From assembly GCF_001644645.1 (NCBI RefSeq), contig NZ_CP011390.1, positions 2,910,001-2,974,000 of the forward strand: 64,000 nucleotides of DNA. Direction: 5' to 3'. The position numbers and the translations under genes were made by a program. The DNA comes from Flavisolibacter tropicus. GTDB taxonomy: Bacteria; Bacteroidota; Bacteroidia; Chitinophagales; Chitinophagaceae. Below the pieces are notes generated by a model. That model ran no database searches. It had not been told where the DNA came from and saw only the letters and a list, made by a program, of their open reading frames with translations. Shown here one piece after another: positions 1-64,000 of this stretch. The number at the start of each line of letters is the position of its first letter. The first letter of the stretch is position 1.

Positions 1-238
1 GATCAATCATAAGTTGCGCCAGCAAATCTTAAAATTGATCTGCGACCATGACCGCATGACTGTTACAGAGATCTACGTAAAATTACGTCTGGAGCAATCG
101 GTGGCTTCTCAACACTTGGCAATTTTACGTAAAGCAGGCTTTGTCAATACGCTGCGTGATGGTAAATTCATTTACTATTCAGTAAGTGCAGAGCGTTTAG
201 CTGAAGTACATGAGTTTTCCGGCCAGTTGTTAAATTAA
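1..238 (+). CDS. ArsR-family winged-helix transcriptional regulator, 5' end outside the window
   Basis: The reading frame is open to the left edge, so the N-terminus lies upstream; the TTG at 14 is probably internal. The visible 78 or so residues form a winged helix: helix with LRQQILKLI, recognition helix around LEQSVASQHLAILRKAG, and the wing around RDGKFIYYSV. This is the SmtB/ArsR fold. Only one cysteine is visible, so metal or persulfide sensing by a cysteine pair cannot be shown from this part. The gene stands 69 nt before a metallo-beta-lactamase/rhodanese gene on the same strand. That arrangement recalls BigR/SqrR-type sulfide-responsive regulators beside persulfide dioxygenases, so control of the next gene is a reasonable inference. 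The fold is secure and the ligand is not known. Confidence 0.88.
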   Translation, partial: INHKLRQQILKLICDHDRMTVTEIYVKLRLEQSVASQHLAILRKAGFVNTLRDGKFIYYSVSAERLAEVHEFSGQLLN

Positions 239-307
239 CTAGTCTATTGACTTTCTATACTACTAAACTTGTGCGCAAGAATGTATTTTTGCCCACAAGT
301 TTTTTTT

Positions 308-1717
308 ATGTTCATTAAACAACTCTACACCGGCTGCATCAGTGAAGCCGCCTATTATATAGAAAGCAATGGAGAAGCAGCCATTATTGACCCGCTTCGC
401 GATATTGATGCTTATTTGCAATTGGCAACAGAACGCCAGGCAACCATCAAATACATTTTTGAGACCCATTTCCACGCTGATTTTGTAAGTGGCTACCTGG
501 ATCTGGCTAAAGTAACTGGTGCTACCATTATTTATGGCCCGGAAACTCAGACCAAATTACCAGTACATGTAGCGAAAGATGGCGACGTATTTAAGCTTGG
601 CGATATTACTATTTCAGTTCTACACACACCTGGCCATACATTAGAGTCCAGCTGTTACCTGCTGAAAGATGCCAGTGGTAAAGATCATGCTGTTTTCACC
701 GGCGACACGTTGTTTGTAGGGGATGTAGGCCGACCTGACCTGGCCCAGAAAGGTGCTGATCTAACCATGGAAGACTTAGCGGGTATGATGTACGACAGCC
801 TGCAGACCAAAATCACTCCTTTGGCCGATGATGTAATTGTTTACCCAGCGCATGGCCCAGGCAGCTCTTGCGGTAAAAACCTTGGTCCTAATACCTTCAG
901 TACCATTGGTGAAGAAAAGAAAAGCAACTACGCTTTAAAAGCAGAAAGCAAAGAAGCATTTGTAAAGGCCGTAACAGAAGGTTTGGCTGAGCCACCGCAA
1001 TACTTCCCCATCAATGCAAAGATCAATAAAGAAGGATACGATAGTTTGGATGAGATTTTAGAAAAAGGATTACATCCGCTGTCTATTGAGGCTGTTAAAA
1101 AAGCCATAGAAGGCGGCGCAGTTCTATTGGACACCAGGCACGCTTCTGTTTTTACACAAGGCTTTATACCGGGTTCAATTTTCATTGGGCTAGAAGGTCG
1201 TTTTGCAGAATGGGCTGGTAGCTTATTGTCCTTTACACAACCCATAATACTGGTAACAGAACCTGGGAAAGAAAAAGAAAGCATTATTCGCTTAGCTCGT
1301 GTAGGTTTTTCAAAAATAGACGGTTATGTAGACGGCGGGTTTGAGGCTTGGAAAGCGAGTGATGAGGAAATTGATATGATCATTGATGTAGAAGCCGATG
1401 AACTGGCCATGGACTTACCTTTTGATCCTAATATTTTAGTGGTAGATGTACGCAAGCCAACCGAGTATGGCGATGGGCATGTAAAGGACGCCGTAAATAT
1501 GCCGCTAAACGAACTGATTGACCCAATACATATAAGTGGATTGGCAGAAGAGCAAAACCTTTATGTGCATTGTGCCGGTGGTTATAGAAGTGTAATAGCA
1601 GCCTCTTTACTGAAACGCCAGGGAATTCACAACTTACGCAATGTAGTAGGTGGCTGGAGTAAGATCAAGGAGCAGGAAAAGATCCAAACTGTAAAAGAAA
1701 GCAGCGTTTTGAATTAA
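308..1717 (+). CDS. MBL-fold hydrolase with two rhodanese domains (persulfide dioxygenase-like)
   Basis: A 469-residue three-domain protein. The first ~230 residues are a metallo-beta-lactamase fold with the metal motif THFHAD at about H54/H56/D58 and a later HTPGHT. This is the glyoxalase II/ETHE1 type, so persulfide oxidation is the likely chemistry. Two rhodanese domains follow. The first keeps LLDTR but has no active-site cysteine (ILVTEPGKE at the expected loop) and is probably structural. The second has HCAGGYRS with the catalytic cysteine at about residue 421. I chose the ATG at 308 because MFIKQLYTG is the usual start of this family; an upstream in-frame GTG at 269 would add 13 unlikely residues. 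A cytoplasmic role in sulfide or glutathione-persulfide detoxification fits the ArsR neighbour. The substrate is inferred. Confidence 0.88.
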   Translation: MFIKQLYTGCISEAAYYIESNGEAAIIDPLRDIDAYLQLATERQATIKYIFETHFHADFVSGYLDLAKVTGATIIYGPETQTKLPVHVAKDGDVFKLGDITISVLHTPGHTLESSCYLLKDASGKDHAVFTGDTLFVGDVGRPDLAQKGADLTMEDLAGMMYDSLQTKITPLADDVIVYPAHGPGSSCGKNLGPNTFSTIGEEKKSNYALKAESKEAFVKAVTEGLAEPPQYFPINAKINKEGYDSLDEILEKGLHPLSIEAVKKAIEGGAVLLDTRHASVFTQGFIPGSIFIGLEGRFAEWAGSLLSFTQPIILVTEPGKEKESIIRLARVGFSKIDGYVDGGFEAWKASDEEIDMIIDVEADELAMDLPFDPNILVVDVRKPTEYGDGHVKDAVNMPLNELIDPIHISGLAEEQNLYVHCAGGYRSVIAASLLKRQGIHNLRNVVGGWSKIKEQEKIQTVKESSVLN

Positions 1718-1729
1718 TACATGTTTGGG

Positions 1730-1764
1730 AAATTCCAAAGTTTAAATCCCAAATTCCAAATTGG
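1730..1764. repeat. Heptad-periodic intergenic repeat, AAATTCC family
   Basis: Five consecutive heptamers in register: AAATTCC, AAAGTTT, AAATCCC, AAATTCC, AAATTGG. The same theme recurs at 4592-4619. It lies just after the stop of the MBL-rhodanese gene. Function unknown. Confidence 0.6.
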
Positions 1765-1823
1765 AATCTGAACGCGGAAAAGCTTCTATCTAATTTTTAC
1801 TGATTTAAGTACAATAAAGCAAA

Positions 1824-1857
1824 ATAAAAAAGGAGGTTAGTTAACCTCCTTTTTTAT
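1824..1857. terminator. Bidirectional intrinsic terminator
   Basis: The stem AGGAGGTTA/TAACCTCCT is preceded by an A-rich run and followed by TTTTTTATT, so it can end transcription from both sides. It separates the rightward MBL-rhodanese gene from the leftward acyltransferase gene, whose stop codon lies inside the T tract. Confidence 0.85.
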
Positions 1858-2732
1858 TCAATGATCTTACCGTATTCAGGTTTCCATTCATGCTTCCAGC
1901 GCCGATGACTCCAAAGCCAAAGCTCCGGATGCTCCGTCATGACACGCTCCAAATATTTCACATACAATTTAGTTAACTGCCCTTCCGGCAAGGCTGCAGC
2001 ATTGTCCGTTGCCAGTTCCGCATGCGCCGTGTAAAAGCCTCTTTTCTTCTTCGTAAAATGAATAAATACAACCGGATAATCGTTACGACGAGCTGCGTTT
2101 TCGGGCCCTTTCAAAAAGCCGGTAGGCCGACCAAAGAATTGTACCCAATTCGCCCTGGAAGGTACGCCTGGCGATTGGTCGGCCACTAGTCCAATGACAT
2201 ATTGGGTACCACGGTGAGGCAGCATTTCTTCCTTCATCCGTTTGGCGTTAATTAGTATGGTTCCAAAGCGGGTGCGAATATAGCGGAACAACCGCTCAAA
2301 AGCCTCGCTGTTCAGGGGCAGGTATACCGCCATCACCTTGCCCGGCAAGGACGGGGCAACGGCAAGGTTCACCAGCTCCCAGTTAAAGTTATGCCCTGCC
2401 AGCACCTGAATGGAACGACCTTGTTTATATAGATCATGTACCAAGGAGAAATCACCATCACAATGGCGCTTAATATAAGCTTGCGAGGCACTTATATATT
2501 TGATTGTCTCAATAAAGGTGTCGGTAAAGTTTCGGTAGAACTTGCTGGCAATAGCTTCTTTTTCCGTCTCTGACTTAAGGGGGAAGGCAATGGAGAGATT
2601 ATGCAGCACTACCTTCTTACGATAGCGGAATATTTTATAAATAATGAAGTAAACGATGTCGGATAAAACGAACAACACACGCAGTGGCAACAACGACACC
2701 AAATACAGTAGTCCGAAGAGGAGGTAATACAT
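1854..2732 (-). CDS. LpxL/HtrB-family lysophospholipid (lipid A late) acyltransferase
   Basis: A 292-residue protein with an N-terminal hydrophobic segment (residues ~3-30) followed by a basic stretch typical of membrane-bound LABLAT acyltransferases. The catalytic HX4E motif is visible as HNFNWE at H114-E119, and a later block has VADQSPG. This family transfers an acyl chain from acyl-ACP to a lipid A precursor at the inner face of the cytoplasmic membrane; Bacteroidota members are usually annotated as lipid A biosynthesis acyltransferase. The length is near the usual ~300. No other lipid A genes are adjacent. The exact acceptor and chain length cannot be read from sequence. Homologues can also act on other lipids such as ornithine or flavolipids. 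Confidence 0.87.
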   Translation of the reverse strand: MYYLLFGLLYLVSLLPLRVLFVLSDIVYFIIYKIFRYRKKVVLHNLSIAFPLKSETEKEAIASKFYRNFTDTFIETIKYISASQAYIKRHCDGDFSLVHDLYKQGRSIQVLAGHNFNWELVNLAVAPSLPGKVMAVYLPLNSEAFERLFRYIRTRFGTILINAKRMKEEMLPHRGTQYVIGLVADQSPGVPSRANWVQFFGRPTGFLKGPENAARRNDYPVVFIHFTKKKRGFYTAHAELATDNAAALPEGQLTKLYVKYLERVMTEHPELWLWSHRRWKHEWKPEYGKIIE

Positions 2733-2780
2733 AGAACCTAGATTTCCCCGATTAGAATGGATTTTTCAGGAAATAAATCG

Positions 2781-2788
2781 CAAATGTA
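2781..2788 (-). promoter_or_regulatory. Bacteroidota-type -7 element upstream of the acyltransferase
   Basis: On the minus strand the sequence is TACATTTG, an exact match to the TAnnTTTG -7 consensus of Bacteroidota primary sigma factors, about 50 nt before the start codon. No -33 TTTG stands at ideal spacing, although TTG-containing sequence lies just upstream. Confidence 0.5.
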
Positions 2789-2856
2789 CTACTGTTGAAC
2801 AAACAACCCCTTTTTTCCGAATAATCTAAGCAAATCTTAATAATTCTGGTCCTATT

Positions 2857-4455
2857 CTACAGCACAATATTTTGTACCAGGCCTGCTTTTTCCGGATAAT
2901 CGGTGGTATAGTGTAAGCCACGGCTTTCTTTACGGAAGGTAGCGCCCTTGGTGATCAAATAGCCTACTGTGATCATATTACGTAACTCCAATAACTGTGG
3001 CGATACAAAAGTTGACTGATACAGTCCTTCCGTTTCTTCAAACAAGAGGTCTATACGTTTCATGGCGCGCTGCAAACGCACCGTATTTCGTACAATCCCT
3101 ACATAGTCACTCATCACCTGTTGCAGCTCTTTTAAGCTTTGGGTGATCAGGATCATTTCTTTGGGCTCAGATGTTCCCTCGGCGTTCCAATCGGGTATTT
3201 CAGGTACATCTTTGATCAGATCAAAGCGACTTATGGCATCTATATAACAGCGGTGTGCAAAAACCATCGCCTCCAGCAAGGAGTTAGAGGCCAATCGATT
3301 GGCGCCATGTAAACCCGTACTGGCACATTCACCACAAGCGTATAAGTTTATAATAGAGCTCCTGCCCCACTCGTCTGTTTTGATACCCCCACAACTGTAA
3401 TGCGCTGCTGGTGCCACCGGGATCATGTCTTTTGTTACATCGATGCCAATGGAAAGACATTTCTCATTAATATTAGGAAAGTGCTCTTTGAACTTTTCAA
3501 TATCCATATGGCGGCAGTCCAAGTACACATGTTCGGTACCGCCAATCTTCATTTCATTATCTATAGCACGGGCTACTATATCGCGTGGTGCCAGGTCTTT
3601 ACGGGCATCATACCGCTCCATAAAGGCTTCACCAGCACGGTTGCGCAAGATACCGCCATCACCGCGCACCGCTTCTGTTATTAAAAAGGCTTGACCGCGT
3701 TTGCCTGCTTCATATAAGGCCGTTGGATGAAATTGGATGAACTCCATGTTTTCAATCCTTCCCTTGGCGCGGTAAACCATGGCTACGCCATCGCCGGTAG
3801 CAATAGCTGGATTTGTGGTAGTACGATACACTTGCCCATTACCACCTGTGGCCAATAATGTTACCTTGGACAATACTTTTTCAATGCGGTAATTGTTTGT
3901 ATTTAAAACATACACGCCATAGCATTCTATATCCGGGGTAGACTTGGTAACCAAATACCCCAGGTGATGCTGGGTGATTACATCAAGTACAAAGCAATGC
4001 TTGATGAACTCAATATTCGGCGTCTTTTCTGCTGCCTCCAGTAAGGCACGCTCCATTTCTTTCCCTGTAACATCTTTATGGTGCAGGATGCGAAACTCTG
4101 AATGGCCACCTTCTTTTCCCAAACGATAGTCGCCTTCAGCATCTTTATCAAAACGAGCACCCCAATTGATCAACTCCTGTACGCGGGCCGGGCCTTCTTT
4201 TACAACAATCTCGACAATCTCTTCATCACAAAGGCCATCGCCAGCAATTAAAGTATCTTCAATATGCTTCTCAAAAGAATCGTTTTCCAGATCGTTTACA
4301 ACTGCTACCCCACCCTGTGCATACTTGGTGTTGGTTTCGTCAGCAGAGGCCTTGGTAATAATGGTCACTCTCTTTTCTGGAAAATGATTTGCCACTTTCA
4401 AGGCATAGGTCAACCCCGCAATACCCGAACCAATAACTAGGAAATCCGTTTTCAT
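2857..4455 (-). CDS. nadB: L-aspartate oxidase
   Basis: A 532-residue flavoprotein that oxidises L-aspartate to iminoaspartate, the first step of de novo NAD synthesis. The N-terminus has the FAD-binding GSGIAG loop at residues 9-14. The stretch around TNTKYAQGG is characteristic of NadB against the related fumarate reductase and succinate dehydrogenase flavoproteins. Further family blocks are IQFHPTALY, RGDGG and CGECASTGLHGANRLASNSL. The length is close to the usual ~530-540. The partners nadA and nadC are not in the window, so NAD genes are scattered here. It is monocistronic as far as can be seen, with ~225 nt of noncoding DNA upstream that includes a short heptad repeat. Confidence 0.96.
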   Translation of the reverse strand: MKTDFLVIGSGIAGLTYALKVANHFPEKRVTIITKASADETNTKYAQGGVAVVNDLENDSFEKHIEDTLIAGDGLCDEEIVEIVVKEGPARVQELINWGARFDKDAEGDYRLGKEGGHSEFRILHHKDVTGKEMERALLEAAEKTPNIEFIKHCFVLDVITQHHLGYLVTKSTPDIECYGVYVLNTNNYRIEKVLSKVTLLATGGNGQVYRTTTNPAIATGDGVAMVYRAKGRIENMEFIQFHPTALYEAGKRGQAFLITEAVRGDGGILRNRAGEAFMERYDARKDLAPRDIVARAIDNEMKIGGTEHVYLDCRHMDIEKFKEHFPNINEKCLSIGIDVTKDMIPVAPAAHYSCGGIKTDEWGRSSIINLYACGECASTGLHGANRLASNSLLEAMVFAHRCYIDAISRFDLIKDVPEIPDWNAEGTSEPKEMILITQSLKELQQVMSDYVGIVRNTVRLQRAMKRIDLLFEETEGLYQSTFVSPQLLELRNMITVGYLITKGATFRKESRGLHYTTDYPEKAGLVQNIVL

Positions 4456-4591
4456 TATAACAATATGGTCTACAAATATCCATCATCACAGCAATAAATA
4501 GATGATCGAATACTGTTTTCAATTGAATCGCCTAGTAATGGGGAAAATCCGAAAGAGTAGAAATATCGAAATCTGAAGGATAGGAAAGATT

Positions 4592-4619
4592 AAATTCCAA
4601 ATAACAAATTCCAAAAGGG
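4592..4619. repeat. Heptad-periodic intergenic repeat, AAATTCC family (second copy)
   Basis: Four heptamers in register: AAATTCC, AAATAAC, AAATTCC, AAAAGGG. It shares its theme with 1730-1764. It lies in the ~225-nt gap between nadB and the YhhN gene, where nothing else was recognised. Confidence 0.55.
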
Positions 4620-4680
4620 AATCATGCCTGCAAATAGAAATGTGCATAAGTAACAGTTAGCTAAAACAGCTTATCTATAC

Positions 4681-5361
4681 CTATTCCCTCATTTGGTTGT
4701 GCAACCAACGGACGCTCCCCTCAGTAATAAACCACTGTGCCAACCCATATGTAAGCATGATAACAATACCTGCACCTGCAAAATGTTGATAGAATTTATT
4801 AATTGCTAAGGCGGTATCTGACAAAACGAAGAGTAATGCACCTAACATAATAAAAAGACCTGAATTGCTATGGTAAGCTTTATTAAGGTGCAAGGCCAGC
4901 CACAACATCAGGCAGATTACCGCTCCATAGATCCATACAGGCAGTTTCATATCACCCAACTTAGGACTTAGCAATTGTATCAGCGCTGCATAATAAACCA
5001 ACACAAAAACGAAGAGCAAGATCTGCCCTTTCATTTTCTCCACCTTACGAATCTGATTGAAGAAAACGATATAACAAACATGCGCTATCAAAAAGGCAGA
5101 AAGACCTAGTATAAAGAATTGAGCGGATTGGTCTTCGAACAACAATAATATATCGCCCAACCACGAAAACCCTAAGGCTCCTGCCACCCACCATTTCAGA
5201 GATGAGGGCACCAGTTGTACACTGGTGATAAAATAGTTGATGAGAAACAGAATAATCAGCGGCTTGGTAACAAAGCGAAGTGTTTCAAACTGTAATTGCA
5301 CACAAATCAGATCGCTAATGAGCGCTAAGAAAAAAAGGCCTACCCAGATTTTTTTATTCAT
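4681..5361 (-). CDS. YhhN/TMEM86-family integral membrane protein (lysoplasmalogenase-like)
   Basis: A 226-residue, almost entirely hydrophobic protein with about seven to eight predicted membrane segments. Its pattern of short loops and the ALGFSWLGDILLL segment match the YhhN family. The animal member TMEM86B is a lysoplasmalogenase that cleaves the vinyl-ether bond of lysoplasmalogens; the bacterial role is less clear. The gene lies 41 nt before ispG in the direction of transcription and may be co-transcribed with it. The family call is good and the substrate is uncertain. Confidence 0.8.
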   Translation of the reverse strand: MNKKIWVGLFFLALISDLICVQLQFETLRFVTKPLIILFLINYFITSVQLVPSSLKWWVAGALGFSWLGDILLLFEDQSAQFFILGLSAFLIAHVCYIVFFNQIRKVEKMKGQILLFVFVLVYYAALIQLLSPKLGDMKLPVWIYGAVICLMLWLALHLNKAYHSNSGLFIMLGALLFVLSDTALAINKFYQHFAGAGIVIMLTYGLAQWFITEGSVRWLHNQMRE

Positions 5362-5402
5362 ATAGCCGTTATTGCTTTCAAACCCGAAAAGCCTGACTTA
5401 CC

Positions 5403-7457
5403 CTAGCTTGCTACTTCAACCCACGCTTCATTTGCCTTCAGCAAGTTGATCAATTCTTCTACAGCCACTTCACTAGGCACATTGCGCTTTACCACTTCCT
5501 TGCCTTTATACAAGGTAATTTTTCCTGGACCGCTACCTACGTAACCAAAGTCAGCATCTGCCATCTCCCCCGGTCCATTTACAATACAACCCATAATAGC
5601 AATTTTCACTCCTTTCAGGTGATTGGTTACAGCACGGATCTTAGCAGTGGTTTCCTGCAGGTCAAACAAGGTACGACCACAAGAAGGGCAACTAATGTAT
5701 TCCGTTTTAGAAATACGGGTACGCGTTGCTTGTAAAATACTAAACGCCGTATTATTAATGAACTGTTCTACCGAGTTATTCTGTAAATAGTTTCTTCCGG
5801 AAGCACTTACTGCTTCTGCCTGACGATAGCTTTGCGGGGTCATGCCAAAACAAACACCGTCGCCCATGCCATCCAGCAATAAAGCGCCGGCTTCTGTAGC
5901 ATAATGCACTAAATGCTCATCGGCTGTTTGCCAATTACTATCAACAATAATAACAACAGGGTTTTTAATATTGCGATTTGTCAGCTCTATAAACATGCGG
6001 CGCACGGCTGCCATTGGCTGAGGGTGTTGGCTACTCAAACAAAGTACAACTGAGGGGTCATTCCCCAACGTATCTAAGTAAGTAAAATCGTTGATGGCTG
6101 TTGCATCGCTAAAGCAATCCAGCATTACAAAGTTTACAGCCTTGCTTTTGGCAGGGGCTGCTACATAACCTGTGTTATCAAAGATGGGGAAATACTTTTC
6201 CTTAAAGCCTTCCATTTCTTCCTCACCAAGATTGAGTGAGGTTTCTAAACCCTGCTCCCAGGCAGCCGGATAGACAATCACTTTAAGCGTGCCGGGCAAA
6301 GCAAAGTCCAATACTCTATTCCCTGTAAAAATGTAATCGGCAGCGGTGTCTGCAATGCTCCATTTATCAGTATGCCCATTATAACGATAGCCAACACGCT
6401 CTAGGTCGGCTGGTGAAATACTTTCCAACTTGCTTAGGTCGGCAATCACTACCGGCACGTGTTTATCACCGATATTATCGATGGAAAAGGTTTCTCTACG
6501 CTTATATTCAAATGGGTTGTAGGAAAGCTTCTCTACAGCAGGAATTGTTTCACTTTTCACATTTGACGTCTCACGGTTTGCATAGCGCTTCACAATATCT
6601 CTACATACTGGCATTTCCAGCTCCGGATCTTCGGTTAGGGATACACGTATAGTATCACCAATTCCATCTTCCAGCAACGTACCAATACCAATGGCGCTTT
6701 TGATGCGGCCATCTTCACCATCGCCTGCTTCTGTTACACCAAGATGCAGCGGGTAACATTCATTAAACTCCTCTCCCATGGTTTTCACCAGCAGGCGGTA
6801 GGCTTGCACCATCACCTGAGGGTTGGAGGATTTCATGCTAAGAATAATATTGTGATAACTCTCGGCACGCGCAATCCGCAGAAACTCCATTGCACTTTCT
6901 ACCATCCCCATTGGCGTATCGCCATAGCGGCTCATAATGCGATCACTCAGGGAACCATGATTAGTACCGATACGCATGGCGGTACCATACTCCTTACAGA
7001 TTTTTACCAGTGGTGTAAAGCGCTCACGGATGCGTTCGATCTCTTCCAGGTATTCTGCATCGGTATAGTCAATAGTTTCAAACTTTTTCTTGTCAACATA
7101 GTTGCCTGGATTGACCCGCACTTTTTCTACGATACGAGCAGCAATCTCTGCAGCATTGGGCGTAAAATGAATATCAGCTACCAGTGGAGTTGTGTACCCC
7201 CGGCTGTGCAATTCATTCTTTATATTCAATAAGTTCTCAGCTTCTTTTTTAGAAGGCGCGGTAATCCGCACCAGCTCAGCACCGGCTTCAATACAACGGA
7301 TAGTTTGTTCCACCGTACCCAGTGTATCCATGGTATCGGTTGTAGTCATGGTTTGAACACGGATAGGATGGCCATTTCCCAATAACAGATCGCCGATCTT
7401 TACTTCTTTCGTCAGTAAACGTTTATAGCTAGTTAGACTTTCACAATAAAACTGCAT
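5403..7457 (-). CDS. ispG: (E)-4-hydroxy-3-methylbut-2-enyl-diphosphate synthase, long form
   Basis: This is the penultimate MEP-pathway enzyme, converting MEcPP to HMBPP with a [4Fe-4S] cluster. The N-terminal TIM-barrel half begins near TKEVKIGD and has the VRVNPGNY-type block. The C-terminal cluster domain has C590/C593 (CPSC) and C624 (GCIVNGPGE). At 684 residues it is far longer than the ~370-residue E. coli enzyme. The surplus is a large insert between the two domains, as in plant, chlamydial and other Bacteroidota IspG proteins. The start is the ATG giving MQFYCESL. Just upstream lies a MITE-like repeat unit, so promoter sequence may be supplied by or displaced by that element. Confidence 0.96.
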   Translation of the reverse strand: MQFYCESLTSYKRLLTKEVKIGDLLLGNGHPIRVQTMTTTDTMDTLGTVEQTIRCIEAGAELVRITAPSKKEAENLLNIKNELHSRGYTTPLVADIHFTPNAAEIAARIVEKVRVNPGNYVDKKKFETIDYTDAEYLEEIERIRERFTPLVKICKEYGTAMRIGTNHGSLSDRIMSRYGDTPMGMVESAMEFLRIARAESYHNIILSMKSSNPQVMVQAYRLLVKTMGEEFNECYPLHLGVTEAGDGEDGRIKSAIGIGTLLEDGIGDTIRVSLTEDPELEMPVCRDIVKRYANRETSNVKSETIPAVEKLSYNPFEYKRRETFSIDNIGDKHVPVVIADLSKLESISPADLERVGYRYNGHTDKWSIADTAADYIFTGNRVLDFALPGTLKVIVYPAAWEQGLETSLNLGEEEMEGFKEKYFPIFDNTGYVAAPAKSKAVNFVMLDCFSDATAINDFTYLDTLGNDPSVVLCLSSQHPQPMAAVRRMFIELTNRNIKNPVVIIVDSNWQTADEHLVHYATEAGALLLDGMGDGVCFGMTPQSYRQAEAVSASGRNYLQNNSVEQFINNTAFSILQATRTRISKTEYISCPSCGRTLFDLQETTAKIRAVTNHLKGVKIAIMGCIVNGPGEMADADFGYVGSGPGKITLYKGKEVVKRNVPSEVAVEELINLLKANEAWVEVAS

Positions 7458-7460
7458 AGT

Positions 7461-7654
7461 ACCCCCAACCCCTAAAGGGGAGTTTTTGTCTCTCCGAACA
7501 AAGGAGAGGCTTTATTTATGGTTGAATAAAGAACAGAAACTGAGACTAAGTGGCTGCCTTCGTTTAATTAACTTATGCATACCGCCAATACTTGTTTCTA
7601 AAAACACTGCAAGATAACTAAAGGCTAATAAACTCCCCTTTAGGGGAGGGGGTA
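7461..7654. mobile_element. MITE-like element with CCCCTAAAGGGG terminal inverted repeats
   Basis: The 197-nt gap between ispG and the TPR gene is bounded by near-perfect inverted repeats. The left end reads TACCCCC, AA, then CCCCTAAAGGGGAGTTT. The right end, read on the other strand, gives TACCCCC, T, then the same 17 bases. The exact 16-bp core pair is 7469-7484 and 7631-7646. A second short inverted repeat (CTCTCC/GGAGAG) follows the left end. There is no ORF inside. Single copies of the same terminus occur at 18046 and 61970. It could be a nonautonomous transposable element or a bidirectional terminator-like repeat. Confidence 0.5.
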
Positions 7655-8233
7655 TTACCAATCTTTTGGCATTGGCTTGCCGTTCTGGCCCTGCTGCATG
7701 CGCTCGCGGATGTTCTTTTCTTTTTCCTGAAGCTGCTGTAACTGTTTTTCGGCCTGGCTCTGGCTCATGGACGACTTTTGCTTTTGCTGTTGCTGCTGTT
7801 CCTGCTGTTGTTTTTTCTTTTCCAGTAAGGCCTTTTGCAGGTTCTCACGCGTCTGTTTATCGTTGGGATCAATGCGCAGGGAAGCTTTGTAGGCTTCAAT
7901 ACTATTATCCAGGTCTTTTTGTTTGGAATAGATCACCCCTTGGTTATAAAATGAAGTAGCTTTTACTGATTTTGCGGAACCTGTACTACCTAGCGAACCC
8001 CATATCTTTTCCGCCTCGTCATATTTACGCTGCTTGTAAAGGGCGCTGGCCAGGTTATATTGTGCTGTGGCATTTCCCTGCTCTTGTTGTAAAGCATCCC
8101 GGTAGCTTTTTTCCGCAAGGTCGTACTGCCCGTTGCGGTAAAAATTATTTCCCTCCGTAATGGTCTTATTTACCTGGGCCTGCAGGCTGGAGTAACTTCC
8201 TATGCCAATCAATAGTAATAACAACACTCTCAT
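7655..8233 (-). CDS. TPR protein, BatC-like (aerotolerance cluster)
   Basis: A 192-residue exported protein: signal peptide (LLLLLIGIGSYSSLQAQ), then two to three tetratricopeptide repeats at residues ~23-115 (NGQYDLAEKSY, GNATAQYNLASALY, LDNSIEAYKASLRIDPND). A low-complexity Gln/Lys-rich coiled coil follows at residues ~117-175. The start codon overlaps the stop of the VWA gene by 4 nt (TCAT on the plus strand), which indicates translational coupling. In Bacteroidota a TPR gene next to BatA/BatB VWA genes is BatC or BatE. The unit here has only the two genes, so the symbol is left blank. The TPR domain probably scaffolds interactions in the periplasm. Confidence 0.83.
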   Translation of the reverse strand: MRVLLLLLIGIGSYSSLQAQVNKTITEGNNFYRNGQYDLAEKSYRDALQQEQGNATAQYNLASALYKQRKYDEAEKIWGSLGSTGSAKSVKATSFYNQGVIYSKQKDLDNSIEAYKASLRIDPNDKQTRENLQKALLEKKKQQQEQQQQQKQKSSMSQSQAEKQLQQLQEKEKNIRERMQQGQNGKPMPKDW

Positions 8234-9228
8234 GCTTTCACTTTTTTACGATCGGGGAAAAAGATATCAGCTAATAAAAGCAGCAGCATGGGAGCCGCTA
8301 CCCACATGTACAAGGTATTATAATTGAGCAGCGAAGTGTCTATTACAGCTTTTTTATTGGCAGTAGCAAACTGGCTGGTAATAACCTTAGTTGCTGATGC
8401 AACATCCTGCAGGTGTACATAGGTGCCATTGCCAGTAGCGGCAATATCTTTCAAAATTGCTTCATTCAGTTTGGAGATCACAGGGCTACCGCCATCCATT
8501 TTTACCTTGCCAGTTTCGTCTGTGATAGTAGTACCGGTTGTAGATCCAATACCTACAGTATTAATGATCACCCCTTTTGAAGCCAGATCCTTAGCGGCGT
8601 TAACTGCCTGCTCATCAAAGGTTTCACCATCTGTTATAAGCACAAGAGCTTTGTAGCGGTCTTCTGAAGTGGCCAGGGCTATATCCGTTTTCTTTAACGC
8701 ATCGCTTATAGCGGTTCCCTGTGCTGTAATAGTAGAAGGACCGGCCGCATTAATGAGCATTTGTGCCGCACTGTAATCAGTAGTCAGTGGTGCCTGCACG
8801 TAAGCCTGCCCGGCAAAAATCACCAAGGCCACGCGGTTATCCGGCGTTTGCAATAACACCTGGCGGATCAGGTCTTTGGCCTTGGTCAACCGGTTGGGTT
8901 GAATATCAGAAGCCAACATACTGTTGCTCACATCCAATGCAAATACCACATCGATACCCTTGCGTACGGTAGGATCGCCTCCTTCGGGCTGACGGGGATT
9001 AGCCACGGCAATACAGCCTAAGGCAAAAGCCGTTGCCAGTAATACAAACTTGATAATCACTTTTGGCCGTGAATAGCTTTTTGTCAATTCTTTCACCAGG
9101 CGGGCATCACCAATCTTTTTAGCTGTCCGCTTTTTCCAAAGCAAATAGGCTACAAAAAGCAGTATAAATACCGGCACCAGTGCCAGTAACCAAAGGGCTT
9201 CGGGGTATTGAAACTGAATGTTGTTCAT
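8230..9228 (-). CDS. VWA-domain membrane protein, BatB-like
   Basis: A 332-residue inner-membrane protein. Transmembrane segments lie at ~12-31 and ~58-76, with another near the C-terminus (YMWVAAPMLLLLLADIFF). Between them is a von Willebrand factor A domain with an intact MIDAS: D99-x-S101-x-S103 (DVSNS), a Thr in the GTAI region and LITDGE. This is the topology of BatA/BatB proteins of the Bacteroides aerotolerance operon, usually encoded with a MoxR ATPase, a DUF58 protein, BatC, BatD and BatE. Here only the TPR partner follows, so this may be a split remnant or a separate two-gene unit. It is transcribed just downstream of the beta-lactamase gene, 37 nt away. Confidence 0.86.
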   Translation of the reverse strand: MNNIQFQYPEALWLLALVPVFILLFVAYLLWKKRTAKKIGDARLVKELTKSYSRPKVIIKFVLLATAFALGCIAVANPRQPEGGDPTVRKGIDVVFALDVSNSMLASDIQPNRLTKAKDLIRQVLLQTPDNRVALVIFAGQAYVQAPLTTDYSAAQMLINAAGPSTITAQGTAISDALKKTDIALATSEDRYKALVLITDGETFDEQAVNAAKDLASKGVIINTVGIGSTTGTTITDETGKVKMDGGSPVISKLNEAILKDIAATGNGTYVHLQDVASATKVITSQFATANKKAVIDTSLLNYNTLYMWVAAPMLLLLLADIFFPDRKKVKA

Positions 9229-9265
9229 GAACGTGTACAGCCATTAGCAAAAGTGATGCTAGTTT

Positions 9266-10072
9266 TTAGCGTTTCCCTTGCATAAACTCCAGCTGCTGCA
9301 ATATACCTTTTAATATTTTCAGTCGAACAACGGGAATATCCGCTTTTTTATCCGGTGTTTCTACGTTCAAAACGAAAAAGTAGGGGTGCTTATTTTCTTC
9401 AATCCAACCTACCATCCAAGCCAGGCTGTTTCCGTTTTCCTTAAAACCCCAGCCAGTTTTGTAGCTTAATTTATAGTTCGGATTATCTTCAAACAACATG
9501 GCGCGTTTTACGATATCCTGGTTGATCTTATGAAATGGTAATTGGTTGAAGTATAAACGCTTTACCAATCCTAGTTGCTCATCGGGGCGAATCTTTAATG
9601 AATTATCCAACCAGAAAGTATCAATGCGGCTGATCTTCTTGTTTCCATAAGCCAACGTATCTAACCACTGTTGCATGGTATCTTTACCTAATCGTCTAGC
9701 TAGTTCCTGGTACCAAGCCGGGCAAGAAATGCGGAATGCATCATACATGCTCATATCGCGGTTACACTCTGAGCGACCGCGGTCGATACCATCCCATTTA
9801 ATAATCATACTATCGTTTACAATCTTCCCAGTTTGTAAGCCAATCAGCGAGTTAACGATCTTAAACGTTGAAGCCGGCAGATAAGCACTATCTCTGTAAC
9901 GCTCCAGGTTATACACCGTAAACTTGCCGGTTCCATTATCGAAAAGTGCGAACGTACCTTCTACATTGTTTTCTTTAAAGTATTTGCCCAGGCTGGCATC
10001 TTCATTTACATTATTAGGAGAACAGCTGTAAACAAAGGCCAGCATACCGATACCAATTAACCAATTCTTCAT
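9266..10072 (-). CDS. Class D (OXA-like) beta-lactamase, lipoprotein form
   Basis: A 268-residue serine beta-lactamase of class D. The N-terminus is a lipoprotein signal with lipobox VYSC, so the enzyme should be anchored in the envelope. The active-site motifs are S68-T-F-K71 (nucleophile and the lysine carboxylated in OXA enzymes), Y142-G-N144, K205-T-G207, and WMVGW. The usual S-x-V motif appears as S116-C-P118. In an ungapped comparison with the known OXA-10 motif, proline takes the place of the valine that shields the carboxylated lysine. That may change activity. Length and motif spacing otherwise fit active OXA enzymes. It may be an intrinsic chromosomal gene, as no mobile element flanks it. 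Confidence 0.9.
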   Translation of the reverse strand: MKNWLIGIGMLAFVYSCSPNNVNEDASLGKYFKENNVEGTFALFDNGTGKFTVYNLERYRDSAYLPASTFKIVNSLIGLQTGKIVNDSMIIKWDGIDRGRSECNRDMSMYDAFRISCPAWYQELARRLGKDTMQQWLDTLAYGNKKISRIDTFWLDNSLKIRPDEQLGLVKRLYFNQLPFHKINQDIVKRAMLFEDNPNYKLSYKTGWGFKENGNSLAWMVGWIEENKHPYFFVLNVETPDKKADIPVVRLKILKGILQQLEFMQGKR

Positions 10073-10092
10073 ACGGGTTGACTTGTAGGCTG

Positions 10093-10100
10093 CAAAGGTA
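10093..10100 (-). promoter_or_regulatory. -7 element upstream of the class D beta-lactamase
   Basis: The minus strand reads TACCTTTG, an exact TAnnTTTG match, 21 nt before the beta-lactamase start codon. No -33 TTTG is visible at normal spacing. The leader would be very short. Confidence 0.4.
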
Positions 10101-10169
10101 TTGATAGAAGTGTATGCCCGTTTGGAATTTCAACAGCAAATCTTTTCTTTTACAGTCGATTCGTTTCCT

Positions 10170-11081
10170 ATGTCAAAAAACCTGTTGCCTTTTATTGCTT
10201 GCCTTTTACTATTAGCTAGTTGTAAAAAAGATCCTTCTGCAGACACCTCCTCTGCCAAGCTGATTTTTAAATTCCAGTTCGATAGCACACAAACCCGCCT
10301 TACCAATACGGGAGAAGTTGCGCCTCTTCCTGCCGGGAATGCAGGCCAAAGCCCCGTGTTTAATAAAATGAGTGCTCACTACGTAGAATTAACCCCTACC
10401 AAATGGACGGCCCTGGGTGCGGGTGCTGTGTTGTATAGAGCGACAGAAACAACTACAGGCGGCAACAATGCTATTGATTTTGAGAAATCGGCCATGGCGG
10501 GCAACAAAGAAGTTTTCTATAGTGTACCTCTAAAAGATATAGCGCCGGGCGAGTATGAATGGCTGCGCATATCGCTGGCTTACCAAAACTTTGATGTAAA
10601 ATATTATGTTGACACAGTCATTAATGGAGTTACTATTAAACAAATATTCCCTGCCACTGTAGCCGGGTTCATTGGGTTCAACAGCTATATTAAGAACCTG
10701 ACCATCAAGAATCAGACACTACCCATAAACGCCAATAAGAAACAAGGTTTCTGGGCCTTTGAGACTGAGCTTAGCGTAGCCGGCAACAAGTTTCCTTATG
10801 CCACTTCGGGCCAGTCGCCGGAAGGCAGCACCACGGTGGTCAATCCTTTATTTGCCACTTCTCCCATTCCACAAGGATCTTGTGTGGTTACGGCTTCACT
10901 TGGGACTAACAAACTAAAGATCTCTGGTACCGAAACTCACGACATAACCATTCTGGTATCGCTTTCTACCAATAAGAGCTTTGAGTGGAAAGAAGTAAAA
11001 GCTGACGGCTTGTGGGAACCAGGCAAAGGCGAGGGTGTAGTAGATATGGGTATTCGTGGCATGCTTACTACCATTCAGTAA
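10170..11081 (+). CDS. Lipoprotein of unknown function (secreted beta-rich domain)
   Basis: A 303-residue protein not recognised with certainty. I start it at the ATG at 10170, giving MSKNLLPF and a lipoprotein signal with lipobox LLASC at about C18; an upstream in-frame start would put 23 non-signal residues before it. The mature part has alternating beta-strand-like stretches and no catalytic motif that I can name. The pattern LIFKFQFDSTQ near the start, with a central pair of conserved-looking segments, is reminiscent of MbnP-like or other outer-membrane lipoproteins of Bacteroidota, but this is weak. It ends at the base before the stop of the convergent next gene, with no gap. Confidence 0.72.
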   Translation: MSKNLLPFIACLLLLASCKKDPSADTSSAKLIFKFQFDSTQTRLTNTGEVAPLPAGNAGQSPVFNKMSAHYVELTPTKWTALGAGAVLYRATETTTGGNNAIDFEKSAMAGNKEVFYSVPLKDIAPGEYEWLRISLAYQNFDVKYYVDTVINGVTIKQIFPATVAGFIGFNSYIKNLTIKNQTLPINANKKQGFWAFETELSVAGNKFPYATSGQSPEGSTTVVNPLFATSPIPQGSCVVTASLGTNKLKISGTETHDITILVSLSTNKSFEWKEVKADGLWEPGKGEGVVDMGIRGMLTTIQ

Positions 11082-11603
11082 TCAGGGAACGCGTTTTAGT
11101 ACACCGCGCTGAATACTTTTAATATTGTAGCTATCTACAAAGGGAGAACTGTCAGTACCATCTCCTGTGCGAGCCAGCGGTTTTACCGGTACGCTTGCAT
11201 ACTCAACATATAATTGCCCGTTTTCCAACCAATATGAATTAAAAATAGTAGACCCATTTACTGAAAACACGCCACTAAGTTTATTACCGATCCAGAATTG
11301 GTCAAGGAAAATACCATTGCGTTCATCTACCACCCAATGGCCTTTTGTCGTATCAACAGGCTTTAGTACATAGGGGCGATTGTCCGTATCCTTATCGCCA
11401 TAAATGATCTGCCATGTAAACTGCCCTATGGTATCAGTTGCTCGAATGCGCAACTGCATGGGAATTGTTTTGGATTCCGCCTTGCCTTGCTGATACCAAT
11501 TAATCTCTCCCTTCCAGTAACCAACAAAATCTGCGGGAAAGCGCTGTGCATGAGCATTATTTGAAAGAAGTAAAATGAGCAGGAAGCCGAATACGTTTTT
11601 CAT
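11082..11603 (-). CDS. Secreted protein of unknown function
   Basis: A 173-residue protein with a clear Sec signal peptide (MKNVFGFLLILLLSNNAHAQ). The body opens with FVGYWKGEINWYQQGK, an arrangement seen in lipocalin-like or other small beta-barrel periplasmic proteins that begin with an xGxWxG strand. I chose the ATG giving MKNVF rather than the GTG two codons earlier. The gene is convergent with the preceding lipoprotein, and their stop codons abut. No function is assigned. Confidence 0.7.
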   Translation of the reverse strand: MKNVFGFLLILLLSNNAHAQRFPADFVGYWKGEINWYQQGKAESKTIPMQLRIRATDTIGQFTWQIIYGDKDTDNRPYVLKPVDTTKGHWVVDERNGIFLDQFWIGNKLSGVFSVNGSTIFNSYWLENGQLYVEYASVPVKPLARTGDGTDSSPFVDSYNIKSIQRGVLKRVP

Positions 11604-11663
11604 TTCCACAAATAAAGCAAGATCGCTCCATTTGTTGTTAGCCTTCAGTTGCCGTTTATCACA

Positions 11664-11792
11664 TTACAAGTAAATGCCATTTGGCAAGCGTTTGTGTTTG
11701 CCGCCTTGGCAATCGCGCTTCATAGAAGCACAGGAACTCATACCAACAGTAAAAATGGCAAGACAGCCCAATAAAAGAAGTACCCTTTTCAT
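11664..11792 (-). CDS. Small lipoprotein (42 residues)
   Basis: Reading from the ATG at 11792 gives MKRVLLLLGCLAIFTVG, then the lipobox MSSC and a 24-residue mature tail containing DCQGGKHKR and ending in LPNGIYL. A longer in-frame start would add 20 residues and hide the signal, so the shorter form is preferred. Very short lipoproteins with a similar Cys-Gly-Lys-His tail are, as far as I recall, common in Chitinophagaceae annotations, but no function is known. The charged tail could bind a surface partner. It lies 60 nt upstream of the secreted-protein gene on the same strand and could share its transcript. Confidence 0.6.
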   Translation of the reverse strand: MKRVLLLLGCLAIFTVGMSSCASMKRDCQGGKHKRLPNGIYL

Positions 11793-11980
11793 ACGTACGT
11801 AACAAGTTTTAATAGTAAATAAATGCGGTAGTTTAAGGGTAATTGGATGCAATAGACTTCAGAAGGTAAACGGATTATGGGGTTCTTTATTGCAGCTGAG
11901 CAATAAGAATTGGTGCGAAACTAATGGCTGAAGAGGGACTTTGCAAGCAGCGTCCTTTCCTTTCAACGGAAAACAACACT

Positions 11981-12016
11981 AAAGAAAAGCGCCTCCAAAT
12001 GGAGGCGCTTTTCTTT
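11981..12016. terminator. Intrinsic terminator downstream of kbl
   Basis: A perfect 16-bp stem, AAAGAAAAGCGCCTCC with GGAGGCGCTTTTCTTT, around an AAAT loop, with T tracts on both strands. It lies ~100 nt beyond the kbl stop codon. The part before it (about 11853-11980) shows no gene. Confidence 0.85.
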
Positions 12017-12061
12017 ATTTAAACTATTTCTTCTTTAAATATTCAAGTCCTTGGTAACTTA

Positions 12062-12118
12062 TCGACTGCCACAACCGTGGACTGTCGACTGTCGCCTGAG
12101 GACTCACTCACCACTCTC
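12062..12118. repeat. Heptad-periodic intergenic repeat, GTCGACT/CACTCAC themes
   Basis: Six heptamers in register from 12077: GTGGACT, GTCGACT, GTCGCCT, GAGGACT, CACTCAC, CACTCTC. Two more units (TCGACTG, CCACAAC) precede them with a single-base slip. The array runs up to the stop codon of kbl. The sequence drifts from a GTCGACT theme to a CACTCAC theme without losing register. Confidence 0.65.
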
Positions 12119-13305
12119 TACTTAATTACGCCCAGCTCCTTACCAATCTTGGTAAAGGCAGTGATCGCTTTATCCAGGTGATGTTGGTCATGACCAGCGC
12201 TTATCTGTACACGTATACGCGCCTGACCTTTTGGCACCACTGGGAAGAAGAATCCAATCACATAGATATTTTCTTCCAGCAGCTTAGCCGCAAAGTTGGC
12301 CGCCAGTACCGCATCGTACAACATGATGGGAACAATTGGATGTTCGCCCGGCTTGATATCAAAACCAGCCTCTGTCATTTTAGTACGGAAGTACTTTGTA
12401 TTATTCTCCAGCTTATCGCGCAGCTCCGTTGTTTCGCTCAGCATATCCAACACCGCGATGGAAGCACCTGTGATTGATGGAGCCAGTGTATTAGAGAATA
12501 AATACGGACGGCTTTTTTGACGCAGCATATCGATGATCTCTTTACGACCAGATGTAAAACCACCCGAAGCACCGCCTAGTGCCTTACCTAAGGTACCAGT
12601 AATGATGTCAATACGACCCATTACGCCTTTATGCTCGTGTGTACCTCTACCGGTTTTACCCATAAAGCCAGAGGCATGGCTTTCATCTACCATTACAATA
12701 GCATCGTATTTATCGGCCAGATCGCAGATCACGTCTAGTTGGGCAATCGTACCATCCATGCTAAAAACGCCATCAGTAACGATTACACGGCTACGGGCAC
12801 CTGCAGCTTCTTTCAGCTTTGCTTCCAAGTCTTCCATATTGTTGTGCTCATAGCGGTAGCGTTGGGCCTTACACAAACGCACACCATCAATAATAGAAGC
12901 GTGGTTCAGGGCATCAGAGATAATAGCATCCTGCTCGTTGAACAAAGGCTCAAACACACCCCCATTGGCGTCAAACGCTGCTACATATAAAATGGTATCT
13001 TCTGTACCTAAGAAAGTGGCCAGCTTTTGCTCCAGTTCTTTATGAATATCTTGAGTACCGCAGATAAAGCGTACAGAGCTCATCCCATATCCATGGCTAT
13101 CCAGGTATTTATGTGCTCCCGCTAACGTTTTAGGATGAGAGGATAAACCTAAATAGTTGTTGGCGCAAAAGTTCAATACAGTTTTCCCATTAACGGTAAT
13201 CTCAGCTCCCTGCGGAGAGGTAATGATCCGCTCCTGTTTATACAAACCCGCGCTTTTGATCTCTTCAACTTCCTGGCGGATCCGGTCTACAAATTTTTGA
13301 TTCAT
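12118..13305 (-). CDS. kbl: Glycine C-acetyltransferase (2-amino-3-ketobutyrate CoA ligase)
   Basis: A 395-residue PLP enzyme of the alpha-oxoamine synthase family, cleaving 2-amino-3-ketobutyrate with CoA to glycine and acetyl-CoA in threonine degradation. The sequence follows Kbl closely along its whole length: [13 protein letters not shown] near residue 45, [33 protein letters not shown], and the PLP lysine K241 in [13 protein letters not shown]. The SRPYLFSN and GQARIRVQ blocks also match Kbl better than serine palmitoyltransferase or BioF, the main alternatives in Bacteroidota. Threonine dehydrogenase (tdh) is not adjacent. The gene has its own promoter-like -7 site and a terminator, so it is probably monocistronic. 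Confidence 0.95.
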
Positions 13306-13323
13306 ATAACTGCTTTAGTGGCG

Positions 13324-13331
13324 CAAAGATA
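13324..13331 (-). promoter_or_regulatory. -7 element of the kbl promoter
   Basis: The minus strand reads TATCTTTG, an exact TAnnTTTG match, 18 nt before the kbl start codon. A TTTA sits 17 nt upstream as a possible imperfect -33 element. Confidence 0.45.
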
Positions 13332-13651
13332 AGGGTGGCGCACAGAGCTAAAGAGGGATTTCAAGATTTTAGGTGGCAGGCTTCTGGTTACAACCTTCCG
13401 TTCTCAACCAGACTTCTATTCTTCATGTCGCTCGCTGCCAGGCGTAATTCGTTTCAGCATCTGCTTTCCCCTTCAGGAGTTTATTGTGTAGCTTTATGAT
13501 TCTTCACTTTGGATTGATTCTTAGGTAATTACATTACGTTTTTTCTACATGATTTATGGATGCTGGTTGGGGCAGTATAGGAGGATGGTAGGAGGAGTAG
13601 TGAATGTGGAAGGCAGGTAGAGGGCTTTTTCTGTGCAGTTGGTACGGACTT

Positions 13652-13720
13652 ACCTACAGAAGAGGTACAGAAGAGGTACAGACTAGGTACAGGAGAGGTA
13701 CAAGAGACCTACAGACTAGG
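13652..13720. repeat. Degenerate 11-bp tandem repeat with GGTAC core
   Basis: Six units of exactly 11 nt follow one another: ACCTACAGAAG, AGGTACAGAAG, AGGTACAGACT, AGGTACAGGAG, AGGTACAAGAG, ACCTACAGACT. The unit is about one turn of B-DNA, so the GGTAC cores would lie on one face of the helix. It lies in an 870-nt gene-free region (13306-14178) that also holds the three arrays listed next. A related 11-bp array occurs at 61652. Confidence 0.7.
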
Positions 13721-13748
13721 GAGGGGCAGCGTGGCAGAAGCCGGGATC

Positions 13749-13806
13749 GTGAATGGTCAATGGTGAGTGGTGAATAGAGTGAAACGTCAAACGTGAGACG
13801 TGAAAG
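13749..13806. repeat. Heptad-periodic repeat, paired GTGAATG and GTGAAAC blocks
   Basis: Four heptamers GTGAATG, GTCAATG, GTGAGTG, GTGAATA, then a 2-nt spacer, then GTGAAAC, GTCAAAC, GTGAGAC, GTGAAAG. The two blocks show the same order of variation in the first five bases (GTGAA, GTCAA, GTGAG, GTGAA) but differ in the last two. That looks like a copied 28-bp phrase with systematic replacement. Confidence 0.72.
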
Positions 13807-13839
13807 GGATCCCTACAGTACGGGAATCACTCACGTTCC

Positions 13840-13874
13840 AATCCTGATAATATTATAATAAATCCTGATAATAT
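13840..13874. repeat. 14-bp direct repeat at 21-nt spacing
   Basis: AATCCTGATAATAT occurs at 13840 and again at 13861, exactly three heptads apart. It sits between the two heptad arrays of this gene-free region. Confidence 0.5.
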
Positions 13875-13973
13875 GTGGTCACTTAGTGAGGAGTTGCAGA
13901 GGACATCCTCCTCCTTTACAACTCCTACCGTCCTTCCATACTACTTCATTAAACCTTCACTCTTAAGGCTCTA

Positions 13974-14057
13974 ACAACTCACCACTCACCATTGACTCAA
14001 TGACTTGCTGACTTCTTCCTACTGTGGACCGTGGTCTGTCGACTATGGACCACTACT
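13974..14057. repeat. Heptad-periodic repeat, 12 units in register
   Basis: Twelve consecutive 7-nt units from ACAACTC, ACCACTC, ACCATTG, ACTCAAT, through GACTTGC, TGACTTC, TTCCTAC to TGTGGAC, CGTGGTC, TGTCGAC, TATGGAC, CACTACT. The theme changes midway while the 7-nt phase holds. A possible weak promoter (-7-like TACCTTCG at 14150) follows before the next gene. Confidence 0.65.
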
Positions 14058-14178
14058 CATCTGTTAGTCACATATTATATTATTATACAATTCATCCATC
14101 TTTTTCGCAATTCACACTTTTTTTAGAATACCTGTAACATAGACCTATCTACCTTCGTCTAACCATTAAACAAACCAC

Positions 14179-14397
14179 ATGAGGAAGGCATTACCAAACC
14201 GATTACCGCTGTTGCTGCTTGTCAGCTTGGGTCTGCTGTCCGCCACCCTCTTCATCTCATCAAGACCTAGTGATACTAACTGCATCAATACTGTTAAGTG
14301 CACAAAAAAGATTGAAAAACAAACGATTAAGGATGGAGGAGAGCTTTTATGGGAGTCTCTTAGCCGCCAGTTTGTTGCTTCAATCGGGCCACAATAA
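14179..14397 (+). CDS. Small exported or membrane protein of unknown function
   Basis: A 72-residue ORF with a strong N-terminal hydrophobic segment (LPLLLLVSLGLLSATLFI, residues ~9-26). A short soluble part follows with two cysteines (DTNCINTVKC) and a C-terminus DGGELLWESLSRQFVASI. Short proteins with a GGELxWExLSxxF tail seem familiar from Chitinophagaceae genomes, which favours a real gene, but I cannot name the family. A -7-like TACCTTCG lies 22 nt upstream. It precedes the sigma-factor operon by 77 nt and may be part of it or independent. Confidence 0.55.
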   Translation: MRKALPNRLPLLLLVSLGLLSATLFISSRPSDTNCINTVKCTKKIEKQTIKDGGELLWESLSRQFVASIGPQ

Positions 14398-14474
14398 AAA
14401 AAGTTTTTATTTATTGTAACATCTTAGTGCTTCAGACGTATTAGAGTATAGATAGGCACACACCACACTGTTTT

Positions 14475-14960
14475 ATGACCGAGAAAGAATATAATGAATG
14501 TGTTACAACGCACGCCGACCATGTGTACCGGTTCATTTTAAAGAACCTGCGCCACGAGGAGGATGCGCGTGACATTGTACAAACGGCTTTTGAAAAATTA
14601 TGGCGAAATAGAGCGGAAGTAGAAAGGGAAAAAAGCAAGTCTTACTTATTTACTATTGCGTACAACAGCATGATTGACCACCTGCGGAAGGTAAAACGTA
14701 TTTACCTGAAGGAGGAGTTTACCGACGAAACCCGTGTGGTGAACAAACCCATGCACAACGCCAAAGCGGTACTGGAAGAAGCCCTTGGTAGACTTAGCGA
14801 GACCCAGCGTTCGCTGGTGATGCTAAAAGACTATGAGGGTTACAGTTATGAGGAGATTGGACAAATTACCGGATTAAACAGCAGCCAGGTAAAAGTATAT
14901 TTACACCGTGCCCGTCTGCAATTAAAAGAATACTTAGTTAAAGTAGAAAATGTCATCTAA
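14475..14960 (+). CDS. ECF-type RNA polymerase sigma factor
   Basis: A 161-residue sigma-70 family protein with only regions 2 and 4, the ECF layout. Region 2 spans residues ~10-75 with the DARDIVQTAFEKLW core helix and ...IAYNSMIDHLRK. Region 4 spans ~98-150 with LVMLKDYEGYSYEEIGQITG and the recognition helix SSQVKVYLHRARLQL. It directs polymerase to a small regulon after an envelope signal. Its last 11 nt overlap the start of the next gene, which encodes a membrane protein with anti-sigma features. The two, with the outer-membrane barrel gene after them, form one operon, so self-activation is likely. No promoter match was found for the autoregulated site. Confidence 0.92.
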   Translation: MTEKEYNECVTTHADHVYRFILKNLRHEEDARDIVQTAFEKLWRNRAEVEREKSKSYLFTIAYNSMIDHLRKVKRIYLKEEFTDETRVVNKPMHNAKAVLEEALGRLSETQRSLVMLKDYEGYSYEEIGQITGLNSSQVKVYLHRARLQLKEYLVKVENVI

Positions 14961-16047
14961 CGAATTACATATAAGCCGTGCAAACTACGAAGCATACTTT
15001 TTAATGTATGTTGATGGTGAGTTAACCCCTGCACAATGTGATGCGGTAGAAGCTTTTGCCGCCCTTCATCCCGATTTGCAGGAAGAACTGGATCTGCTGC
15101 TGACCACTCGTCTGGATGCAGAAACCATTTCTTTTGACAAGAGCTCTTTGATGGCCGACAGCATGAAGCAGAATGTAATTGACGAATCGCTGCTGCTATA
15201 TATCGATAATGAACTGAAGGGGGAGGAAAAGAAAAAAATGGAAGAACAGTTAGCTGCTGATGCTAACTACCAATACCAACATAACCTGCTATTACAAACG
15301 AAATTGCCGGCCGAAGAAATCAGCTATCCTAATAAGGCTGAGTTGTACCGGAAGTCAGAAGGCAAAGTGCGCCCCATTATTTGGTACCGCGCTGCTGCGG
15401 CTGCTTTTGTATTGATGGCATCTGGTTATATTTGGTATATGAACCAAAATGCGGTTCCTAATGGCGGTTCTTTTGCCCAAGAGCATGGTAAGCAAACTAC
15501 ACCTGCCACTCCATATACGAACAATACAAACCTTGCTAAAGTGCCAGCCACTACACAAGGTACGGAAGCTCCTACTGAAAAAGATCATATTACTAATACT
15601 GTGGAAAGCGTAAAAGCTACAGATAATACTATTGCATCCATAGCGCAAGTTACTCCAAGAACATCTACACAGACAGCTGCTGATAACCGTACAAGTGTAA
15701 CCGTTAGCGACAATACAGCAAACACTACCGTTAACGATGTGGCTGTAGTAACTCAACCTGTTTCGACCATTGCAAAGAATACAGATGCTGCTATCCAACA
15801 ACAAAATATTAACACTGACGCTGTAACAACCACACAGCCTACTGCGTACAATAAGTATACAAAAGAGGTTACTGGTGATGAATCCGGACTTCAGACAGTA
15901 GCTCTAGAAACAGAAAACAATAAGCGCGGCTCTGTAAAAGGTTTCTTACGCAAAGCCTCCCGCTTTATTGAGCGCCGCACAGGAGTAGCCACCACCAACC
16001 AAAATGATGAATTACTGATTGGTGCGGTAGCGATCAAATTAAAATAA
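14950..16047 (+). CDS. Membrane-anchored anti-sigma factor with two N-terminal repeats
   Basis: A 365-residue protein. The cytoplasmic N-terminus carries two similar ~45-residue helical units: NYEAYFLMYVDGELT...LHPDLQEELDLL at ~8-45, and DESLLLYIDNELKGEEKKKMEEQLAADANYQ at ~75-110. Both follow the xxYxDxEL pattern of anti-sigma (ASD/zinc-finger-like) domains but lack the HxxxCxxC zinc motif. One transmembrane helix lies at ~148-164 (AAAAAFVLMASGYIWYM). The rest is a long Thr/Ala/Asn-rich low-complexity periplasmic region. It overlaps the sigma gene by 11 nt, as expected for a co-translated partner. The doubled recognition unit could be a duplicated sigma-binding site. Confidence 0.8.
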   Translation: MSSNELHISRANYEAYFLMYVDGELTPAQCDAVEAFAALHPDLQEELDLLLTTRLDAETISFDKSSLMADSMKQNVIDESLLLYIDNELKGEEKKKMEEQLAADANYQYQHNLLLQTKLPAEEISYPNKAELYRKSEGKVRPIIWYRAAAAAFVLMASGYIWYMNQNAVPNGGSFAQEHGKQTTPATPYTNNTNLAKVPATTQGTEAPTEKDHITNTVESVKATDNTIASIAQVTPRTSTQTAADNRTSVTVSDNTANTTVNDVAVVTQPVSTIAKNTDAAIQQQNINTDAVTTTQPTAYNKYTKEVTGDESGLQTVALETENNKRGSVKGFLRKASRFIERRTGVATTNQNDELLIGAVAIKLK

Positions 16048-16068
16048 CTACTTTCAAACTTTTTACAG

Positions 16069-16902
16069 ATGAAACAAGCTTTACTTGCAATTTTTGCAAC
16101 TGGCATAGCTATGTGTACCTATGCGCAAAACGATTCTACCCAGAAAGAAAAAGTCGATACCATTAAGATCGGCGGAATGGTGATCATTAAAAAAAGCGAT
16201 GGCAAAGAACATTCCAGCGACAAAACCATCACCATCTCTAACCACCATCATTCAAGAAAGAACGAAAACATTAGCACCAACTGGGGTATTATTGATATTG
16301 GATTTGCCAACTACAACGATAAGACCAACTATGCCCAAGCGCAAGCTGATGGCTTTGTAGCACCCGGTGTAGGAGATGACCAGTTTGACCTACGTACAGG
16401 CAAATCGGTTAACGTGAACCTTTGGTTCTTTATGCAGCGCTTTAACCTTGTAAAGCACGTAGTGAACCTGAAATATGGACTGGGACTGGAACTGAACAAC
16501 TACCATTTTGACGATCAGCGTGTGTACTTCCAGGAAAACCCTACCAAGGTAGTGCTAGACGACAGATGGAAGGATGCTAACAAAAACAAACTGGCCGTTG
16601 ACTATCTAACCGTGCCCCTGATGTTAAACTTCAACTTCACACCTGGCCGTGAAAGCGGGTTTGGATTTAGCGCAGGTATTAGCGCAGGCTACCGCTACTC
16701 TGCCCGCCAGAAGATCAAGATCGATGGTGAAAGAATTAAAAACCACGACGACTTTAACCTGGAACCCTGGAAGCTTTCCTACATTGGCGAGGTAAACCTG
16801 GGCCCGGTTAAACTTTACGGTTCTTATGCACTGGATAATATGTGGGAGAAAGGTTTGAACCAACGACCTTACAACTTTGGTCTGCGCTTTAGCCGCTTCT
16901 AG
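16069..16902 (+). CDS. Outer-membrane beta-barrel protein of the sigma operon
   Basis: A 277-residue exported protein with signal peptide ATGIAMCTYAQ. After a ~45-residue Lys/His-rich linker the mature part shows the alternating amphipathic strands and terminal aromatic residue (LRFSRF) of an outer-membrane barrel. It resembles PorT/OmpA-like 8-stranded barrels often encoded behind ECF sigma/anti-sigma pairs in Bacteroidota. It begins 21 nt after the anti-sigma stop codon and is followed by a strong terminator, so it closes the operon. It may be a target of the sigma factor or a sensor of outer-membrane state. The precise role is unknown. Confidence 0.78.
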   Translation: MKQALLAIFATGIAMCTYAQNDSTQKEKVDTIKIGGMVIIKKSDGKEHSSDKTITISNHHHSRKNENISTNWGIIDIGFANYNDKTNYAQAQADGFVAPGVGDDQFDLRTGKSVNVNLWFFMQRFNLVKHVVNLKYGLGLELNNYHFDDQRVYFQENPTKVVLDDRWKDANKNKLAVDYLTVPLMLNFNFTPGRESGFGFSAGISAGYRYSARQKIKIDGERIKNHDDFNLEPWKLSYIGEVNLGPVKLYGSYALDNMWEKGLNQRPYNFGLRFSRF

Positions 16903-16925
16903 TATTAATAAATATTTTTGAAGAG

Positions 16926-16960
16926 AACCTTGCTGAATTTATAATTCAGCAAGGTTTTTG
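16926..16960 (+). terminator. Intrinsic terminator of the sigma-factor operon
   Basis: A perfect 14-bp stem, AACCTTGCTGAATT with AATTCAGCAAGGTT, a 3-nt loop and a following T run, 24 nt after the barrel gene's stop codon. Confidence 0.88.
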
Positions 16961-17138
16961 CTTTTAGGAGGTTGCCGAGAAAAGCGTTTTTGTGAATTGT
17001 AGTTGTGCGTTTTGTTCAGTGCGGTTGGGCTTATTACTTATCACGATCCCATATTTTAGTTATAACTTTTCGGCCGCATACTAAGAAATAGTTATTGTCC
17101 GTTACACAAAAAGACACCGCTAAACCGCAATTCAATTT

Positions 17139-17714
17139 ATGAAAACAATCTTGTTGCTATCCAGTTTCATTGCAATAGGAGGTTTGATGCTAACCAGCAA
17201 GAGTGAAAATGAAAACGTGAGGTTCACTTCCTATAAAGTGAGTAAAGCCCGTAAAACATCTGAGAAACCCATTGCGCCCATGCGCATCGTCATTGACAAG
17301 TCGGACTATGAGCTGAGTGTTTATGACGCCAAGGGCTGGTACGCCACCTACCCGGTGGTATTTGGAGCCGATCCCATGCAGGATAAAAAAATGGAGGGCG
17401 ACCGCTATACGCCAGAAGGGGAGTTCAAGATCCTTTCCAAACGTCCGCATGAAAAGTGGAGTCGCTTTATAATGCTGGATTATCCTACGCAGGAGTCATT
17501 GGTCAAGTTCAATCAACGCAAACAACGAGGTGAAATACCAAAGAACGCTACGCCCGGCGGCGGTGTGGGCATCCATGGTGTATGGCCGCATGAAGATTTT
17601 GTGATTGACCGCTATAAAAACTGGACACTAGGCTGTATATCGCTGAAGAATGCCGATGTGCAGGAACTATATGGCTATATACCTATCGGCACGCCAGTAA
17701 CCATCAAGAAATAA
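17139..17714 (+). CDS. L,D-transpeptidase (YkuD domain)
   Basis: A 191-residue exported enzyme with an N-terminal signal segment (ILLLSSFIAIGGLML). The YkuD catalytic domain runs from about residue 48 (MRIVIDKSDYELSVYD) to the end. The motif is intact: H146 in GIHGVWP and the nucleophile C166 in WTLGCISL. Such enzymes form 3-3 peptidoglycan cross-links or attach proteins to peptidoglycan in the periplasm. They resist most beta-lactams except carbapenems. The neighbourhood gives no specific partner; the ~235-nt upstream gap has no clear promoter match. A terminator follows. Confidence 0.92.
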   Translation: MKTILLLSSFIAIGGLMLTSKSENENVRFTSYKVSKARKTSEKPIAPMRIVIDKSDYELSVYDAKGWYATYPVVFGADPMQDKKMEGDRYTPEGEFKILSKRPHEKWSRFIMLDYPTQESLVKFNQRKQRGEIPKNATPGGGVGIHGVWPHEDFVIDRYKNWTLGCISLKNADVQELYGYIPIGTPVTIKK

Positions 17715-17747
17715 TCACTGTTACTTTACCGTTCGACACATACAAAG

Positions 17748-17777
17748 CAGCCTTCCTCTAATGGGAAGGCTGTTTGC
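17748..17777 (+). terminator. Intrinsic terminator after the L,D-transpeptidase
   Basis: CAGCCTTCC pairs with GGAAGGCTG around a 7-nt loop, followed by TTTG. It lies 33 nt after the stop codon. The ~520 nt that follow up to acs hold no credible gene but several repeats. Confidence 0.75.
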
Positions 17778-17798
17778 TATTACAGATGGCACAGCTAC

Positions 17799-17840
17799 AC
17801 GCTGTACGCTATACGCTGCACGCAGAGCGCGCTTCGCGCT
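17799..17840. repeat. Heptad-periodic repeat, ACGCTGT theme
   Basis: Six heptamers in register: ACGCTGT, ACGCTAT, ACGCTGC, ACGCAGA, GCGCGCT, TCGCGCT. The same ACGCTGT unit opens a second array at 17979, 180 nt downstream. Confidence 0.65.
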
Positions 17841-17849
17841 GTTTTGTTT

Positions 17850-17900
17850 CACGCGGAGGCGCAGGGAACGCAGAGAGAAAGGGTTTCGCACAGAGGAAAG
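17850..17900. repeat. CGCAGAG-type dispersed intergenic repeat
   Basis: The stretch contains CACGCGGAGGCGCAGGGAA followed by CGCAGAGAGAAA. Very similar sequence occurs between genes in many Bacteroidota genomes as far as I recall. A related phrase is at 18082. The frame that stays open across this repeat looks non-coding. Confidence 0.4.
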
Positions 17901-17978
17901 GAGAAAAGGAGGAACCGCGGATTGTTGGATTAGTGGAATTCAGACTTCGCTGATGATTGGAGAGCAACTATTCGCTTC

Positions 17979-18034
17979 ACGCTGTACACTGCAAGCAATG
18001 AACAGTGAAACGTGAAACGTCAAACGTGAAAAAG
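17979..18034. repeat. Heptad-periodic repeat, ACGCTGT passing into GAAACGT
   Basis: Eight units in strict register: ACGCTGT, ACACTGC, AAGCAAT, GAACAGT, GAAACGT, GAAACGT, CAAACGT, GAAAAAG. The first half belongs to the 17799 theme and the second half to the 13749/34576 theme, joined without a phase break. Confidence 0.72.
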
Positions 18035-18045
18035 GCCTGCACACG

Positions 18046-18065
18046 CCCCCGCCCCTAAAGGGGAG
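18046..18065 (+). repeat. Single CCCCTAAAGGGG element terminus
   Basis: CCCCC, G, then CCCCTAAAGGGGAG. It matches the inverted ends of the 7461-7654 element. No partner end is seen within 200 nt. Confidence 0.6.
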
Positions 18066-18081
18066 CAGCCACCCTCAGGAA

Positions 18082-18113
18082 TCTCCCGCAGATAGCGCAG
18101 ATGAACGCAGAAG
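18082..18113. repeat. Short CGCAGAT-type repeat
   Basis: TCTCCCGCAGATAGCGCAG, then ATGAACGCAGAAG, with three CGCAGA units. A recurrent intergenic phrase of this kind is known to me from Bacteroidota, but only one copy is clear here. Confidence 0.35.
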
Positions 18114-18183
18114 TGATCGCCTCAAAGAAAGCTAAGAGATGAAAGAGTATAAGAAGGAAAAGTGAATGGATATAAAGTGCGAA

Positions 18184-18209
18184 AGCACTCCTAAATTGGA
18201 GTGCTATTC
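18184..18209. terminator. Hairpin downstream of acs
   Basis: AGCACTCC pairs with GGAGTGCT around TAAATT. It is ~90 nt beyond the acs stop codon on the minus strand; the T tract is weak on either side. Confidence 0.5.
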
Positions 18210-18293
18210 TTATGTAATACTATTTGGTCGTCTGGCGTTGTGCGGTGGTGAAGTCCGCCCTTCGGGAGGATTTAGGAGGGCCGTCTCCCTCTC

Positions 18294-20219
18294 CTACATC
18301 TTCCCTCCTGCAATCTCATTCACTACATTCGGATCCAGCAACGTAGACGTATCACCAAAGTTCTGTGTTTCACCTTCAGCAATCTTGCGTAGAATACGAC
18401 GCATAATCTTACCACTTCTTGTTTTAGGAAGACCATTCACAAACTGAATTTTATCCGGCTTGGCTATAGGACCAATGATACGGGAAACAGTTTGAAGGAT
18501 ATTTTGACGGGTTAATGACTCATCACCATGAAGGTTCTGGCAAACAACATAGGCATAAATACCTTGTCCCTTGATATCGTGCGGGTAACCTACTACGGCA
18601 CTTTCTACCACATCCGCATGCATATTGATCGCGTTCTCTACTTCGGCTGTGCCTATACGGTGGCCACTCACATTCAGCACATCGTCCACACGGCCAGTAA
18701 TACGGTAGTTACCCTCTTCATCGCGCAGGGCACCATCACCCGTAAAGTAGAGGTTCTCATAAGTAGAGAAATACGTCTTCCGGCAACGCTCATGATCGCC
18801 CCAGGTAGTTCTTAGAATTCCTGGCCAAGGCGCTTTCATACAAAGGTTACCAGCGGCGGGGTTTCCTTCCACCTCTTTACCATTTTCATCTACCAATATA
18901 GGTTGCACGCCCGGTAGCGGCAAGGTAGCATGTGCAGGCTTAGCCGGTGTTACACCTGCCAGATTGGAAATAAGAATACCACCTGTTTCTGTCTGCCACC
19001 ACGTATCTACAATTGGGCATTTCTTTTTACCTATATGCTCATCGTACCAATGCCAGGCCTCTTCATTAATGGGCTCACCTACTGTACCTAACACTTTTAA
19101 TGAGCTTAGGTCTTTTCCTTCAAGAGGTTTTAAGCCAAAGCCCATGAGTGAGCGAATAGCTGTAGGCGCTGTATATAAAATATTTACTTTGTACTTGTCT
19201 ACTATTTCCCAAAAGCGACCAGCATCTGGCCAAGTAGGCACCCCTTCAAAAATGATACTGGTAGCGCCAGCAGCCAGTGGGCCGTAAACAATATAGCTAT
19301 GACCAGTGATCCAGCCGATATCAGCCGTACAGAAATGAATATCACCAGGATTATACTGGAACACATTCACAAACGTATACCCTGTCCACACCATGTAGCC
19401 ACCGCAGGTATGCACTACCCCTTTAGGCTTACCGGTGCTTCCGGAAGTATATAAGATGAATAAAGGATCCTCAGCATCCATTTCTTCTGCCGGGAAGGAT
19501 ACGATATTGTTTTTTTCTACTTGCGACTCTGCGTGATCCATTTCATCTTCCCACCACAAGTCTCTTCCTTTCAACATACTCACCGGAGTGCGAGTGCGTG
19601 TGTATACAATAACTTTCTTAACGGTTTTATTACCTATTAATGCATCATCTATGACGCTCTTTAATGGGATCACTTTTTCACCACGGTAAGCACCATCTTG
19701 CGTAATAATAAACTCTGCTTGCGCATCTTCTAACCGGTCGGCAATACTCTGCGCTGAAAAACCACCAAAGATTACACTGTGTATAGCACCAATACGGGCA
19801 CAGCCTAAAACAGCATACACCAATTCAGGCACCATACCCATATAGATACAAACCCTGTCTCCTTTCTTTACGCCATGGTTCTTTAGCATTTGGGCTACTT
19901 GGCATATGCGTTTGTGCAAGCGGTTATAGGTTACCACACGTACTCTATCTTCCGGGTTATTGGGTTCAAAAATAAAGGCCGGCTTGTCGCCCAATGTTTC
20001 CAGGTGGCGATCAACGCAGTTCTCCGTGATATTCAGTTTTCCGCCAGCGAACCACTTTACATTTGGCTCTTTAAAGTTCCACTCCAGTGTTTTATCCCAT
20101 TTTTTTCTCCATAGGAAATGTGAGGCTACTTCCCCCCAATAGGTTTCTGGTTGTTCAACACTTTGCTTCCAGGCTTTCTGATAGGCATCTAAACTTTTGA
20201 TCTGATAGGGATATGACAT
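18294..20219 (-). CDS. acs: Acetyl-CoA synthetase (AMP-forming)
   Basis: A 641-residue adenylate-forming enzyme making acetyl-CoA from acetate, ATP and CoA. The ATP loop is YTSGSTGKPKG, the YWTADIGW-like block is present as FCTADIGWITGHSYIVYGPL, and a DTWWQTETGG core follows. The acyl-adenylation lysine is K604 in TRSGKIMRR, the site usually controlled by acetylation. Length and motif order match Acs rather than propionyl-CoA synthetase or the shorter acyl-CoA ligases. No deacetylase or acetate permease gene is adjacent. Acetate activation would feed lipid synthesis and the glyoxylate or TCA cycle. A TATTTTTA sequence ~20 nt upstream is a weak promoter candidate. Confidence 0.96.
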   Translation of the reverse strand: MSYPYQIKSLDAYQKAWKQSVEQPETYWGEVASHFLWRKKWDKTLEWNFKEPNVKWFAGGKLNITENCVDRHLETLGDKPAFIFEPNNPEDRVRVVTYNRLHKRICQVAQMLKNHGVKKGDRVCIYMGMVPELVYAVLGCARIGAIHSVIFGGFSAQSIADRLEDAQAEFIITQDGAYRGEKVIPLKSVIDDALIGNKTVKKVIVYTRTRTPVSMLKGRDLWWEDEMDHAESQVEKNNIVSFPAEEMDAEDPLFILYTSGSTGKPKGVVHTCGGYMVWTGYTFVNVFQYNPGDIHFCTADIGWITGHSYIVYGPLAAGATSIIFEGVPTWPDAGRFWEIVDKYKVNILYTAPTAIRSLMGFGLKPLEGKDLSSLKVLGTVGEPINEEAWHWYDEHIGKKKCPIVDTWWQTETGGILISNLAGVTPAKPAHATLPLPGVQPILVDENGKEVEGNPAAGNLCMKAPWPGILRTTWGDHERCRKTYFSTYENLYFTGDGALRDEEGNYRITGRVDDVLNVSGHRIGTAEVENAINMHADVVESAVVGYPHDIKGQGIYAYVVCQNLHGDESLTRQNILQTVSRIIGPIAKPDKIQFVNGLPKTRSGKIMRRILRKIAEGETQNFGDTSTLLDPNVVNEIAGGKM

Positions 20220-20281
20220 TTCTCTAGCAATTTGTGCTTAAAAATACTGATTTGCTATTTACCCAACAGAAGCCTTATATC

Positions 20282-21025
20282 TTATAGCGTTAGAAGGAGT
20301 GCCAGCGTAAGCCCATCATTGTTCTGAACGATGGTATGGTTATCTACACGCCGGCTCTGAAACAAAGTTTGCTTTATATAGCCGGCCTCAAATGCTATAT
20401 TTTTATTCAGCTTTGATCCTAACTGAAGCATTAGGCGGTTTTGATCAAATGTATTAGCTCCTACATTTTTACCAGCGCTTACAAATACTTCATCACCCAC
20501 TGCTGTATATAAATTAAAGCCCTCACTATTTATAATCGGATGCTGTAAACGTAATAGGTAGCGGAAACGATTACTGTATGTCCAACCTTCTATCTCCCGC
20601 TCATCACCAGGTTTGCGTTTTCCCAACCACCGTTGCTCCACACGCAAGCGTTGATTAACAGCCAGTTTTCCAAATGCGTTTTTCAATTGCATTTGTTCAT
20701 ATATACGGTGCTCTGGAAAGGTGCCATTATTGGCAATAGGATAGTCACCATAGGGAAAGGTCAATATCCATCCATACCCTACAGCGGCTGATACCTGGGT
20801 ATTGATATTATATTGCAATGCAGTTCGCGCCAGGCTTTGCTGCCAGTATTTGAATCCATCTACACGTCGCCACTGGTATTCGGCCAGCACATCAAACTTC
20901 TTATTCAGCTTTATGGCGCTGAATACCTGCGCCCAAGCTATAGTATTATTATCCTGTACACGGTCATTTTGTGCATAGGTGCAAAATGATCCTATCGAAA
21001 AAAGAAAAAGAAAAAAATATTTCAT
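20282..21025 (-). CDS. DUF2490 family outer-membrane-like protein
   Basis: A 247-residue exported protein starting at the ATG that gives MKYFFLFLFSIGSFCTYAQ, a signal peptide; the frame could extend 11 residues upstream but these are not signal-like. The mature part has the DUF2490 pattern: a start such as NTIAWAQVFSAIKLNKKFDVLAEYQWRR, repeated antiparallel strands rich in Arg/Tyr, and a final strand LTLALLLTL, suggesting an outer-membrane barrel. It lies 42 nt after the carbonic anhydrase gene on the same strand, so it probably belongs to that transcript. A porin-like role for bicarbonate or small anions is possible but speculative. Confidence 0.78.
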   Translation of the reverse strand: MKYFFLFLFSIGSFCTYAQNDRVQDNNTIAWAQVFSAIKLNKKFDVLAEYQWRRVDGFKYWQQSLARTALQYNINTQVSAAVGYGWILTFPYGDYPIANNGTFPEHRIYEQMQLKNAFGKLAVNQRLRVEQRWLGKRKPGDEREIEGWTYSNRFRYLLRLQHPIINSEGFNLYTAVGDEVFVSAGKNVGANTFDQNRLMLQLGSKLNKNIAFEAGYIKQTLFQSRRVDNHTIVQNNDGLTLALLLTL

Positions 21026-21067
21026 AGTGTAAAGAGGCTGCCCATAAAGGGCAGCCATAGTTAGGAA

Positions 21068-21739
21068 TTAAGCAACGCTTTCTGCTACCGCTGGATTGAT
21101 GTTTACAACTTTGGCATCTTCGTAAAACTCTACTTTACCCGATGTTACATCGTACATAGCGCCAACTATACCAACCTTACCCTGATCGATCAAATCTTTC
21201 AGGATAGGACTTTTCTCCAAAATCTCTTTCACTGCTTTATGCACATTGATATTAGCTACGTTTTCTACAAATACAGAATTCGCAGAAGAACGGTTCTCTT
21301 TTGTTTCTGTTTCTGCCTGCACAGAAGGCTCAATCTTTGAAAGCAGGTGGGTCAAATTGCCTAGTTGTACATGATCACAAGCCCCCTTGATGGCACCACA
21401 TTTAGTATGCCCCAATACCACAATGAATTTTGATCCTGCTACCCCGCAGGCAAATTCCATACTGCCTAAAATATCCTCGTTTACAATATTGCCAGCTATA
21501 CGGATACTGAATATATCGCCAAGACCCTGATCAAATATCAACTCGGCCGATGTGCGACTATCGATACAACTTAATATAGCAGCAATAGGCCATTGCCCAT
21601 CGCGTGTATCGTTAACCTGCTCTAAAAGGTTTCGGTTGTATTTTAAATTGCTTACAAAACGCTTATTCCCTTCTTTTAAAATCTCCAATGTTTGTGCTGG
21701 AGTAATTTGTTGTTGTAACTCTTTATTTAAAGTTCTCAT
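21068..21739 (-). CDS. Beta-class carbonic anhydrase (first copy)
   Basis: A 223-residue enzyme interconverting CO2 and bicarbonate. The zinc ligands are C58 and D60-x-R62 (SCIDSRT), H111 and C114 (GHTKCGAIKG). The body is typical of the clade with GDIFSIRIAGN and an EFACGV helix. No signal peptide is visible, so it is probably cytoplasmic, although the N-terminus before residue 25 is polar and extended. It differs clearly from the second carbonic anhydrase at 24706, which belongs to another beta subgroup. Together with the SulP transporter it forms an inorganic-carbon module. A 10-bp inverted repeat ~75-160 nt upstream may be an operator. Confidence 0.94.
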   Translation of the reverse strand: MRTLNKELQQQITPAQTLEILKEGNKRFVSNLKYNRNLLEQVNDTRDGQWPIAAILSCIDSRTSAELIFDQGLGDIFSIRIAGNIVNEDILGSMEFACGVAGSKFIVVLGHTKCGAIKGACDHVQLGNLTHLLSKIEPSVQAETETKENRSSANSVFVENVANINVHKAVKEILEKSPILKDLIDQGKVGIVGAMYDVTSGKVEFYEDAKVVNINPAVAESVA

Positions 21740-21812
21740 GATTGTTGTAATAATAGTTTAGTATAAGAAAAAGGCACACAAATATCGAACAGTTGTATTA
21801 CTAAAGATGCGC

Positions 21813-21896
21813 TTGTGGCGCTACTACGACACTGTATTTGCAACAAGTACCACACTCTGCTTATCTGTTGTTATATGCGCAAATCAAGCGCCACAA
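21813..21896. promoter_or_regulatory. Inverted repeat upstream of carbonic anhydrase 1
   Basis: TTGTGGCGCT at 21813-21822 and AGCGCCACAA at 21887-21896 form a 10-bp inverted repeat 64 nt apart. It could be paired operator half-sites or a large stem-loop in the 283-nt noncoding gap. Confidence 0.35.
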
Positions 21897-22022
21897 TCCA
21901 AATCATTGTTTGTATAATGACTTTAGAATTATGCCAGCACTACAGTACCCTGGTATAATTGGATAAGAAGAACTCAATAATAGAAACAGTTACTAATTAA
22001 GAAAGGTTGAGTCTCCTTATAA

Positions 22023-22322
22023 TTAGCAAAAGTCAGGAGGGGTATAGGGCTTATTGATATAACCTGATGAGAGTAGAGCAAAATAATAAGAGACAGGTAA
22101 GTTATTAATTGGCGCAGGCACTTGCAGATCATAAACAGTAGCTAAAACATACTGCACTTTTATATCATCCTCAGCTTTGCTTTGCCTTTCTTCTTTCGAG
22201 CTTTTACTGACATCTTCATCTTGCGCCAATGCTTGCCCGGCATCCATATGCTTCAAGACGATGTGTTCAGCTATAAAGCTAAAACTCAACAACACGAGCA
22301 ATATGGCAACTAAGCCTTTCAT
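22023..22322 (-). CDS. Small exported protein ending in a PPD motif (A)
   Basis: A 99-residue ORF read from the ATG at 22322 (an in-frame start at 22412 would add 30 hydrophobic residues). It starts with MKGLVAILLVLLSFSFIAEHI, a signal-like segment. A polar part follows (DAGQALAQDEDVSKSSKEERQ), then LPVSYYFALLSSGYINKPY ending TPPDFC. The ending YFALL...PY-TPPD resembles the ending YFAYHPELISPPPD of the divergent small gene at 22594. Both flank the SulP transporter. I recall short Bacteroidota proteins with PPP-type tails beside metal and anion transport genes, but know no function. Confidence 0.55.
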   Translation of the reverse strand: MKGLVAILLVLLSFSFIAEHIVLKHMDAGQALAQDEDVSKSSKEERQSKAEDDIKVQYVLATVYDLQVPAPINNLPVSYYFALLSSGYINKPYTPPDFC

Positions 22323-22577
22323 TTTTCTGCATCGTAAAAATAGACACACATCAAAAACTACCAAAACAATCAACACGCTAAAACATAATTTTAACGAGTA
22401 GTATAAAATCAAGCAAAAAACTGTTGAAGTTTAAGGTTAGTAGTACAATTTTTGTTGAAACAGAAGGATCGATTTTACATAGCCAATGATGAGACCGTTA
22501 GATAGCTTGTCTTAAAAAATCGTTTGTTAAAAACAGATAAATACTATTCAAACATCAAAGTTTTACAATAGGAACCT

Positions 22578-22585
22578 TAGTTTTG
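22578..22585 (+). promoter_or_regulatory. -7 element before small protein B
   Basis: TAGTTTTG is an exact TAnnTTTG match, 9 nt before the start codon of the next gene. No -33 TTTG lies at the usual spacing, so it is weak. Confidence 0.3.
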
Positions 22586-22593
22586 TCCTCCTG

Positions 22594-22962
22594 ATGAATA
22601 AGTCTAAACACAAATACTATCTTCTGAAGCACCGCATTTCCAGCGTGTTTATGATGATGGCTTTGCTATGGCTTACCATTAGCATACCATATGTATATGC
22701 GTCACAACAGGCTCAAAAGGCCGTTGCTAAACAACAATGCCAAAGTCAACGGGATGATGGTTCTTCCAACCCGCTGACCAATACTAATGAAGAAAAAACG
22801 GAGAGCGGTGTTAACACACTTTCCGAATACCTGCACGAGGCGCATATTATAGAGCATGGCTATACCATCATTGAAAAATATGAAAAATGCCATGCGGAAG
22901 ATCTCTACTTTGCCTATCACCCTGAACTGATCTCACCGCCTCCGGACGCCATCTCCGCTTAA
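22594..22962 (+). CDS. Small exported protein ending in a PPPD motif (B)
   Basis: A 122-residue protein with a basic N-terminus and a signal/anchor segment (FMMMALLWLTISIPYVYAS, residues ~19-37). A Gln/Ser/Asn-rich stretch with a Cys follows, then a conserved-looking C-terminal half (TLSEYLHEAHIIEHGYTI...AEDLYFAYHPELISPPPDAISA). It precedes the SulP gene by about 100 nt on the same strand and is probably co-transcribed with it. Its His/Glu-rich C-terminus could bind a divalent metal such as zinc for the neighbouring carbonic anhydrase, but that is speculation. Confidence 0.58.
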   Translation: MNKSKHKYYLLKHRISSVFMMMALLWLTISIPYVYASQQAQKAVAKQQCQSQRDDGSSNPLTNTNEEKTESGVNTLSEYLHEAHIIEHGYTIIEKYEKCHAEDLYFAYHPELISPPPDAISA

Positions 22963-23059
22963 CTAACCCTTACTCTTTTTACTGTTTCTAATTATTGTTA
23001 TTGCAGTGCAGTATGCTACTGTATTGCATCTATTGATTTCACATACAAATTATTTTGTG

Positions 23060-24682
23060 ATGGCACGTCGTGCATTAAATATATTTAAGCATGCAGGCTC
23101 TGATTTACCTGCGTCTATCGTTGTATTCTTAGTAGCGCTACCCTTGTGTTTAGGTGTAGCGCTGGCGTCCAATGCGCCATTGTTTAGTGGGCTTATTGCC
23201 GGCATGGTGGGCGGCATGGTCATTGGAGCCTTGAGTGGTTCTCAACTCAGTGTTAGTGGACCCGCAGCGGGCCTTACGGCTATTGTTGCTGCTGCTATTT
23301 TAAAGCTCTCCAGCTTTGAAGTATTTCTTTTATCGGTTGTTATCTGTGGCGCACTGCAGTTAATATTAGGCTTTATAAAGGCTGGTGTTATTGGTGATTA
23401 TGTCCCTAATGCGGTGATCAAGGGGATGCTGGCAGCCATAGGTTTAATATTGATCCTTAAACAATTCCCCCACCTGATTGGTTATGACAAGGATTATATA
23501 GGTGACGAAGCGTTTAAACAGAGCAATGATGAAAATACCTTTTCTGGTCTTTTGCATGCCCTTAAGGCTATAACCCCTGTTGCTGCTCTTATAGGTGCGG
23601 TTGGTCTGGCCTTACACTTCTTTTGGGAGAAATTTACTGCCAAGAAGAAAGGCTTTATCAAACTGGTGCCAGCACCTTTATTAATTGTATTGTTGGGTGT
23701 TGGTATCAACATCTTTTTTCAGCAGCGTAGTTCCGGGTTGGGTACAGAGCATATGGTAAATCTGCCAAAAGCCGATTCTGCTCAAGAGTTCTTCTCTTTC
23801 TTCACCTCTCCTGACTGGAGTGCCATTTTAAATAAAGAAGTGTGGATCACCGCCATCACCCTGGCTTTAGTGGCCTCCTTAGAAACCCTGTTAAGTATTG
23901 AAGCTATTGACGATCTGGACCCCTACCAACGCGTTACCAACAAGGAACGGGAATTAAAAGCCCAAGGTGTGGGCAATATGGTTTCTGGTCTGCTAGGAGG
24001 TTTACCGGTTACCAGTGTGATTGTGCGCTCTTCGGCCAACGTAAATGCAGGTGCACAGTCTAAACTGTCTACTATGATGCACGGCTTGTTGCTGTTGCTC
24101 TGTGTGGCATTATTACCCAATATCTTAAACCTTATTCCCAATGCAGCCCTTGCTGCGGTATTGATCTATACCGGTTATAAGCTGGCAAAACCCTCACTAT
24201 TCAAGGCCTTTTACAAAAAGGGCTGGGATCAGTTTATTCCTTTTGTAGTAACCATTGCAGCCATTTTATTTACCGACCTCTTAATTGGTGTATTAATTGG
24301 CATAGGGGTAGGACTACTATTTGTATTGCGTAGCAACTTTAAAACAGCGGTATTTGTTGTACACGATAACAACAAATACTTATTCCGCTTGCGTAAGGAT
24401 GTATCTTTCTTAAACAAGCCTATCATCAAGAACAAATTGGAAGAAGTGCCAGAGCAGGCTTATGTACTGATAGATGCCAGCCGCGCCGACTTCATTGACA
24501 AAGATGTCATTGAAACGATCGAAGACTTTATGATCCATGCACCGCTGAAAGATATTAAAGTTGAACTAAAGACTGGCACATTCAGAGATTATGGGTTTAA
24601 CAAGGTGCTGCCCATTAAACAAAAAGAGGAACAAATAATACGTCAGCACGATAAAACGCTGGAAGAAGTAGAATCCATTTAA
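23060..24682 (+). CDS. SulP-family anion transporter (probable bicarbonate/sulfate permease) with STAS tail
   Basis: A 540-residue membrane protein with about 11-14 hydrophobic segments. It starts with ASIVVFLVALPLCLGVALASNAPLFSGLIAG, the SulP signature region, and contains the family blocks VSGPAAGLTAIVAA, LASLETLLSIEAIDDLDP and NVNAGAQSKLSTMMHG. The C-terminal ~90 residues (AYVLIDASRADFIDKDVIETIEDF) form a STAS domain. The start at 23060 is preferred over an upstream ATG that adds 18 residues. Its position between two beta-carbonic anhydrases supports a bicarbonate (BicA-like) role over sulfate, although this is inferred from context. Confidence 0.92.
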   Translation: MARRALNIFKHAGSDLPASIVVFLVALPLCLGVALASNAPLFSGLIAGMVGGMVIGALSGSQLSVSGPAAGLTAIVAAAILKLSSFEVFLLSVVICGALQLILGFIKAGVIGDYVPNAVIKGMLAAIGLILILKQFPHLIGYDKDYIGDEAFKQSNDENTFSGLLHALKAITPVAALIGAVGLALHFFWEKFTAKKKGFIKLVPAPLLIVLLGVGINIFFQQRSSGLGTEHMVNLPKADSAQEFFSFFTSPDWSAILNKEVWITAITLALVASLETLLSIEAIDDLDPYQRVTNKERELKAQGVGNMVSGLLGGLPVTSVIVRSSANVNAGAQSKLSTMMHGLLLLLCVALLPNILNLIPNAALAAVLIYTGYKLAKPSLFKAFYKKGWDQFIPFVVTIAAILFTDLLIGVLIGIGVGLLFVLRSNFKTAVFVVHDNNKYLFRLRKDVSFLNKPIIKNKLEEVPEQAYVLIDASRADFIDKDVIETIEDFMIHAPLKDIKVELKTGTFRDYGFNKVLPIKQKEEQIIRQHDKTLEEVESI

Positions 24683-24705
24683 TTTTATTTACGAATTAGA
24701 AGAAT

Positions 24706-25341
24706 ATGCACTCATACGAAAAATTGTTATTAGAGAACAAGGCCTGGGCCGCAGAGAAAGTTTCAGACGACCCGGATTACTTTAACCGTCTGGCACACTT
24801 ACAAACGCCCGAGTTTTTATGGATAGGTTGTAGCGACAGCCGCGTGCCGTCCAACGAAATTACGGGTACACAGCCAGGCGAGATCTTTGTCCATCGCAAT
24901 GTGGCCAACCTGGTGATCAATACTGACGTAAATCTTTTAAGCGTATTGGATTATGCAGTAAATCACTTAAAAGTAAAACATGTGATCGTTTGCGGCCACT
25001 ATGGCTGCGGCGGCATTAAAGCCTCGTTGACTAAGACTGATTTTAACCAGGTATTAAATATGTGGCTCCGGAATATTAAAGATGTTATCCGCATACACCG
25101 AGAAGAACTGGACACCATAAAAGATGAAGAAGCCAAGGTTGATCGACTGGTAGAACTGAATGTGCAGGAACAGGTAATGAACCTAGCGAAAACCTCGATC
25201 ATTCAACGTGCCTGGAAGCGTGAACAGCGCCCCCACCTGCACGGCTGGGTATATGGCTTAAAAGATGGGATCATAAAACCTGTTTTTGAAATGCAGGCAG
25301 GCACTCATATTGACAGCCTGTATGAGTACGACGAGTTATAA
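24706..25341 (+). CDS. can: Beta-class carbonic anhydrase (second copy, Can-like)
   Basis: A 211-residue enzyme of the E. coli Can (YadF) type. Zinc ligands are C42 and D44-x-R46 (CSDSRVPSNEI), H98 and C101 (CGHYGCGGIKA). Further family features are GEIFVHRNVANLV and the C-terminal LHGWVYGL-DG. It starts 23 nt after the SulP stop codon, so it is co-transcribed and likely consumes or supplies the transported bicarbonate. The first copy at 21068 is divergent in sequence and on the opposite strand, so the pair is not a recent duplication. Confidence 0.94.
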   Translation: MHSYEKLLLENKAWAAEKVSDDPDYFNRLAHLQTPEFLWIGCSDSRVPSNEITGTQPGEIFVHRNVANLVINTDVNLLSVLDYAVNHLKVKHVIVCGHYGCGGIKASLTKTDFNQVLNMWLRNIKDVIRIHREELDTIKDEEAKVDRLVELNVQEQVMNLAKTSIIQRAWKREQRPHLHGWVYGLKDGIIKPVFEMQAGTHIDSLYEYDEL

Positions 25342-25358
25342 CCTTTAAAAACGTGTCC

Positions 25359-25643
25359 ATGCAATGTCCAAATTGTAATGAAACATTGGTAATGACGGAT
25401 CGCCAAGGCGTTGAAATTGATTATTGCCCCAAATGCAGGGGTGTGTGGCTGGACAGAGGTGAGCTAGACAAGATCATTGAACGTTCGGCAGCGTATACCT
25501 CAGGCCCTGACGCTAATCAAGGCGCTTCAAACAAAGATGAGTATAAGCAGTACCCTCCTCAGCAAGGAGGCCATGATCAGTATACAAATTATAAGCACAA
25601 AAAGAAAAAAGGGTTCTTAAGCGACTTTTTTGATTTCGATTAA
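25359..25643 (+). CDS. TFIIB-type zinc-ribbon protein (zf-TFIIB)
   Basis: A 94-residue protein with one zinc ribbon at the N-terminus: C3-x2-C6 (CPNC) and C23-x2-C26 (CPKC), then RGVWLDRGELDKIIE, the pattern of zf-TFIIB domain proteins. The rest is Gln/Pro/Tyr-rich and ends in a Lys-rich tail followed by FLSDFFDFD. I choose the ATG that directly precedes QCPNC; a GTG two codons upstream would add MS. It lies 17 nt after the carbonic anhydrase gene and before a strong terminator, so it closes the operon. Its role is unknown. Confidence 0.85.
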   Translation: MQCPNCNETLVMTDRQGVEIDYCPKCRGVWLDRGELDKIIERSAAYTSGPDANQGASNKDEYKQYPPQQGGHDQYTNYKHKKKKGFLSDFFDFD

Positions 25644-25681
25644 ACAAAACATCCCGCCCTAAAAAGCGGGATGTTTTGTTT
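25642..25681 (+). terminator. Terminator of the SulP/carbonic anhydrase operon
   Basis: A 16-bp perfect stem, AAACAAAACATCCCGC with GCGGGATGTTTTGTTT, closes an 8-nt loop immediately at the stop codon of the zinc-ribbon gene. Confidence 0.88.
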
Positions 25682-25737
25682 AAAAAGACGTTCTTCTTCC
25701 CCTAACAGCTATTAAAGAGTTGCAAAAGGGATAAACG

Positions 25738-25771
25738 GTTGTTCGCCGTCTAGCGGGTATCCCTACATTTG
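25738..25771 (+). promoter_or_regulatory. Bacteroidota promoter of rpiB
   Basis: A GTTG (-33 region), a 22-nt spacer, and TACATTTG, which exactly matches TAnnTTTG. The start codon lies 15 nt downstream of the -7 element. Confidence 0.55.
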
Positions 25772-25786
25772 TAAAAACACGATAAT

Positions 25787-26251
25787 ATGGAAACCCGCTT
25801 TGACGAGAGCCGTCCTGTGGCCATTGGCGCCGATCATGCTGGCTTTGAATATAAAAATCTCCTAAGCGACCTTTTAAAAAGCAAGGGATTTGAGGTAAAG
25901 GACTATGGCACCTATAGTGCTGATTCTGTAGACTACCCAGATTTTGCCCATCCTGTGGCAGAAGCGGTAGAAAATGGTACAGCCGCCTGGGGTGTACTTA
26001 TTTGCGGCAGCGCCAACGGTGTAGCCATTACAGCCAATAAACATCAAGGCATCCGTGCAGCGCTTTGCTGGACAGAAGAAATTGCGAAACTGGCTCGCCA
26101 ACACAACAATGCTAATGTGGTTTGTATACCCGCACGTTTTGTTTCTACCAGCGTGGCAGAGGACATCACCACAGCCTTTGTAGAAACCCCATTTGAAGGT
26201 GGCCGCCATGAAAAACGCGTAAACAAAATAGCTTGCAGCATTTCAAACTAA
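25787..26251 (+). CDS. rpiB: Ribose-5-phosphate isomerase B
   Basis: A 154-residue enzyme of the RpiB/LacAB fold, interconverting ribose 5-phosphate and ribulose 5-phosphate in the pentose-phosphate pathway. Family residues are visible: IGADHAGFEYK near the N-terminus, the catalytic C73 in CGSANGVAITANK, HNNANV around H105, and the C-terminal ...GRHEKRVNKI. Some members act on other phosphorylated sugars such as allose 6-phosphate, but no sugar operon is adjacent. The next gene begins 17 nt after the stop codon. Confidence 0.94.
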   Translation: METRFDESRPVAIGADHAGFEYKNLLSDLLKSKGFEVKDYGTYSADSVDYPDFAHPVAEAVENGTAAWGVLICGSANGVAITANKHQGIRAALCWTEEIAKLARQHNNANVVCIPARFVSTSVAEDITTAFVETPFEGGRHEKRVNKIACSISN

Positions 26252-26268
26252 ACCCTATAAAAAAGAAG

Positions 26269-27777
26269 ATGAGATCACTACTCGTACTAGCAATGATGGC
26301 TAGCACAACGTGCACCTTTGCTCAGACATCGGCAAAGTCAAGCGCTTTTGCCAAAACAGGCAAGCCAGATGCATTTGCAAAAACCATCACGGCAGAAGAC
26401 TTAAAAAAACATTTATTCATTATTGCCGGAAAAGAAATGGAAGGCCGGGAAACCGCCTCACCAGGCCAGCGCAAAGCCGCTGCCTATATTGAAAACCATT
26501 TCCGCCAATTAGGCCTGGAGCCGGGCGCAGGCAATGGCTACCAGCAATTTTACAACGTTTATCAAGATTCATTGTTAAACGCCGGCTTAGAAATCAATGG
26601 CCAGGCATACAGCCTTGATAAAGACTTTGGTGTAAACATTGCCAACAATGTTTCCGGCACTTTTCGCTTTAGCGAGGTAACCTATGTTAATGCCGCCGAC
26701 ACGAACGCTTTTAAAGCAGCCAATCTTACCGGCAAGCTAGTGATCATGTTTGGCAACAACGCTAACATGTCTCGTGCAGCAGCTATGGCTACCAACAACC
26801 TTGTTCGCTCAAAAGGTATTGCAGCCATTTTATCAGTATCATCTCAATTACCGCGCACTACACCGGCTCCACGTAAAGGCAATCAAAGCCTGTATTCGTT
26901 CCGCAAAACATTGGAAGCTCAACAATATTCCATTTCAGAAGCAGTTGCAAAAGCCATCTTAGGTACTGACTTTGATGCAGCTAAGGCAGGAACGCTGGCT
27001 TCAAAAGCTTACAATACTGAAGCTTTATTGCAAACCAATAAAGCTACTACTACCTTACAAAGCAGCAACGTACTGGGCGTATTACCAGGTACAGATTTGA
27101 AAGATCAATACCTGTTTATTACAGCGCACTACGACCACTTAGGTAAAAGAGATACCGTTATTTACTATGGTGCCGACGATGATGGCTCTGGTACTGTTGG
27201 CGTATTGGAAATTGCAGAAGCATTTGTACAAGCTAAAAAAGCAGGCAAAGGTCCTCGCAGAACCATTGTATTTATGACTGTAAGCGGTGAAGAGAAAGGC
27301 TTGTGGGGTTCTGAAAGCTACTCTAACAACCCACTGTTTCCATTGGACAAAACTACTGCTGACTTGAACATTGATATGATTGGTCGTAGCGATGTTACCC
27401 GCAAAGGAGATACTACCAACTATGTTTACGTAGTAGGGGACGATAAACTGAGCACTGATCTGAAGCCGATCAGCGAAGCCCAGAACGCCAAATACACAAA
27501 GCTGGAGTTGGATTATAAATACAATGATCCAAATGATCCGAATAGAATTTATTTCAGAAGCGACCACTACAACTTTGCACGTAAAGGTGTACCTATCATC
27601 TTCTATTACGATGGTATGTTAGGCGCTGATTATCACCGCCCTACTGATACTCCTGAAAAGATCAATTATCCTTTGGCCGCTAAAAGGGCTCAACTGGTAT
27701 TTTATACTGCTTGGGAAATGGCCAACCGCAATGAGATGTTGAAGCGTGACATAGCTTTACCTACAGCAACTCGATAA
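26269..27777 (+). CDS. M28-family metallopeptidase, secreted
   Basis: A 502-residue zinc aminopeptidase-type enzyme, starting at the ATG that gives MRSLLVLAMMASTTCTFAQ, a signal peptide. The metal-binding blocks are ITAHYDHLG (His), ADDDGSGT (Asp), SGEEKGLWGS (Glu-Glu), DMIGR (Asp) and SDHYNF (His). An ~80-residue insert around residues 130-250 lies in the apical/PA-like position. Such peptidases trim N-terminal residues from peptides in the periplasm or outside. It starts 17 nt after rpiB and may share its promoter. The peptide specificity is unknown. Confidence 0.9.
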   Translation: MRSLLVLAMMASTTCTFAQTSAKSSAFAKTGKPDAFAKTITAEDLKKHLFIIAGKEMEGRETASPGQRKAAAYIENHFRQLGLEPGAGNGYQQFYNVYQDSLLNAGLEINGQAYSLDKDFGVNIANNVSGTFRFSEVTYVNAADTNAFKAANLTGKLVIMFGNNANMSRAAAMATNNLVRSKGIAAILSVSSQLPRTTPAPRKGNQSLYSFRKTLEAQQYSISEAVAKAILGTDFDAAKAGTLASKAYNTEALLQTNKATTTLQSSNVLGVLPGTDLKDQYLFITAHYDHLGKRDTVIYYGADDDGSGTVGVLEIAEAFVQAKKAGKGPRRTIVFMTVSGEEKGLWGSESYSNNPLFPLDKTTADLNIDMIGRSDVTRKGDTTNYVYVVGDDKLSTDLKPISEAQNAKYTKLELDYKYNDPNDPNRIYFRSDHYNFARKGVPIIFYYDGMLGADYHRPTDTPEKINYPLAAKRAQLVFYTAWEMANRNEMLKRDIALPTATR

Positions 27778-27800
27778 TAAATAATACTTTCCTTTTTTTG

Positions 27801-27829
27801 AAAGCGGAGACTCTGTTCTCCGCTTTTTT
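27801..27829 (+). terminator. Terminator after the M28 peptidase
   Basis: AAAGCGGAGA pairs with TCTCCGCTTT around a 6-nt loop, followed by TTTTATT, 24 nt after the stop codon. Confidence 0.85.
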
Positions 27830-27941
27830 ATTGAGACTGGTTGCCCCCACATAGATGTAAGGAACTACCAATGCACATTTTAATCTCTAAACCAGATGCA
27901 ACGCCTGCTTAAAGCCTATTGTCAAGCATAAAAATGGAGAT

Positions 27942-28397
27942 ATGAAAAAACGTCTTTTTACCATTCTGGCCTTAACGGGGCTCTTGGTCGCAGTGGCCAG
28001 CAGTTGCTCAAAAGACAAGGATAGGTATGAAGAAGTGACCCCTCTTGAAAACAAAACAACCGATGAAATAAAGCTGCTGCTGATTGGCAACTGGAAAGTT
28101 CATTATGCTTATGGAGGCTTTGATGGCCATACCAAACAAAGCTTCTCTAATAAAACATTTAGGGTGCTTGCTAATGACAGTATATACTTTTCTACCAATA
28201 ATGGTATAACAGATGGCGATAAAATAGCTTATGAAAGAATAAACACCATATTTGGCTACGAAGCAACCGTAATGAACTTTACTAGCCATCTGGATTGGAT
28301 TGTAAGTAATCAGAAAGGCGATACATTGATATTAAAAGATCATGCTACAGAGCCTTTTGAATATTATATTACCAGAATTACCGAACTTAAAAATTAA
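27942..28397 (+). CDS. Lipocalin-like lipoprotein
   Basis: A 151-residue protein with a lipoprotein signal (ILALTGLLVAVASSC, lipobox ASSC). Its mature part has IKLLLIGNWKVHYAYGG near the start, the GxW pattern of lipocalin-like domains of Bacteroidota. Strands such as ATVMNFTSHLDWIV and TLILKDH follow. No catalytic residues are apparent. It would sit in the periplasm or outer membrane. The upstream region has no good promoter match. Name by fold only. Confidence 0.72.
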   Translation: MKKRLFTILALTGLLVAVASSCSKDKDRYEEVTPLENKTTDEIKLLLIGNWKVHYAYGGFDGHTKQSFSNKTFRVLANDSIYFSTNNGITDGDKIAYERINTIFGYEATVMNFTSHLDWIVSNQKGDTLILKDHATEPFEYYITRITELKN

Positions 28398-28438
28398 TAT
28401 TTTCAAACAAAAGGCGAAGACTATTTCAGTGCTTTCAT

Positions 28439-28469
28439 TTTGTATCAGTGTCCCCTACGCTTATATTCG
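28439..28469 (+). promoter_or_regulatory. Bacteroidota promoter of the small membrane protein
   Basis: TTTG at 28439, a 19-nt spacer (the ideal length), and TATATTCG, one mismatch from TAnnTTTG. The start codon follows 21 nt later. Confidence 0.6.
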
Positions 28470-28490
28470 TAAGGAACCTAACTAAACAAA

Positions 28491-28946
28491 ATGGAACAAA
28501 TGCAAGTCCAACCCACCGAAACAACTGCCACAGACATTGTCTCTGAACATTATGACACCTATAAAGAGGTGCAGCAAGACATTCTGGAAACGGAGACCCG
28601 TAAAACACGCAATGCCATACTTATTGTAGCAGCTCTCTTATTTGGCAGCGACCTGCTGGCATTATTGATGGCCAATGCTGTTTCCGGAACAAACCTGCTA
28701 TACATACTGATTGTCCCGGTTATTTTCGCAACGATTGGCATCTTTGCTTTAAAACAACCTTTAGCAGCTATCATTACTGCTATTGTGCTGTATGTCAGCC
28801 TGTGGGCCTTTAACGTTTATATTTATGGCGGCGCACAAATTCTTAGCGGTCTGATTATGAAAGCCATTGCAGTTACCTTTTTACTAATGGGCTTGAACCA
28901 TGCTAGGGAGGCTGTAAAAGCCCGAAAAAACCTAAAATCAGCGTAA
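28491..28946 (+). CDS. Membrane protein of unknown function (four hydrophobic segments)
   Basis: A 151-residue protein with an acidic cytoplasmic-type N-terminus (~1-40) and four hydrophobic segments at ~42-60, ~67-84, ~88-106 and ~113-132. It ends in a basic tail (ARKNLKSA). The pattern is conserved-looking in Bacteroidota short membrane proteins but I cannot name it. A near-ideal promoter precedes it and a terminator follows, so it is monocistronic. Confidence 0.7.
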   Translation: MEQMQVQPTETTATDIVSEHYDTYKEVQQDILETETRKTRNAILIVAALLFGSDLLALLMANAVSGTNLLYILIVPVIFATIGIFALKQPLAAIITAIVLYVSLWAFNVYIYGGAQILSGLIMKAIAVTFLLMGLNHAREAVKARKNLKSA

Positions 28947-28965
28947 TTATTACGCTTTTGAATAA

Positions 28966-28999
28966 AATAAAAGAGGCTCCATGTGGAGCCTCTTTTATT
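28966..28999. terminator. Bidirectional terminator
   Basis: AATAAAAGAGGCTCC pairs with GGAGCCTCTTTTATT around ATGT. It ends the membrane-protein gene and can also end the leftward DHS-like gene, whose stop codon is ~80 nt to the right. Confidence 0.85.
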
Positions 29000-29079
29000 T
29001 TATAATGATTACTCAAACTATCAAGAAAAGTAATCCTATTGATCCTACCTATCAATCCCGCTAATCTGCGGTCCGGTCA

Positions 29080-30054
29080 TTACCAACCTAATAAATACGC
29101 AAACACCAATGGAGCCACAATAGTAGCATCACTTTCAATAATGAACTTTGGTGTTTTAATATCCAACTTACCCCAGGTGATCTTCTCATTTGGATGTGCA
29201 CCTGAGTAAGAACCATAAGAAGTAGTAGAGTCAGAAATCTGACAGAAATAGCTCCAGAATGGAATATCATGCATTTCCAGATCCTGGTACATCATTGGAA
29301 CCACGCAGATTGGGAAATCACCGGCAATACCGCCACCAACTTGGAAGAAGCCAATACCCTTACCAGCACTGTTTTCTTTATAATAGTTAGCCAACCATAC
29401 CATGTATTCAATACCGCTCTTCATGGTGCTGGCCTTTATTTCACCCTTATACACATACGATGCAAAGATGTTACCCATGGTGCTGTCTTCCCAACCACCC
29501 ACTACAATCGGCAGGTTCTTTTCAGCAGCAGCGATCATCCAGCTGTTTTTAGGATCAATCTGGTAATTCTCTTTCATTACACCACTTAACAGCAGTTTAT
29601 ACATGTATTCATGAGGAAAGTAACGCTCACCTTTATCATCGGCGTCTTTCCACAACTTATGAATATGAGTTTGAATACGGCGGAAGGCTTCTTCTTCCGG
29701 AATACAAGTATCTGTTACACGGTTCAAACCTCTTTCCAAAAGATCCCACTCCATTTCAGGTGTTAGGTCTCTCCAGTTTGGAAGACGCTCATAATGGTTA
29801 TGCGCTACCAGGTTCATGATATCCTCTTCCAGGTTGGCACCAGTACAGGAAATGATATGAATCTTATCCTGGCGGATCATTTCAGCCAATGAGATACCCA
29901 ATTCGGCAGTACTCATAGCACCAGCCAGCGTTACCATCATTTTACCACCTTCCAGTAAGTGTTGCTCATATCCTTTAGCCGCATCTACCAGCGCCGCTGC
30001 ATTGAAGTGGCGATAGTGATGGGTAATAAACTGTGAAACGGGACCCTTATTCAT
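29080..30054 (-). CDS. Deoxyhypusine-synthase-like protein
   Basis: A 324-residue protein of the deoxyhypusine synthase family. The start MNKGPVSQFITHHYRHFNAA is chosen over a longer frame with a 17-residue hydrophobic head. The NAD-binding and active-site regions follow the family: VTLAGAMSTAELG, SCTGANLEED, VVGGWEDST, FQVGGGIAGDF and the catalytic-type Lys at about K296 in TWGKL. Bacteria lack eIF5A, so this enzyme is thought to make homospermidine-like or other polyamines instead. No polyamine gene is adjacent. The family is sure; the reaction is open. Confidence 0.9.
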   Translation of the reverse strand: MNKGPVSQFITHHYRHFNAAALVDAAKGYEQHLLEGGKMMVTLAGAMSTAELGISLAEMIRQDKIHIISCTGANLEEDIMNLVAHNHYERLPNWRDLTPEMEWDLLERGLNRVTDTCIPEEEAFRRIQTHIHKLWKDADDKGERYFPHEYMYKLLLSGVMKENYQIDPKNSWMIAAAEKNLPIVVGGWEDSTMGNIFASYVYKGEIKASTMKSGIEYMVWLANYYKENSAGKGIGFFQVGGGIAGDFPICVVPMMYQDLEMHDIPFWSYFCQISDSTTSYGSYSGAHPNEKITWGKLDIKTPKFIIESDATIVAPLVFAYLLGW

Positions 30055-30080
30055 ATGCTTAAAATTGAGCGGCAAAATTA

Positions 30081-30116
30081 GCCCTAAAAAAACAAACCCC
30101 AGCAAATTCGCTGGGG
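30081..30116 (-). terminator. Terminator of the 30146 gene
   Basis: CCCCAGC/GCTGGGG around a 6-nt loop, with a T-rich tract on the minus-strand 3' side (A run at 30085-30092). It lies between this gene and the DHS-like gene, so the two have separate transcripts. Confidence 0.7.
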
Positions 30117-30145
30117 CTGTTCAAAACACACACACTGAAACAAAC

Positions 30146-30592
30146 TCATGGTTTGCGCGTTTTCTGAAAAGTAACCCACTCCGTTAAAGCAGATCCTTTC
30201 AGGATTAGTTTATTGTCGCTGTTCTGCAGCGTTACATAGTAGGCTAAGCCATCTTCTGTTGTCATTTCAATCAGATCTGAAATCCAATAGCCTGAATAAT
30301 CTTTTCTCAAACTTGCCTGTAAAGTAATCGGCAACTGCAGAGAAGAGATATTACGACTGGTAGCTACCAGGTTGCCATCTGCTTCGTAAAATACAGAAGC
30401 ATATTGACCATTCAAAGCAAAATCGGCCTTATATAAATTATTAGACACCGACCAGCACACTTCAGATGCATCTACAAAGGTAGATTTAAAAGACTGGATT
30501 GCTGCTGGAGCAATTTCAATTTTATCAGTAGCAGAGCTAACATTGGTAAACAGTGACGCAGCAACTGTTAGAAAAGCAATTAAAAGTTTCAT
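30146..30592 (-). CDS. Secreted PepSY-like protein (copy 1)
   Basis: A 148-residue exported protein with signal peptide MKLLIAFLTVAASLFTNVSSA. The pattern AIQSFKSTFVDASEVCWS..NLYKADFALNGQYASVFYEADGNLVATSRNI is that of PepSY-like (putative beta-lactamase-inhibitor-like) domains of Bacteroidota. A close relative is at 34728, with KAFNASFKDAQQVIWEEHTDVYEVKF and a Gly-Asn strand. Promoter elements precede it. The function is unknown; such proteins are often stress-induced and envelope-located. Confidence 0.74.
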   Translation of the reverse strand: MKLLIAFLTVAASLFTNVSSATDKIEIAPAAIQSFKSTFVDASEVCWSVSNNLYKADFALNGQYASVFYEADGNLVATSRNISSLQLPITLQASLRKDYSGYWISDLIEMTTEDGLAYYVTLQNSDNKLILKGSALTEWVTFQKTRKP

Positions 30593-30644
30593 ATAAATGA
30601 TTTTGGTTTTAAAAATTTCTTTGTCGTTTTATCATTCGACGTGA

Positions 30645-30675
30645 CAAAAGTAGATTTGGTTACAGGCCATTACAA
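30645..30675 (-). promoter_or_regulatory. Bacteroidota promoter of the 30146 gene
   Basis: On the minus strand, CTTG as -33, a 20-nt spacer and TACTTTTG (exact TAnnTTTG), about 52 nt before the start codon. Confidence 0.6.
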
Positions 30676-30762
30676 GAAATTTGTGAGGACTGGCGCACAC
30701 TGTTAAAGCTTTAACACGGTGCAAGAAGATTGTTAACAGAGATGAATTGATAATTTTAATGT

Positions 30763-31350
30763 ATGAACTACCTCGCCCACGCCTACTTGTCGTTTCACCA
30801 TCCAGAGATATTGGTTGGAAATATGATTTCCGATTTTGTAAAAGGCAAGTCGCGTTTAGGATATTCGGTAGGCGTACAAAAAGGAATTACCCTTCATCGA
30901 TTAATAGATGACTATACAGATTCTCATTCAGCTACGTTACAAGCAAAAACAATTTTCCATCCATACTATCGTTTATACAGTGGAGCGCTTGTTGATGTAG
31001 TATATGATCATTTTCTAGCAAACGACCATTCGATTTTTACAGAAGCATCGCTATACCAATTTACCCATACAGTGTACCAAACGTTAGAGCAGTACCATAT
31101 GCAGTTGCCACCGCGCTTTTTGCTAATGCTGCCGTATATGAAAGCAGAGAACTGGCTCTATAACTATCGTACAAAAGAAGGTATTGGCAAAAGCATACGC
31201 GGACTGGTACGCCGATCGGCTTACTTAACTGACTATGAAACGGCGATATTGCTGCTAAACGAAAACTATGACTTCCTGGAAAGTTGTTACCAACTGTTTA
31301 TAAAAGATGTTAAATCCTTTGCGGAAGATCAATTAAGCAAACAAGATTGA
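30763..31350 (+). CDS. acpH: Acyl-carrier-protein phosphodiesterase-like protein
   Basis: A 195-residue protein opening MNYLAHAYLSF with a GNMISDFVKGKS block and ITLHRLIDDYTDSHSA, the HD-type pattern of AcpH. It then has SGALVDVVYDHFLA. This family removes the 4'-phosphopantetheine group from acyl carrier protein, and the D/H residues are the metal and phosphate ligands. Length matches E. coli AcpH (193). No fatty acid genes are adjacent; the gene stands alone on the plus strand. The symbol reflects family identity and not a tested reaction. Confidence 0.87.
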   Translation: MNYLAHAYLSFHHPEILVGNMISDFVKGKSRLGYSVGVQKGITLHRLIDDYTDSHSATLQAKTIFHPYYRLYSGALVDVVYDHFLANDHSIFTEASLYQFTHTVYQTLEQYHMQLPPRFLLMLPYMKAENWLYNYRTKEGIGKSIRGLVRRSAYLTDYETAILLLNENYDFLESCYQLFIKDVKSFAEDQLSKQD

Positions 31351-31408
31351 TATTTGGTAAGGGTTCTTTTATTTCAGACACTATTTTTGCAACCTAATTT
31401 TTAATACT

Positions 31409-31981
31409 ATGAAAAAACTGATTGGCCTTCTATTGGCTGTTGCGTTTTTAAACACCTCTAATGCGCAAAGCAACGGCAATAAACTGCCAGCCATAGACAA
31501 GTCTCCTATGGATATGGCTTATTACCCAGCCAACTTCCCTGTATTAAAAGTACAAGACAAGGCCTCTGAGCCTTTAGTAGCACGAGTAATCTATAGCCGC
31601 CCGCAAAAGAGCGGCCGTACAGTATATGGTGAATTGGTAGAATTTGGCAAGGTGTGGCGACTAGGAGCCAATGAGGCCACAGAAATTGAGTTTTACAGAG
31701 ATGTCAAAATAAACGGCAAAAAGATCCCAAAAGGCAAATACACTTTATATGCCTTTGTTAACCCTGCCGATTGGACAATGGTGATCAATAAAGAAACCGA
31801 CACCTGGGGTGCGTTTAAATACGATGAAAAGAAAGACGTAGCACGCATAACAGTTCCTTCCGAAAAACTGAAAGAACCAGCCGAAGCTTTTACCATGTAT
31901 TTTGAAAAAGCAGAAGCAGGCACCAATCTATTAATCATGTGGGACGACACAAAAGTGACATTGCCCATAAGTTTAAAATAA
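31409..31981 (+). CDS. DUF2911 protein, copy 1
   Basis: A 190-residue exported protein with signal peptide (LIGLLLAVAFLNTSNAQS). The core SPMDMAYYPANFPVLK, VIYSRPQKSGRTVYGELV, GKVWRLGANEATEIEFYRDVKINGK and a C-terminal TMVINKETDTWG/MWDDTKVTLPI are the DUF2911 family. The next gene is a clear paralogue, so this is a tandem duplication. A TATTTTTG -7 element lies 20 nt upstream. No enzymatic motif is visible; the fold is probably a beta-sandwich that binds a ligand in the envelope. Confidence 0.88.
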   Translation: MKKLIGLLLAVAFLNTSNAQSNGNKLPAIDKSPMDMAYYPANFPVLKVQDKASEPLVARVIYSRPQKSGRTVYGELVEFGKVWRLGANEATEIEFYRDVKINGKKIPKGKYTLYAFVNPADWTMVINKETDTWGAFKYDEKKDVARITVPSEKLKEPAEAFTMYFEKAEAGTNLLIMWDDTKVTLPISLK

Positions 31982-31988
31982 CCCTTAG

Positions 31989-32016
31989 AAAGCCATCTTT
32001 TAGGATGGCTTTTTTT
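31989..32016 (+). terminator. Terminator between the two DUF2911 genes
   Basis: AAAGCCATC pairs with GATGGCTTT around a TTTTAG loop, followed by a T run. The paralogues are therefore at least partly independent transcripts. Confidence 0.75.
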
Positions 32017-32056
32017 ATGAAAAATAGAAATAGCATAAAAGCTGTAATTTTTCGCC

Positions 32057-32686
32057 ATGAAATTTCCACTGATCATTTGCCTCTCGTTTTTCCTTTTTTC
32101 ATGTAATGAGGAGAATGGGAAGCCCAATACCAACACTAAGCCCCTACGAAAAGACACTAACACCGCCCTTCGACCTTCAGCTATAAACCCTTATAGTGCG
32201 TTAGACATCTCGGCCATGGATATCAGCTACTTTCCAATCGACTTCCCTGTGCTCAAGATGACCAAAGGCACTCCGGAACTCCCTATAGCACGAATCATTT
32301 ATAGCCGCCCCCACAAACAAGGAAGAAAAATCTTTGGAGGTCTCTTAAAATATGGTGAACCATGGCGTCTAGGGGCTAATGAAGCTACAGAGATTGAGCT
32401 TTTCCAACCTTTGCGCATTCAAGGGAAAACAGTTGCCAAAGGCCGATATATTTTATACTGCATCCCTACTGAAACCAAATGGACCATTGTCTTTAATACT
32501 AATATTTATACCTGGGGACTAAAACAAAACGCCAAAAAAGACGTGTACCGTTTTGATATCCCCATTCAAAAAACAGCTAACAACATCGAGAACTTTACGA
32601 TTTTATTCCAGGGCGAAGCTCCCCATGCCAATATATTAATTGCCTGGGACGATGTAGAAGCACGTCTTCCTTTCAGTACTAATTAA
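32057..32686 (+). CDS. DUF2911 protein, copy 2 (lipoprotein form)
   Basis: A 209-residue relative of the previous gene: SAMDISYFPIDFPVLKM, IIYSRPHKQGRKIFGGLL, GEPWRLGANEATEIELFQPLRIQG and IAWDDVEARLPF all align. Here the N-terminus is LIICLSFFLFSCNEENG, a lipoprotein signal. Sequence between the cores is clearly diverged, so the duplication is old. The two products would differ in location: copy 1 soluble, copy 2 membrane-anchored. It ends 9 nt before asnB and could be co-transcribed with it. Confidence 0.87.
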   Translation: MKFPLIICLSFFLFSCNEENGKPNTNTKPLRKDTNTALRPSAINPYSALDISAMDISYFPIDFPVLKMTKGTPELPIARIIYSRPHKQGRKIFGGLLKYGEPWRLGANEATEIELFQPLRIQGKTVAKGRYILYCIPTETKWTIVFNTNIYTWGLKQNAKKDVYRFDIPIQKTANNIENFTILFQGEAPHANILIAWDDVEARLPFSTN

Positions 32687-32695
32687 CCTACATCC

Positions 32696-34543
32696 ATGTG
32701 TGGCATAACCGGTATTCTCCAATATAGGTCGCCTCTTTCAGAGCAGGCCTTACAGCAAGGCACAGCCGCTATACAGCATAGAGGACCGGATGAGCGCCCC
32801 TCAATCTGGACTAATTCTGAACGCTCTGTTGGACTTGGCCATTGCCGGTTGTCCATTTTAGATCTAAGCAGCCGTGCCAACCAGCCTCTAGCGTATTTAA
32901 ATCGCTATCGTATAGTACATAATGGTGAACTCTATAATTACCTGGAGCTTCGCCGCCAGCTTGAGCAAAGAGGCTACCAATTTCTTACTACGTCCGATAC
33001 AGAAGTTATCGTAGCTGCTTTTGATGCTTATCAAACCGATTGCCTACAACAGTTTGAAGGCATGTTTGCTTTTGCTATCTGGGATGAAAAGGAACAAATA
33101 CTCTTTGCTGCCCGCGACCGTTTTGGAGAAAAGCCTTTCTTCTTTCATAACAGCAACGAACAGCTATTATTTGCTTCTGAACTAAAAGCTTTATGGCGCA
33201 TGGGCGCTCCCAAAGAGGTGAACCCTGCGATGTTGTATAACTTCCTGACCATTGATTATACCAGCAACCCCTCCAATCCGCAGGAAACCTTTTATAAGGA
33301 CATCTTTAAACTGCCAGCTGCATCCTATCTACTGCTTACGCTTCCAACAAGGGAGTTAGAGATACAACAGTACTGGCAAGTGTTTCCAGAAAGCAATCAA
33401 AATATTTCGGAGCAACAGGCCATTGAGCAGTTTCAGCATTTACTGACAGATAGTATTCAAAAACGTTTGCGCAGTGATGTGAGTATCGGTACAAGCCTTA
33501 GTGGAGGTTTGGACAGCTCAACCATTATTGCTCTTTGTCATCAAATTACCAATCAACACTATTCGCATCAGGCATTCACAGCATCGTTTCCAGGCTATGT
33601 AAACGACGAAACGACCAACGCTACATTGGTTGCCCAACGTTTCGGCTTACAGCAGCATTTAGTTACTATTTCGCCCGACAGCATTCCTACCCTCATGGAA
33701 ACCGTTGCCCGCCACCAAGAAGAACCGATCCTGTTTAGTAATGTATTAGCACAGTATAGGGTATATGAAACAGCCCTGCAACAGGGAATTACTGTATTAC
33801 TGGATGGTCAAGGAGCCGACGAAATTCTGGCAGGGTATCACAAATACTACCCTTGGTATTGGCAGGAACTCTATAGGCAAGGCAAACTAAAAAGCAGCGG
33901 TGAATTGCAAGCAGCGCGGGGCCTAGGCATAACCCAAACCTTTGGCATCAAACGTCAAATAGCAGCTCGTCTTCCTCATTTTGCAGCAGCCTTACAAGAA
34001 AGAGCCAAAGCAAAAAAAGCCAACCGCTTTATAGATCTAGAGCCTTCTTTCGCCTGGTCTAACAAACAACAGCTTTATTATGCGCTACCCTCTACTATGG
34101 ATCTGCAGGGCGCCCTCTATTTCAACACCTTTGTCTATGGCCTAGAAGAACTCTTACGTTATGCAGATCGCAACAGCATGGCACATGGCATAGAGGTACG
34201 TCTCCCCTTCTTAAGTCATCCGTTAGTAGAATTTCTCTTTACGCTCCCTTCGCATTTTAAGATCAAAGAGGGCTGGACAAAATGGATACTTCGAAAAGCA
34301 ACCACATCGCTTCTTCCTTCCGAAATTGCCTGGCGCAAGGACAAAGTAGGCTTTGATACACCACAAAAACAATGGATGCAACAGCCTTCTGTAATAGAGG
34401 CTATCCATGAAGGGAAAAAGAAGCTGGTAGAACAGGGTGTTTTACAGCCACAAGTATTACATCAAAAAATAAAGCCGCACGATGTACATGCGGCTGATAA
34501 CAAAGACTGGAAGTATTGGTCGGCTTCGTTTCTATTTGATTAA
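32696..34543 (+). CDS. asnB: Asparagine synthase (glutamine-hydrolysing)
   Basis: A 615-residue enzyme making asparagine from aspartate, ATP and glutamine. The N-terminal glutaminase domain begins at the catalytic C2 (MCGITGILQY) with RGPDERPS and HNGELYN. The C-terminal synthetase domain has the pyrophosphate-binding SGGLDSS at about residue 269-275 and LDGQGADEILAGYHKYY. Its length (615) is nearer to the longer bacterial class-B enzymes than to E. coli AsnB (554). Related amidotransferases act in secondary metabolism, but no such cluster is present. Heptad repeats and a 184-nt gap follow it. Confidence 0.92.
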   Translation: MCGITGILQYRSPLSEQALQQGTAAIQHRGPDERPSIWTNSERSVGLGHCRLSILDLSSRANQPLAYLNRYRIVHNGELYNYLELRRQLEQRGYQFLTTSDTEVIVAAFDAYQTDCLQQFEGMFAFAIWDEKEQILFAARDRFGEKPFFFHNSNEQLLFASELKALWRMGAPKEVNPAMLYNFLTIDYTSNPSNPQETFYKDIFKLPAASYLLLTLPTRELEIQQYWQVFPESNQNISEQQAIEQFQHLLTDSIQKRLRSDVSIGTSLSGGLDSSTIIALCHQITNQHYSHQAFTASFPGYVNDETTNATLVAQRFGLQQHLVTISPDSIPTLMETVARHQEEPILFSNVLAQYRVYETALQQGITVLLDGQGADEILAGYHKYYPWYWQELYRQGKLKSSGELQAARGLGITQTFGIKRQIAARLPHFAAALQERAKAKKANRFIDLEPSFAWSNKQQLYYALPSTMDLQGALYFNTFVYGLEELLRYADRNSMAHGIEVRLPFLSHPLVEFLFTLPSHFKIKEGWTKWILRKATTSLLPSEIAWRKDKVGFDTPQKQWMQQPSVIEAIHEGKKKLVEQGVLQPQVLHQKIKPHDVHAADNKDWKYWSASFLFD

Positions 34544-34575
34544 AAAAGCAATCACTTAAGTTTTACAAACAGATC

Positions 34576-34617
34576 GTGAAACGTGAGACGTCAAACGCGA
34601 AAGGGTTTCCGACAGAA
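34576..34617. repeat. Heptad-periodic repeat, GTGAAAC theme
   Basis: Six heptamers in register: GTGAAAC, GTGAGAC, GTCAAAC, GCGAAAG, GGTTTCC, GACAGAA. The first three match the 13749 block. Its TCGTGAAACGTGA end is the exact inverse complement of TCACGTTTCACGA at 34681-34693. Confidence 0.7.
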
Positions 34618-34669
34618 CAATTTTATTCAATAACTAAAGCCCCGTTAATAAGCCAGCCCTGTGCGGTGG

Positions 34670-34725
34670 CATTTCACGATTCACGTTTCACGATTTTGGA
34701 CCCTCCGCATTTGGCGGACCGTGGA
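34670..34725. repeat. Heptad-periodic repeat, CGATTCA/CCGTGGA themes
   Basis: Eight heptamers in register: CATTTCA, CGATTCA, CGTTTCA, CGATTTT, GGACCCT, CCGCATT, TGGCGGA, CCGTGGA. The first half is the inverted GTGAAAC theme and the second the GTGGACC theme. It ends at the stop codon of the next gene. Confidence 0.65.
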
Positions 34726-34727
34726 AC

Positions 34728-35168
34728 CTAAGCCTTATTGTATTTCTTATCCACCATCATATAACCCATCGAATCGCAGACAACGATTGTCCAATGTTTG
34801 GCACCTTCTAATACAATGTGATAATTTAATTGATCAGGTGTGGCTACTTCGGTTACGCCAAACACTTTTGTACCAGGGAACTTTTGCTTTAACTTACCAC
34901 GAATAAATATTGGTAATTGGTCTTCGTAATAATAACGCATGGTCTTTAATATATTACCATTTACATCGTAGGTAACACGAGACCGGATCTGGTTTTGAAC
35001 AAACTTCACCTCATACACATCTGTATGTTCTTCCCAAATTACTTGTTGCGCATCCTTAAAGGAAGCATTAAATGCTTTTAATACTTTTTCATTTACGATG
35101 GTAGGCGTTGCAGCGAAAACTGTTAAGGAAAAAATAGCAGTGACTAAACATAACAAAAGCTTTTTCAT
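34728..35168 (-). CDS. Secreted PepSY-like protein (copy 2)
   Basis: A 146-residue exported protein with signal peptide (LLCLVTAIFSLTVFAA). The domain starts VLKAFNASFKDAQQVIWEEHTDVYEVKFVQN and continues with RVTYDVNGNILKTMRYY, aligned with the 30146 product. Copies of this family are common in multicopy sets in Chitinophagaceae. It is on the opposite strand to its neighbours. The ~330-nt gap upstream (35169-35497) holds no gene; the -7-like CATCTTTG at 35463 may belong to the following gene. Confidence 0.74.
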   Translation of the reverse strand: MKKLLLCLVTAIFSLTVFAATPTIVNEKVLKAFNASFKDAQQVIWEEHTDVYEVKFVQNQIRSRVTYDVNGNILKTMRYYYEDQLPIFIRGKLKQKFPGTKVFGVTEVATPDQLNYHIVLEGAKHWTIVVCDSMGYMMVDKKYNKA

Positions 35169-35497
35169 GGTTTATTATTTAGGCGTAAACAATGTTGGTT
35201 TCAAGTACAAATTAGATCCCTGAAACGCCATACACCAGCAGTTCTACACCAATGGCAAAGCCAATTTGTTACACGAATATTGTTAAGATAGGGGGATATA
35301 TTTAAGGCGGTAGTTCTACATGATAAAAGTAGTGAAACAACCATAAGCGGCGATGTTATTTGAAATTGTTGGCAAATAAAAGAATTGTTAAAGGGCTCAC
35401 CGTTAGTGATATACGGCAATCTTCGTATATCGTATAATTCTAAAAGCTGTAGATTTAAATCACATCTTTGCACTACCTTAAATTAAAGACAGCAATT

Positions 35498-36637
35498 ATG
35501 AAGATCGGAACCAAGTTTATACACGCTGGTACTGAGCCAGATCCCAGCACTGGAGCTATTATGACGCCTATATTCCAGACCTCTACCTATGTACAGGCAG
35601 CACCTGGACAACATAAAGGTTATGAGTATGCCCGTTCTCAAAATCCTACCCGCTCAGCTTTGGAAGAAGCCTTTGCACAAATTGAAAATGGAAAATACGG
35701 CCTGGCATTTAGCAGTGGAGTTGCCGCTACTGATGCTGTGATCAAATTATTGTCGCCTGGTGATGAAGTTATTACTGGCAACGACATGTATGGTGGCACG
35801 TACCGCCTGTTCACAAAAATATTTGAGAAGTTTGGTATTAAGTTTCACTACATCGATATGCGCGAGGCTAGCAACATTGAACAATATGTAAATGCCAATA
35901 CGAAACTGATCTGGATTGAAACACCCACCAATCCATTAATGAATATCACTGATATAGCAGCCGTAGCCGCCATTTCAAAAAAGAACAACCTGCTGCTGTG
36001 TGTGGATAATACGTTTGCTTCTCCTTATTTACAAAACCCCTTAGACCTGGGTGCCGATATTGTTATGCACTCAGCTACTAAATACCTGGGTGGCCATAGT
36101 GATGTTATCCAAGGCGCCTTAATGATGAACGATGCGACCTTAAGGGAGCAGTTATACTTTATTCAAAAGAGTTGCGGTGCAGTACCTGGCCCACAAGACT
36201 GTTTCTTGGTACTTCGTGGTATTAAAACGCTTCACGTGCGCATGCAACGCCATTGCGAAAATGGGCATGCTATCGCACATTTCTTACGCAAACACTCAGC
36301 AGTAGATAAAGTATATTGGGCAGGCTTTGAAGATCATACCAATTATGATATTGCTAAGAAGCAGATGCGTGACTTTGGAGGTATGATGTCCTTTACATTA
36401 AAGGACGACTCAATTGAAAATGCGATGCGTGTATTGTCTTCTACGCGCTTGTTTGCACTGGCAGAAAGTTTAGGTGGTGTAGAATCCCTGATCAACCACC
36501 CGGCCTCTATGACACACGCTTCTATTCCAAGAGAAGAACGTATTAAAAACGGACTAACCGATTCGTTGATTCGTATTAGTGTAGGCATTGAAGATGTAGA
36601 GGACCTGATGGAAGACTTAAACAGAGCCATAGGCTAA
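35498..36637 (+). CDS. Trans-sulfuration PLP enzyme (cystathionine gamma-synthase/lyase)
   Basis: A 379-residue PLP enzyme of the Cys/Met metabolism family. Family motifs are TPIFQTSTYVQ, YEYARSQNPTRSALE, AFSSGVAATDAV, DNTFASPYLQNPLDLGADIVMHSATKYLGGHSD with the PLP lysine K195, and the C-terminal ESLGGVESLINHPASMTHASIP. The last signature fits cystathionine gamma-synthase or gamma-lyase rather than O-acetylhomoserine sulfhydrylase. I start it at the ATG giving MKIGTKFIHAG, dropping a 10-residue head. Synthase and lyase cannot be separated by sequence alone, so the symbol is blank. Confidence 0.9.
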   Translation: MKIGTKFIHAGTEPDPSTGAIMTPIFQTSTYVQAAPGQHKGYEYARSQNPTRSALEEAFAQIENGKYGLAFSSGVAATDAVIKLLSPGDEVITGNDMYGGTYRLFTKIFEKFGIKFHYIDMREASNIEQYVNANTKLIWIETPTNPLMNITDIAAVAAISKKNNLLLCVDNTFASPYLQNPLDLGADIVMHSATKYLGGHSDVIQGALMMNDATLREQLYFIQKSCGAVPGPQDCFLVLRGIKTLHVRMQRHCENGHAIAHFLRKHSAVDKVYWAGFEDHTNYDIAKKQMRDFGGMMSFTLKDDSIENAMRVLSSTRLFALAESLGGVESLINHPASMTHASIPREERIKNGLTDSLIRISVGIEDVEDLMEDLNRAIG

Positions 36638-36661
36638 TAACGTAATTACAATAATGGAGCT

Positions 36662-36690
36662 ACTGCCAGGTCTAAAGCCTGGCAGTTTTC
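36662..36690 (+). terminator. Terminator of the trans-sulfuration gene
   Basis: ACTGCCAGG pairs with CCTGGCAGT around TCTAAAG, followed by TTT, 24 nt after the stop codon. Confidence 0.82.
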
Positions 36691-36792
36691 GTTTACAGCA
36701 CCCAGGAAGAGTTAGGTTCATTAATTCTTTTTCAAACCTGTAACCTACTATCAACCAACATAGTCCTATGCGTATCAATCAACACATTGGAC

Positions 36793-37704
36793 ATGAACAA
36801 GATCATTATTGCTTTATTGACCATTATATTTAGTACAAGCACTTTTGCACAAGACTCTACTTTTTATTTTACCACTTCCGATAATGTAAAACTCTATGTA
36901 CGCCTGGCGGGGAAAGGCAAGCCCTGCTTGTTTGTACACGGCGGCCCAGGATCTACCAGCTATTATTTTGAAGCAGTTGAAGCGGCTCCTCTCATCGAGC
37001 AAAAGATGCGCATGGTGTACTACGATCAGCGTGGTTGCGGTCGCTCTGACTCTGCACACAACAACGATTACAGCCTGGCACGTTTAGAAAAAGATATGGA
37101 CGAATTAAGAAAGGCATTAGGTTATAAACAATGGGCTGTTATGGGTCATTCTTTTGGCGGCATATTGATCACAAACTATGCTTTTCATTATCCTAAATCG
37201 GTTGCTGCTTTATTACTGATTAACTGTACCTTGAACATGCAGGCTTCTATGCAAAGCCATCTGGAGTTTGGTTTAAAGGCATTAGACATAAAAGACCAAA
37301 CCAGCTTCCGTGATACTACAAAGCCTTTAAATGAGCGCGTATGGGCTGTACATGATCAACTTACCCAAAAGAATATGTGGTACAAACTAATGTACCGCAA
37401 TGCCTATGAGAAACAATACAATGACTCTATTACCTTCTCCTATGGAAAGCCCAACCGCGACTTTGCCAATAAAGTATGGAGTGTAGCCGACTACTGGAAA
37501 GACTTTACACCACTTACTGCGAAAATCACTTGTCCTGTTTTTATTCTAACCGGCGATAAAGATTACGCTATCGGTCCTAAACACTATCAAAGCTTTCAAT
37601 TCCCTAAGTCGCAGATTGTGCACTACATTGGAGGTCATGCGCCTTTCCAGGAAGAACCACAATGGTTTGCTGAAAAGATCATTTCATTTATAGCTAAATA
37701 CTAA
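36793..37704 (+). CDS. Exported alpha/beta hydrolase (proline iminopeptidase-like)
   Basis: A 303-residue enzyme with signal peptide (IIIALLTIIFSTSTFAQ); the start at 36793 gives it, and a TTG two codons earlier is less likely. The alpha/beta fold has the oxyanion region HGGPGSTS, DQRGCGRSD, the nucleophile S120 in GHSFGG, and a late Asp-His pair (TGDKDYAIG and GGHAPFQEEP). HGGPG with DQRGCGRS is typical of S33 prolyl aminopeptidases, but many relatives act on other esters or amides. It is periplasmic or secreted. The substrate is unknown. Confidence 0.87.
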   Translation: MNKIIIALLTIIFSTSTFAQDSTFYFTTSDNVKLYVRLAGKGKPCLFVHGGPGSTSYYFEAVEAAPLIEQKMRMVYYDQRGCGRSDSAHNNDYSLARLEKDMDELRKALGYKQWAVMGHSFGGILITNYAFHYPKSVAALLLINCTLNMQASMQSHLEFGLKALDIKDQTSFRDTTKPLNERVWAVHDQLTQKNMWYKLMYRNAYEKQYNDSITFSYGKPNRDFANKVWSVADYWKDFTPLTAKITCPVFILTGDKDYAIGPKHYQSFQFPKSQIVHYIGGHAPFQEEPQWFAEKIISFIAKY

Positions 37705-37710
37705 TAACCA

Positions 37711-37739
37711 TTTCGCATAGGTACTGTTCAATACCTTTG
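37711..37739 (+). promoter_or_regulatory. Bacteroidota promoter upstream of the 37757 gene
   Basis: TTTC as a near -33, a 17-nt spacer and TACCTTTG, an exact TAnnTTTG match. The start codon is 17 nt downstream. Confidence 0.5.
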
Positions 37740-37756
37740 CATTTTTAAACAGAACA

Positions 37757-38476
37757 ATGCAAAAACTATTTATGCTAGCCGTTGCTCTTATTCTAAAAGC
37801 AACGGCTTTTTCACAAACTACCGTTTACCTGATTCCATCTTTGCACGGCATACATAAAACAAATGCGAAGTACAACTATGATTCAATAAAGGCTACCGTC
37901 CAGCGCATTCACCCCGATGTCATTGCGGTAGAAATACGCAAAGAAGATATTTCATCCGACACGGCCTATCTGAAGCAGAACTATCCTTATGAAATGTGGA
38001 TGATGCGCTATTGGTTCCCAACGACTACAATTGAAGGCTTTGATTGGCTGGGTACAGAACTGGAAGGCAAACCTATTCCCAATCGTTACTGGCAAGACCA
38101 CTCCCGCATCAAAGCACTACAAAAACTGCTTAGCCTGGATACGGTATATAGTAAGAAGCTGGCCAATTGCCAACTATACGCCGATCAACGCATGACCATT
38201 TTAAATAACAGCACACTTAAAGGAATATTGTTAAGTAACGACGCCGTACTTATCAAGGAGTACTACGACTGCCTTACCCAGCAGCTGCGAGGTAGCGATT
38301 ATGAAGAACTCACCACCTTTTACGACACGCGCAACCAACAAATGATGCAACGTCTAAAGGAACTAGTAACGCTATATTCCGGCAAGCGAATTGTTGTTAT
38401 TACAGGCGATGATCACGCTCCTTACCTACGCGCTTTTCTTAGTAAACAAAATGTAATGCTCAAACAGCCTTACTAA
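37757..38476 (+). CDS. Exported protein, possibly TraB/GumN (TIKI)-like
   Basis: A 239-residue protein with a signal peptide (LFMLAVALILKATAFSQ). It has TVYLIPSLHGIHKTN near the N-terminus, then VIAVEIRKED, and near the C-terminus IVVITGDDHAPYL. An early S-x-H-G block, an acidic AVE motif and a late DDHA pattern are the features of TraB/GumN/TIKI proteins, some of which are metalloproteases. The match is loose, since the GxxH motifs are modified. Function is open. The next gene starts 21 nt later. Confidence 0.55.
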   Translation: MQKLFMLAVALILKATAFSQTTVYLIPSLHGIHKTNAKYNYDSIKATVQRIHPDVIAVEIRKEDISSDTAYLKQNYPYEMWMMRYWFPTTTIEGFDWLGTELEGKPIPNRYWQDHSRIKALQKLLSLDTVYSKKLANCQLYADQRMTILNNSTLKGILLSNDAVLIKEYYDCLTQQLRGSDYEELTTFYDTRNQQMMQRLKELVTLYSGKRIVVITGDDHAPYLRAFLSKQNVMLKQPY

Positions 38477-38497
38477 AAGTATTGAGAGCTATTAATT

Positions 38498-39262
38498 ATG
38501 GATGCAAAACTGAAAGCTTTCCTGGATCGTAAAGTTGAAGAATACAATCAGCCTTCATTTATCCCTGCTGACCCAATCTCTATTCCTCATCGCTTTACAA
38601 AACTACAGGATAAAGAGATCTCTGGTTTTTTTGCTGCCATCTTTGCCTGGGGTAACCGCCGCATCATTATCAATAAAACTACCGAGCTCATGCAATTGAT
38701 GGATGATGCGCCTTATCAGTTCATCCTTCATCATACCGATAATGATCTAAAGAAACTATTAGCTTTCAAGCATCGCACGTTTAATACCACAGACCTACTT
38801 TATTGCATATACTTCTTTCACCATCATTATACTACCAATACATCCCTGGAACAAGCGTTCTTTCCCAACAAAAGCATTAATAGTGTAGAAGCGGGGCTCA
38901 ATCATTTTCACCACTACTTCTTTTCCTTACCCGATGCACCAGAGCGTACTCAAAAACATATTGCGGCACCTTTTAAGAAATCAACCTGCAAACGACTGAA
39001 TATGTACCTGCGGTGGATGGTGCGTAAAGACAATAAGGGAGTAGACTTTGGTATCTGGAACCATATCTCCCCCAAAGAGCTGATCTGCCCTATAGATGTA
39101 CACGTAGCCCGCGTGGCCCGCAAACTGGCCTTAATTCAACGTCCTGTTACAGATTGGCAAACAGCCTTAGAGCTTACCAATCACCTCCGCCAAATGGATC
39201 CCCACGATCCTGCTAAATACGACTTCGCTCTTTTTGGCTTAGGCGTAACCGAGAAGTTTTAA
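38498..39262 (+). CDS. TIGR02757 family protein
   Basis: A 254-residue cytoplasmic protein. It matches the TIGR02757 pattern: an N-terminal LxFLxxKVEEYN segment, DPISIPHRF, EISGFFAAIFAWGNRRIIINKT, KHRTFNTTDLLYC, and a C-terminal CPIDVHVARVARKLALI with PHDPAKYDFALFGLGV. This family is widespread in Bacteroidota and of unknown function; the last part suggests a helix-hairpin-helix DNA glycosylase relative. The VDVH-like HVARVARKL stretch fits that fold. It starts 21 nt after the preceding gene and may share its transcript. Confidence 0.88.
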   Translation: MDAKLKAFLDRKVEEYNQPSFIPADPISIPHRFTKLQDKEISGFFAAIFAWGNRRIIINKTTELMQLMDDAPYQFILHHTDNDLKKLLAFKHRTFNTTDLLYCIYFFHHHYTTNTSLEQAFFPNKSINSVEAGLNHFHHYFFSLPDAPERTQKHIAAPFKKSTCKRLNMYLRWMVRKDNKGVDFGIWNHISPKELICPIDVHVARVARKLALIQRPVTDWQTALELTNHLRQMDPHDPAKYDFALFGLGVTEKF

Positions 39263-39267
39263 TAACC

Positions 39268-39345
39268 AATAATGAGTAATGAATAATGAGTTGCGCTTTT
39301 AATATTAAAACGCCTACACTCCTTACTCCTTACTCATCACTCATT
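39268..39345. repeat. Heptad-periodic repeat, AATAATG and ACTCCTT themes
   Basis: Units AATAATG, AGTAATG, AATAATG, AGTTGCG begin 5 nt after the TIGR02757 stop codon. After 22 nt comes ACTCCTT, ACTCCTT, ACTCATC, ACTCATT, which reads as the inverse theme (AATGAGT). Together they could fold back on each other. Confidence 0.65.
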
Positions 39346-39392
39346 TCTAACGCCTCACAATCACTCATCATCCCACCTGCGATAAAAGAAAA

Positions 39393-39408
39393 GCAGCCCG
39401 AAGGCTGC
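39393..39408 (-). terminator. Terminator of the large outer-membrane receptor gene
   Basis: GCAGCC-CGAA-GGCTGC, a short strong stem with a GNRA-like loop; the minus-strand 3' side is T-rich. It lies 33 nt beyond the stop codon. Confidence 0.65.
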
Positions 39409-39440
39409 CTGTTAGTTCTGGTTTTATGTCAAGCAAATAG

Positions 39441-42221
39441 TTAGAAGCGGAAGAAGCGATCCGTTACGCTACCCACTTTTGCACCTTTGAAACTCCTGAT
39501 ATTATAGGTAAAGGTGGCCATGAAATATTGTTGCAGAATATTGATCTGTCTATCGATGATCTGATTTTCAGTAGTATTTCTAAAAACCGATATGTTCTCA
39601 TTCAGCAGGTCAAAGGCAGAGAACTTTAACTGGCCCTTGTCGTCTTTCAAGAACACAACCGACATGGCTGCATTCCATAAGGCTACATTCTTCTGCACAC
39701 CAGGCGCCACATTTGAGTTCTTACTTAAAGCCAAATTACTTTCCCACACAATGTGCTTGGGCCACCTAACCACTAGTTCCGTGCGCAGGCCGCTTCTATC
39801 TACTTTTAGATCTTTAAACTGGTCATTCTCATAGTTGGTCCGGTTAAAGCCCAGATAATAACTATAACTCCACTCTATCTTGTCTTTCCAATTTATATTA
39901 CCATTAGCAAAGGGCCCAATATCCAAGGTTTTTACATATCCTTTTCTACCATTTACAATTAAGTAGTTACGATTGAAATTGACGTTGTAGCCAACACCAT
40001 AACCAAACTGAAAGTTCTTATTCGCCTTGTGTTGCTTCACCACGTTTAAATTCGTATACAAGTCCTGCACACCATCTACATTTACGGGTGTTGTGACTTG
40101 TACACCGTTGGTTTGTACCACACGACTCCTGGTTACAGCATTGTTCCGGAAATTGCCAAACCCATAGGCACTAATAAATAAATTCTTGGTAGAAATATTT
40201 TTAAAGTAGTTTAAATTAATACTGTGTGCAGTAGCAGGCTTTAAATCCGGGTTTCCATTAACAATGAATAAAGGATTGGTACTGTCGGGAACTGGTTGTA
40301 AATCACTAAGATTGGGTGGTGTAGCATTAGCAGAATAATTCAGGTTCAGTTCTCTCCAGTTTACAGTCATTCCTGGCAACACATAACTATAGCGCTGGTT
40401 AACATCCGTAACGGATTTACCAAATTGATTATTGATATCCAGTTTTAAAAAGCTGGCTGTACCTGTCACATTCAACTTCTTGTACTTTACATTCAACCCG
40501 GCAGATACTGCATTCCTCCAACTTTCCCTGCTCAATTCATTACTCAGATTTGCATTTACCACATCGTACTTACTGCCCCCGCCTTTATTGAAGGTGCCTA
40601 ATTGATCCACATTGTTAAAGTAGGTTCCGGAATACCCAAGGCGTAAGTTCAGCAATTTGGTGATTGGCTCATTGTAATTTGCATTCAGCGTAGTGGTAAA
40701 GTTATTCTGCTCGCGGTCACGCAATTGATTCAAATACGTCTCTAACGCTGAGCTACTTTCATAGAAAGTATTGATCACATCATTGATCTGGCTATTATCT
40801 AAATTACCATAGCTTAAGGAATTAGCAATATTAAGCGAGCGATCTTTCTTTCTGAAATTCTTAAAGTAGAGTAAGCTATGACTGTAAGACACATCTTTAC
40901 CATCCATATTCTGCTGATTGTTACTGGTATTCAGCAACCCATCAATATTGCTGCTACTGCTTGTACCTGTAAACTTATTGCTGTGCTGATCATTTATCAC
41001 AAACGATGGTTTAAAATCAATACGGCTCAGTGAATCAATTTTACCTTTTAAGCCAAACGCAACCCGATGACTATAAGATTTCAAAACCTCATTGCGGTTA
41101 GAGCGGGTGACTAACGTGGTATCACTTAAAAACTGTTGGCGGTTGTTCAACTCCAGGATGTCATTGCGCGATTGGCCGTAAAAATATTGCGAGTTTAAGG
41201 TCAAGCCATTCTTTAATACATGGTTCATATTGAAGCCTGCACCGGTAGATTGATTGATACCATCTCCCGTACCCCCTAGTGAAATACCATTCACACTAAC
41301 CCCGCCATTTCCATTCATCCACAAACTATTAATACCACTACGGCTAAAGCCTCCTAGTGACCGGATATCATTAAAACTAAAACCTGCTCTATTCAGGTTA
41401 TTTGTAAAACCCAATAAGCTCACTTGCATAGTATCCTTAAACAGATTAACAATGGCGCCACCTTCATAACGCTCATCTGTACCCGCACCTGCATAGGCCT
41501 TACCAAACCAACCTTTTTTGATAGCCTTTTTAAGCTTTAGATTAATTACCTGACCAATGTCACCCTCAGAACGATCAGGATTTAGCTCACGCTCATCCTT
41601 ATCTTCCGTTACTTGTACTTTATCAACAATATTCGCTGGCAGGTTGCGGGTTGCCATCTTTGGATCAGAGCCAAAGAAATCCTTGCCATCCACCATTATA
41701 CGATTGACCTTTTTTCCGTTGACAGTAATGTTACCATCAGCATCTACTTGTACACCCGGCAACTTCTTTAAAATATCTTCCACCAACGCTGTAGGAAGTG
41801 TTTTAAACGACGCCGCATTGAACTCTATAGTATCCTTACGTACGGTTACCGGTGGGCGTTCCGCTATTACCAGCACCTCATCCAGTGAAGTAGCAGCTGG
41901 TGCTAATGCAATGGTTCCCAGATCTATTGACGTGTTATCTGTTAATGTAAATTCTTTGCGATATACCTCATAACCAGAAAAGGAAATTACGGCACGGCAA
42001 GCTATATTCAGCGGCAATCCTGTCACTTTAAAATCTCCTTCAGGTGCACTCATTCTATAGGTAATCAGCGCCGTATCAGCAGCTTTAAATATAGTAACAG
42101 TCGCCAGGGCCAGCGCCTTCTTTGTAGAGGAATCAGTAACTTTCCCCTTAATAGTGCCTTGTGCCATTGCATGTGTAACGGATAGGAACAAGAATGCAAT
42201 GCAGATTGTAATAAATCGCAT
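39441..42221 (-). CDS. TonB-dependent-receptor-like outer-membrane barrel with CarboxypepD_reg domain
   Basis: A 926-residue outer-membrane protein. After the signal peptide (ITICIAFLFLSVTHAMAQ) comes a carboxypeptidase-regulatory-like Ig domain (GTIKGKVTDSSTKKALALATVTIF, residues ~22-105). A plug-like domain with ALVEDILKKLPGVQVDADGNITVNGKKVNRIMVDGKDFFG follows (~145-190). The remainder is a long beta-barrel ending RSFKGAKVGSVTDRFFRF. It resembles the OMP_b-brl_3 group, which lacks the typical SusC partner and often a visible TonB box. No SusD gene is adjacent, so it is not a polysaccharide utilisation locus. The substrate is unknown. Confidence 0.88.
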   Translation of the reverse strand: MRFITICIAFLFLSVTHAMAQGTIKGKVTDSSTKKALALATVTIFKAADTALITYRMSAPEGDFKVTGLPLNIACRAVISFSGYEVYRKEFTLTDNTSIDLGTIALAPAATSLDEVLVIAERPPVTVRKDTIEFNAASFKTLPTALVEDILKKLPGVQVDADGNITVNGKKVNRIMVDGKDFFGSDPKMATRNLPANIVDKVQVTEDKDERELNPDRSEGDIGQVINLKLKKAIKKGWFGKAYAGAGTDERYEGGAIVNLFKDTMQVSLLGFTNNLNRAGFSFNDIRSLGGFSRSGINSLWMNGNGGVSVNGISLGGTGDGINQSTGAGFNMNHVLKNGLTLNSQYFYGQSRNDILELNNRQQFLSDTTLVTRSNRNEVLKSYSHRVAFGLKGKIDSLSRIDFKPSFVINDQHSNKFTGTSSSSNIDGLLNTSNNQQNMDGKDVSYSHSLLYFKNFRKKDRSLNIANSLSYGNLDNSQINDVINTFYESSSALETYLNQLRDREQNNFTTTLNANYNEPITKLLNLRLGYSGTYFNNVDQLGTFNKGGGSKYDVVNANLSNELSRESWRNAVSAGLNVKYKKLNVTGTASFLKLDINNQFGKSVTDVNQRYSYVLPGMTVNWRELNLNYSANATPPNLSDLQPVPDSTNPLFIVNGNPDLKPATAHSINLNYFKNISTKNLFISAYGFGNFRNNAVTRSRVVQTNGVQVTTPVNVDGVQDLYTNLNVVKQHKANKNFQFGYGVGYNVNFNRNYLIVNGRKGYVKTLDIGPFANGNINWKDKIEWSYSYYLGFNRTNYENDQFKDLKVDRSGLRTELVVRWPKHIVWESNLALSKNSNVAPGVQKNVALWNAAMSVVFLKDDKGQLKFSAFDLLNENISVFRNTTENQIIDRQINILQQYFMATFTYNIRSFKGAKVGSVTDRFFRF

Positions 42222-42351
42222 GTTGGTCGTGGTTTGAAGTGCAATTATACGACATACTTCGTACGAAACCGCGCTTACCTTTTGCGTTTACATGAATGGT
42301 AAATGAAGTGGATGATGGGTACAGCCACATGGCTTTTAAATATATGAAGTG

Positions 42352-42672
42352 ATGGAAAAGCTTTATGAACTTCTACAACAGGTAACTGAATCGTCAAAAA
42401 CAGTATGTACATCCGAAAATCTACAAAATATACGAGTACAGTTAGAAGCGTATGTAAATGAATTAATTCAACACGATTTCCCTAAATTGGTAGACTTACT
42501 TTATAGGGTAGATGTAAACGAAAAAAAACTGAAACGCTTACTGGCCTTACAACAAGACGCTAATAGTGCTTCCTTGATTGCCGATCTATTGATTGAACGG
42601 CAAATACAAAAGAAAGCTTTGCGACAAACACCACCACCCGATACAGATATCCCAGAAGAAGAACGCTGGTAA
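42352..42672 (+). CDS. Conserved protein of unknown function (Chitinophagaceae-type)
   Basis: A 106-residue soluble, acidic helical protein, MEKLYELLQQVTES.., with YVNELIQHDFPKLVDLLYRVDVNEKKLKRLLALQ. The LLYRVDVxExKLKxLL segment looks conserved in small Bacteroidota proteins adjacent to folate or tRNA genes, but I cannot give a function. The start at 42352 (MEKL) is used; a GTG one codon earlier gives an extra Met. Its stop codon is immediately followed by the stop codon of the convergent next gene. Likely a real gene. Confidence 0.72.
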   Translation: MEKLYELLQQVTESSKTVCTSENLQNIRVQLEAYVNELIQHDFPKLVDLLYRVDVNEKKLKRLLALQQDANSASLIADLLIERQIQKKALRQTPPPDTDIPEEERW

Positions 42673-43062
42673 TTACTGCTTCCGACGCAGATACATTATT
42701 TCGCCATTGCTTGCGGTAAAATAATCACTTCTTGTCCCATCAAATAACTGCCACTGAATCAGGTCATCATTAATTACCTGCAGCAAGCTTTGAAGCTTAA
42801 CAGTACCAGTAGTGTCTTTAACAGTAAAATCAAACCAGGCAGGCGACTTGGTGAAATCTGCATTAAAAGAGAGCAACGGTTTTCGCTCCTTACCGTAAAA
42901 AAGAATGATATGGGTAGTATCCATTACTTCAAACCCACCTCCGTCATACTTACTTTCAATGGTTTCCCAACGGCCTACCAGGGCTGCCAGGTTACGGCTC
43001 TGTGCAACCGATTTGCTTAGAAAAGAGAGCAGTACAATTACAAAGAGCATACACATTTTCAT
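42673..43062 (-). CDS. Secreted lipocalin-like protein
   Basis: A 129-residue protein starting at the ATG that gives MKMCMLFVIVLLSFLSKSVAQ, a signal peptide; ten further upstream residues are not signal-like. The mature part begins NLAALVGRWETIESK, the GxW entry of lipocalin-like domains, and continues with amphipathic strands (THIILFYGKERKPLLSF, QWQLFDGTRSDYF). Convergent with the preceding gene; the stop codons touch. Fold by pattern only. Confidence 0.68.
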   Translation of the reverse strand: MKMCMLFVIVLLSFLSKSVAQSRNLAALVGRWETIESKYDGGGFEVMDTTHIILFYGKERKPLLSFNADFTKSPAWFDFTVKDTTGTVKLQSLLQVINDDLIQWQLFDGTRSDYFTASNGEIMYLRRKQ

Positions 43063-43165
43063 ACCCCTCAGTTTACCTTCTTTAATAGGCACATATTATA
43101 TGCCATGACAGACGTAAAACCCTTTTTAGGCATCATTTTTTTTAGCAGTTTAGAAAAGACTTTTT

Positions 43166-44704
43166 ATGAAGAGAGATGGTATACAAACCAGCTTATGGCA
43201 ACCTTCTGTTCCGGACTTTACCAGTCGCTATACATCCCTTCCCTCTAACCGTTTTGATGTAGTAATTGTAGGTGGAGGTATCACAGGTGTTACTACAGGT
43301 CTAATGCTACAGAAAGCTGGTAAAAATTGCCTGATTGCAGAAAAGCATAGCCTCTGCTTTGGCACTACGGGCGGCACTACAGCTCACCTCAATACTTTCC
43401 TAGATACCGACTATCATACTGTTAAAGAGAAATTTGGTGAAGAGAATGCACAACGCTTGCATATGGCCGCAGAACAGGCGCTACAGCTCATCAAAAAAAA
43501 TATTGACACCTATGATATTGAATGTGGCTACAGCGAGCAAGAAGGCTATCTTTTTTCGCAGGATGAAAAGCAAACCGATCAGCTCAACAATATTTATCAA
43601 TCATCAACAAATGCTGGATGTAATGTAGAGTGGGCAAATGGTATTCCTGTACCTGTAGCGTTTGATAAGGCCATTGTTTATAGTGGACAAGGGCAGTTTC
43701 ATCCTACACAATATGTAATGGCATTGGCGCGCCTCTTTGAAGAGGCTGGTGGCGTTGTTTTACAAAACTGTTCAGTAGGAACAACAAAAGGTGAAGCTCC
43801 TCTACAGTTAGAAACTTCTCTCGGCCTTATAGAAGCAGAACATGTCATCTATGCTACACACATTCCACCGGGTATCAATCTCTTACACTTCCGCTGCGCA
43901 CCTTACCGCAGCTATGCAATGGCCGTTACATTGCAAGATGATAAATACCCCGTAGGCCTTGCTTACGACATGCAGAATCCTTATCACTATTTCCGCACAC
44001 AGGAAGTAAGTGGACAGAAGTATTTGATTGTGGGTGGCGAAGACCACAAGACCGCGCATGTAACACACACCGAAGATTGCTTTAGAAACCTGGAAGTGTA
44101 TATCCGCAAATACTACAATGTAGACAAGATCGCTTACCAGTGGTCGTCACAATATTTTGAACCAGCAGATGGATTAGCGTATATAGGTCACCTGCCAGGC
44201 AATCCGAAGAATGTATGGGTAGCAACAGGCTTTAGTGGCAATGGAATGACCTATAGTCATATTGCAGCTATTACCTTATCGGATTTGATTGTAAAAGGTG
44301 AAAGTGTATACTCTGAATTGTTCAATCCCAACCGTGTAAAACCAGCCGCAGGCTTTGCCAATTTTGTTAAGGAAAATGTAGACGTAGTAAAAGAGTTTAT
44401 AGGCAAACGATTGAGCCAGGAAAAACTGCAGAGCTTGGCAGACTTAGCTCCCGATGAAGCAAAGGTGGTAAAATATGAAGGCGAGAGTATTGCCTTATAT
44501 AAAAATGAAAGTGGCCAGATATATGCGGTAAACCCTGTGTGTACCCACGCCAAGTGTATTGTAGACTGGAACAGTGCAGAAAAGAGTTGGGACTGCCCAT
44601 GCCATGGTGCTCGCTATGATGTAAGCGGCCAGGTGTTAACCGGCCCAGCTCACAAAGGCTTAGAGGTCATTGTATTGAGTGAAGCTGTAAAAGAAAAACA
44701 CTAA
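43166..44704 (+). CDS. FAD-dependent oxidoreductase with C-terminal Rieske [2Fe-2S] domain
   Basis: A 512-residue fusion. Residues ~30-400 form a DAO-type flavoprotein with VVIVGGGITGVTTGLMLQKAG for FAD and DGLAYIGHLPG/ATGFSGNGMTYS near its end. The C-terminal ~90 residues are a Rieske domain with CTHAKC (first Cys-His pair) and CPCHGARYDVSG (second pair). Such DAO-Rieske proteins are widespread and probably pass electrons from an amine or sugar substrate to a partner. The N-terminus has no signal, so it is cytoplasmic. A terminator follows. Confidence 0.88.
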   Translation: MKRDGIQTSLWQPSVPDFTSRYTSLPSNRFDVVIVGGGITGVTTGLMLQKAGKNCLIAEKHSLCFGTTGGTTAHLNTFLDTDYHTVKEKFGEENAQRLHMAAEQALQLIKKNIDTYDIECGYSEQEGYLFSQDEKQTDQLNNIYQSSTNAGCNVEWANGIPVPVAFDKAIVYSGQGQFHPTQYVMALARLFEEAGGVVLQNCSVGTTKGEAPLQLETSLGLIEAEHVIYATHIPPGINLLHFRCAPYRSYAMAVTLQDDKYPVGLAYDMQNPYHYFRTQEVSGQKYLIVGGEDHKTAHVTHTEDCFRNLEVYIRKYYNVDKIAYQWSSQYFEPADGLAYIGHLPGNPKNVWVATGFSGNGMTYSHIAAITLSDLIVKGESVYSELFNPNRVKPAAGFANFVKENVDVVKEFIGKRLSQEKLQSLADLAPDEAKVVKYEGESIALYKNESGQIYAVNPVCTHAKCIVDWNSAEKSWDCPCHGARYDVSGQVLTGPAHKGLEVIVLSEAVKEKH

Positions 44705-44728
44705 ACATTTTTGTTATCTATTCGTTCT

Positions 44729-44757
44729 AACGCCCATGCTTTTTGCATGGGCGTTTT
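44729..44757 (+). terminator. Terminator of the Rieske oxidoreductase gene
   Basis: AACGCCCATGC pairs with GCATGGGCGTT around TTTTT, then TTTAG, 25 nt after the stop codon. Beyond it, a 33-codon GTG-initiated frame (44813-44914) runs to a stop but has no recognised homology, so the 44758-45022 stretch is left unassigned. Confidence 0.85.
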
Positions 44758-45022
44758 AGTAAACATAAGTATCCATTCTATCTAATCCATTTTATTTACG
44801 GCTTAGTAAAGTAGTGGTCAATTCTATACAAAAACAACTATTGCGCTTACACAATCCGCATACGCTACCAATTGCAGAAAGGCTGATTAAGGAAGAAAGT
44901 GGTCACAATAGGTAATAGATTACTCAACCTTATTGAAAATCAATACCCACTGAAGAAAGATTAAGATTGGCACGATTCTTCAACTATCATCAGCAAATAT
45001 TTGTTAACTAAAATTGTATGTT

Positions 45023-45190
45023 ATGTTACGTTGGACAGTTATTTTTCTGGTTGTTGCCATTATAGCTGCCATCTTTGGATTTGGTGGTATTGCAGCAGGT
45101 GCGGCAGGAATTGCAAAAATTTTATTCTTTATCTTCTTGATACTATTTGTATTATCCCTGATCATGGGCGGCACCAGAAGAACGTTATAG
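45023..45190 (+). CDS. DUF1328 (YtjA-family) small membrane protein
   Basis: A 55-residue ORF with sequence [19 protein letters not shown], then [19 protein letters not shown], then [17 protein letters not shown], two membrane helices. This is the DUF1328/YtjA pattern (MLRW..FLV.A.IAA.FGFGGIA.GAA.IAK.LF.IF). Length matches the usual 53-60 residues. E. coli YtjA is a small inner-membrane protein of unknown function. A hairpin terminator follows its stop codon. Confidence 0.9.
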
Positions 45191-45211
45191 CAACAAAATT
45201 CTTTTTAATTG

Positions 45212-45240
45212 AAAGGTATAGCATTGGCTATACCTTTTTT
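45212..45240 (+). terminator. Terminator of the DUF1328 gene
   Basis: AAAGGTATAGC pairs with GCTATACCTTT around ATTG, followed by TTT, 21 nt after the stop codon. The ~317-nt stretch 45241-45557 holds no recognised gene. Confidence 0.8.
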
Positions 45241-45557
45241 TATGGCTATATTGCATAACTCAATCCTTTACAGATCCGTCTTCATTTATTGCATTTACTT
45301 CTCTCAATTAGCAATTCTCTATTTCAATTTACTTTTTCTTCGAGCGTTGTTCGACACTTGTTCGAGGCACATTCGGAATGTTCCGAACGTAGGTAAACCA
45401 ATCCCAAACGAATGCTAAACCAACAACAAGATGTAAGTAGAAACGACAGCAAGAACGTCTTTGTATATCCTACACTTACATAACCATTTATATAAGTATG
45501 TCTGTTTCGCATAATGCCCGTATGCATTAACTTTATAAGCCACAGAAACCACACTTT

Positions 45558-45950
45558 ATGTGGCTCCAGTTCTTAAATGGGTTCTTCTTTATTTTTCATA
45601 CAGCCTTTACCCTGTTTAATATTACAGGCTGGTGGTTTCCTGCCACCCGTAAGTGGAACTTGATTACGTTGTTGCTCACTGCTTTTTCCTGGTTTGTATT
45701 GGGCATCTGGTATGGCTGGGGTTATTGCCTTTGTACCGATTGGCATTGGGATGTAAGAGCACGCATGGGGTTGCATGATCAACAGCAGACATACATTCAT
45801 TTTCTGCTTTTCCAATTAACGGGAATTGACTTTAATGAAAAGCTGGTAGATTATGTAACCTTAGCCATTTTTGTTCTCAGCCTGCTAATGAGTATTTATC
45901 TAAATTGGAACGACAGAAAACGGAATGTGAATCAAGCTTCATCTCGTTAA
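45558..45950 (+). CDS. DUF2784 family membrane protein
   Basis: A 130-residue membrane protein with four hydrophobic segments, matching DUF2784: LNGFFFIFHTAFTLFNITGWWFPATRKWNLITLLLTAFSWFVLGIWYGWGYC, with WGYCLCTDWHWDVRARMG and a final LVDYVTLAIFVLSLLMSIYL. The CxCTDWHWxxR block is the family's most conserved feature. Function is unknown. It stands alone between two noncoding gaps, and the next gene is convergent. Confidence 0.86.
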   Translation: MWLQFLNGFFFIFHTAFTLFNITGWWFPATRKWNLITLLLTAFSWFVLGIWYGWGYCLCTDWHWDVRARMGLHDQQQTYIHFLLFQLTGIDFNEKLVDYVTLAIFVLSLLMSIYLNWNDRKRNVNQASSR

Positions 45951-45979
45951 CAACAATACCTGCGCAAATTAGATCTACG

Positions 45980-46567
45980 CTATTTCTTTAAATCTTTTTC
46001 CATAGCCCTAAGCTTAGATGTTGGCAGGAATATCTGGAAACCGAGTGATAACGTAAGATCATTGGAAGTAACAGCACTACCAAAACCAATAATGCCGTTG
46101 TATTTGAATAGCGCTTCTAAGGATACGTTGGGCGTTACAAAAAAGGCCCACCCTGGGCCACCTCCAATGCCAAGGCCATTTGTATTGTCGCCAACCGCTG
46201 GATTATCACCCTCTATACCCACATTGGCCTCTAAAAAAAAACGAGACCTATATAATAAATTCCCTGGTTTATCGCCCAAATAGTGGCGCCCTAAGGCACC
46301 TATGCCATAACTAATACTAGAACCGTCGCCTGATGCTGTAGTTAAACTAAAAGTCAGGTAACCACCAATTGCCGTATTATCAACAATGAACCAAGCAACT
46401 TTTGGATTTAACGTAAAGGAAAAGTTACCTCCTTCGTCCAAACTTAAATCAAGTTTAGATATATCACCTCCAACCATTACGTTTCCGGCTTGTATTTGCG
46501 CCTCTGTTTTAAGAGACGTAAAAAGTAGTATCCAGCATGCGAACACAAACAGTATTCTTTTTTCCAT
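45980..46567 (-). CDS. Outer-membrane beta-barrel protein of unknown function
   Basis: A 195-residue exported protein with signal peptide (ILFVFACWILLFTSLKTEAQ). The mature part is rich in Gly and amphipathic strands (NVMVGGDISKLDLSLDEGGNFSFTLNPKVAWFIVDNTAIGGYLTF..., LEALFKYNGIIGFGS, SNDLTLSLGFQIFLP), the look of an OmpW/PorT-like 8-stranded barrel. It is on the minus strand, and its stop codon lies ~30 nt from the convergent DUF2784 gene's stop. Confidence 0.72.
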   Translation of the reverse strand: MEKRILFVFACWILLFTSLKTEAQIQAGNVMVGGDISKLDLSLDEGGNFSFTLNPKVAWFIVDNTAIGGYLTFSLTTASGDGSSISYGIGALGRHYLGDKPGNLLYRSRFFLEANVGIEGDNPAVGDNTNGLGIGGGPGWAFFVTPNVSLEALFKYNGIIGFGSAVTSNDLTLSLGFQIFLPTSKLRAMEKDLKK

Positions 46568-47289
46568 AACCTAATTTTTTATTTCTAAATGATACAGTAA
46601 TAGCATTTTCTTATTTAAAAAAATAAATAGAACCGTTAACTGCATTCGAAGGTGAGGAAGGTTACGTCATATAATATTGGAATGAAAATAACATATGAGC
46701 GTATATACAACCCTGTTAGTCAGCAACGCTTAAACACAAGGAATAGGAATAAATGCAAAAAATACAGACAGAGATGGCTTTAGTATATTCAGAGGTAAAA
46801 AGATCTTTCCTATTGACTAGATATACCCAGTTAATTTTATTTCACCTGCATGCTATTTTATATAATGGCTTTGTTAAATGAATTGCCAACAGATAAGTTC
46901 TTCAAATTTACAATAACAATTCTTAGACAGAGAGCTTTCCAACATATAATTCAATCCTTGCGCAAACAAATAAGCCAGCTTATCAAAAAACTGTTGCATT
47001 AAACACCGGATGAACAACACTGCTACAAAAATTATACAGCAGCTTTAAAAACAGGATTTTATTGGCACAAAGCGAGGTAAGCTCTACACAATTCTACAAT
47101 AAAAACCACAAGATGCTTATAACTGTATGTGCATCAATACTTAATTCTTAAGCGTAATCAGAGGAATTGAAAACGAAAAAAAAGAAATGGAAGAGCTGGC
47201 ACAATTATTATCTACCTGCTAGGCACAAATGTTAAAGCTGCATAGCTAGCCTAACACCAATTGATTGTGATCCGACTAATTCCTGCTGA
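46568..47289. other. Gene-free AT-rich gap
   Basis: About 720 nt with no credible ORF on either strand, no heptad register, and no strong hairpin. It is distinctly AT-rich. It separates the minus-strand barrel gene from the MBOAT gene and must contain the promoter(s) of both, but no TTTG/TAnnTTTG pair was recognised. Confidence 0.5.
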
Positions 47290-48708
47290 ATGGTATTCAA
47301 CTCTATTGAATTCTTATTTTTTCTACCAGTTGTATTTATACTCTACTGGTTTGTAAGCCAGCGAAACCTGGCTATACAGAACTGCCTGATCTTACTGGCC
47401 AGCTATTACTTTTATGCCTGTTGGGATTGGCGCTTTGTGTTTCTCTTACTAGCATCCACCTTTATAGGTTTTGGCTTTGGTCTGGCCATTGAGTATTCGA
47501 GATGGAAGAAGCTGGCACTGTGGGGTGGACTGTTGTGCAACATACTGCTATTAGGTGTTTTTAAATACTTCAACTTCTTTTCTCAATCAGCGGCAGATTT
47601 GATCCATGCCTTGGGCTTTAAAACCAGTCCTTATTTTATTGACATTGCCTTACCGGTGGGTATTTCGTTTTACACCTTTCATGGCATGTCGTACCTGATA
47701 GATGTTTATAATAAAAAGATAACCCCTACCCGCAACTTCATTGATTACAGCGTATTTGCTTCTTTCTTTCCCTTACTGGTAGCGGGCCCTATTGAAAGAG
47801 CTACGCACCTGTTACCGCAGGTACAAAACAAACGCACATTTGATTATACACAGGCAGTAGCCGGCACCCGCCTTATTCTTTGGGGATTGTTTAAAAAGAT
47901 AGTCATTGCCGATACACTGGCTACCGTAGTAGATAAAGTGTACCTGCACCCAGAATATTACTCGGGCTCAACGCTTTTACTCACAACCATCTATTTTTCG
48001 TTCCAGATCTATTGCGACTTTAGCGGCTATTCCGATATAGCCATTGGTACCGGCAAACTGTTTGGTTTTGAATTGTTGTCTAACTTCCGGTTTCCCTACT
48101 TCTCACGCAACATAGCCGAGTTCTGGAGAAGATGGCATATTTCGCTTTCTTCCTGGTTTAGGGACTATTTATACATTCCGCTGGGGGGCTCCAAAGTGGG
48201 AAAGCTAAAGGCCATTCGCAACACCTTTATTATATTCCTGGTTAGTGGATTGTGGCATGGTGCCAACTGGACCTTTGTACTGTGGGGTGGCATCAATGCT
48301 TTGCTCTTTATTCCCCTATTACTTTCCAATAAAAACAGAAAGTTTGCTACTAGTGTAGTTGCCGAAGACCGCGTGTGGCCGACACTAAAAGAGGTAGGAC
48401 AAATGGTAATCACATTGTTACTGGTATCCTTAGCCCGCGTCTTTTTCCGATCGCCCAATATAGAGACCGCTACCAATTACTTTGGGCTAATGACACACAA
48501 GTTATTCACGCTGCCAGAATTCCTAAGCCTGCTTGTTTTTATATTGTTGTTTGTGGTACTGGAATGGACACAACGAAGAGATGAAAGAAATGTGTTTCAG
48601 ATTGAGCGTCCTGTGTACAAGCAGGCTTTGTATTTATTTATGGCGGTTATGATTGTCTTTCATCATAAATATATCGACACCACTCAATTTATTTACTTCC
48701 AGTTCTAA
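47290..48708 (+). CDS. MBOAT-family O-acyltransferase (AlgI/DltB-like)
   Basis: A 472-residue membrane-bound O-acyltransferase with ten or more hydrophobic segments. It has the family's ALPVGISFYTFHGMSYLIDVY-like block (DIALPVGISFYTFHGMS), FFPLLVAGPIERA, FWRRWHISLSSWFRDYLYIPLGGS, and the catalytic H323 in SGLWHGANWTF. AlgI-type members move acetyl groups across the inner membrane to a periplasmic transferase that modifies a polysaccharide. The next gene starts 2 nt after its stop codon and encodes an SGNH-type partner, supporting this role. No polysaccharide synthesis genes are next to it. Confidence 0.92.
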   Translation: MVFNSIEFLFFLPVVFILYWFVSQRNLAIQNCLILLASYYFYACWDWRFVFLLLASTFIGFGFGLAIEYSRWKKLALWGGLLCNILLLGVFKYFNFFSQSAADLIHALGFKTSPYFIDIALPVGISFYTFHGMSYLIDVYNKKITPTRNFIDYSVFASFFPLLVAGPIERATHLLPQVQNKRTFDYTQAVAGTRLILWGLFKKIVIADTLATVVDKVYLHPEYYSGSTLLLTTIYFSFQIYCDFSGYSDIAIGTGKLFGFELLSNFRFPYFSRNIAEFWRRWHISLSSWFRDYLYIPLGGSKVGKLKAIRNTFIIFLVSGLWHGANWTFVLWGGINALLFIPLLLSNKNRKFATSVVAEDRVWPTLKEVGQMVITLLLVSLARVFFRSPNIETATNYFGLMTHKLFTLPEFLSLLVFILLFVVLEWTQRRDERNVFQIERPVYKQALYLFMAVMIVFHHKYIDTTQFIYFQF

Positions 48709-48710
48709 CC

Positions 48711-49721
48711 ATGAAAAGGTACATTGCAAAACTACTTTTATGGAGCCTTGTGGCAGGCGGCACCTCACTTGGGTTGCTAACGGCCATTGATCATTCATTT
48801 ATTCCTGGACCAAAGAAAATGTTCCTTGCTGAAAAAGCACCCAAGGACATTGACTTGCTTATTATTGGTTCTTCACGCGCCGAGTTTGTTATTGACCCAC
48901 ATCTCTTTAATGAAGAATTTACTGTTTACAACTTTGCTATGGCAGGCCATGGCCTACCCTCTAATTACCTGTTATTAAAACTGATGATTGAAAAGTACGG
49001 CTTTAAAGTTGGCCAGATCGTACTCAGTACAGACGAGCTTAATTTCAATGGCAGCAAAGGATTCTCTCGTAAGTTTCGGGATGATTTCTTCATAGATGAA
49101 ATGGACGATCCTGAAGTGTATGAAGCTTATCAAAAGTATAGAGGTAAAGTCTTTTCTTCTGTACTCAAACATCTTCCACAAACCAGCACAGTCATTTACA
49201 GCGATATCCGGAAAACACTGCGCAACCTGCCCTTTATGACTCGCCATTTATTAGAGCGCTCAAAAGCAGAGTATGAGAAAGAATTAAATGTTTTTGCTTC
49301 AACAAAAGGATACAGTCCGCTGTTTCAAAAAAGCTATATCAAGGATAACAACAAGAAAGAAAAATATGTGATTGAACCTGATGACCTGGAGTATTTCAAT
49401 AAGCTGGCGGCTTTGTGTAAAAAGCACAACATTCAATTAAGTTTATTCAGAGCGCCTATGTTGCACTGCAACAATTACCAGTCGGAAGAGTTTGATAGCT
49501 TTATCAGTGCCTTTACCAGGGAAAACAATATTCCCTTCTTTGATTACAAATGCAGTTACCAACTGGCCGATCAATTTTATGATGCAACCCATCCAACAGA
49601 TACGATTTCTCAACGAGTATCCATGGACCTAAGCAATAAACTACAACCTGCATTAGCTGAATTAAAAAAGAAAAATCAAACCATTACATCAAAGCCTGCG
49701 TTCATTACCATGTTACAATAA
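48711..49721 (+). CDS. SGNH-fold periplasmic partner of the MBOAT (AlgJ/AlgX-like)
   Basis: A 336-residue protein with one N-terminal membrane helix (IAKLLLWSLVAGGTSLGLLT). The catalytic SGNH pattern is visible as IGSSRAEF (S54/S55) and D291-x-x-H294 in YDATHPTD, with HNIQLSLFRAPM between. Such proteins accept acyl groups and O-acetylate polysaccharides in the periplasm. It follows the MBOAT gene by 2 nt, so the pair is translationally coupled. The acceptor polysaccharide is unknown, since no export or glycosyltransferase genes are near. Confidence 0.82.
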   Translation: MKRYIAKLLLWSLVAGGTSLGLLTAIDHSFIPGPKKMFLAEKAPKDIDLLIIGSSRAEFVIDPHLFNEEFTVYNFAMAGHGLPSNYLLLKLMIEKYGFKVGQIVLSTDELNFNGSKGFSRKFRDDFFIDEMDDPEVYEAYQKYRGKVFSSVLKHLPQTSTVIYSDIRKTLRNLPFMTRHLLERSKAEYEKELNVFASTKGYSPLFQKSYIKDNNKKEKYVIEPDDLEYFNKLAALCKKHNIQLSLFRAPMLHCNNYQSEEFDSFISAFTRENNIPFFDYKCSYQLADQFYDATHPTDTISQRVSMDLSNKLQPALAELKKKNQTITSKPAFITMLQ

Positions 49722-49786
49722 TGCGGAAATAAAAATGGCTTTCTAAACAAGGCATAACACTATTTTAAATAAAGAAGGGCGAATTT

Positions 49787-49863
49787 AGTTGACGGAGGGC
49801 AGTTGATAGTTGGCAGTGGACTGCCCTTTATTGCCGACTTTCAACTACCAACTATCATCTGAT
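49787..49863. repeat. Heptad-periodic repeat, 11 units, inverted halves
   Basis: Eleven units in register: AGTTGAC, GGAGGGC, AGTTGAT, AGTTGGC, AGTGGAC, TGCCCTT, TATTGCC, GACTTTC, AACTACC, AACTATC, ATCTGAT. The first half reads as AGTTGAT and the second as its inverse ATCAACT-like theme, so a fold-back structure is possible. Confidence 0.72.
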
Positions 49864-49932
49864 AAACACTCGATGTAACTTAAATTGGCATAAGAAACCA
49901 TTGTCATTATTGCACTAAATATACTACTGGTA

Positions 49933-50310
49933 TTAAAACATACCGTTCTCATTGATCATATCGGCAGGCACTTCCTGGCCAAAATCCCACATCTCGGCAA
50001 TCTTGCCATTTTCAAAACGGAAAATATGCATAACGGCATAGCCTAAGCTTTCAGGTGTTGGCCGCACATGCGAATGAACAGCTACCAAATCTCCATCCTG
50101 TAATGTGCGCTTTACTTCAAAGATCTTATCAGGTACTTGCTTAGCGTTTTCTTCCATAGCGGTCATTATCGTTTCTGCATCGCCTTTAAAATACACATTG
50201 TGATGCTTGAAGTTGCTAGCCACATACTTATTGAAGGCTTCACGAGAATCACCTTTGGCAGCCAATTGCAAAAAGTCTAGAGCTATTTCTTTATATGTTT
50301 TCAATTCCAT
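49933..50310 (-). CDS. SnoaL/NTF2-like protein
   Basis: A 125-residue protein with the polyketide-cyclase/ester-cyclase fold pattern: ALDFLQLAAKGDSREAFNKYVASNFKHHNVYF, VHSHVRPTPESLGYAVMHIFRFENGKIAEMWDFGQEVP. The HNPxF-like and Glu-Met-Trp-Asp strand are typical of SnoaL-like predicted aldol-condensation-type proteins. No signal peptide, so cytoplasmic. It lies 57 nt downstream of the S41 peptidase gene on the same strand. The substrate is unknown. Confidence 0.83.
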   Translation of the reverse strand: MELKTYKEIALDFLQLAAKGDSREAFNKYVASNFKHHNVYFKGDAETIMTAMEENAKQVPDKIFEVKRTLQDGDLVAVHSHVRPTPESLGYAVMHIFRFENGKIAEMWDFGQEVPADMINENGMF

Positions 50311-50367
50311 TGTTTTAATGCTTGGTCAATTTTTATTTCATTTCTCTATTACTAATAAACCCATATT

Positions 50368-52656
50368 CTAAAAAGGCTTCTTTGCTGTTTCCATTGCTTT
50401 TTCCAAATACTCATCTCTTCCTTCACGCACTCCTTGAATGGTCTTGTTAACCAAAATATGGGGCTGTATGCCCACGCCATGGTGCGCAGATCCGTCATGC
50501 TTTACTACACGCATACCTGTCCAACTGATTGAATACCCGCCCGGCAGCGTAAAAGGATTAATATTTCCATTGGTACCTGCGGTAGGTTGGCCAATGATTG
50601 TTGCCAATTTATAATTCTCAACAAAGCTCATATAGCTTTCTGCATAGCTGATGGCACGACCATCGGTCAGAAAAATGATATTTGCATCAAGATGTGTTTT
50701 CGAAGGTTTCATTCCCCAACCATGATATTCCCATCCTGCCAGATTCTCCCTATCGGGATAAATTGTTTGAGGCACCTGCATCCAACGGGTAGATGTATCT
50801 TTTCCCTTTAACAGGTATTCAAGAAATTCATGGTTATTGTTTGGATATCCCCTGAGATCACAAATGATTACGCGGCTTTTTTTCAACTCCGGCAATGCTT
50901 TGTTGATGGCATCCATTGTAGCCCTATCCATATTAACATAGGCTACATCATTTGAAAGCATCTTGATGGAATCATTCTTTGGCAGTGAAGCATAATATTG
51001 CGAAAGGTTTACTGTTCTTGTTAGCGTAACATCTTCTGATTGATTATTCATCCTTTGAACAAACAGCTTCATTACTGATCCTTGCTCGCCTCGCAGTGAT
51101 TCGGTTTCTGCTCTATAATCCAGCCAACCTTTTGTGCCTGCGGAAATAGTGGGATAGATGTCTGCAAAATATTCTTTAGCCAATCGACCATCTATCTTCT
51201 TTACAATATCGCCACGCTTGAGAGCAATACTGCTATCTCCTACATGCGTAATCACTAATTCACCTTCTACCCATTCCCAGCCAATCAAAGGGTAAGAGAC
51301 GTCCTTATCACTCATCATATTTACCCGCACATGGCCGTCCTTTAGTTTTGCAGTCAGACGCTGTAGAGTTTTTTGAAAATTGGCCGCGGTTTTATCAGTA
51401 TAAGCCTGCGCGATGGCTTCTTTCAAGGCCAACCCCCAATCTACTTTCACAACATCAAAATAGGGGTAGAAATGTTGGAATATATTCCAGGCGATGTCGA
51501 GATCTCCTAATCTTGTATACAACTGATCACCACTAATTTCTGTAGCTGGAATAGAAGCAAGGTTTTGTTTTAGCTTTAGCAACAGGCTGGTATCACCAAC
51601 TGGAAAGGTTTGTGTTTCAGAACCATATAAGGCAAGTGGCAACACCATTTTTAAACCGCTACCAATTCCTTTTTCTAAATACTCCCCAACTTGAGGGTAA
51701 GCATCAAATAACTTTTTATGAGAACGAACAGTCGGTGATACTTCCCTACTCATAATAGCAGCATAGCTTTCGCCACCAGCACCTTGCCTAACTACAATTG
51801 AATAGCTTTCCTGTACCGTTGGACTTAACTGCAATCCTTTGGGTGCTGTATTTTGATCGCTATTTGTAAATGCTTCCTTGTACAATTCTTTCCATTCCTC
51901 GCCCTCCTTTACCTGCAGGCTCAGATCGTCAAATTCCACCTCACCCTTGCCTATGAGCATTATACCAAAAAATAGCTTTGCTGCATTATTATCAATTTTC
52001 CCCTTTATCTCATAAGTATCCCACTCTTTTTTCTTTATTGGCCGGCCGCCCATGTTATCAAAGAAGCCCATGGTCTTATCAGCCTTATCTACCCTAGCCC
52101 ACAATTGCCCCTGCCCCTCTCCACTTGCCATGCGCACCTTTCCTTTAAAGACAAAGTCCTTGCCCTGTAGCGGTGTTGCATCCAGCCAGGAATTTACCGG
52201 CGCAAAATTCGCAGTGGAAACCGTGACTACTTCTGGGCGGTTTGTACGAAGGCTCTTATAGATGCTGCCTCTGCCACCCAATCCTACACCTGAATGCTGC
52301 CAGGCAATTGTTTTATAATCCCTAACAGGAGCTTTCAATTCTTCTTTATTCAAAACAGCTTTTTCATCCTCCAGAAGCACTTGTATGGTTGGCGCAATAG
52401 GTTTGAATAGCGCCAGCAGGTTGGCTTGTAGCTCTGCTTTGTTTTTGCTTTCACTGACTATGCGGTTTCCATAAATAGCAAACCGATTCCAATCAATAGC
52501 AGATGCTTCATCACTTGGATGAAAATATTTTACGTAACCATACAGCTTTGCAAAGGCTGTTGCATTCTCAACCTGCTGAGGTGTCTGGCAAAAGACAGTA
52601 AAGGAAGTTGTGAGGGCAAGAAAACAAAAAGTTGACTTAATGTTAAGCAGTTTCAT
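50368..52656 (-). CDS. S41-family (tail-specific protease-like) peptidase with long N-terminal region
   Basis: A 762-residue exported protein with signal sequence (FCFLALTTSFTVFCQ). The C-terminal ~250 residues are the S41 domain: VAYVNMDRATMDAINK, IICDLRGYPNN, the nucleophile at about S670 (AISYAES), and IGQPTAGTNGNINPFTLPGG. A PDZ-like segment with GLSLKRGDIVKKIDG precedes it. The N-terminal ~380 residues, including a beta-rich carbohydrate-binding-like stretch (WLDATPLQGKDFVFKGKVRMASGEG), are unusual for CtpA proteases but known in Bacteroidota S41 peptidases. Substrates unknown. Confidence 0.86.
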   Translation of the reverse strand: MKLLNIKSTFCFLALTTSFTVFCQTPQQVENATAFAKLYGYVKYFHPSDEASAIDWNRFAIYGNRIVSESKNKAELQANLLALFKPIAPTIQVLLEDEKAVLNKEELKAPVRDYKTIAWQHSGVGLGGRGSIYKSLRTNRPEVVTVSTANFAPVNSWLDATPLQGKDFVFKGKVRMASGEGQGQLWARVDKADKTMGFFDNMGGRPIKKKEWDTYEIKGKIDNNAAKLFFGIMLIGKGEVEFDDLSLQVKEGEEWKELYKEAFTNSDQNTAPKGLQLSPTVQESYSIVVRQGAGGESYAAIMSREVSPTVRSHKKLFDAYPQVGEYLEKGIGSGLKMVLPLALYGSETQTFPVGDTSLLLKLKQNLASIPATEISGDQLYTRLGDLDIAWNIFQHFYPYFDVVKVDWGLALKEAIAQAYTDKTAANFQKTLQRLTAKLKDGHVRVNMMSDKDVSYPLIGWEWVEGELVITHVGDSSIALKRGDIVKKIDGRLAKEYFADIYPTISAGTKGWLDYRAETESLRGEQGSVMKLFVQRMNNQSEDVTLTRTVNLSQYYASLPKNDSIKMLSNDVAYVNMDRATMDAINKALPELKKSRVIICDLRGYPNNNHEFLEYLLKGKDTSTRWMQVPQTIYPDRENLAGWEYHGWGMKPSKTHLDANIIFLTDGRAISYAESYMSFVENYKLATIIGQPTAGTNGNINPFTLPGGYSISWTGMRVVKHDGSAHHGVGIQPHILVNKTIQGVREGRDEYLEKAMETAKKPF

Positions 52657-52972
52657 GTTAATGGCTTAAACAAATGGGTTAGTAATGAAACTTAAATCTA
52701 CAAAAAAAGAGGATGAACGTAAACGTTAGAAGACTGACTGCTTTCATTATAAATAACGGTAGGAGTATTATTTAGAAAGCTTTGCAAATAATGCACCCTG
52801 GCTTGGAATCAATGACCAGATACATAAACAAGCTAGTCCTAAATGCCCAATATCGCTACCTAAGGCCGACTGACAAGTAAAGAAACTTTATGATAATGTG
52901 GCCTACTTCAAATAACCATAAGCCCGGGTAGACTGTAATAAGCTAGATATAGAATCCCAGACTCTAAGCAAT
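52657..52972. other. Gene-free gap
   Basis: About 316 nt between the S41 peptidase and the GH3 gene. It has no credible ORF, hairpin terminator or heptad register. It must hold the promoter of the S41 gene, but no match was found. Confidence 0.4.
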
Positions 52973-54487
52973 TTATTGTTCGTTTACAAATGCCTTTATC
53001 TGTTCCAAGGTATCGCGTTCATTACTTAGGCGTGGTACTTTGTGTTGTCCACCTAACTTACCCCGATAACGTAACCAACTCTCAAAAGTTTGAGGGGGTA
53101 TGGCTTGAACCACTGGTAAGCGTAACGCGATGTCTTTATGGCGCTTGGCCTCGTAATCGCTATTGATCTGTTTTAAGGCTGTGTCCAGCGCTTCTACAAA
53201 GGCAGGTAAGTTTTCGGGTTCTTTATCAAAAGCTATCAACCATTCATGTGCACCGTTTTCTGCTTCAGAAAAATAAACAGGCGCAGCCGTATAGTCCTTT
53301 ACTGCAGCCCCCGTTTTTGCACAGGCGGCGGCAATAGCTTTGTCGGTATTGTCTACAATTACTTCCTCACCAAAGGCATTCATATAGTGCTTCAATCGGC
53401 CCGACACTTTTATGCGGTAAGGACTGATAGAGGTAAACTGAATCGTATCACCCAAAAGATAACGCCAAAGGCCACCATTGGTAGTGATAACGGGTGCATA
53501 GTTCTTTCCCAGTTCCACCTCATTAAGCTGCAGGGTACGCGGTTGCTCTTTCCCCCACTCTTCTAATGGCATGAACTCGTAAAAGATGCCATGCTCCAAC
53601 ATGAGCAACATGCCTTCTACTGTAATATCGTCTTGTGCGGCAAAAAAACCTTCCGATGCATTATACATCTCCAGGTAGTTGATAGGCGCACCAATCAATT
53701 TTTCAAAATGCGCCCGGTAGGGTACAAAAGATACGCCACCATGCATGTATAACTCCAAGTTAGGCCATACTTCAATAATGGTGCTTTTGCCGGTAATCTC
53801 CAGTATGCGTTTCAACAGTACTATGAGCCAGGTAGGCACACCGGCCATAGACGTCACATTTTCATGGATGGTAGATTGCGCCAGCCTTTCAATCTTTTCT
53901 TCCCACTCATCCATAAGGGCTATGGAAAGATCGGGTGTACGCAACCAATGACCCCAGAAAGGTGAGTTCTGTAAGAGTACCGCGCTCAGATCGCCATATT
54001 GCACATCTTCGTGCAACTGACTGATCTGGTGGCTACCACCAATCACTAATCCTTTGCCTGTTAATAATACACTCTCCGGATGAGTTGCATAATAGAGACT
54101 TAACACATCCTTTGATGCTTTATAATGGTTATCGTGAAGGCTTTCTTCACTGATAGGAATGAACTTACTTTTTTCACTGGTAGTACCGCTGCTTTTAGCA
54201 AACCAGGTAACGGGTGTATTCCATAAGAGGTTTTCATCGCCCTTCATCATACGCTCAATAAAGGGCTTCAGGTTATCGTATTCCTGAATGGGCACTTGTT
54301 TTTTGTACTGATCCAGCGTTTGAATTGTATCAAATTGATAGAGGCGGCCAAACTCGGTATACTGACCTGCAGCCAGCAAATCTTGCCACACAGCAAACTG
54401 CGCTACATTAGCATTATGCATCCATTGTTCTACTGCCGGAAGACGTAAACGGGCTAATCCCGATATAGCTGGGCTCAATAATTTCAT
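52973..54487 (-). CDS. GH3 auxin-responsive-promoter-family protein (acyl-adenylate ligase fold)
   Basis: A 504-residue protein of the GH3 family, adenylate-forming enzymes that in plants conjugate amino acids to jasmonate or auxin. Visible are the P-loop-like FAKSSGTTSEKSKFIPI (ATP-binding, residue ~111-125), VLLTGKGLVIGGSH, TSMAGVPTWLI, a YMHGGVSFVPY block and the C-terminal GKLGGQHKVPRLSN. Bacterial members are widespread in Bacteroidota with no known substrate. The start codon overlaps the stop of a short upstream ORF by 4 nt, so that ORF may be translated with it. Confidence 0.9.
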   Translation of the reverse strand: MKLLSPAISGLARLRLPAVEQWMHNANVAQFAVWQDLLAAGQYTEFGRLYQFDTIQTLDQYKKQVPIQEYDNLKPFIERMMKGDENLLWNTPVTWFAKSSGTTSEKSKFIPISEESLHDNHYKASKDVLSLYYATHPESVLLTGKGLVIGGSHQISQLHEDVQYGDLSAVLLQNSPFWGHWLRTPDLSIALMDEWEEKIERLAQSTIHENVTSMAGVPTWLIVLLKRILEITGKSTIIEVWPNLELYMHGGVSFVPYRAHFEKLIGAPINYLEMYNASEGFFAAQDDITVEGMLLMLEHGIFYEFMPLEEWGKEQPRTLQLNEVELGKNYAPVITTNGGLWRYLLGDTIQFTSISPYRIKVSGRLKHYMNAFGEEVIVDNTDKAIAAACAKTGAAVKDYTAAPVYFSEAENGAHEWLIAFDKEPENLPAFVEALDTALKQINSDYEAKRHKDIALRLPVVQAIPPQTFESWLRYRGKLGGQHKVPRLSNERDTLEQIKAFVNEQ

Positions 54488-54645
54488 CTGTGCATATTCC
54501 TTTTCAACTGGCCTTGGTGATCAGCCGCTTCCTCAGCACTTAAAAAACGTGCCAATAAGGGCGTCAACTGTCGTGCAGCAAGATAGCCTATATTCTCAAA
54601 TGAAAGGTAGATAGACAGGCTGCCTGCAGGAATTTCTTTTGACAA
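54484..54645 (-). CDS. Short ORF coupled to the GH3 gene
   Basis: From a TTG at 54645, 53 residues: MSKEIPAGSLSIYLSFENIG, then YLAARQLTPLLARFLSAEEA, then ADHQGQLKRNMHR. Its TGA overlaps the GH3 ATG (TCAT on the plus strand). An amber codon stops the frame a few codons upstream of the TTG, so it cannot be longer. The composition looks like protein sequence: helical and evenly mixed, unlike the noncoding gap around it. Possible explanations are a small coupled protein, or the tail of an inactivated upstream gene. No family recognised. Confidence 0.4.
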   Translation of the reverse strand: MSKEIPAGSLSIYLSFENIGYLAARQLTPLLARFLSAEEAADHQGQLKRNMHR

Positions 54646-54804
54646 ATAATTGCCCCTTTTAAACGAAATCGGGTGGCCTTCCTAACAGTTGTAATTTTCC
54701 AACTACAGAAAATGGAGTCCGCTTATTATTCCTCAACCTCACGCTAACAGGTTTTATTCGGCAACATATTGATAGCAATCAATCACACTTAGCCTTTCAC
54801 AATA

Positions 54805-54835
54805 AAAAAGGACATCCTTAAAGATGCCCTTTTTA
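54805..54835 (-). terminator. Terminator of the carboxypeptidase-like lipoprotein gene
   Basis: AAAAAGG-CATC pairs with GATG-CCTTTTT around CTTAAA with one mismatch, T-rich on both ends, 20 nt beyond the stop codon. Confidence 0.65.
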
Positions 54836-54854
54836 TAGTTGATTCATAGATTAG

Positions 54855-55652
54855 TTATGGAACATACTTCGTTTCCACCTCTACAATATGTTTACCAATA
54901 TTATATTCATCAAAACTAATAACAGCCGTTTCGCCATACGCACCTGTATCCCGCAGACGGATAGCCATTTTCTGAGGTGTACCTCCATTCTCAGGGATAT
55001 AGCGGGCTGAAATACGGTAACGACCAAAAGGCACATCATCCAGTCCGCTACCTACGGCCGTACCTTGCATGCTAAAGCTGGCTGTAGCGCGTCCAACTAC
55101 GTTTTGCCCGGTAGTACCATCTACTAATGGTCCCTCTGGCACCAACGTCAATTCAATTTCTTCTCCTTTGATATACGTAGGCGAATTATCGTAATAAGCT
55201 ACCTTGGCACCAATCTTACTATTATTGGAGCCAGGAACGGCACCAGAAAGCTTCCAGGTAAGATTCCGTACTCCACCAGCGCTAGAAGTAACCGGGTCTG
55301 CATTATCTGCGTATACATAAAACGAATAGGTTTGACCGTTATATTGGCGTTGCAGTTCGGCATGCACTAACCAGGTACCACCTGGATTGGCCACATTCAT
55401 TTTATAATAACCATTTGCATCTGTAACGGCTATTACATTGGTATTATAATACGCTGTATGTCCGGCATATACTTTAACGCCGGCAACCGGTTGTCCTTTG
55501 GTATCTATAACACGGCCTTTCAGCAAGCCGGCTTCTACTGTAGTATTATCGCCGTTATTTGTGTCATCGCTTTTTTTATCAGACTTGCTACAATTGGCTG
55601 CCGTGGTTCCTAAAAAAACCAAGAGCATAAAAACAGAAGTACAAAATTTCAT
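54855..55652 (-). CDS. Lipoprotein with carboxypeptidase-regulatory-like domain
   Basis: A 265-residue protein with a lipoprotein signal (FMLLVFLGTTAANCSKSD, lipobox AANC) and a linker of Asn/Asp. A CarboxypepD_reg-like Ig domain follows at residues ~44-105 (LKGRVIDTKGQPVAGVKVYAG and TDANGYYKMNVANPGGTWLV), then a second beta-rich region. It is probably attached to the outer membrane. No partner is identifiable next to it. The domain is certain; the rest is unassigned. Confidence 0.8.
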   Translation of the reverse strand: MKFCTSVFMLLVFLGTTAANCSKSDKKSDDTNNGDNTTVEAGLLKGRVIDTKGQPVAGVKVYAGHTAYYNTNVIAVTDANGYYKMNVANPGGTWLVHAELQRQYNGQTYSFYVYADNADPVTSSAGGVRNLTWKLSGAVPGSNNSKIGAKVAYYDNSPTYIKGEEIELTLVPEGPLVDGTTGQNVVGRATASFSMQGTAVGSGLDDVPFGRYRISARYIPENGGTPQKMAIRLRDTGAYGETAVISFDEYNIGKHIVEVETKYVP

Positions 55653-55837
55653 AGTTGTTAGCTTTAAGGTTAAATGATTTATAACCCTAAACTAAACAGC
55701 GCATCTATGTACCTATACTTCAACAGGTATGACTTGCATTTTTAATGCGCTCAATTGAAAGAATTGTGCAATGTGATATTAGATACATTAGCCAACGTAT
55801 CCTTCAATTTTTGATTAACAGGAACTAAATGTAACGA

Positions 55838-56605
55838 CTACCCTTGCTGGCTTTCCTGAAGTAAATAATCTTTCCGACGCAAAATAAAGTTGCGGCCTAA
55901 GTAAAGCTTTTTCACTTGTTCATCTTCCGCCAGTTCTTCTGCCGTACCATGTTTAAAGATCTTGCCCTCAATCAGCAAGTAGGCGCGGTCGCAAATGGAA
56001 AGCGTTTCTGTTACGTTGTGGTCGGTAATAAGAATGCCGATATTCTTAAACTTCAATCGGGCTACCACCATTTGAATATCTTCTACGGCAATAGGGTCAA
56101 TACCGGCAAAAGGTTCGTCCAATAAAATAAACTTAGGATCTACGGCCAGGGCACGCGCAATCTCTGTACGGCGCCGCTCACCACCACTTAGTACATCACC
56201 ATTGCTTTTACGCACGTGTTGCAGACGGAACTCTTCCAGCAGCGCTTCCAACTTCTCTCTCTGCTCCTGCTTGGTCATCTTGGTCATCTGCAGTACTGCG
56301 GAAATATTATCCTCTACACTTAGCTTTCTGAAAATAGAAGCTTCCTGTGGCAGGTAGCCAATTCCCAGCTGCGCCCTCTTATACATGGGCAGCTTGGTAA
56401 TATTAAGATCGTTTAAAAATACTTCACCTTCATCTGGCTTAATTAAGCCTGTGGTCATATAGAAAGTGGTGGTCTTACCGGCCCCGTTTGGTCCCAGCAA
56501 ACCCACAATTTCTCCTTGTTTTACTTCTATAGACACATGATTCACCACCCGGCGGTTGCGATACTGCTTTACCAGCTCACTTGTATGTATGCGTAATTCT
56601 TCCAC
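55838..56605 (-). CDS. lptB: Lipopolysaccharide export ABC transporter ATPase
   Basis: A 255-residue ABC ATPase. Walker A is GPNGAGKTT at residues 38-46, the signature [17 protein letters not shown], and Walker [17 protein letters not shown], all intact. The sequence follows Lpt[31 protein letters not shown] near the start. LptB powers LptFG to move lipopolysaccharide to the outer membrane. The LptC/A/D genes are not adjacent, which is normal for Bacteroidota. Branched-chain amino acid ATPases (LivG) are the main alternative, but [12 protein letters not shown] favours LptB. Confidence 0.9.
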
Positions 56606-56667
56606 TTCTACAAACCTTTCGGTAAAAATAGTACGAAAGCCTTTTATACCCTATTCCTTAACTGTCT

Positions 56668-56698
56668 TTTGTATTTAGTTAACGCTGTACTATGTTTG
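56668..56698 (+). promoter_or_regulatory. Bacteroidota promoter of metF
   Basis: TTTG at 56668, an ideal 19-nt spacer and TATGTTTG, an exact TAnnTTTG match. The resulting leader before metF is about 100 nt. Confidence 0.7.
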
Positions 56699-56805
56699 CA
56701 ATCCGAATTAAACCATTATTACAACTGCTGTATCAGCAGAGCCCACGTGCCCCAATGATGCAGCTATCGATTCCGATTATTATCGGAATACTCTAAAGCA
56801 ACAAC
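56699..56805 (+). promoter_or_regulatory. metF leader with hairpin and possible leader peptide
   Basis: Between the promoter and metF are ~107 nt. They hold a hairpin TTCCGAT-TATT-ATCGGAA at 56771-56788, ending 17 nt before the start codon. An ATGATG at 56755 opens a 13-codon frame, MMQLSIPIIIGIL, that stops at 56796 and overlaps the hairpin. The layout could allow translational control, but no known riboswitch matches. Confidence 0.35.
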
Positions 56806-57765
56806 ATGCAGATGAAAGTCACTGACTACTTGAACAACGGGAAATCCACCTTGGTATCCTTTGAAATCCTACCGCCCTTAAAAGGCCGCAGCATTAACGC
56901 GCTTTGGGAACACCTGGACCCTTTAATGGAGTTTAAGCCTTCTTTTATTAATGTAACCTACCACCGCAGCGAAAGCATGTTCAAACGCAAAGTAGATGGC
57001 ACGTTTGAAAAAGTGGAGGTGCGCAAGCGCCCAGGTACCGTAGGCATTTGTGCTGCTATAATGAACCGCTATAAGGTAGATGCCGTAGCTCACCTGATTT
57101 GCGGAGGCTTTACCAAGCAGGAAACGGAAGATGCCCTTATTGACCTGGCCTTCCTGGGAGTTAATAATGTATTGGTACTTCGTGGCGATGCCCCTAAGAA
57201 TGAAACCTTCTTTGAGCCAGAGCCAGGTGGTCATAAATATGCAATTGAACTGCTGCAGCAGGTAACCAATATGAATAATGGTATCTATCTGGAAGAAGAC
57301 CTGAAAAATACCGTTAAGACAGACTTCTGCATTGGTGTAGCCGGTTATCCTGAAAAGCATTTTGAATCGCCCAACTTTAAAACGGACCTGGCCTACCTGA
57401 AGGCGAAAGTAGATGCGGGCGCTGAATACATCACCACACAGATGTTCTTTGACAATGAGAAATATTTTGCATTTGTTGATGCTTGCCGCAATGTAGGCAT
57501 TAATGTGCCTATCATTCCAGGTCTTAAACCCATCAGCTCAAAAAAGCAACTGACCATCATTCCACGCACGTTCCATGTAGATATACCAGAACAGCTGTCC
57601 AGTGAGATCCTGAAGTGCAAAACCGATGCAGATGTAGAAACTGTAGGTACTGAATGGCTTTTGCAACAGTCTAAAGAATTAAAAGCTGCCGGTGTGCCTA
57701 TCCTGCACTATTATACCTTAGGCAAGCCGACAATGGTAGCGAATGTGGTTAAAGAGATCGTTTAG
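56806..57765 (+). CDS. metF: 5,10-methylenetetrahydrofolate reductase
   Basis: A 319-residue FAD enzyme reducing methylene-THF to methyl-THF for methionine synthesis. Family blocks: VSFEILPPLKGRSI (substrate strand), FINVTYHRSE, HLICGGFTKQETEDALIDLAFLGVNNVLVLRGDAPK, AGYPEKHFESPN, and AGAEYITTQMFFDNEKYFAFVD. The length is near the usual ~290-320. The promoter ahead of it is the best in the window. Methionine synthase is not adjacent. MetF in many bacteria is controlled by methionine status. Confidence 0.95.
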   Translation: MQMKVTDYLNNGKSTLVSFEILPPLKGRSINALWEHLDPLMEFKPSFINVTYHRSESMFKRKVDGTFEKVEVRKRPGTVGICAAIMNRYKVDAVAHLICGGFTKQETEDALIDLAFLGVNNVLVLRGDAPKNETFFEPEPGGHKYAIELLQQVTNMNNGIYLEEDLKNTVKTDFCIGVAGYPEKHFESPNFKTDLAYLKAKVDAGAEYITTQMFFDNEKYFAFVDACRNVGINVPIIPGLKPISSKKQLTIIPRTFHVDIPEQLSSEILKCKTDADVETVGTEWLLQQSKELKAAGVPILHYYTLGKPTMVANVVKEIV

Positions 57766-57770
57766 TGAGT

Positions 57771-57851
57771 AGTTTACGAGTTCACTTGTTTACAAGTTTA
57801 CAGTTCATGGATAGAAACAAGTGAACTTGTGAACTCTGGAACTTGTGAACT
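57771..57851. repeat. Octad-periodic repeat (period 8), inverted halves
   Basis: Units AGTTTACG, AGTTCACT, TGTTTACA, AGTTTACA begin at 57771, and AGTGAACT, TGTGAACT, CTGGAACT, TGTGAACT begin at 57820. The two parts are inverse themes (AGTTCACT against AGTGAACT), so the array can form a long imperfect hairpin. It lies between metF and the following terminator. Confidence 0.65.
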
Positions 57852-57858
57852 ATAAATA

Positions 57859-57902
57859 ACCAAAGAAAAAGGAGAGCCGTTGCTCTCCTTTTTCTTTGGT
57901 TA
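57859..57902. terminator. Bidirectional terminator between metF and the foldase operon
   Basis: A 20-bp stem with the core GGAGAGC-CGTT-GCTCTCC extended by AACCAAAGAAAAA and its complement. It can end both the rightward metF and the leftward foldase gene, whose stop codon overlaps it. Confidence 0.88.
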
Positions 57903-59825
57903 TTTACCCGAACTTAGAATAGTAGCTAACACTTTATCATCCACTACTACCGGGTACTTTTTCTTTAGTTGCTCCAGCCATTGTTTTTCCAGATCGGCCT
58001 GGTAGTCGTTGATCACTAAACCACGCGCTGCAGCAAAATCACGCGGTTCTGGCTTGGTATAGCGTTTTACGATGTAGGCACAAGCCGCTGTATTATCATC
58101 TTTGTTAGGTACTAAAGATGTCACCGTTCCTGACTGGCTGCTTTTGGCGGCGCCTGGAATCTGATCGATCTCAAAACGATTGGAATCGGCTACCACCTGT
58201 TCTCCAAAATTAGCTATGATGGTACGCCATTTTTGAGGCGCTTTGCTCAGCTCTTTATAAAAGTGCTGGGCCACTGGAATATCAGTAGCATAAAACACAA
58301 CCGCTTCTGCACTTTCCTTCCAGATATAGCGATCTTTATGTTGGTTATAATATTTCTCTAAAGCCACTGTATCGCTCTGCGCTGGGTTCCAGATCTCGCG
58401 CTGCATGATCTCAAAAAACAGGTTTCCGTCCTTAAACTCTTCAACCTGAGCTTTAAACGCAGGATTAAACTCCTCCAAATGCTTCTTGTAATAATCCATG
58501 GCAGTAGCAGCAACAAACTCATCCCACAGCTGGTTATAGGCTTTTGTGCCTGAACCATCGTGCTTAAAGCGATTGGCCTGTGCGTACTGGATCCAATTAT
58601 CTACAGTGGTAGCATCAGCTCCTAATTGGAACAATGCGGATTGTGGTTTCAAACCACTTGCCTTTGCCGTTGGCATATTATTAAGGAGACTATCTGAATA
58701 GGCCCACAAAGCATTAGTAGCAAAAGCAGCCTGTTTATATTGTGCCATAGCCCTGCGAATGGCCGCATTGGTAGTGGTTTGCATCCGATCGCTGGCCTTT
58801 ACTTTTTCTGGTAGCTCGTCCTGAACTTTAGAACTATTAAAGTCGGTTGGTACCGGCTGCAGGATCAATCGTTTTACAATATGCCAGCCATGTGTGGTTT
58901 GAAAAGGCTTGCTGATAGCGCCATCTTTGGTAAGGCTATACGCCACTTTTTCAAACTCAGGGTCGTATTCTCCCACACCAAACTCAGGAATTTGACCATT
59001 GGCAGCACTTGATACCTGGTCTGCGCTGAAGCGAGTGGCCAGTTTGCCAATATCATCACCCTTTAGCAAACGGTTGTATAAGGAGTCTGCCAGTTTTTTA
59101 GTAGCCGCTTTGGTGGCAGCATCCGCGTCGGGAGGGTAGGCCAGTAATATCTGAGCCGCACGTAAACGCCCCAATGCTTTCCGATCGCCCAGGTTCTTAA
59201 ATATATGATAACCGACTTTCGATCTATAAATAGGTGCTACTTGTCCAGTGGGTGTTTGATAAACTACATTTTCAAACTCGTAAGGCAAGGTGAACACCGT
59301 AATATAACCCATATCACCACCATTGGTTTTGGCAGATGGATCTTCGGAAAAAGTCTGTGCTACAGTAGAAAAGGTTTTACCTGCTTTTAATAGCTGATAG
59401 GCTTGCTGGGCTTTTTGATAAGCAGCCGCTGTATCATTATTACCGGTAGCAATGAATATATGGGCTACATGAATATCTTTTTGTGAACGCTGAAAAGCTT
59501 CTTTTACCAAGGCCTTCACGCTTTCTTCATCCGACAAAAAGCCAGGTAAGATTTGCGCACGCAGGTTCTCTAATTCAGCTACCAGCTGTGGCAATGTATC
59601 GTAACCGCGCGCTTTCGCTTCTTTTACTTTCAAACGTGAGGCAATGTAAAGATCCAGGTAGCCTTTCATCGCTTCTGGCGACTGAGCGTCTGTATTGTTT
59701 TTACGATACGCTTTTAAAAACTCTTGTGCACTAACCGATTCACCACCATAGGTAAATAAGGTCTGGGCAGAAGCCACTGTACCGCTTAATGCAAAGGCCA
59801 GGGCAGCTAGAATGTATTTGTTCAT
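57900..59825 (-). CDS. Periplasmic peptidyl-prolyl isomerase with two parvulin domains
   Basis: A 641-residue exported foldase with signal peptide (YILAALAFALSGTVASAQ). An N-terminal helical (SurA-like) domain at ~25-110 precedes two parvulin domains: ~118-210 (DIHVAHIFIATGND..TFSTVAQTFSEDPSAKTNGGDMGYITVFTLPYEFE) and ~225-320 (RLRAAQILLAYPPDA..LATRFSADQVSSAANGQIPEFGVGEYDPEFEKVAY). A long C-terminal region follows. This resembles SurA-type chaperones that guide outer-membrane proteins. It is co-transcribed with the thioredoxin-like gene 13 nt upstream. Confidence 0.88.
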   Translation of the reverse strand: MNKYILAALAFALSGTVASAQTLFTYGGESVSAQEFLKAYRKNNTDAQSPEAMKGYLDLYIASRLKVKEAKARGYDTLPQLVAELENLRAQILPGFLSDEESVKALVKEAFQRSQKDIHVAHIFIATGNNDTAAAYQKAQQAYQLLKAGKTFSTVAQTFSEDPSAKTNGGDMGYITVFTLPYEFENVVYQTPTGQVAPIYRSKVGYHIFKNLGDRKALGRLRAAQILLAYPPDADAATKAATKKLADSLYNRLLKGDDIGKLATRFSADQVSSAANGQIPEFGVGEYDPEFEKVAYSLTKDGAISKPFQTTHGWHIVKRLILQPVPTDFNSSKVQDELPEKVKASDRMQTTTNAAIRRAMAQYKQAAFATNALWAYSDSLLNNMPTAKASGLKPQSALFQLGADATTVDNWIQYAQANRFKHDGSGTKAYNQLWDEFVAATAMDYYKKHLEEFNPAFKAQVEEFKDGNLFFEIMQREIWNPAQSDTVALEKYYNQHKDRYIWKESAEAVVFYATDIPVAQHFYKELSKAPQKWRTIIANFGEQVVADSNRFEIDQIPGAAKSSQSGTVTSLVPNKDDNTAACAYIVKRYTKPEPRDFAAARGLVINDYQADLEKQWLEQLKKKYPVVVDDKVLATILSSGK

Positions 59826-59838
59826 AGCAGTAATCGGT

Positions 59839-61263
59839 TTAGGACTTGTTTTTTTGACGGACCGCTAATATTTCATCAACCTGTTCTTCGGTTACTTTTT
59901 TAGCGATTATTCGTTTGTCTTTGTCTAACAAATACAAGGTAGGAAAACTCTGAACATCAAACAATTGGGAATACCCAGGAACACCAGCATCAATACGTGC
60001 TTTTTCATCGGCCTTGGAATAGTATACATGCACCCAATCATTAAGTTTGTGATCATGGATCATATTCATCCAGTCTTTCTTAGAGCCTTCTGTTTCCTTA
60101 GCTAATCCAAACATTTGTACACCCTGTGCCTTCCATTTACTGTGAAGCAGGCTATCCAGCTTTGGCACTAATTCCTTACAATGCCCACAGGTAGGATCCC
60201 AAATTACTAATAATGTATAAGGAGAATTTACGCTATACAGGTTTATCTTTTTTCCACTGGTATCAGGAAGTTCCACATCAGCAGCTGGAGTGCCCATAAT
60301 ATTTGCCATCAGGCTATACGCACGGTCGGTGATCACTTTCTTTCCTTGCTCATTCAGCCAGGGATAGGTTTTCTGGGAAAAGTATTTTTCATACAGGTGT
60401 ACAAATACCTTGTCTTCCCACATATACTTCTGGTTCAGATAGCGGTTGACATATTTCACCAGCAGAAAGCGTTGCATGTCTTCACTAATGCTGGCATAAC
60501 CCAGCATCCAATCCAGTTCCTTGATCACAGAGTCAGCATCCGGATATACCAATTGCTCAAAATAGCGATCTAACCGGGCTTCAAAAAATGGCGTACGTGC
60601 CAGGCGATCATCCCAAAAGTTTACACCATCCCAGTAATGTGCCTTGAAATAGTGGTAGCCAAATAGTGAATCAGTCTTGGCTTCCGGGGCATTCTTGGGT
60701 ACCTCTGGATCTCTCATGGCCTTTAGCAAAACAGTCAGTAAACTGTTAGGATTTTTGGTCATGATATTCACACGGTAATCGTGAATCTGTTTATTAACCG
60801 CTATAATCTTTTGAGTAAGTGCTACTGAGTCTTGCGGCTGTGCCGTGCGCTGTTTGTATAAAGCATCCAGCGTTTTGCCATTGGAAGCCATATACTGCTG
60901 ATACGCCCTGAACTGGGCATTATCGGGCGAGTTTTGGAATGTAATGGTTTTAGCAATGGTAGCGGTATCGGCTATCACGCTAAACCTCTGATTCTTGTCT
61001 ACCAATATCTCAAAGTTCTGTGAGCGGTCGGGGTAGCCAATCAGGTAAATACCTCCACCCAGCTTTTTAGAACCTTTAAAGACACCTTCGCTTTTCTCAT
61101 TCAGCTTTACGGAGTCGATAATGGGTAGCGTTTTACCAAAGTAATGACCTAAATAAATGTATTGATTCTTAAAGGGCTTCAGCGTTACCTTAATCTCGTA
61201 AGCGTTCTGAGCACTGGCCGTCAGGCCCACAGCAAGGGCAAGGAGTGTGTTTACTATTCGCAT
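59839..61263 (-). CDS. Thioredoxin-like protein with N-terminal DUF4369-type domain
   Basis: A 474-residue exported protein: signal peptide (LLALAVGLTASAQ), an N-terminal beta-rich domain (NAYEIKVTLKPFKNQYIYLGHYFGK..., ~18-110) followed by helical linker, and a C-terminal thioredoxin fold with LLVIWDPTCGHCKELVPKLDSL. The active pair is CGHC and is followed by FPTLYLLDKDKRIIA. Proteins of this layout in Bacteroidota are periplasmic disulfide reductases. It lies immediately upstream of the parvulin gene, so a joint role in envelope protein folding is likely. Confidence 0.83.
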   Translation of the reverse strand: MRIVNTLLALAVGLTASAQNAYEIKVTLKPFKNQYIYLGHYFGKTLPIIDSVKLNEKSEGVFKGSKKLGGGIYLIGYPDRSQNFEILVDKNQRFSVIADTATIAKTITFQNSPDNAQFRAYQQYMASNGKTLDALYKQRTAQPQDSVALTQKIIAVNKQIHDYRVNIMTKNPNSLLTVLLKAMRDPEVPKNAPEAKTDSLFGYHYFKAHYWDGVNFWDDRLARTPFFEARLDRYFEQLVYPDADSVIKELDWMLGYASISEDMQRFLLVKYVNRYLNQKYMWEDKVFVHLYEKYFSQKTYPWLNEQGKKVITDRAYSLMANIMGTPAADVELPDTSGKKINLYSVNSPYTLLVIWDPTCGHCKELVPKLDSLLHSKWKAQGVQMFGLAKETEGSKKDWMNMIHDHKLNDWVHVYYSKADEKARIDAGVPGYSQLFDVQSFPTLYLLDKDKRIIAKKVTEEQVDEILAVRQKNKS

Positions 61264-61385
61264 TTCGGTAGCAATGTGCCATAAAAATAGAGAAACAATA
61301 CAGAACCAATTGATTTTGTCAGGTTAAAGAGATGCAAAAGGGAGATAAGAGGAGAAAAGAGAGGGAAAGAGGAAAAGAGGAAAGG

Positions 61386-61525
61386 AATAATGAGCAATGA
61401 ACAAGGAAGGAAAAGCTGCGAGCTATGAGCTATGAGAAGAAGTCCACGGTTGACAGATGACAGTCCACAGAAGGAAAGAAAATGTTCAATACCCAATAAT
61501 CAATGTTCAAGGGACAAGGAAGAAG
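61386..61525. repeat. Heptad-periodic repeat, 20 units in unbroken register
   Basis: The longest array: AATAATG, AGCAATG, AACAAGG, AAGGAAA, AGCTGCG, AGCTATG, AGCTATG, AGAAGAA, GTCCACG, GTTGACA, GATGACA, GTCCACA, GAAGGAA, AGAAAAT, GTTCAAT, ACCCAAT, AATCAAT, GTTCAAG, GGACAAG, GAAGAAG. All 140 nt keep the 7-nt phase while the motif theme changes at least three times. It lies in an 816-nt gene-free region (61264-62079); the purine-rich part before it (61320-61385) has no strict register. Confidence 0.75.
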
Positions 61526-61575
61526 AGAACTTGCTCTGCGGGGAGGGTTTTCGTATCTTTAGGCTCTTCTCTTTT

Positions 61576-61597
61576 AGAGCCTATTCGGCTCTTTTTA
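61576..61597 (+). terminator. Orphan terminator-like hairpin
   Basis: AGAGCC-TATTC-GGCTCT followed by TTTTTATTA. No gene ends just before it, so it may mark a lost gene or be part of the repeat region. Confidence 0.5.
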
Positions 61598-61651
61598 TTA
61601 CACATTTCCTTATTATATCTGATTGGATTTCTACCGGCTTTGGGGTGGCGG

Positions 61652-61801
61652 GATACGGGTGAGGGATCGGCCGGGGATGGGGTGAGATACGGGTGAGGTA
61701 CGGGTGAACCCACAGGACAGGTACAGGCTTATATGAAGATACTAGGGCGTTACCATTAGGTTACTATGGCATTACTGAGGCTTTGCTATGAAGTAGCCAT
61801 G
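61652..61801. repeat. Two 11-bp-period tandem arrays
   Basis: First, GATACGGGTGA at 61652 and 61686 and GGTACGGGTGA at 61697, with a more degenerate stretch between. Second, five 11-mers from 61747: GCGTTACCATT, AGGTTACTATG, GCATTACTGAG, GCTTTGCTATG, AAGTAGCCATG. The GGTAC/GTTAC core and the 11-nt period match the 13652 array. Confidence 0.62.
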
Positions 61802-61940
61802 AAGGAAGAACGGTAGAAGGGGAAAATATTAGGGGCGTTTATCATGTAACGGATTTGGGGCTACCTATAAAAGTATGCTGCCTGTAGGGGGGCTTTTTAT
61901 TTATCAGCGTTTTTGGTCTTCTGCCTTTGAGTGCAGGCTA

Positions 61941-61968
61941 CTCACCATTGACCATTCACGAGCTAAGC
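61941..61968. repeat. Heptad-periodic repeat, CTCACCA theme
   Basis: CTCACCA, TTGACCA, TTCACGA, GCTAAGC in register. On the other strand this reads GTGAATG-GTCAATG-GTGAGTA, the same theme as 13749. Confidence 0.62.
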
Positions 61969-61969
61969 C

Positions 61970-61990
61970 CTCCCCTTTAGGGGCCGGGGG
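61970..61990 (-). repeat. Single CCCCTAAAGGGG element terminus (inverted)
   Basis: Read on the minus strand it is CCCCCGG, then CCCCTAAAGGGGAG. Fourth copy in the window of the same end as 7461-7654 and 18046. Confidence 0.6.
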
Positions 61991-62050
61991 CATGTGCTTG
62001 CTTTCCTATCACTCGTTATAAACCTCTTAAACTGCAAGGCTTCAACGGGA

Positions 62051-62071
62051 AACTACCAACTATCGCCTACT
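62051..62071. repeat. Short heptad repeat before rlmD
   Basis: AACTACC, AACTATC, GCCTACT, the theme of the 49787 array, ending 8 nt before the rlmD start codon. Confidence 0.45.
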
Positions 62072-62079
62072 TTTACAGC

Positions 62080-63489
62080 GTGAGAAAAAAGAAGAATATT
62101 GTTTTAGAGAACGTAACGGTAGCCGATTACGCAGCAGAAGGTAAATCACTGGCCCGGCAGGACGGAAAAGTTATTTTCATTGAAAATGTAGTGCCCGGAG
62201 ATGTAGTAGACATTCGTTTGACCAAGAGCAAAAAAGACTGGGCAGAGGGCTACCCTATCCAGTTTCACAGTTATTCTAAAGAAAGAGCTACCCCATTTTG
62301 CCAGCATTTTGGCGTATGTGGCGGTTGCCAGTGGCAGATGCTGCCCTACGAAAAGCAGTTGCAATACAAGCAGCAGCAAGTGTTTGACAACCTAACCCGT
62401 ATTGGCAAGGTGGAGCTGCCTGAGTTTCAACCTATTATTGGCGCCCAGGACGATAAGTTTTACCGCAATAAGCTGGAATACACGTTTAGCACAAAAGAAT
62501 ACTTGCCGGCAGGCAGTTTTAATAAAGAAGACAAAGCACAAAGCCTGCGCCCCGTTGTTGGCTTTCATGCCAAAGGCTTCTTTGACAAAGTAGTAGATAT
62601 TCAAAAATGCTGGCTGCAGGAAGACCTGACCAACCAGATCCGCAACAGTATTCGCCAATATGCTTACGATCATAAACTTTCCTTTTATGATATCCGTGAG
62701 CACCAGGGCCAATTACGCACCATGCAGGTACGCCTTTGTACTACTGGAGAACTAATGGTGAATATTGTGTTTGGCGAAGACAATGAACAGAGGCGCAAAC
62801 CGCTGCTGGACTATGTGCAGCAAACATTCCCACAGATCACTACCTTATTATATACCATTAACTTAAAAAAGAACGACTCCATGTTTGACCTGGAGCCGCA
62901 GGTGTACAGTGGTAAAGGATATGCTATTGAAAAATTGGAAGACTTCCAGTTCAAGATCGGCCCTAAATCTTTCTTCCAGACCAATACCAAACAAGGTGAA
63001 CGTCTTTACCAGATAACCCGTGAGTTTGCAGAGCTTGATGGCAGCCAGGTTGTTTACGACCTCTATTGTGGCACCGGCAGTATTGGTATTTTCTGCAGCA
63101 AGGGCGCTAAGCAGATCGTTGGTGTAGAAATGATTGATGCAGCTATCCAGGATGCAAAAGAAAATGCTGCACTGAACAATATTGATCACTCTTTCTTTGT
63201 TAGTGGCGATGTAATAGAGGTGTGTAATGACGATTTCTTTGCCCATCATGGCAAACCCGATGTGATCATCACCGATCCGCCGCGGGCCGGCATGCACCCT
63301 AAGCTGGTAGAGAAAATTCTAGAGATGGAAGCTCCTACCGTAGTGTATGTAAGCTGTAACCCGGCAACACAGGCAAGAGACTTGCAGTTACTGGATGCGA
63401 AGTATAAAGTAACCAAGGTACAGCCCGTAGATATGTTTCCGCATACGCACCATATTGAAAACATCGTACAGTTGAAATTAAAAAGCTAG
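62080..63489 (+). CDS. rlmD: 23S rRNA (uracil-C5)-methyltransferase
   Basis: A 469-residue SAM-dependent methyltransferase of the TrmA/RlmC/RlmD family, starting at GTG. A TRAM domain covers the first ~60 residues (VTVADYAAEGKSLARQDGKVIFIENVVPGDVVDIRL). The [4Fe-4S] cysteines are C74, C80 and C83 (CQHFGVCGGC), and SAM motif I is VYDLYCGTGSIG. The catalytic cysteine is in VYVSCNPATQARDL at about C427. RlmD modifies U1939 in E. coli, and that is the best guess in Bacteroidota; the close relatives RlmC and TrmA cannot be fully excluded. Followed 4 nt later by the rhomboid gene. Confidence 0.9.
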   Translation: MRKKKNIVLENVTVADYAAEGKSLARQDGKVIFIENVVPGDVVDIRLTKSKKDWAEGYPIQFHSYSKERATPFCQHFGVCGGCQWQMLPYEKQLQYKQQQVFDNLTRIGKVELPEFQPIIGAQDDKFYRNKLEYTFSTKEYLPAGSFNKEDKAQSLRPVVGFHAKGFFDKVVDIQKCWLQEDLTNQIRNSIRQYAYDHKLSFYDIREHQGQLRTMQVRLCTTGELMVNIVFGEDNEQRRKPLLDYVQQTFPQITTLLYTINLKKNDSMFDLEPQVYSGKGYAIEKLEDFQFKIGPKSFFQTNTKQGERLYQITREFAELDGSQVVYDLYCGTGSIGIFCSKGAKQIVGVEMIDAAIQDAKENAALNNIDHSFFVSGDVIEVCNDDFFAHHGKPDVIITDPPRAGMHPKLVEKILEMEAPTVVYVSCNPATQARDLQLLDAKYKVTKVQPVDMFPHTHHIENIVQLKLKS

Positions 63490-63493
63490 ATAG

Positions 63494-64000
63494 ATGAGCG
63501 ATTTTAAAACAAGACCGGATTCGTTTCCTCCTATTGTAAAAAACCTGATCATCATAAATGTTTTAGTATTTGTAGCGCAGCTAACGCTAGGCATTACTGA
63601 TAAGATCATGCTGTACCCAATTCAGTCTCCTCAATTCGCACCCTACCAGATAGCTACCCACATGTTTGCCCATGCGCCAAACATGTATTTTCATATCATT
63701 TTCAACATGTTTGCGCTCTGGATGTTTGGGAGAGTATTAGAGAATGTATGGGGACCGCAGCGTTTTTTATTTTTTTACCTTGTCTGCGGTGTAGGGGCAG
63801 CAGCCTGCCACTTGGCTGTACAATATATTGCCTGGCAAAATATGGATGCAGCCATCGCAGTAGGCGATATGGCAAAGGCACAGACATATGCCAATTCACT
63901 AGCACCCGCTTTAGGCGCCTCTGGTGCTATTATGGGTATTTTTGCCGCTTTTGCCTACCTGTTTCCCAACACAGAAATGTTTATCATGTTTATTCCGTTT
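63494..64000 (+). CDS. Rhomboid intramembrane serine protease (3' end beyond the window)
   Basis: The visible 169 residues start at an ATG 4 nt after rlmD. They have the rhomboid layout: a short polar N-terminus, a first membrane helix (LIIINVLVFVAQLTLGI), HIIFNMFALWMFGRVLENVWG, and the nucleophile serine at S143 in ALGASGAIMG. The catalytic histidine in the last helix lies beyond the window end. Rhomboids cut transmembrane substrates within the inner membrane. Translation is probably coupled to rlmD. Confidence 0.93.
   Translation, partial: MSDFKTRPDSFPPIVKNLIIINVLVFVAQLTLGITDKIMLYPIQSPQFAPYQIATHMFAHAPNMYFHIIFNMFALWMFGRVLENVWGPQRFLFFYLVCGVGAAACHLAVQYIAWQNMDAAIAVGDMAKAQTYANSLAPALGASGAIMGIFAAFAYLFPNTEMFIMFIPF

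Follow-up and report, generated by a model that had tools for sequence, protein, structure and literature searches.

Polar heptanucleotide arrays at gene boundaries of the Flavisolibacter tropicus chromosome: geometry, variation and possible function

Heptad arrays in the window and the genome

The window, a 64,000-nt stretch of the Flavisolibacter tropicus chromosome (NZ_CP011390.1, positions 2,910,001 to 2,974,000), carries degenerate tandem arrays in the gaps between its genes (Table 1); gene calls follow a simple longest-ORF rule with a minimum of 100 aa. In 34 gaps of the window, bases seven positions apart are identical at a frequency of 0.2924, compared with 0.2651 after dinucleotide shuffling (z 6.4); the excess recurs at lag 14 (z 4.3) and at lag 21 (z 5.0). 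A lag-7 score of at least 11 is reached by 13 segments, compared with 0.03 in shuffles. In an 800-kb even sample of the same genome (G000; other G numbers denote comparison genomes) intergenic lag-7 identity has a z of 15.9, with 106 period-7 arrays against 1.4 in shuffles; the 0.12 Mb of gaps hold these 106 segments, and the 0.67 Mb of called ORFs another 20. An STRR-like system of heptads runs through the whole genome at a frequency far beyond chance. The STRR of filamentous cyanobacteria are degenerate tandem heptanucleotides between genes, and tandems of that description are what is found here. Periods 8 and 11 are also enriched in intergenic DNA, with window examples at 13655-13720, 57771-57851 and 61680-61707 (TRF).

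The first-pass annotation of this DNA had listed 14 heptad sites, of which ten (1730, 12062, 13749, 13974, 17799, 17979, 34576, 34670, 39268 and 61386) coincide with a clear array, defined as a score of at least 11 between 25 nt before and 60 nt after the site. Sites 4592 and 49787 reach a score of only 9, while 61941 and 62051 have no segment scoring 8 or more; at 61941 three consecutive GTGA-family units are nevertheless present below the threshold. The two four-unit blocks with matching unit order at 13749 are exactly as claimed, whereas runs of up to 20 units were overestimated, the longest window segments reaching about 8. That all arrays lie between genes is true of the sites listed in the window and fails for the 20 segments within called ORFs of the larger sample. 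The excess over shuffled intergenic DNA is present in window and sample alike, and a system comparable to STRR is borne out by the array number and by 7-nt gain and loss. Periods 8 and 11, inverted pairing, dispersed families and gene-end position are absent from that annotation.

Table 1. Tandem arrays and associated features of the window
Feature	Coordinates	Strand	Basis
Heptad array, AAATTCC theme, convergent gap	1744..1779		lag-7 score 11; TRF 1730-1762
Heptad array, GACTGTC theme passing to CTCACCA-like units	12074..12122		lag-7 score 14
Block missing from syntenic kbl/sigma-factor gap of G014 and G004	~13390..14130 (edges approximate)		alignment
Dispersed 'H core' with 11-nt array TACAGAAGAGG	13574..13709	+	genomic matches
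Two four-unit GTGA arrays, suffix TG then AC, identical unit order	13746..13803	+	lag-7 score 21; sequence
GTGA array facing the 13746 array (inward pair)	13971..13996	-	lag-7 score 11
Heptad array, GCTACAC theme	17794..17840		lag-7 score 16
Heptad array, ACGCTGT-like units passing to GTGAAAC, phase kept	17973..18031	+	lag-7 score 20
GTGA array, left arm, 32 nt after stop of gene ending at 34543	34575..34602	+	TRF, sequence, lag-7 score
Inverted GTGA array, right arm	34673..34695	-	TRF, sequence, lag-7 score
TAATGAG array, left arm, beginning 7 nt after stop at 39262	39270..39291	+	TRF; sequence
ACTCCTT/ACTCATC array, paired by eye with 39270 in inverted orientation	39318..39344	-	lag-7 score 16; sequence
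Weak GTTGACG/GTTGATA/GTTGGCA run, left arm	49787..49817	+	sequence; gap lag-7 z 1.1, lag-14 z 3.8
Inverted partner of 49787 run by eye, CAACTACCAACTATC	49837..49860	-	lag-7 score 9 only
Left arm of 8-nt pair, AGTTTACA; polarity the reverse of the GTGA rule	57771..57802		TRF; gap lag-8 z 5.0
8-nt array GTGAACTT, right arm	57821..57851	+	TRF; sequence
Heptad array, AGCTATG theme	61414..61436	+	lag-7 score 12
11-nt array GGGTGAGATAC	61680..61707	+	TRF
Three-unit GTGA word	61941..61959	-	lag-7 score <8; sequence

Gene-boundary geometry and inverted pairs

Unit number and position were counted for 74 GTGANNN arrays in a 2.14-Mb set that includes the window, the array-rich picks G012, G013 and G020, and places with GTGA matches already listed; arrays with N and duplicate sequences were dropped, and 8 arrays in ORFs and 3 at edges were left out of the position counts. 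Four units are found in 33 arrays, three in 22 and five in 9. Where the gene on the 5' side is in sense, 28 of 32 arrays overlap its stop or lie within 50 nt of it (4 overlapping, 13 beginning 0-9 nt after and 11 beginning 10-49 nt after); where the gene on the 3' side is antisense, 5 of 36 lie within 50 nt of the stop. A second array set has 27 of 79 overlapping the stop and 23 of 79 beginning 0-9 nt after it, with 1 of 64 within 10 nt on the antisense side (38 and 37 rows were dropped). As GTGA arrays carry stops in all sense frames, part of the excess is due to arrays that supply the stop codon with a TGA of their own.

In the relatives and at cross-phylum GTGAATG loci, the GTGA (sometimes GTCA) strand runs into the gap from a gene boundary or its vicinity, in many cases from the stop codon. 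The 5' neighbor is the nearer one for 27 of 31 arrays in the relatives and 21 of 28 in G000. This inward polarity is independent of gene direction; arrays on the start-codon side read the opposite way. Density per kb in the relatives is 0.41 in convergent, 0.21 in tandem and 0.14 in divergent gaps, and in G000 it is 0.36 in convergent, 0.27 in divergent and 0.13 in tandem gaps. Of the antisense arrays inside ORFs, 27 of 38 in the cross-phylum set are closer to the N-terminus (10 closer to the C-terminus), as are 12 of 15 in the relatives (1 closer to the C-terminus), which is read as reflecting over-extended ORF starts. Enrichment near 5' ends is absent in the relatives (9 vs 7.9) and present in the cross-phylum set (29 vs 17.6), every locus of which was chosen for GTGAATG arrays. 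A G-over-C polarity of stop-adjacent non-GTGA arrays seemed significant and was rejected, as it loses significance without the stop-overlapping arrays (11:4 and 11:3; p 0.19 and 0.26); non-GTGA arrays far from a stop have the opposite sign, significant in the cross-phylum set only (6:22), and polarity was looked for in 11-nt arrays and not found.

Where a gap holds two arrays they point towards one another, which allows the gap to form a long stem with imperfect pairing. Pair polarity does not depend on ORF calls; inward and outward pairs stand at 12:0 in the 2.14-Mb GTGA set, 23:1 in a locus set that includes loci picked for GTGA arrays, 26:0 in a further locus set and 21:0 among listed positions. 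Paired arms fold strongly, with z below -3 in 23 of 23 and z -4.0 for the 34575/34673 pair of the window (L026, 34575-34691); such folding is the expectation for any inverted pair. A clear inverted partner, scoring above 10 shuffles, is found for 16 of 118 arrays in G000, 24 of 80 in the relatives and 44 of 169 in the cross-phylum set. Complementarity between the arms is incomplete: in 4 of 12 cases a left-arm GTCA is paired with the opposite arm, and three loci (L231, L272 and L290) have arms of differing themes. The 8-nt pair at 57771/57821 has its polarity reversed relative to the GTGA arrays.

A scan for GTGAATG across genome contigs returns at least 120 stretches from many phyla. A universal GTGAATG vocabulary was considered and rejected, as only 10 of 395 genomes in the phylum carry the exact array and 3 carry its reversed control; cross-phylum sequence sharing is for this reason weak evidence, and the geometry at these loci stays informative despite it.

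Relation to published heptad repeats

Rehm et al. 2015 (PMC4692102) describe GGGAATC and GGGGA(C/T)T heptads in Xanthomonas and Nostoc and propose quadruplexes; STRR are noted there for Calothrix. The arrays described here resemble these repeats in being intergenic heptads with a four-unit mode and convergent inverted pairs, in placing the sense strand near or overlapping stops or the antisense strand closely upstream of ORFs, and in lying closer to the 5' ORF in any orientation; by our own counts they are mainly intergenic, four-unit in mode and inward-paired, with the sense strand mostly no more than 50 nt from the stop. They differ in having GTGANNN and other units without G-runs, a species-variable suffix and, in G000, dispersed mosaics; three-tier quadruplex G-tracts are found in 0 of the 74 GTGA arrays. 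MacGregor 2015 (PMC4679880) describes TAACTGA repeats from Beggiatoaceae, cyanobacteria and five Bacteroidetes, the last with other heptamers as well. Those repeats are likewise intergenic heptamers with 7-nt indels and with relatives' gaps lacking them, however the TAACTGA unit is absent here (tandem copies at 0 of 427 loci and none in the window, one free base being allowed between units) and the BOGUAY copies lie mostly directly upstream of start codons. Heptad and octad elements are also described from Geobacter metallireducens (Aklujkar et al. 2009; PMC2700814): a site has five heptads or four octanucleotides in tandem, 49 elements have four heptads, and many sites form opposite-strand pairs. 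In this they resemble the arrays here, and their units are others.

The first-pass description of the system as apparently undescribed in Bacteroidota was too strong given the five Bacteroidetes in print (PMC4679880), and novelty of the geometry is precluded by the Xanthomonas and Nostoc repeats (PMC4692102). A literature search with most subscription journals outside its coverage found no prior report of GTGANNN arrays of this kind, and all 7 Rfam matches in window positions 11000-19000 fall below the gathering score.

Origin and possible function

In the acs/ykuD gap the right arms of G015 and G006 are one heptad apart; in G015, G006 and G009 the arrays stand 3-4 nt after both stops, at the outer edges of the gap, with a T-tailed hairpin between them that is terminator-like and common in kind to the relatives. 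The kbl/sigma-factor gap measures 1169 bp here versus 339 and 375 bp in G014 and G004, where alignment shows a block of about 800 bp to be absent. Many arrays of G000 belong to mosaic repeats that are present as dispersed copies and keep one order of units, and local slippage alone is rejected for them. The 'H core' has at least 36 genomic matches (its own site included) among 40 of 196 candidates scored, with 30 copies read, and no copy in 37 relatives. The earlier proposal of maintenance by slippage agrees with the 7-nt steps between orthologues and falls short of the shared unit order. A TIR-bearing transposon was also considered and rejected, its apparent terminal repeat having turned out to be sequence upstream of the genes of a multicopy family.

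Our preferred reading, which is tentative and in which the function is what we infer, is that the polar arrays form hairpins that serve as terminators or insulators and are kept up by slippage in 7-nt steps. Arrays would arise and be renewed through such slippage during replication, and hairpin template switching would create the inverted partners; the stems, with a purine-rich 5' arm and a pyrimidine-rich 3' arm, may act as auxiliary terminators or insulators for both strands between adjacent genes. Many arrays in G000 were additionally copied within the dispersed mosaic repeats. In favor of this reading are the excess of period 7, the four-unit mode, the stop adjacency of sense arrays, the inward pairs and their strong folding, the one-heptad step and the array positions in the acs/ykuD gap, and the array density of the relatives, highest in convergent gaps. 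In Xac, transcript starts and stops are reported to be more frequent in heptad repeats able to form quadruplexes than in the controls, which were mutated or short repeats (PMC4692102). The G000 density order (divergent above tandem), the many unpaired arrays, the imperfect arm complementarity and the reversed 8-nt pair speak against this reading.

A purely mutational origin is possible though doubtful; in DNA free of constraint, polymerase slippage would favor steps of 7 nt and, after these, of 8 and 11 nt, polarity and position would come from strand-specific mutation just outside genes, and the arrays would have no function. This suits the units that vary between species while the period of 7 stays, the lack of GTGA arrays in G014 and G017 by pattern search, the 7-nt indels seen here and between Cyanothece strains (PMC4679880), and the polymerase-footprint idea quoted in PMC4692102. 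However, four units outnumber three, which is not a prediction of simple slippage, and the inward polarity holds whatever the gene direction. GTCA units are moreover retained inside arrays (36 of 109 interior vs 10 of 116 end units) while the suffix is homogenized: the last two bases tend to match within an array and differ between species, being alike in 51% of neighboring units vs 19% expected.

The 7-nt-spaced binding protein suggested in the first-pass annotation misfits as a reader of one fixed motif because heptamers differ between species, but a reader of the GTGA core or of the 7-nt geometry could still apply. An oligomeric RNA- or DNA-binding factor recognizing about four GTSA cores at 7-nt spacing, which we consider unlikely, would explain the four-unit mode and the preservation of the GTGA core over the reversed pattern (417:9 to 183:77 over 8 chosen genomes). 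It would also fit the exact order GTGAAAC GTCAAAC GTGAGAC GTGAAA, which among the loci examined recurs at 4 in G000 (that of the window included), one in G003 and one in G006; S1, Csp or Csr proteins are proposed for TAACTGA by MacGregor 2015 (PMC4679880). Many heptamers other than GTGANNN nevertheless occur within the same genomes, and the candidate protein is purely hypothetical.

REP/BIME and MITE elements are short dispersed intergenic palindromes, and in this they are like the arrays here. An element of REP/MITE kind inserting at gene ends would account for the dispersed copies, empty syntenic gaps and palindromic shape, but it is decidedly improbable: the arms are heptad tandems, and array numbers do not track those of the Y1 transposase (PF01797), as they would in a REP/RAYT system. 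Although array-rich, G008 (84% complete) has no PF01797 match and G020 one weak match, with five in G014 and six in G017, both without GTGA arrays. The acs/ykuD arms also flank a terminator-like hairpin shared in kind by relatives, and an unsystematic look saw no target-site duplication. A break in the gap whose 3' DNA ends gain heptads and are then joined, like fused telomeres, would give inward pairs regardless of gene orientation; it is very improbable, as the acs/ykuD arrays sit at the outer edges with the hairpin between, and we know of no enzyme with this activity.

Back-up stop codons, in which a TGA every 7 nt closes all three frames, suit the sense GTGA arrays that begin at a stop codon and have hardly any chance of being the general reason, which is already contradicted by the equally placed Xanthomonas GGGAATC repeats (PMC4692102), stop-free in every frame when worked by hand; arrays on the start-codon side also point the other way. 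G-quadruplex elements, as for GGGAATC, match in geometry and four-unit mode (PMC4692102) but are as good as excluded, refuted here for three-G tracts, since no GTGANNN array carries the four GGG runs needed and quadruplexes are thus not the general reason.

Heptad repeats have been noticed piecemeal, as STRR, in Xanthomonas and Nostoc, as TAACTGA and in Geobacter, with a separate explanation for each. GTGANNN arrays share the Xanthomonas and Nostoc geometry without G-runs; it is therefore the 7-nt spacing and the gene-boundary polarity that need explaining. It is conceivable, if somewhat unlikely, that many phyla hold one class of gene-end element, set apart by its geometry and not by its sequence: about four C-poor, inward-paired heptads running from a gene boundary into the gap, with a lineage-specific unit, made and used by a common process or factor that senses 7-nt spacing and strand polarity, and for which quadruplexes, back-up stops and Y1 transposases would not be the general reason. 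Two questions are now testable: whether removing or turning an array alters read-through between genes, and what process makes the polar 7-nt steps.

Periodicity and dispersed repeats in Flavisolibacter tropicus

Lag identity was compared with dinucleotide shuffles for the gaps of the window, G000:C1:2910001-2974000, and of an even sample (407 gaps totalling 119.7 kb, from 40 stretches of 20 kb each) of the single 5,940,863-bp contig of its genome, G000. Lag 7 is prominent in both (z 6.4 and z 15.9, respectively), with harmonics at 14 and 21; the central observation of the first-pass annotation, heptad-periodic arrays between genes in excess of shuffled intergenic DNA, therefore holds. Scored segments in the sample gaps number 106 for period 7 (1.4 in shuffles), 26 for period 8 (2.6) and 24 for period 11 (1.6); periods 9, 10, 12 and 13 give 3, 3, 2 and 0. 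The called ORFs of the sample (longest-ORF rule, 100 aa or more) hold 20 period-7 segments, although ORF DNA exceeds gap DNA more than fivefold. Ten of the 14 gap positions first proposed are clear and two are weak; the other two fall under score 8, though one, at 61941, is a recognisable family word.

Many G000 arrays are copies of a few "sentences" whose unit order is identical at distant loci in the array listing; in the sample plus window, 114 of 442 gaps have a BLAST match in another gap, and dispersed repeat makes up 20.1 of 129.5 kb of gap DNA. The unit order noted at 13749 was seen and is not confined to the window, as the exact order of its second block occurs, in stretches not placed by pattern, at four G000 loci (window included) and once each in the relatives G003 and G006. 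Other recurring words look like more families of the same mosaic. The octamer run in L094 is far longer than other G000 arrays.

Repeat sentences and other repeat features of G000
Feature	Location	Sequence or description
Heptad sentence	distant loci	GTGAATG/GTGAGTG/GTCAGTG
Heptad sentence	distant loci	GTGAAAC GTCAAAC GTGAGAC GTGAAAG
Heptad sentence	distant loci	GAATATT GAACAAG GAACAAG GAATGAT GAAGGAA
Heptad sentence	distant loci	ATTGAAC ATTGAGT ATTGAAA GTTGAGC ATTGAAC
Octamer sentence	distant loci	GTTGACAG GTTAACAA GTTGATAA GTTGACAA
11-mer sentence	distant loci	TACAGAAGAGG
H core	window 13574..13709	dispersed repeat with 11-nt array
H-core copies	L131, L138, L139, L143, L147	upstream of a multicopy gene family; protein, read from DNA, starts MAKQVGPVFITGTIDGIIFYKLGDTYY
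Recurring intergenic words	window 17840-17920, 18060-18115; many gaps	CGCAGAG, CGCAAAG, GATTAGCTGATTAG, CCCCTAAAGGGGAG
Array-rich stretch	L083 (C1:3500001-3520000)	unusually large share of arrays within 20 kb; gaps, from several hundred bp up to 1.8 kb long, packed with arrays
Octamer run	L094:8785-9027 (5.15 Mb)	~30 near-perfect copies of GTGAACTT in one gap
Octamer theme	window 57821	same theme as L094

Querying G000 with a 351-bp segment that includes the 11-mer array yielded at least 36 H-core matches, that of the window among them, on scoring 40 of 196 candidates. Over the 30 loci read, core identity is 87-100%, the 11-mer number varies and the flanks are mosaic; the core was not found in any of 37 relatives. 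The kbl/sigma-factor gap spans 1169 bp in G000 compared to 339 bp in G014 and 375 bp in G004, neither of which has the array block; its gain in G000 is the simpler reading of these alignments; it may instead have been lost from both relatives.

GTGA arrays in relatives and at gene ends

Harmonics aside, nine of 11 relatives sampled over 80-100 kb have period 7 as their commonest period; in G005 it ties with period 11, and the G014 sample has no period-7 arrays. The units vary from species to species. Three GTGANNN units plus GTGA were found by pattern search in 23 of 38 genomes, and GTGANNNGTNANNNGTGA is commoner than its reversed control in all eight genomes chosen for a closer look (183:77 to 65:0). 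Across 173 arrays, partly pattern-selected, the last two bases are alike in 51% of adjoining units (19% expected) and position 3 (G or C) in 69% (72% expected from composition). GTCA is mostly an interior unit, accounting for 36/109 interior and 10/116 end units in stretches not placed by pattern. This matches what the first-pass annotation noted at 13749.

A 2.14-Mb set, which includes the window, the array-rich picked genomes G012, G013 and G020 and places with previously listed matches, holds 74 GTGA arrays of at least three units; four units is the mode, and no array carries four runs of GGG. Of 32 arrays whose 5' neighbour is a sense gene, 28 overlap its stop or lie within 50 nt of it; of 36 whose 3' neighbour is an antisense gene, 5 do so. 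Whichever the gene direction, the 5' gene is the nearer one for 27/31 arrays in relatives and 21/28 in G000. Heptads of all kinds start within 10 nt of 3' gene ends 31 times in relatives (12.7 expected), 11 in G000 (4.5) and 67 cross-phylum (25.2), an excess due partly to arrays overlapping the stop; the 5'-end counts are 9 (7.9), 7 (3.8) and 29 (17.6). For non-GTGA arrays, strand bias beside stops is a trend only. Paired arrays point inward: 12 inward and no outward pairs in the 2.14 Mb, 23 and one in a bigger set, some of whose loci were retrieved for their GTGA arrays, 26 and none among 120 listed cross-phylum stretches all chosen for GTGAATG, and 21 and none among listed positions. Long near-perfect GTGAATG arrays of ~19 to 25 units occur among the listed matches L181-L300 from unrelated bacteria, e.g. 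Acinetobacter (L224), Mesorhizobium (L186) and Methylomicrobium (L228).

The convergent acs/ykuD gap measures 579 bp in G000 and 48 to 170 bp in relatives. In both G015 and G006, each stop is followed 4 nt later by the start of a GTGA array; a T-tailed hairpin (identified by eye) lies between the two arrays, and the right arms of these genomes differ by gain or loss of one heptad. The plan recurs in G009, in decayed form and with the AC suffix. No array is seen in this gap in G005, G017 or G011, and G005 and G017 have the stop at matching positions of the alignment.

Relation to published heptads and putative role

Rehm et al. 2015 (PMC4692102) describe GGGAATC and GGGGA(C/T)T repeats of four units in convergent pairs (70 and 75 cases), with the sense strand close to stops or the antisense strand close to starts, the 5' ORF being nearer regardless of orientation; quadruplexes are proposed for them. 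MacGregor 2015 (PMC4679880) and Aklujkar et al. 2009 (PMC2700814) report related heptad and octad systems. Since this geometry and these related systems are in print, GTGANNN arrays are a variant of an already described kind. They have the geometry without the GGG runs of a three-tier quadruplex, which rules out such quadruplexes as its general cause. Back-up stops are likewise ruled out as the general reason, since GGGAATC shares the geometry and, worked out by hand, contains no stop codon in any frame.

Slippage is a plausible source of the arrays, and the second arm may derive from hairpin template switching. Many arrays have no clear inverted partner and paired arms are not strictly complementary, which counts against a role in termination or insulation; on the other side, GTGA array density peaks in convergent gaps (divergent gaps rank second, not last, in G000), paired arms fold, and in Xac transcript starts and stops occur at quadruplex-capable heptads (PMC4692102). 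On such indirect support, GTGA arrays are putative terminators or insulators, which would act on both strands.
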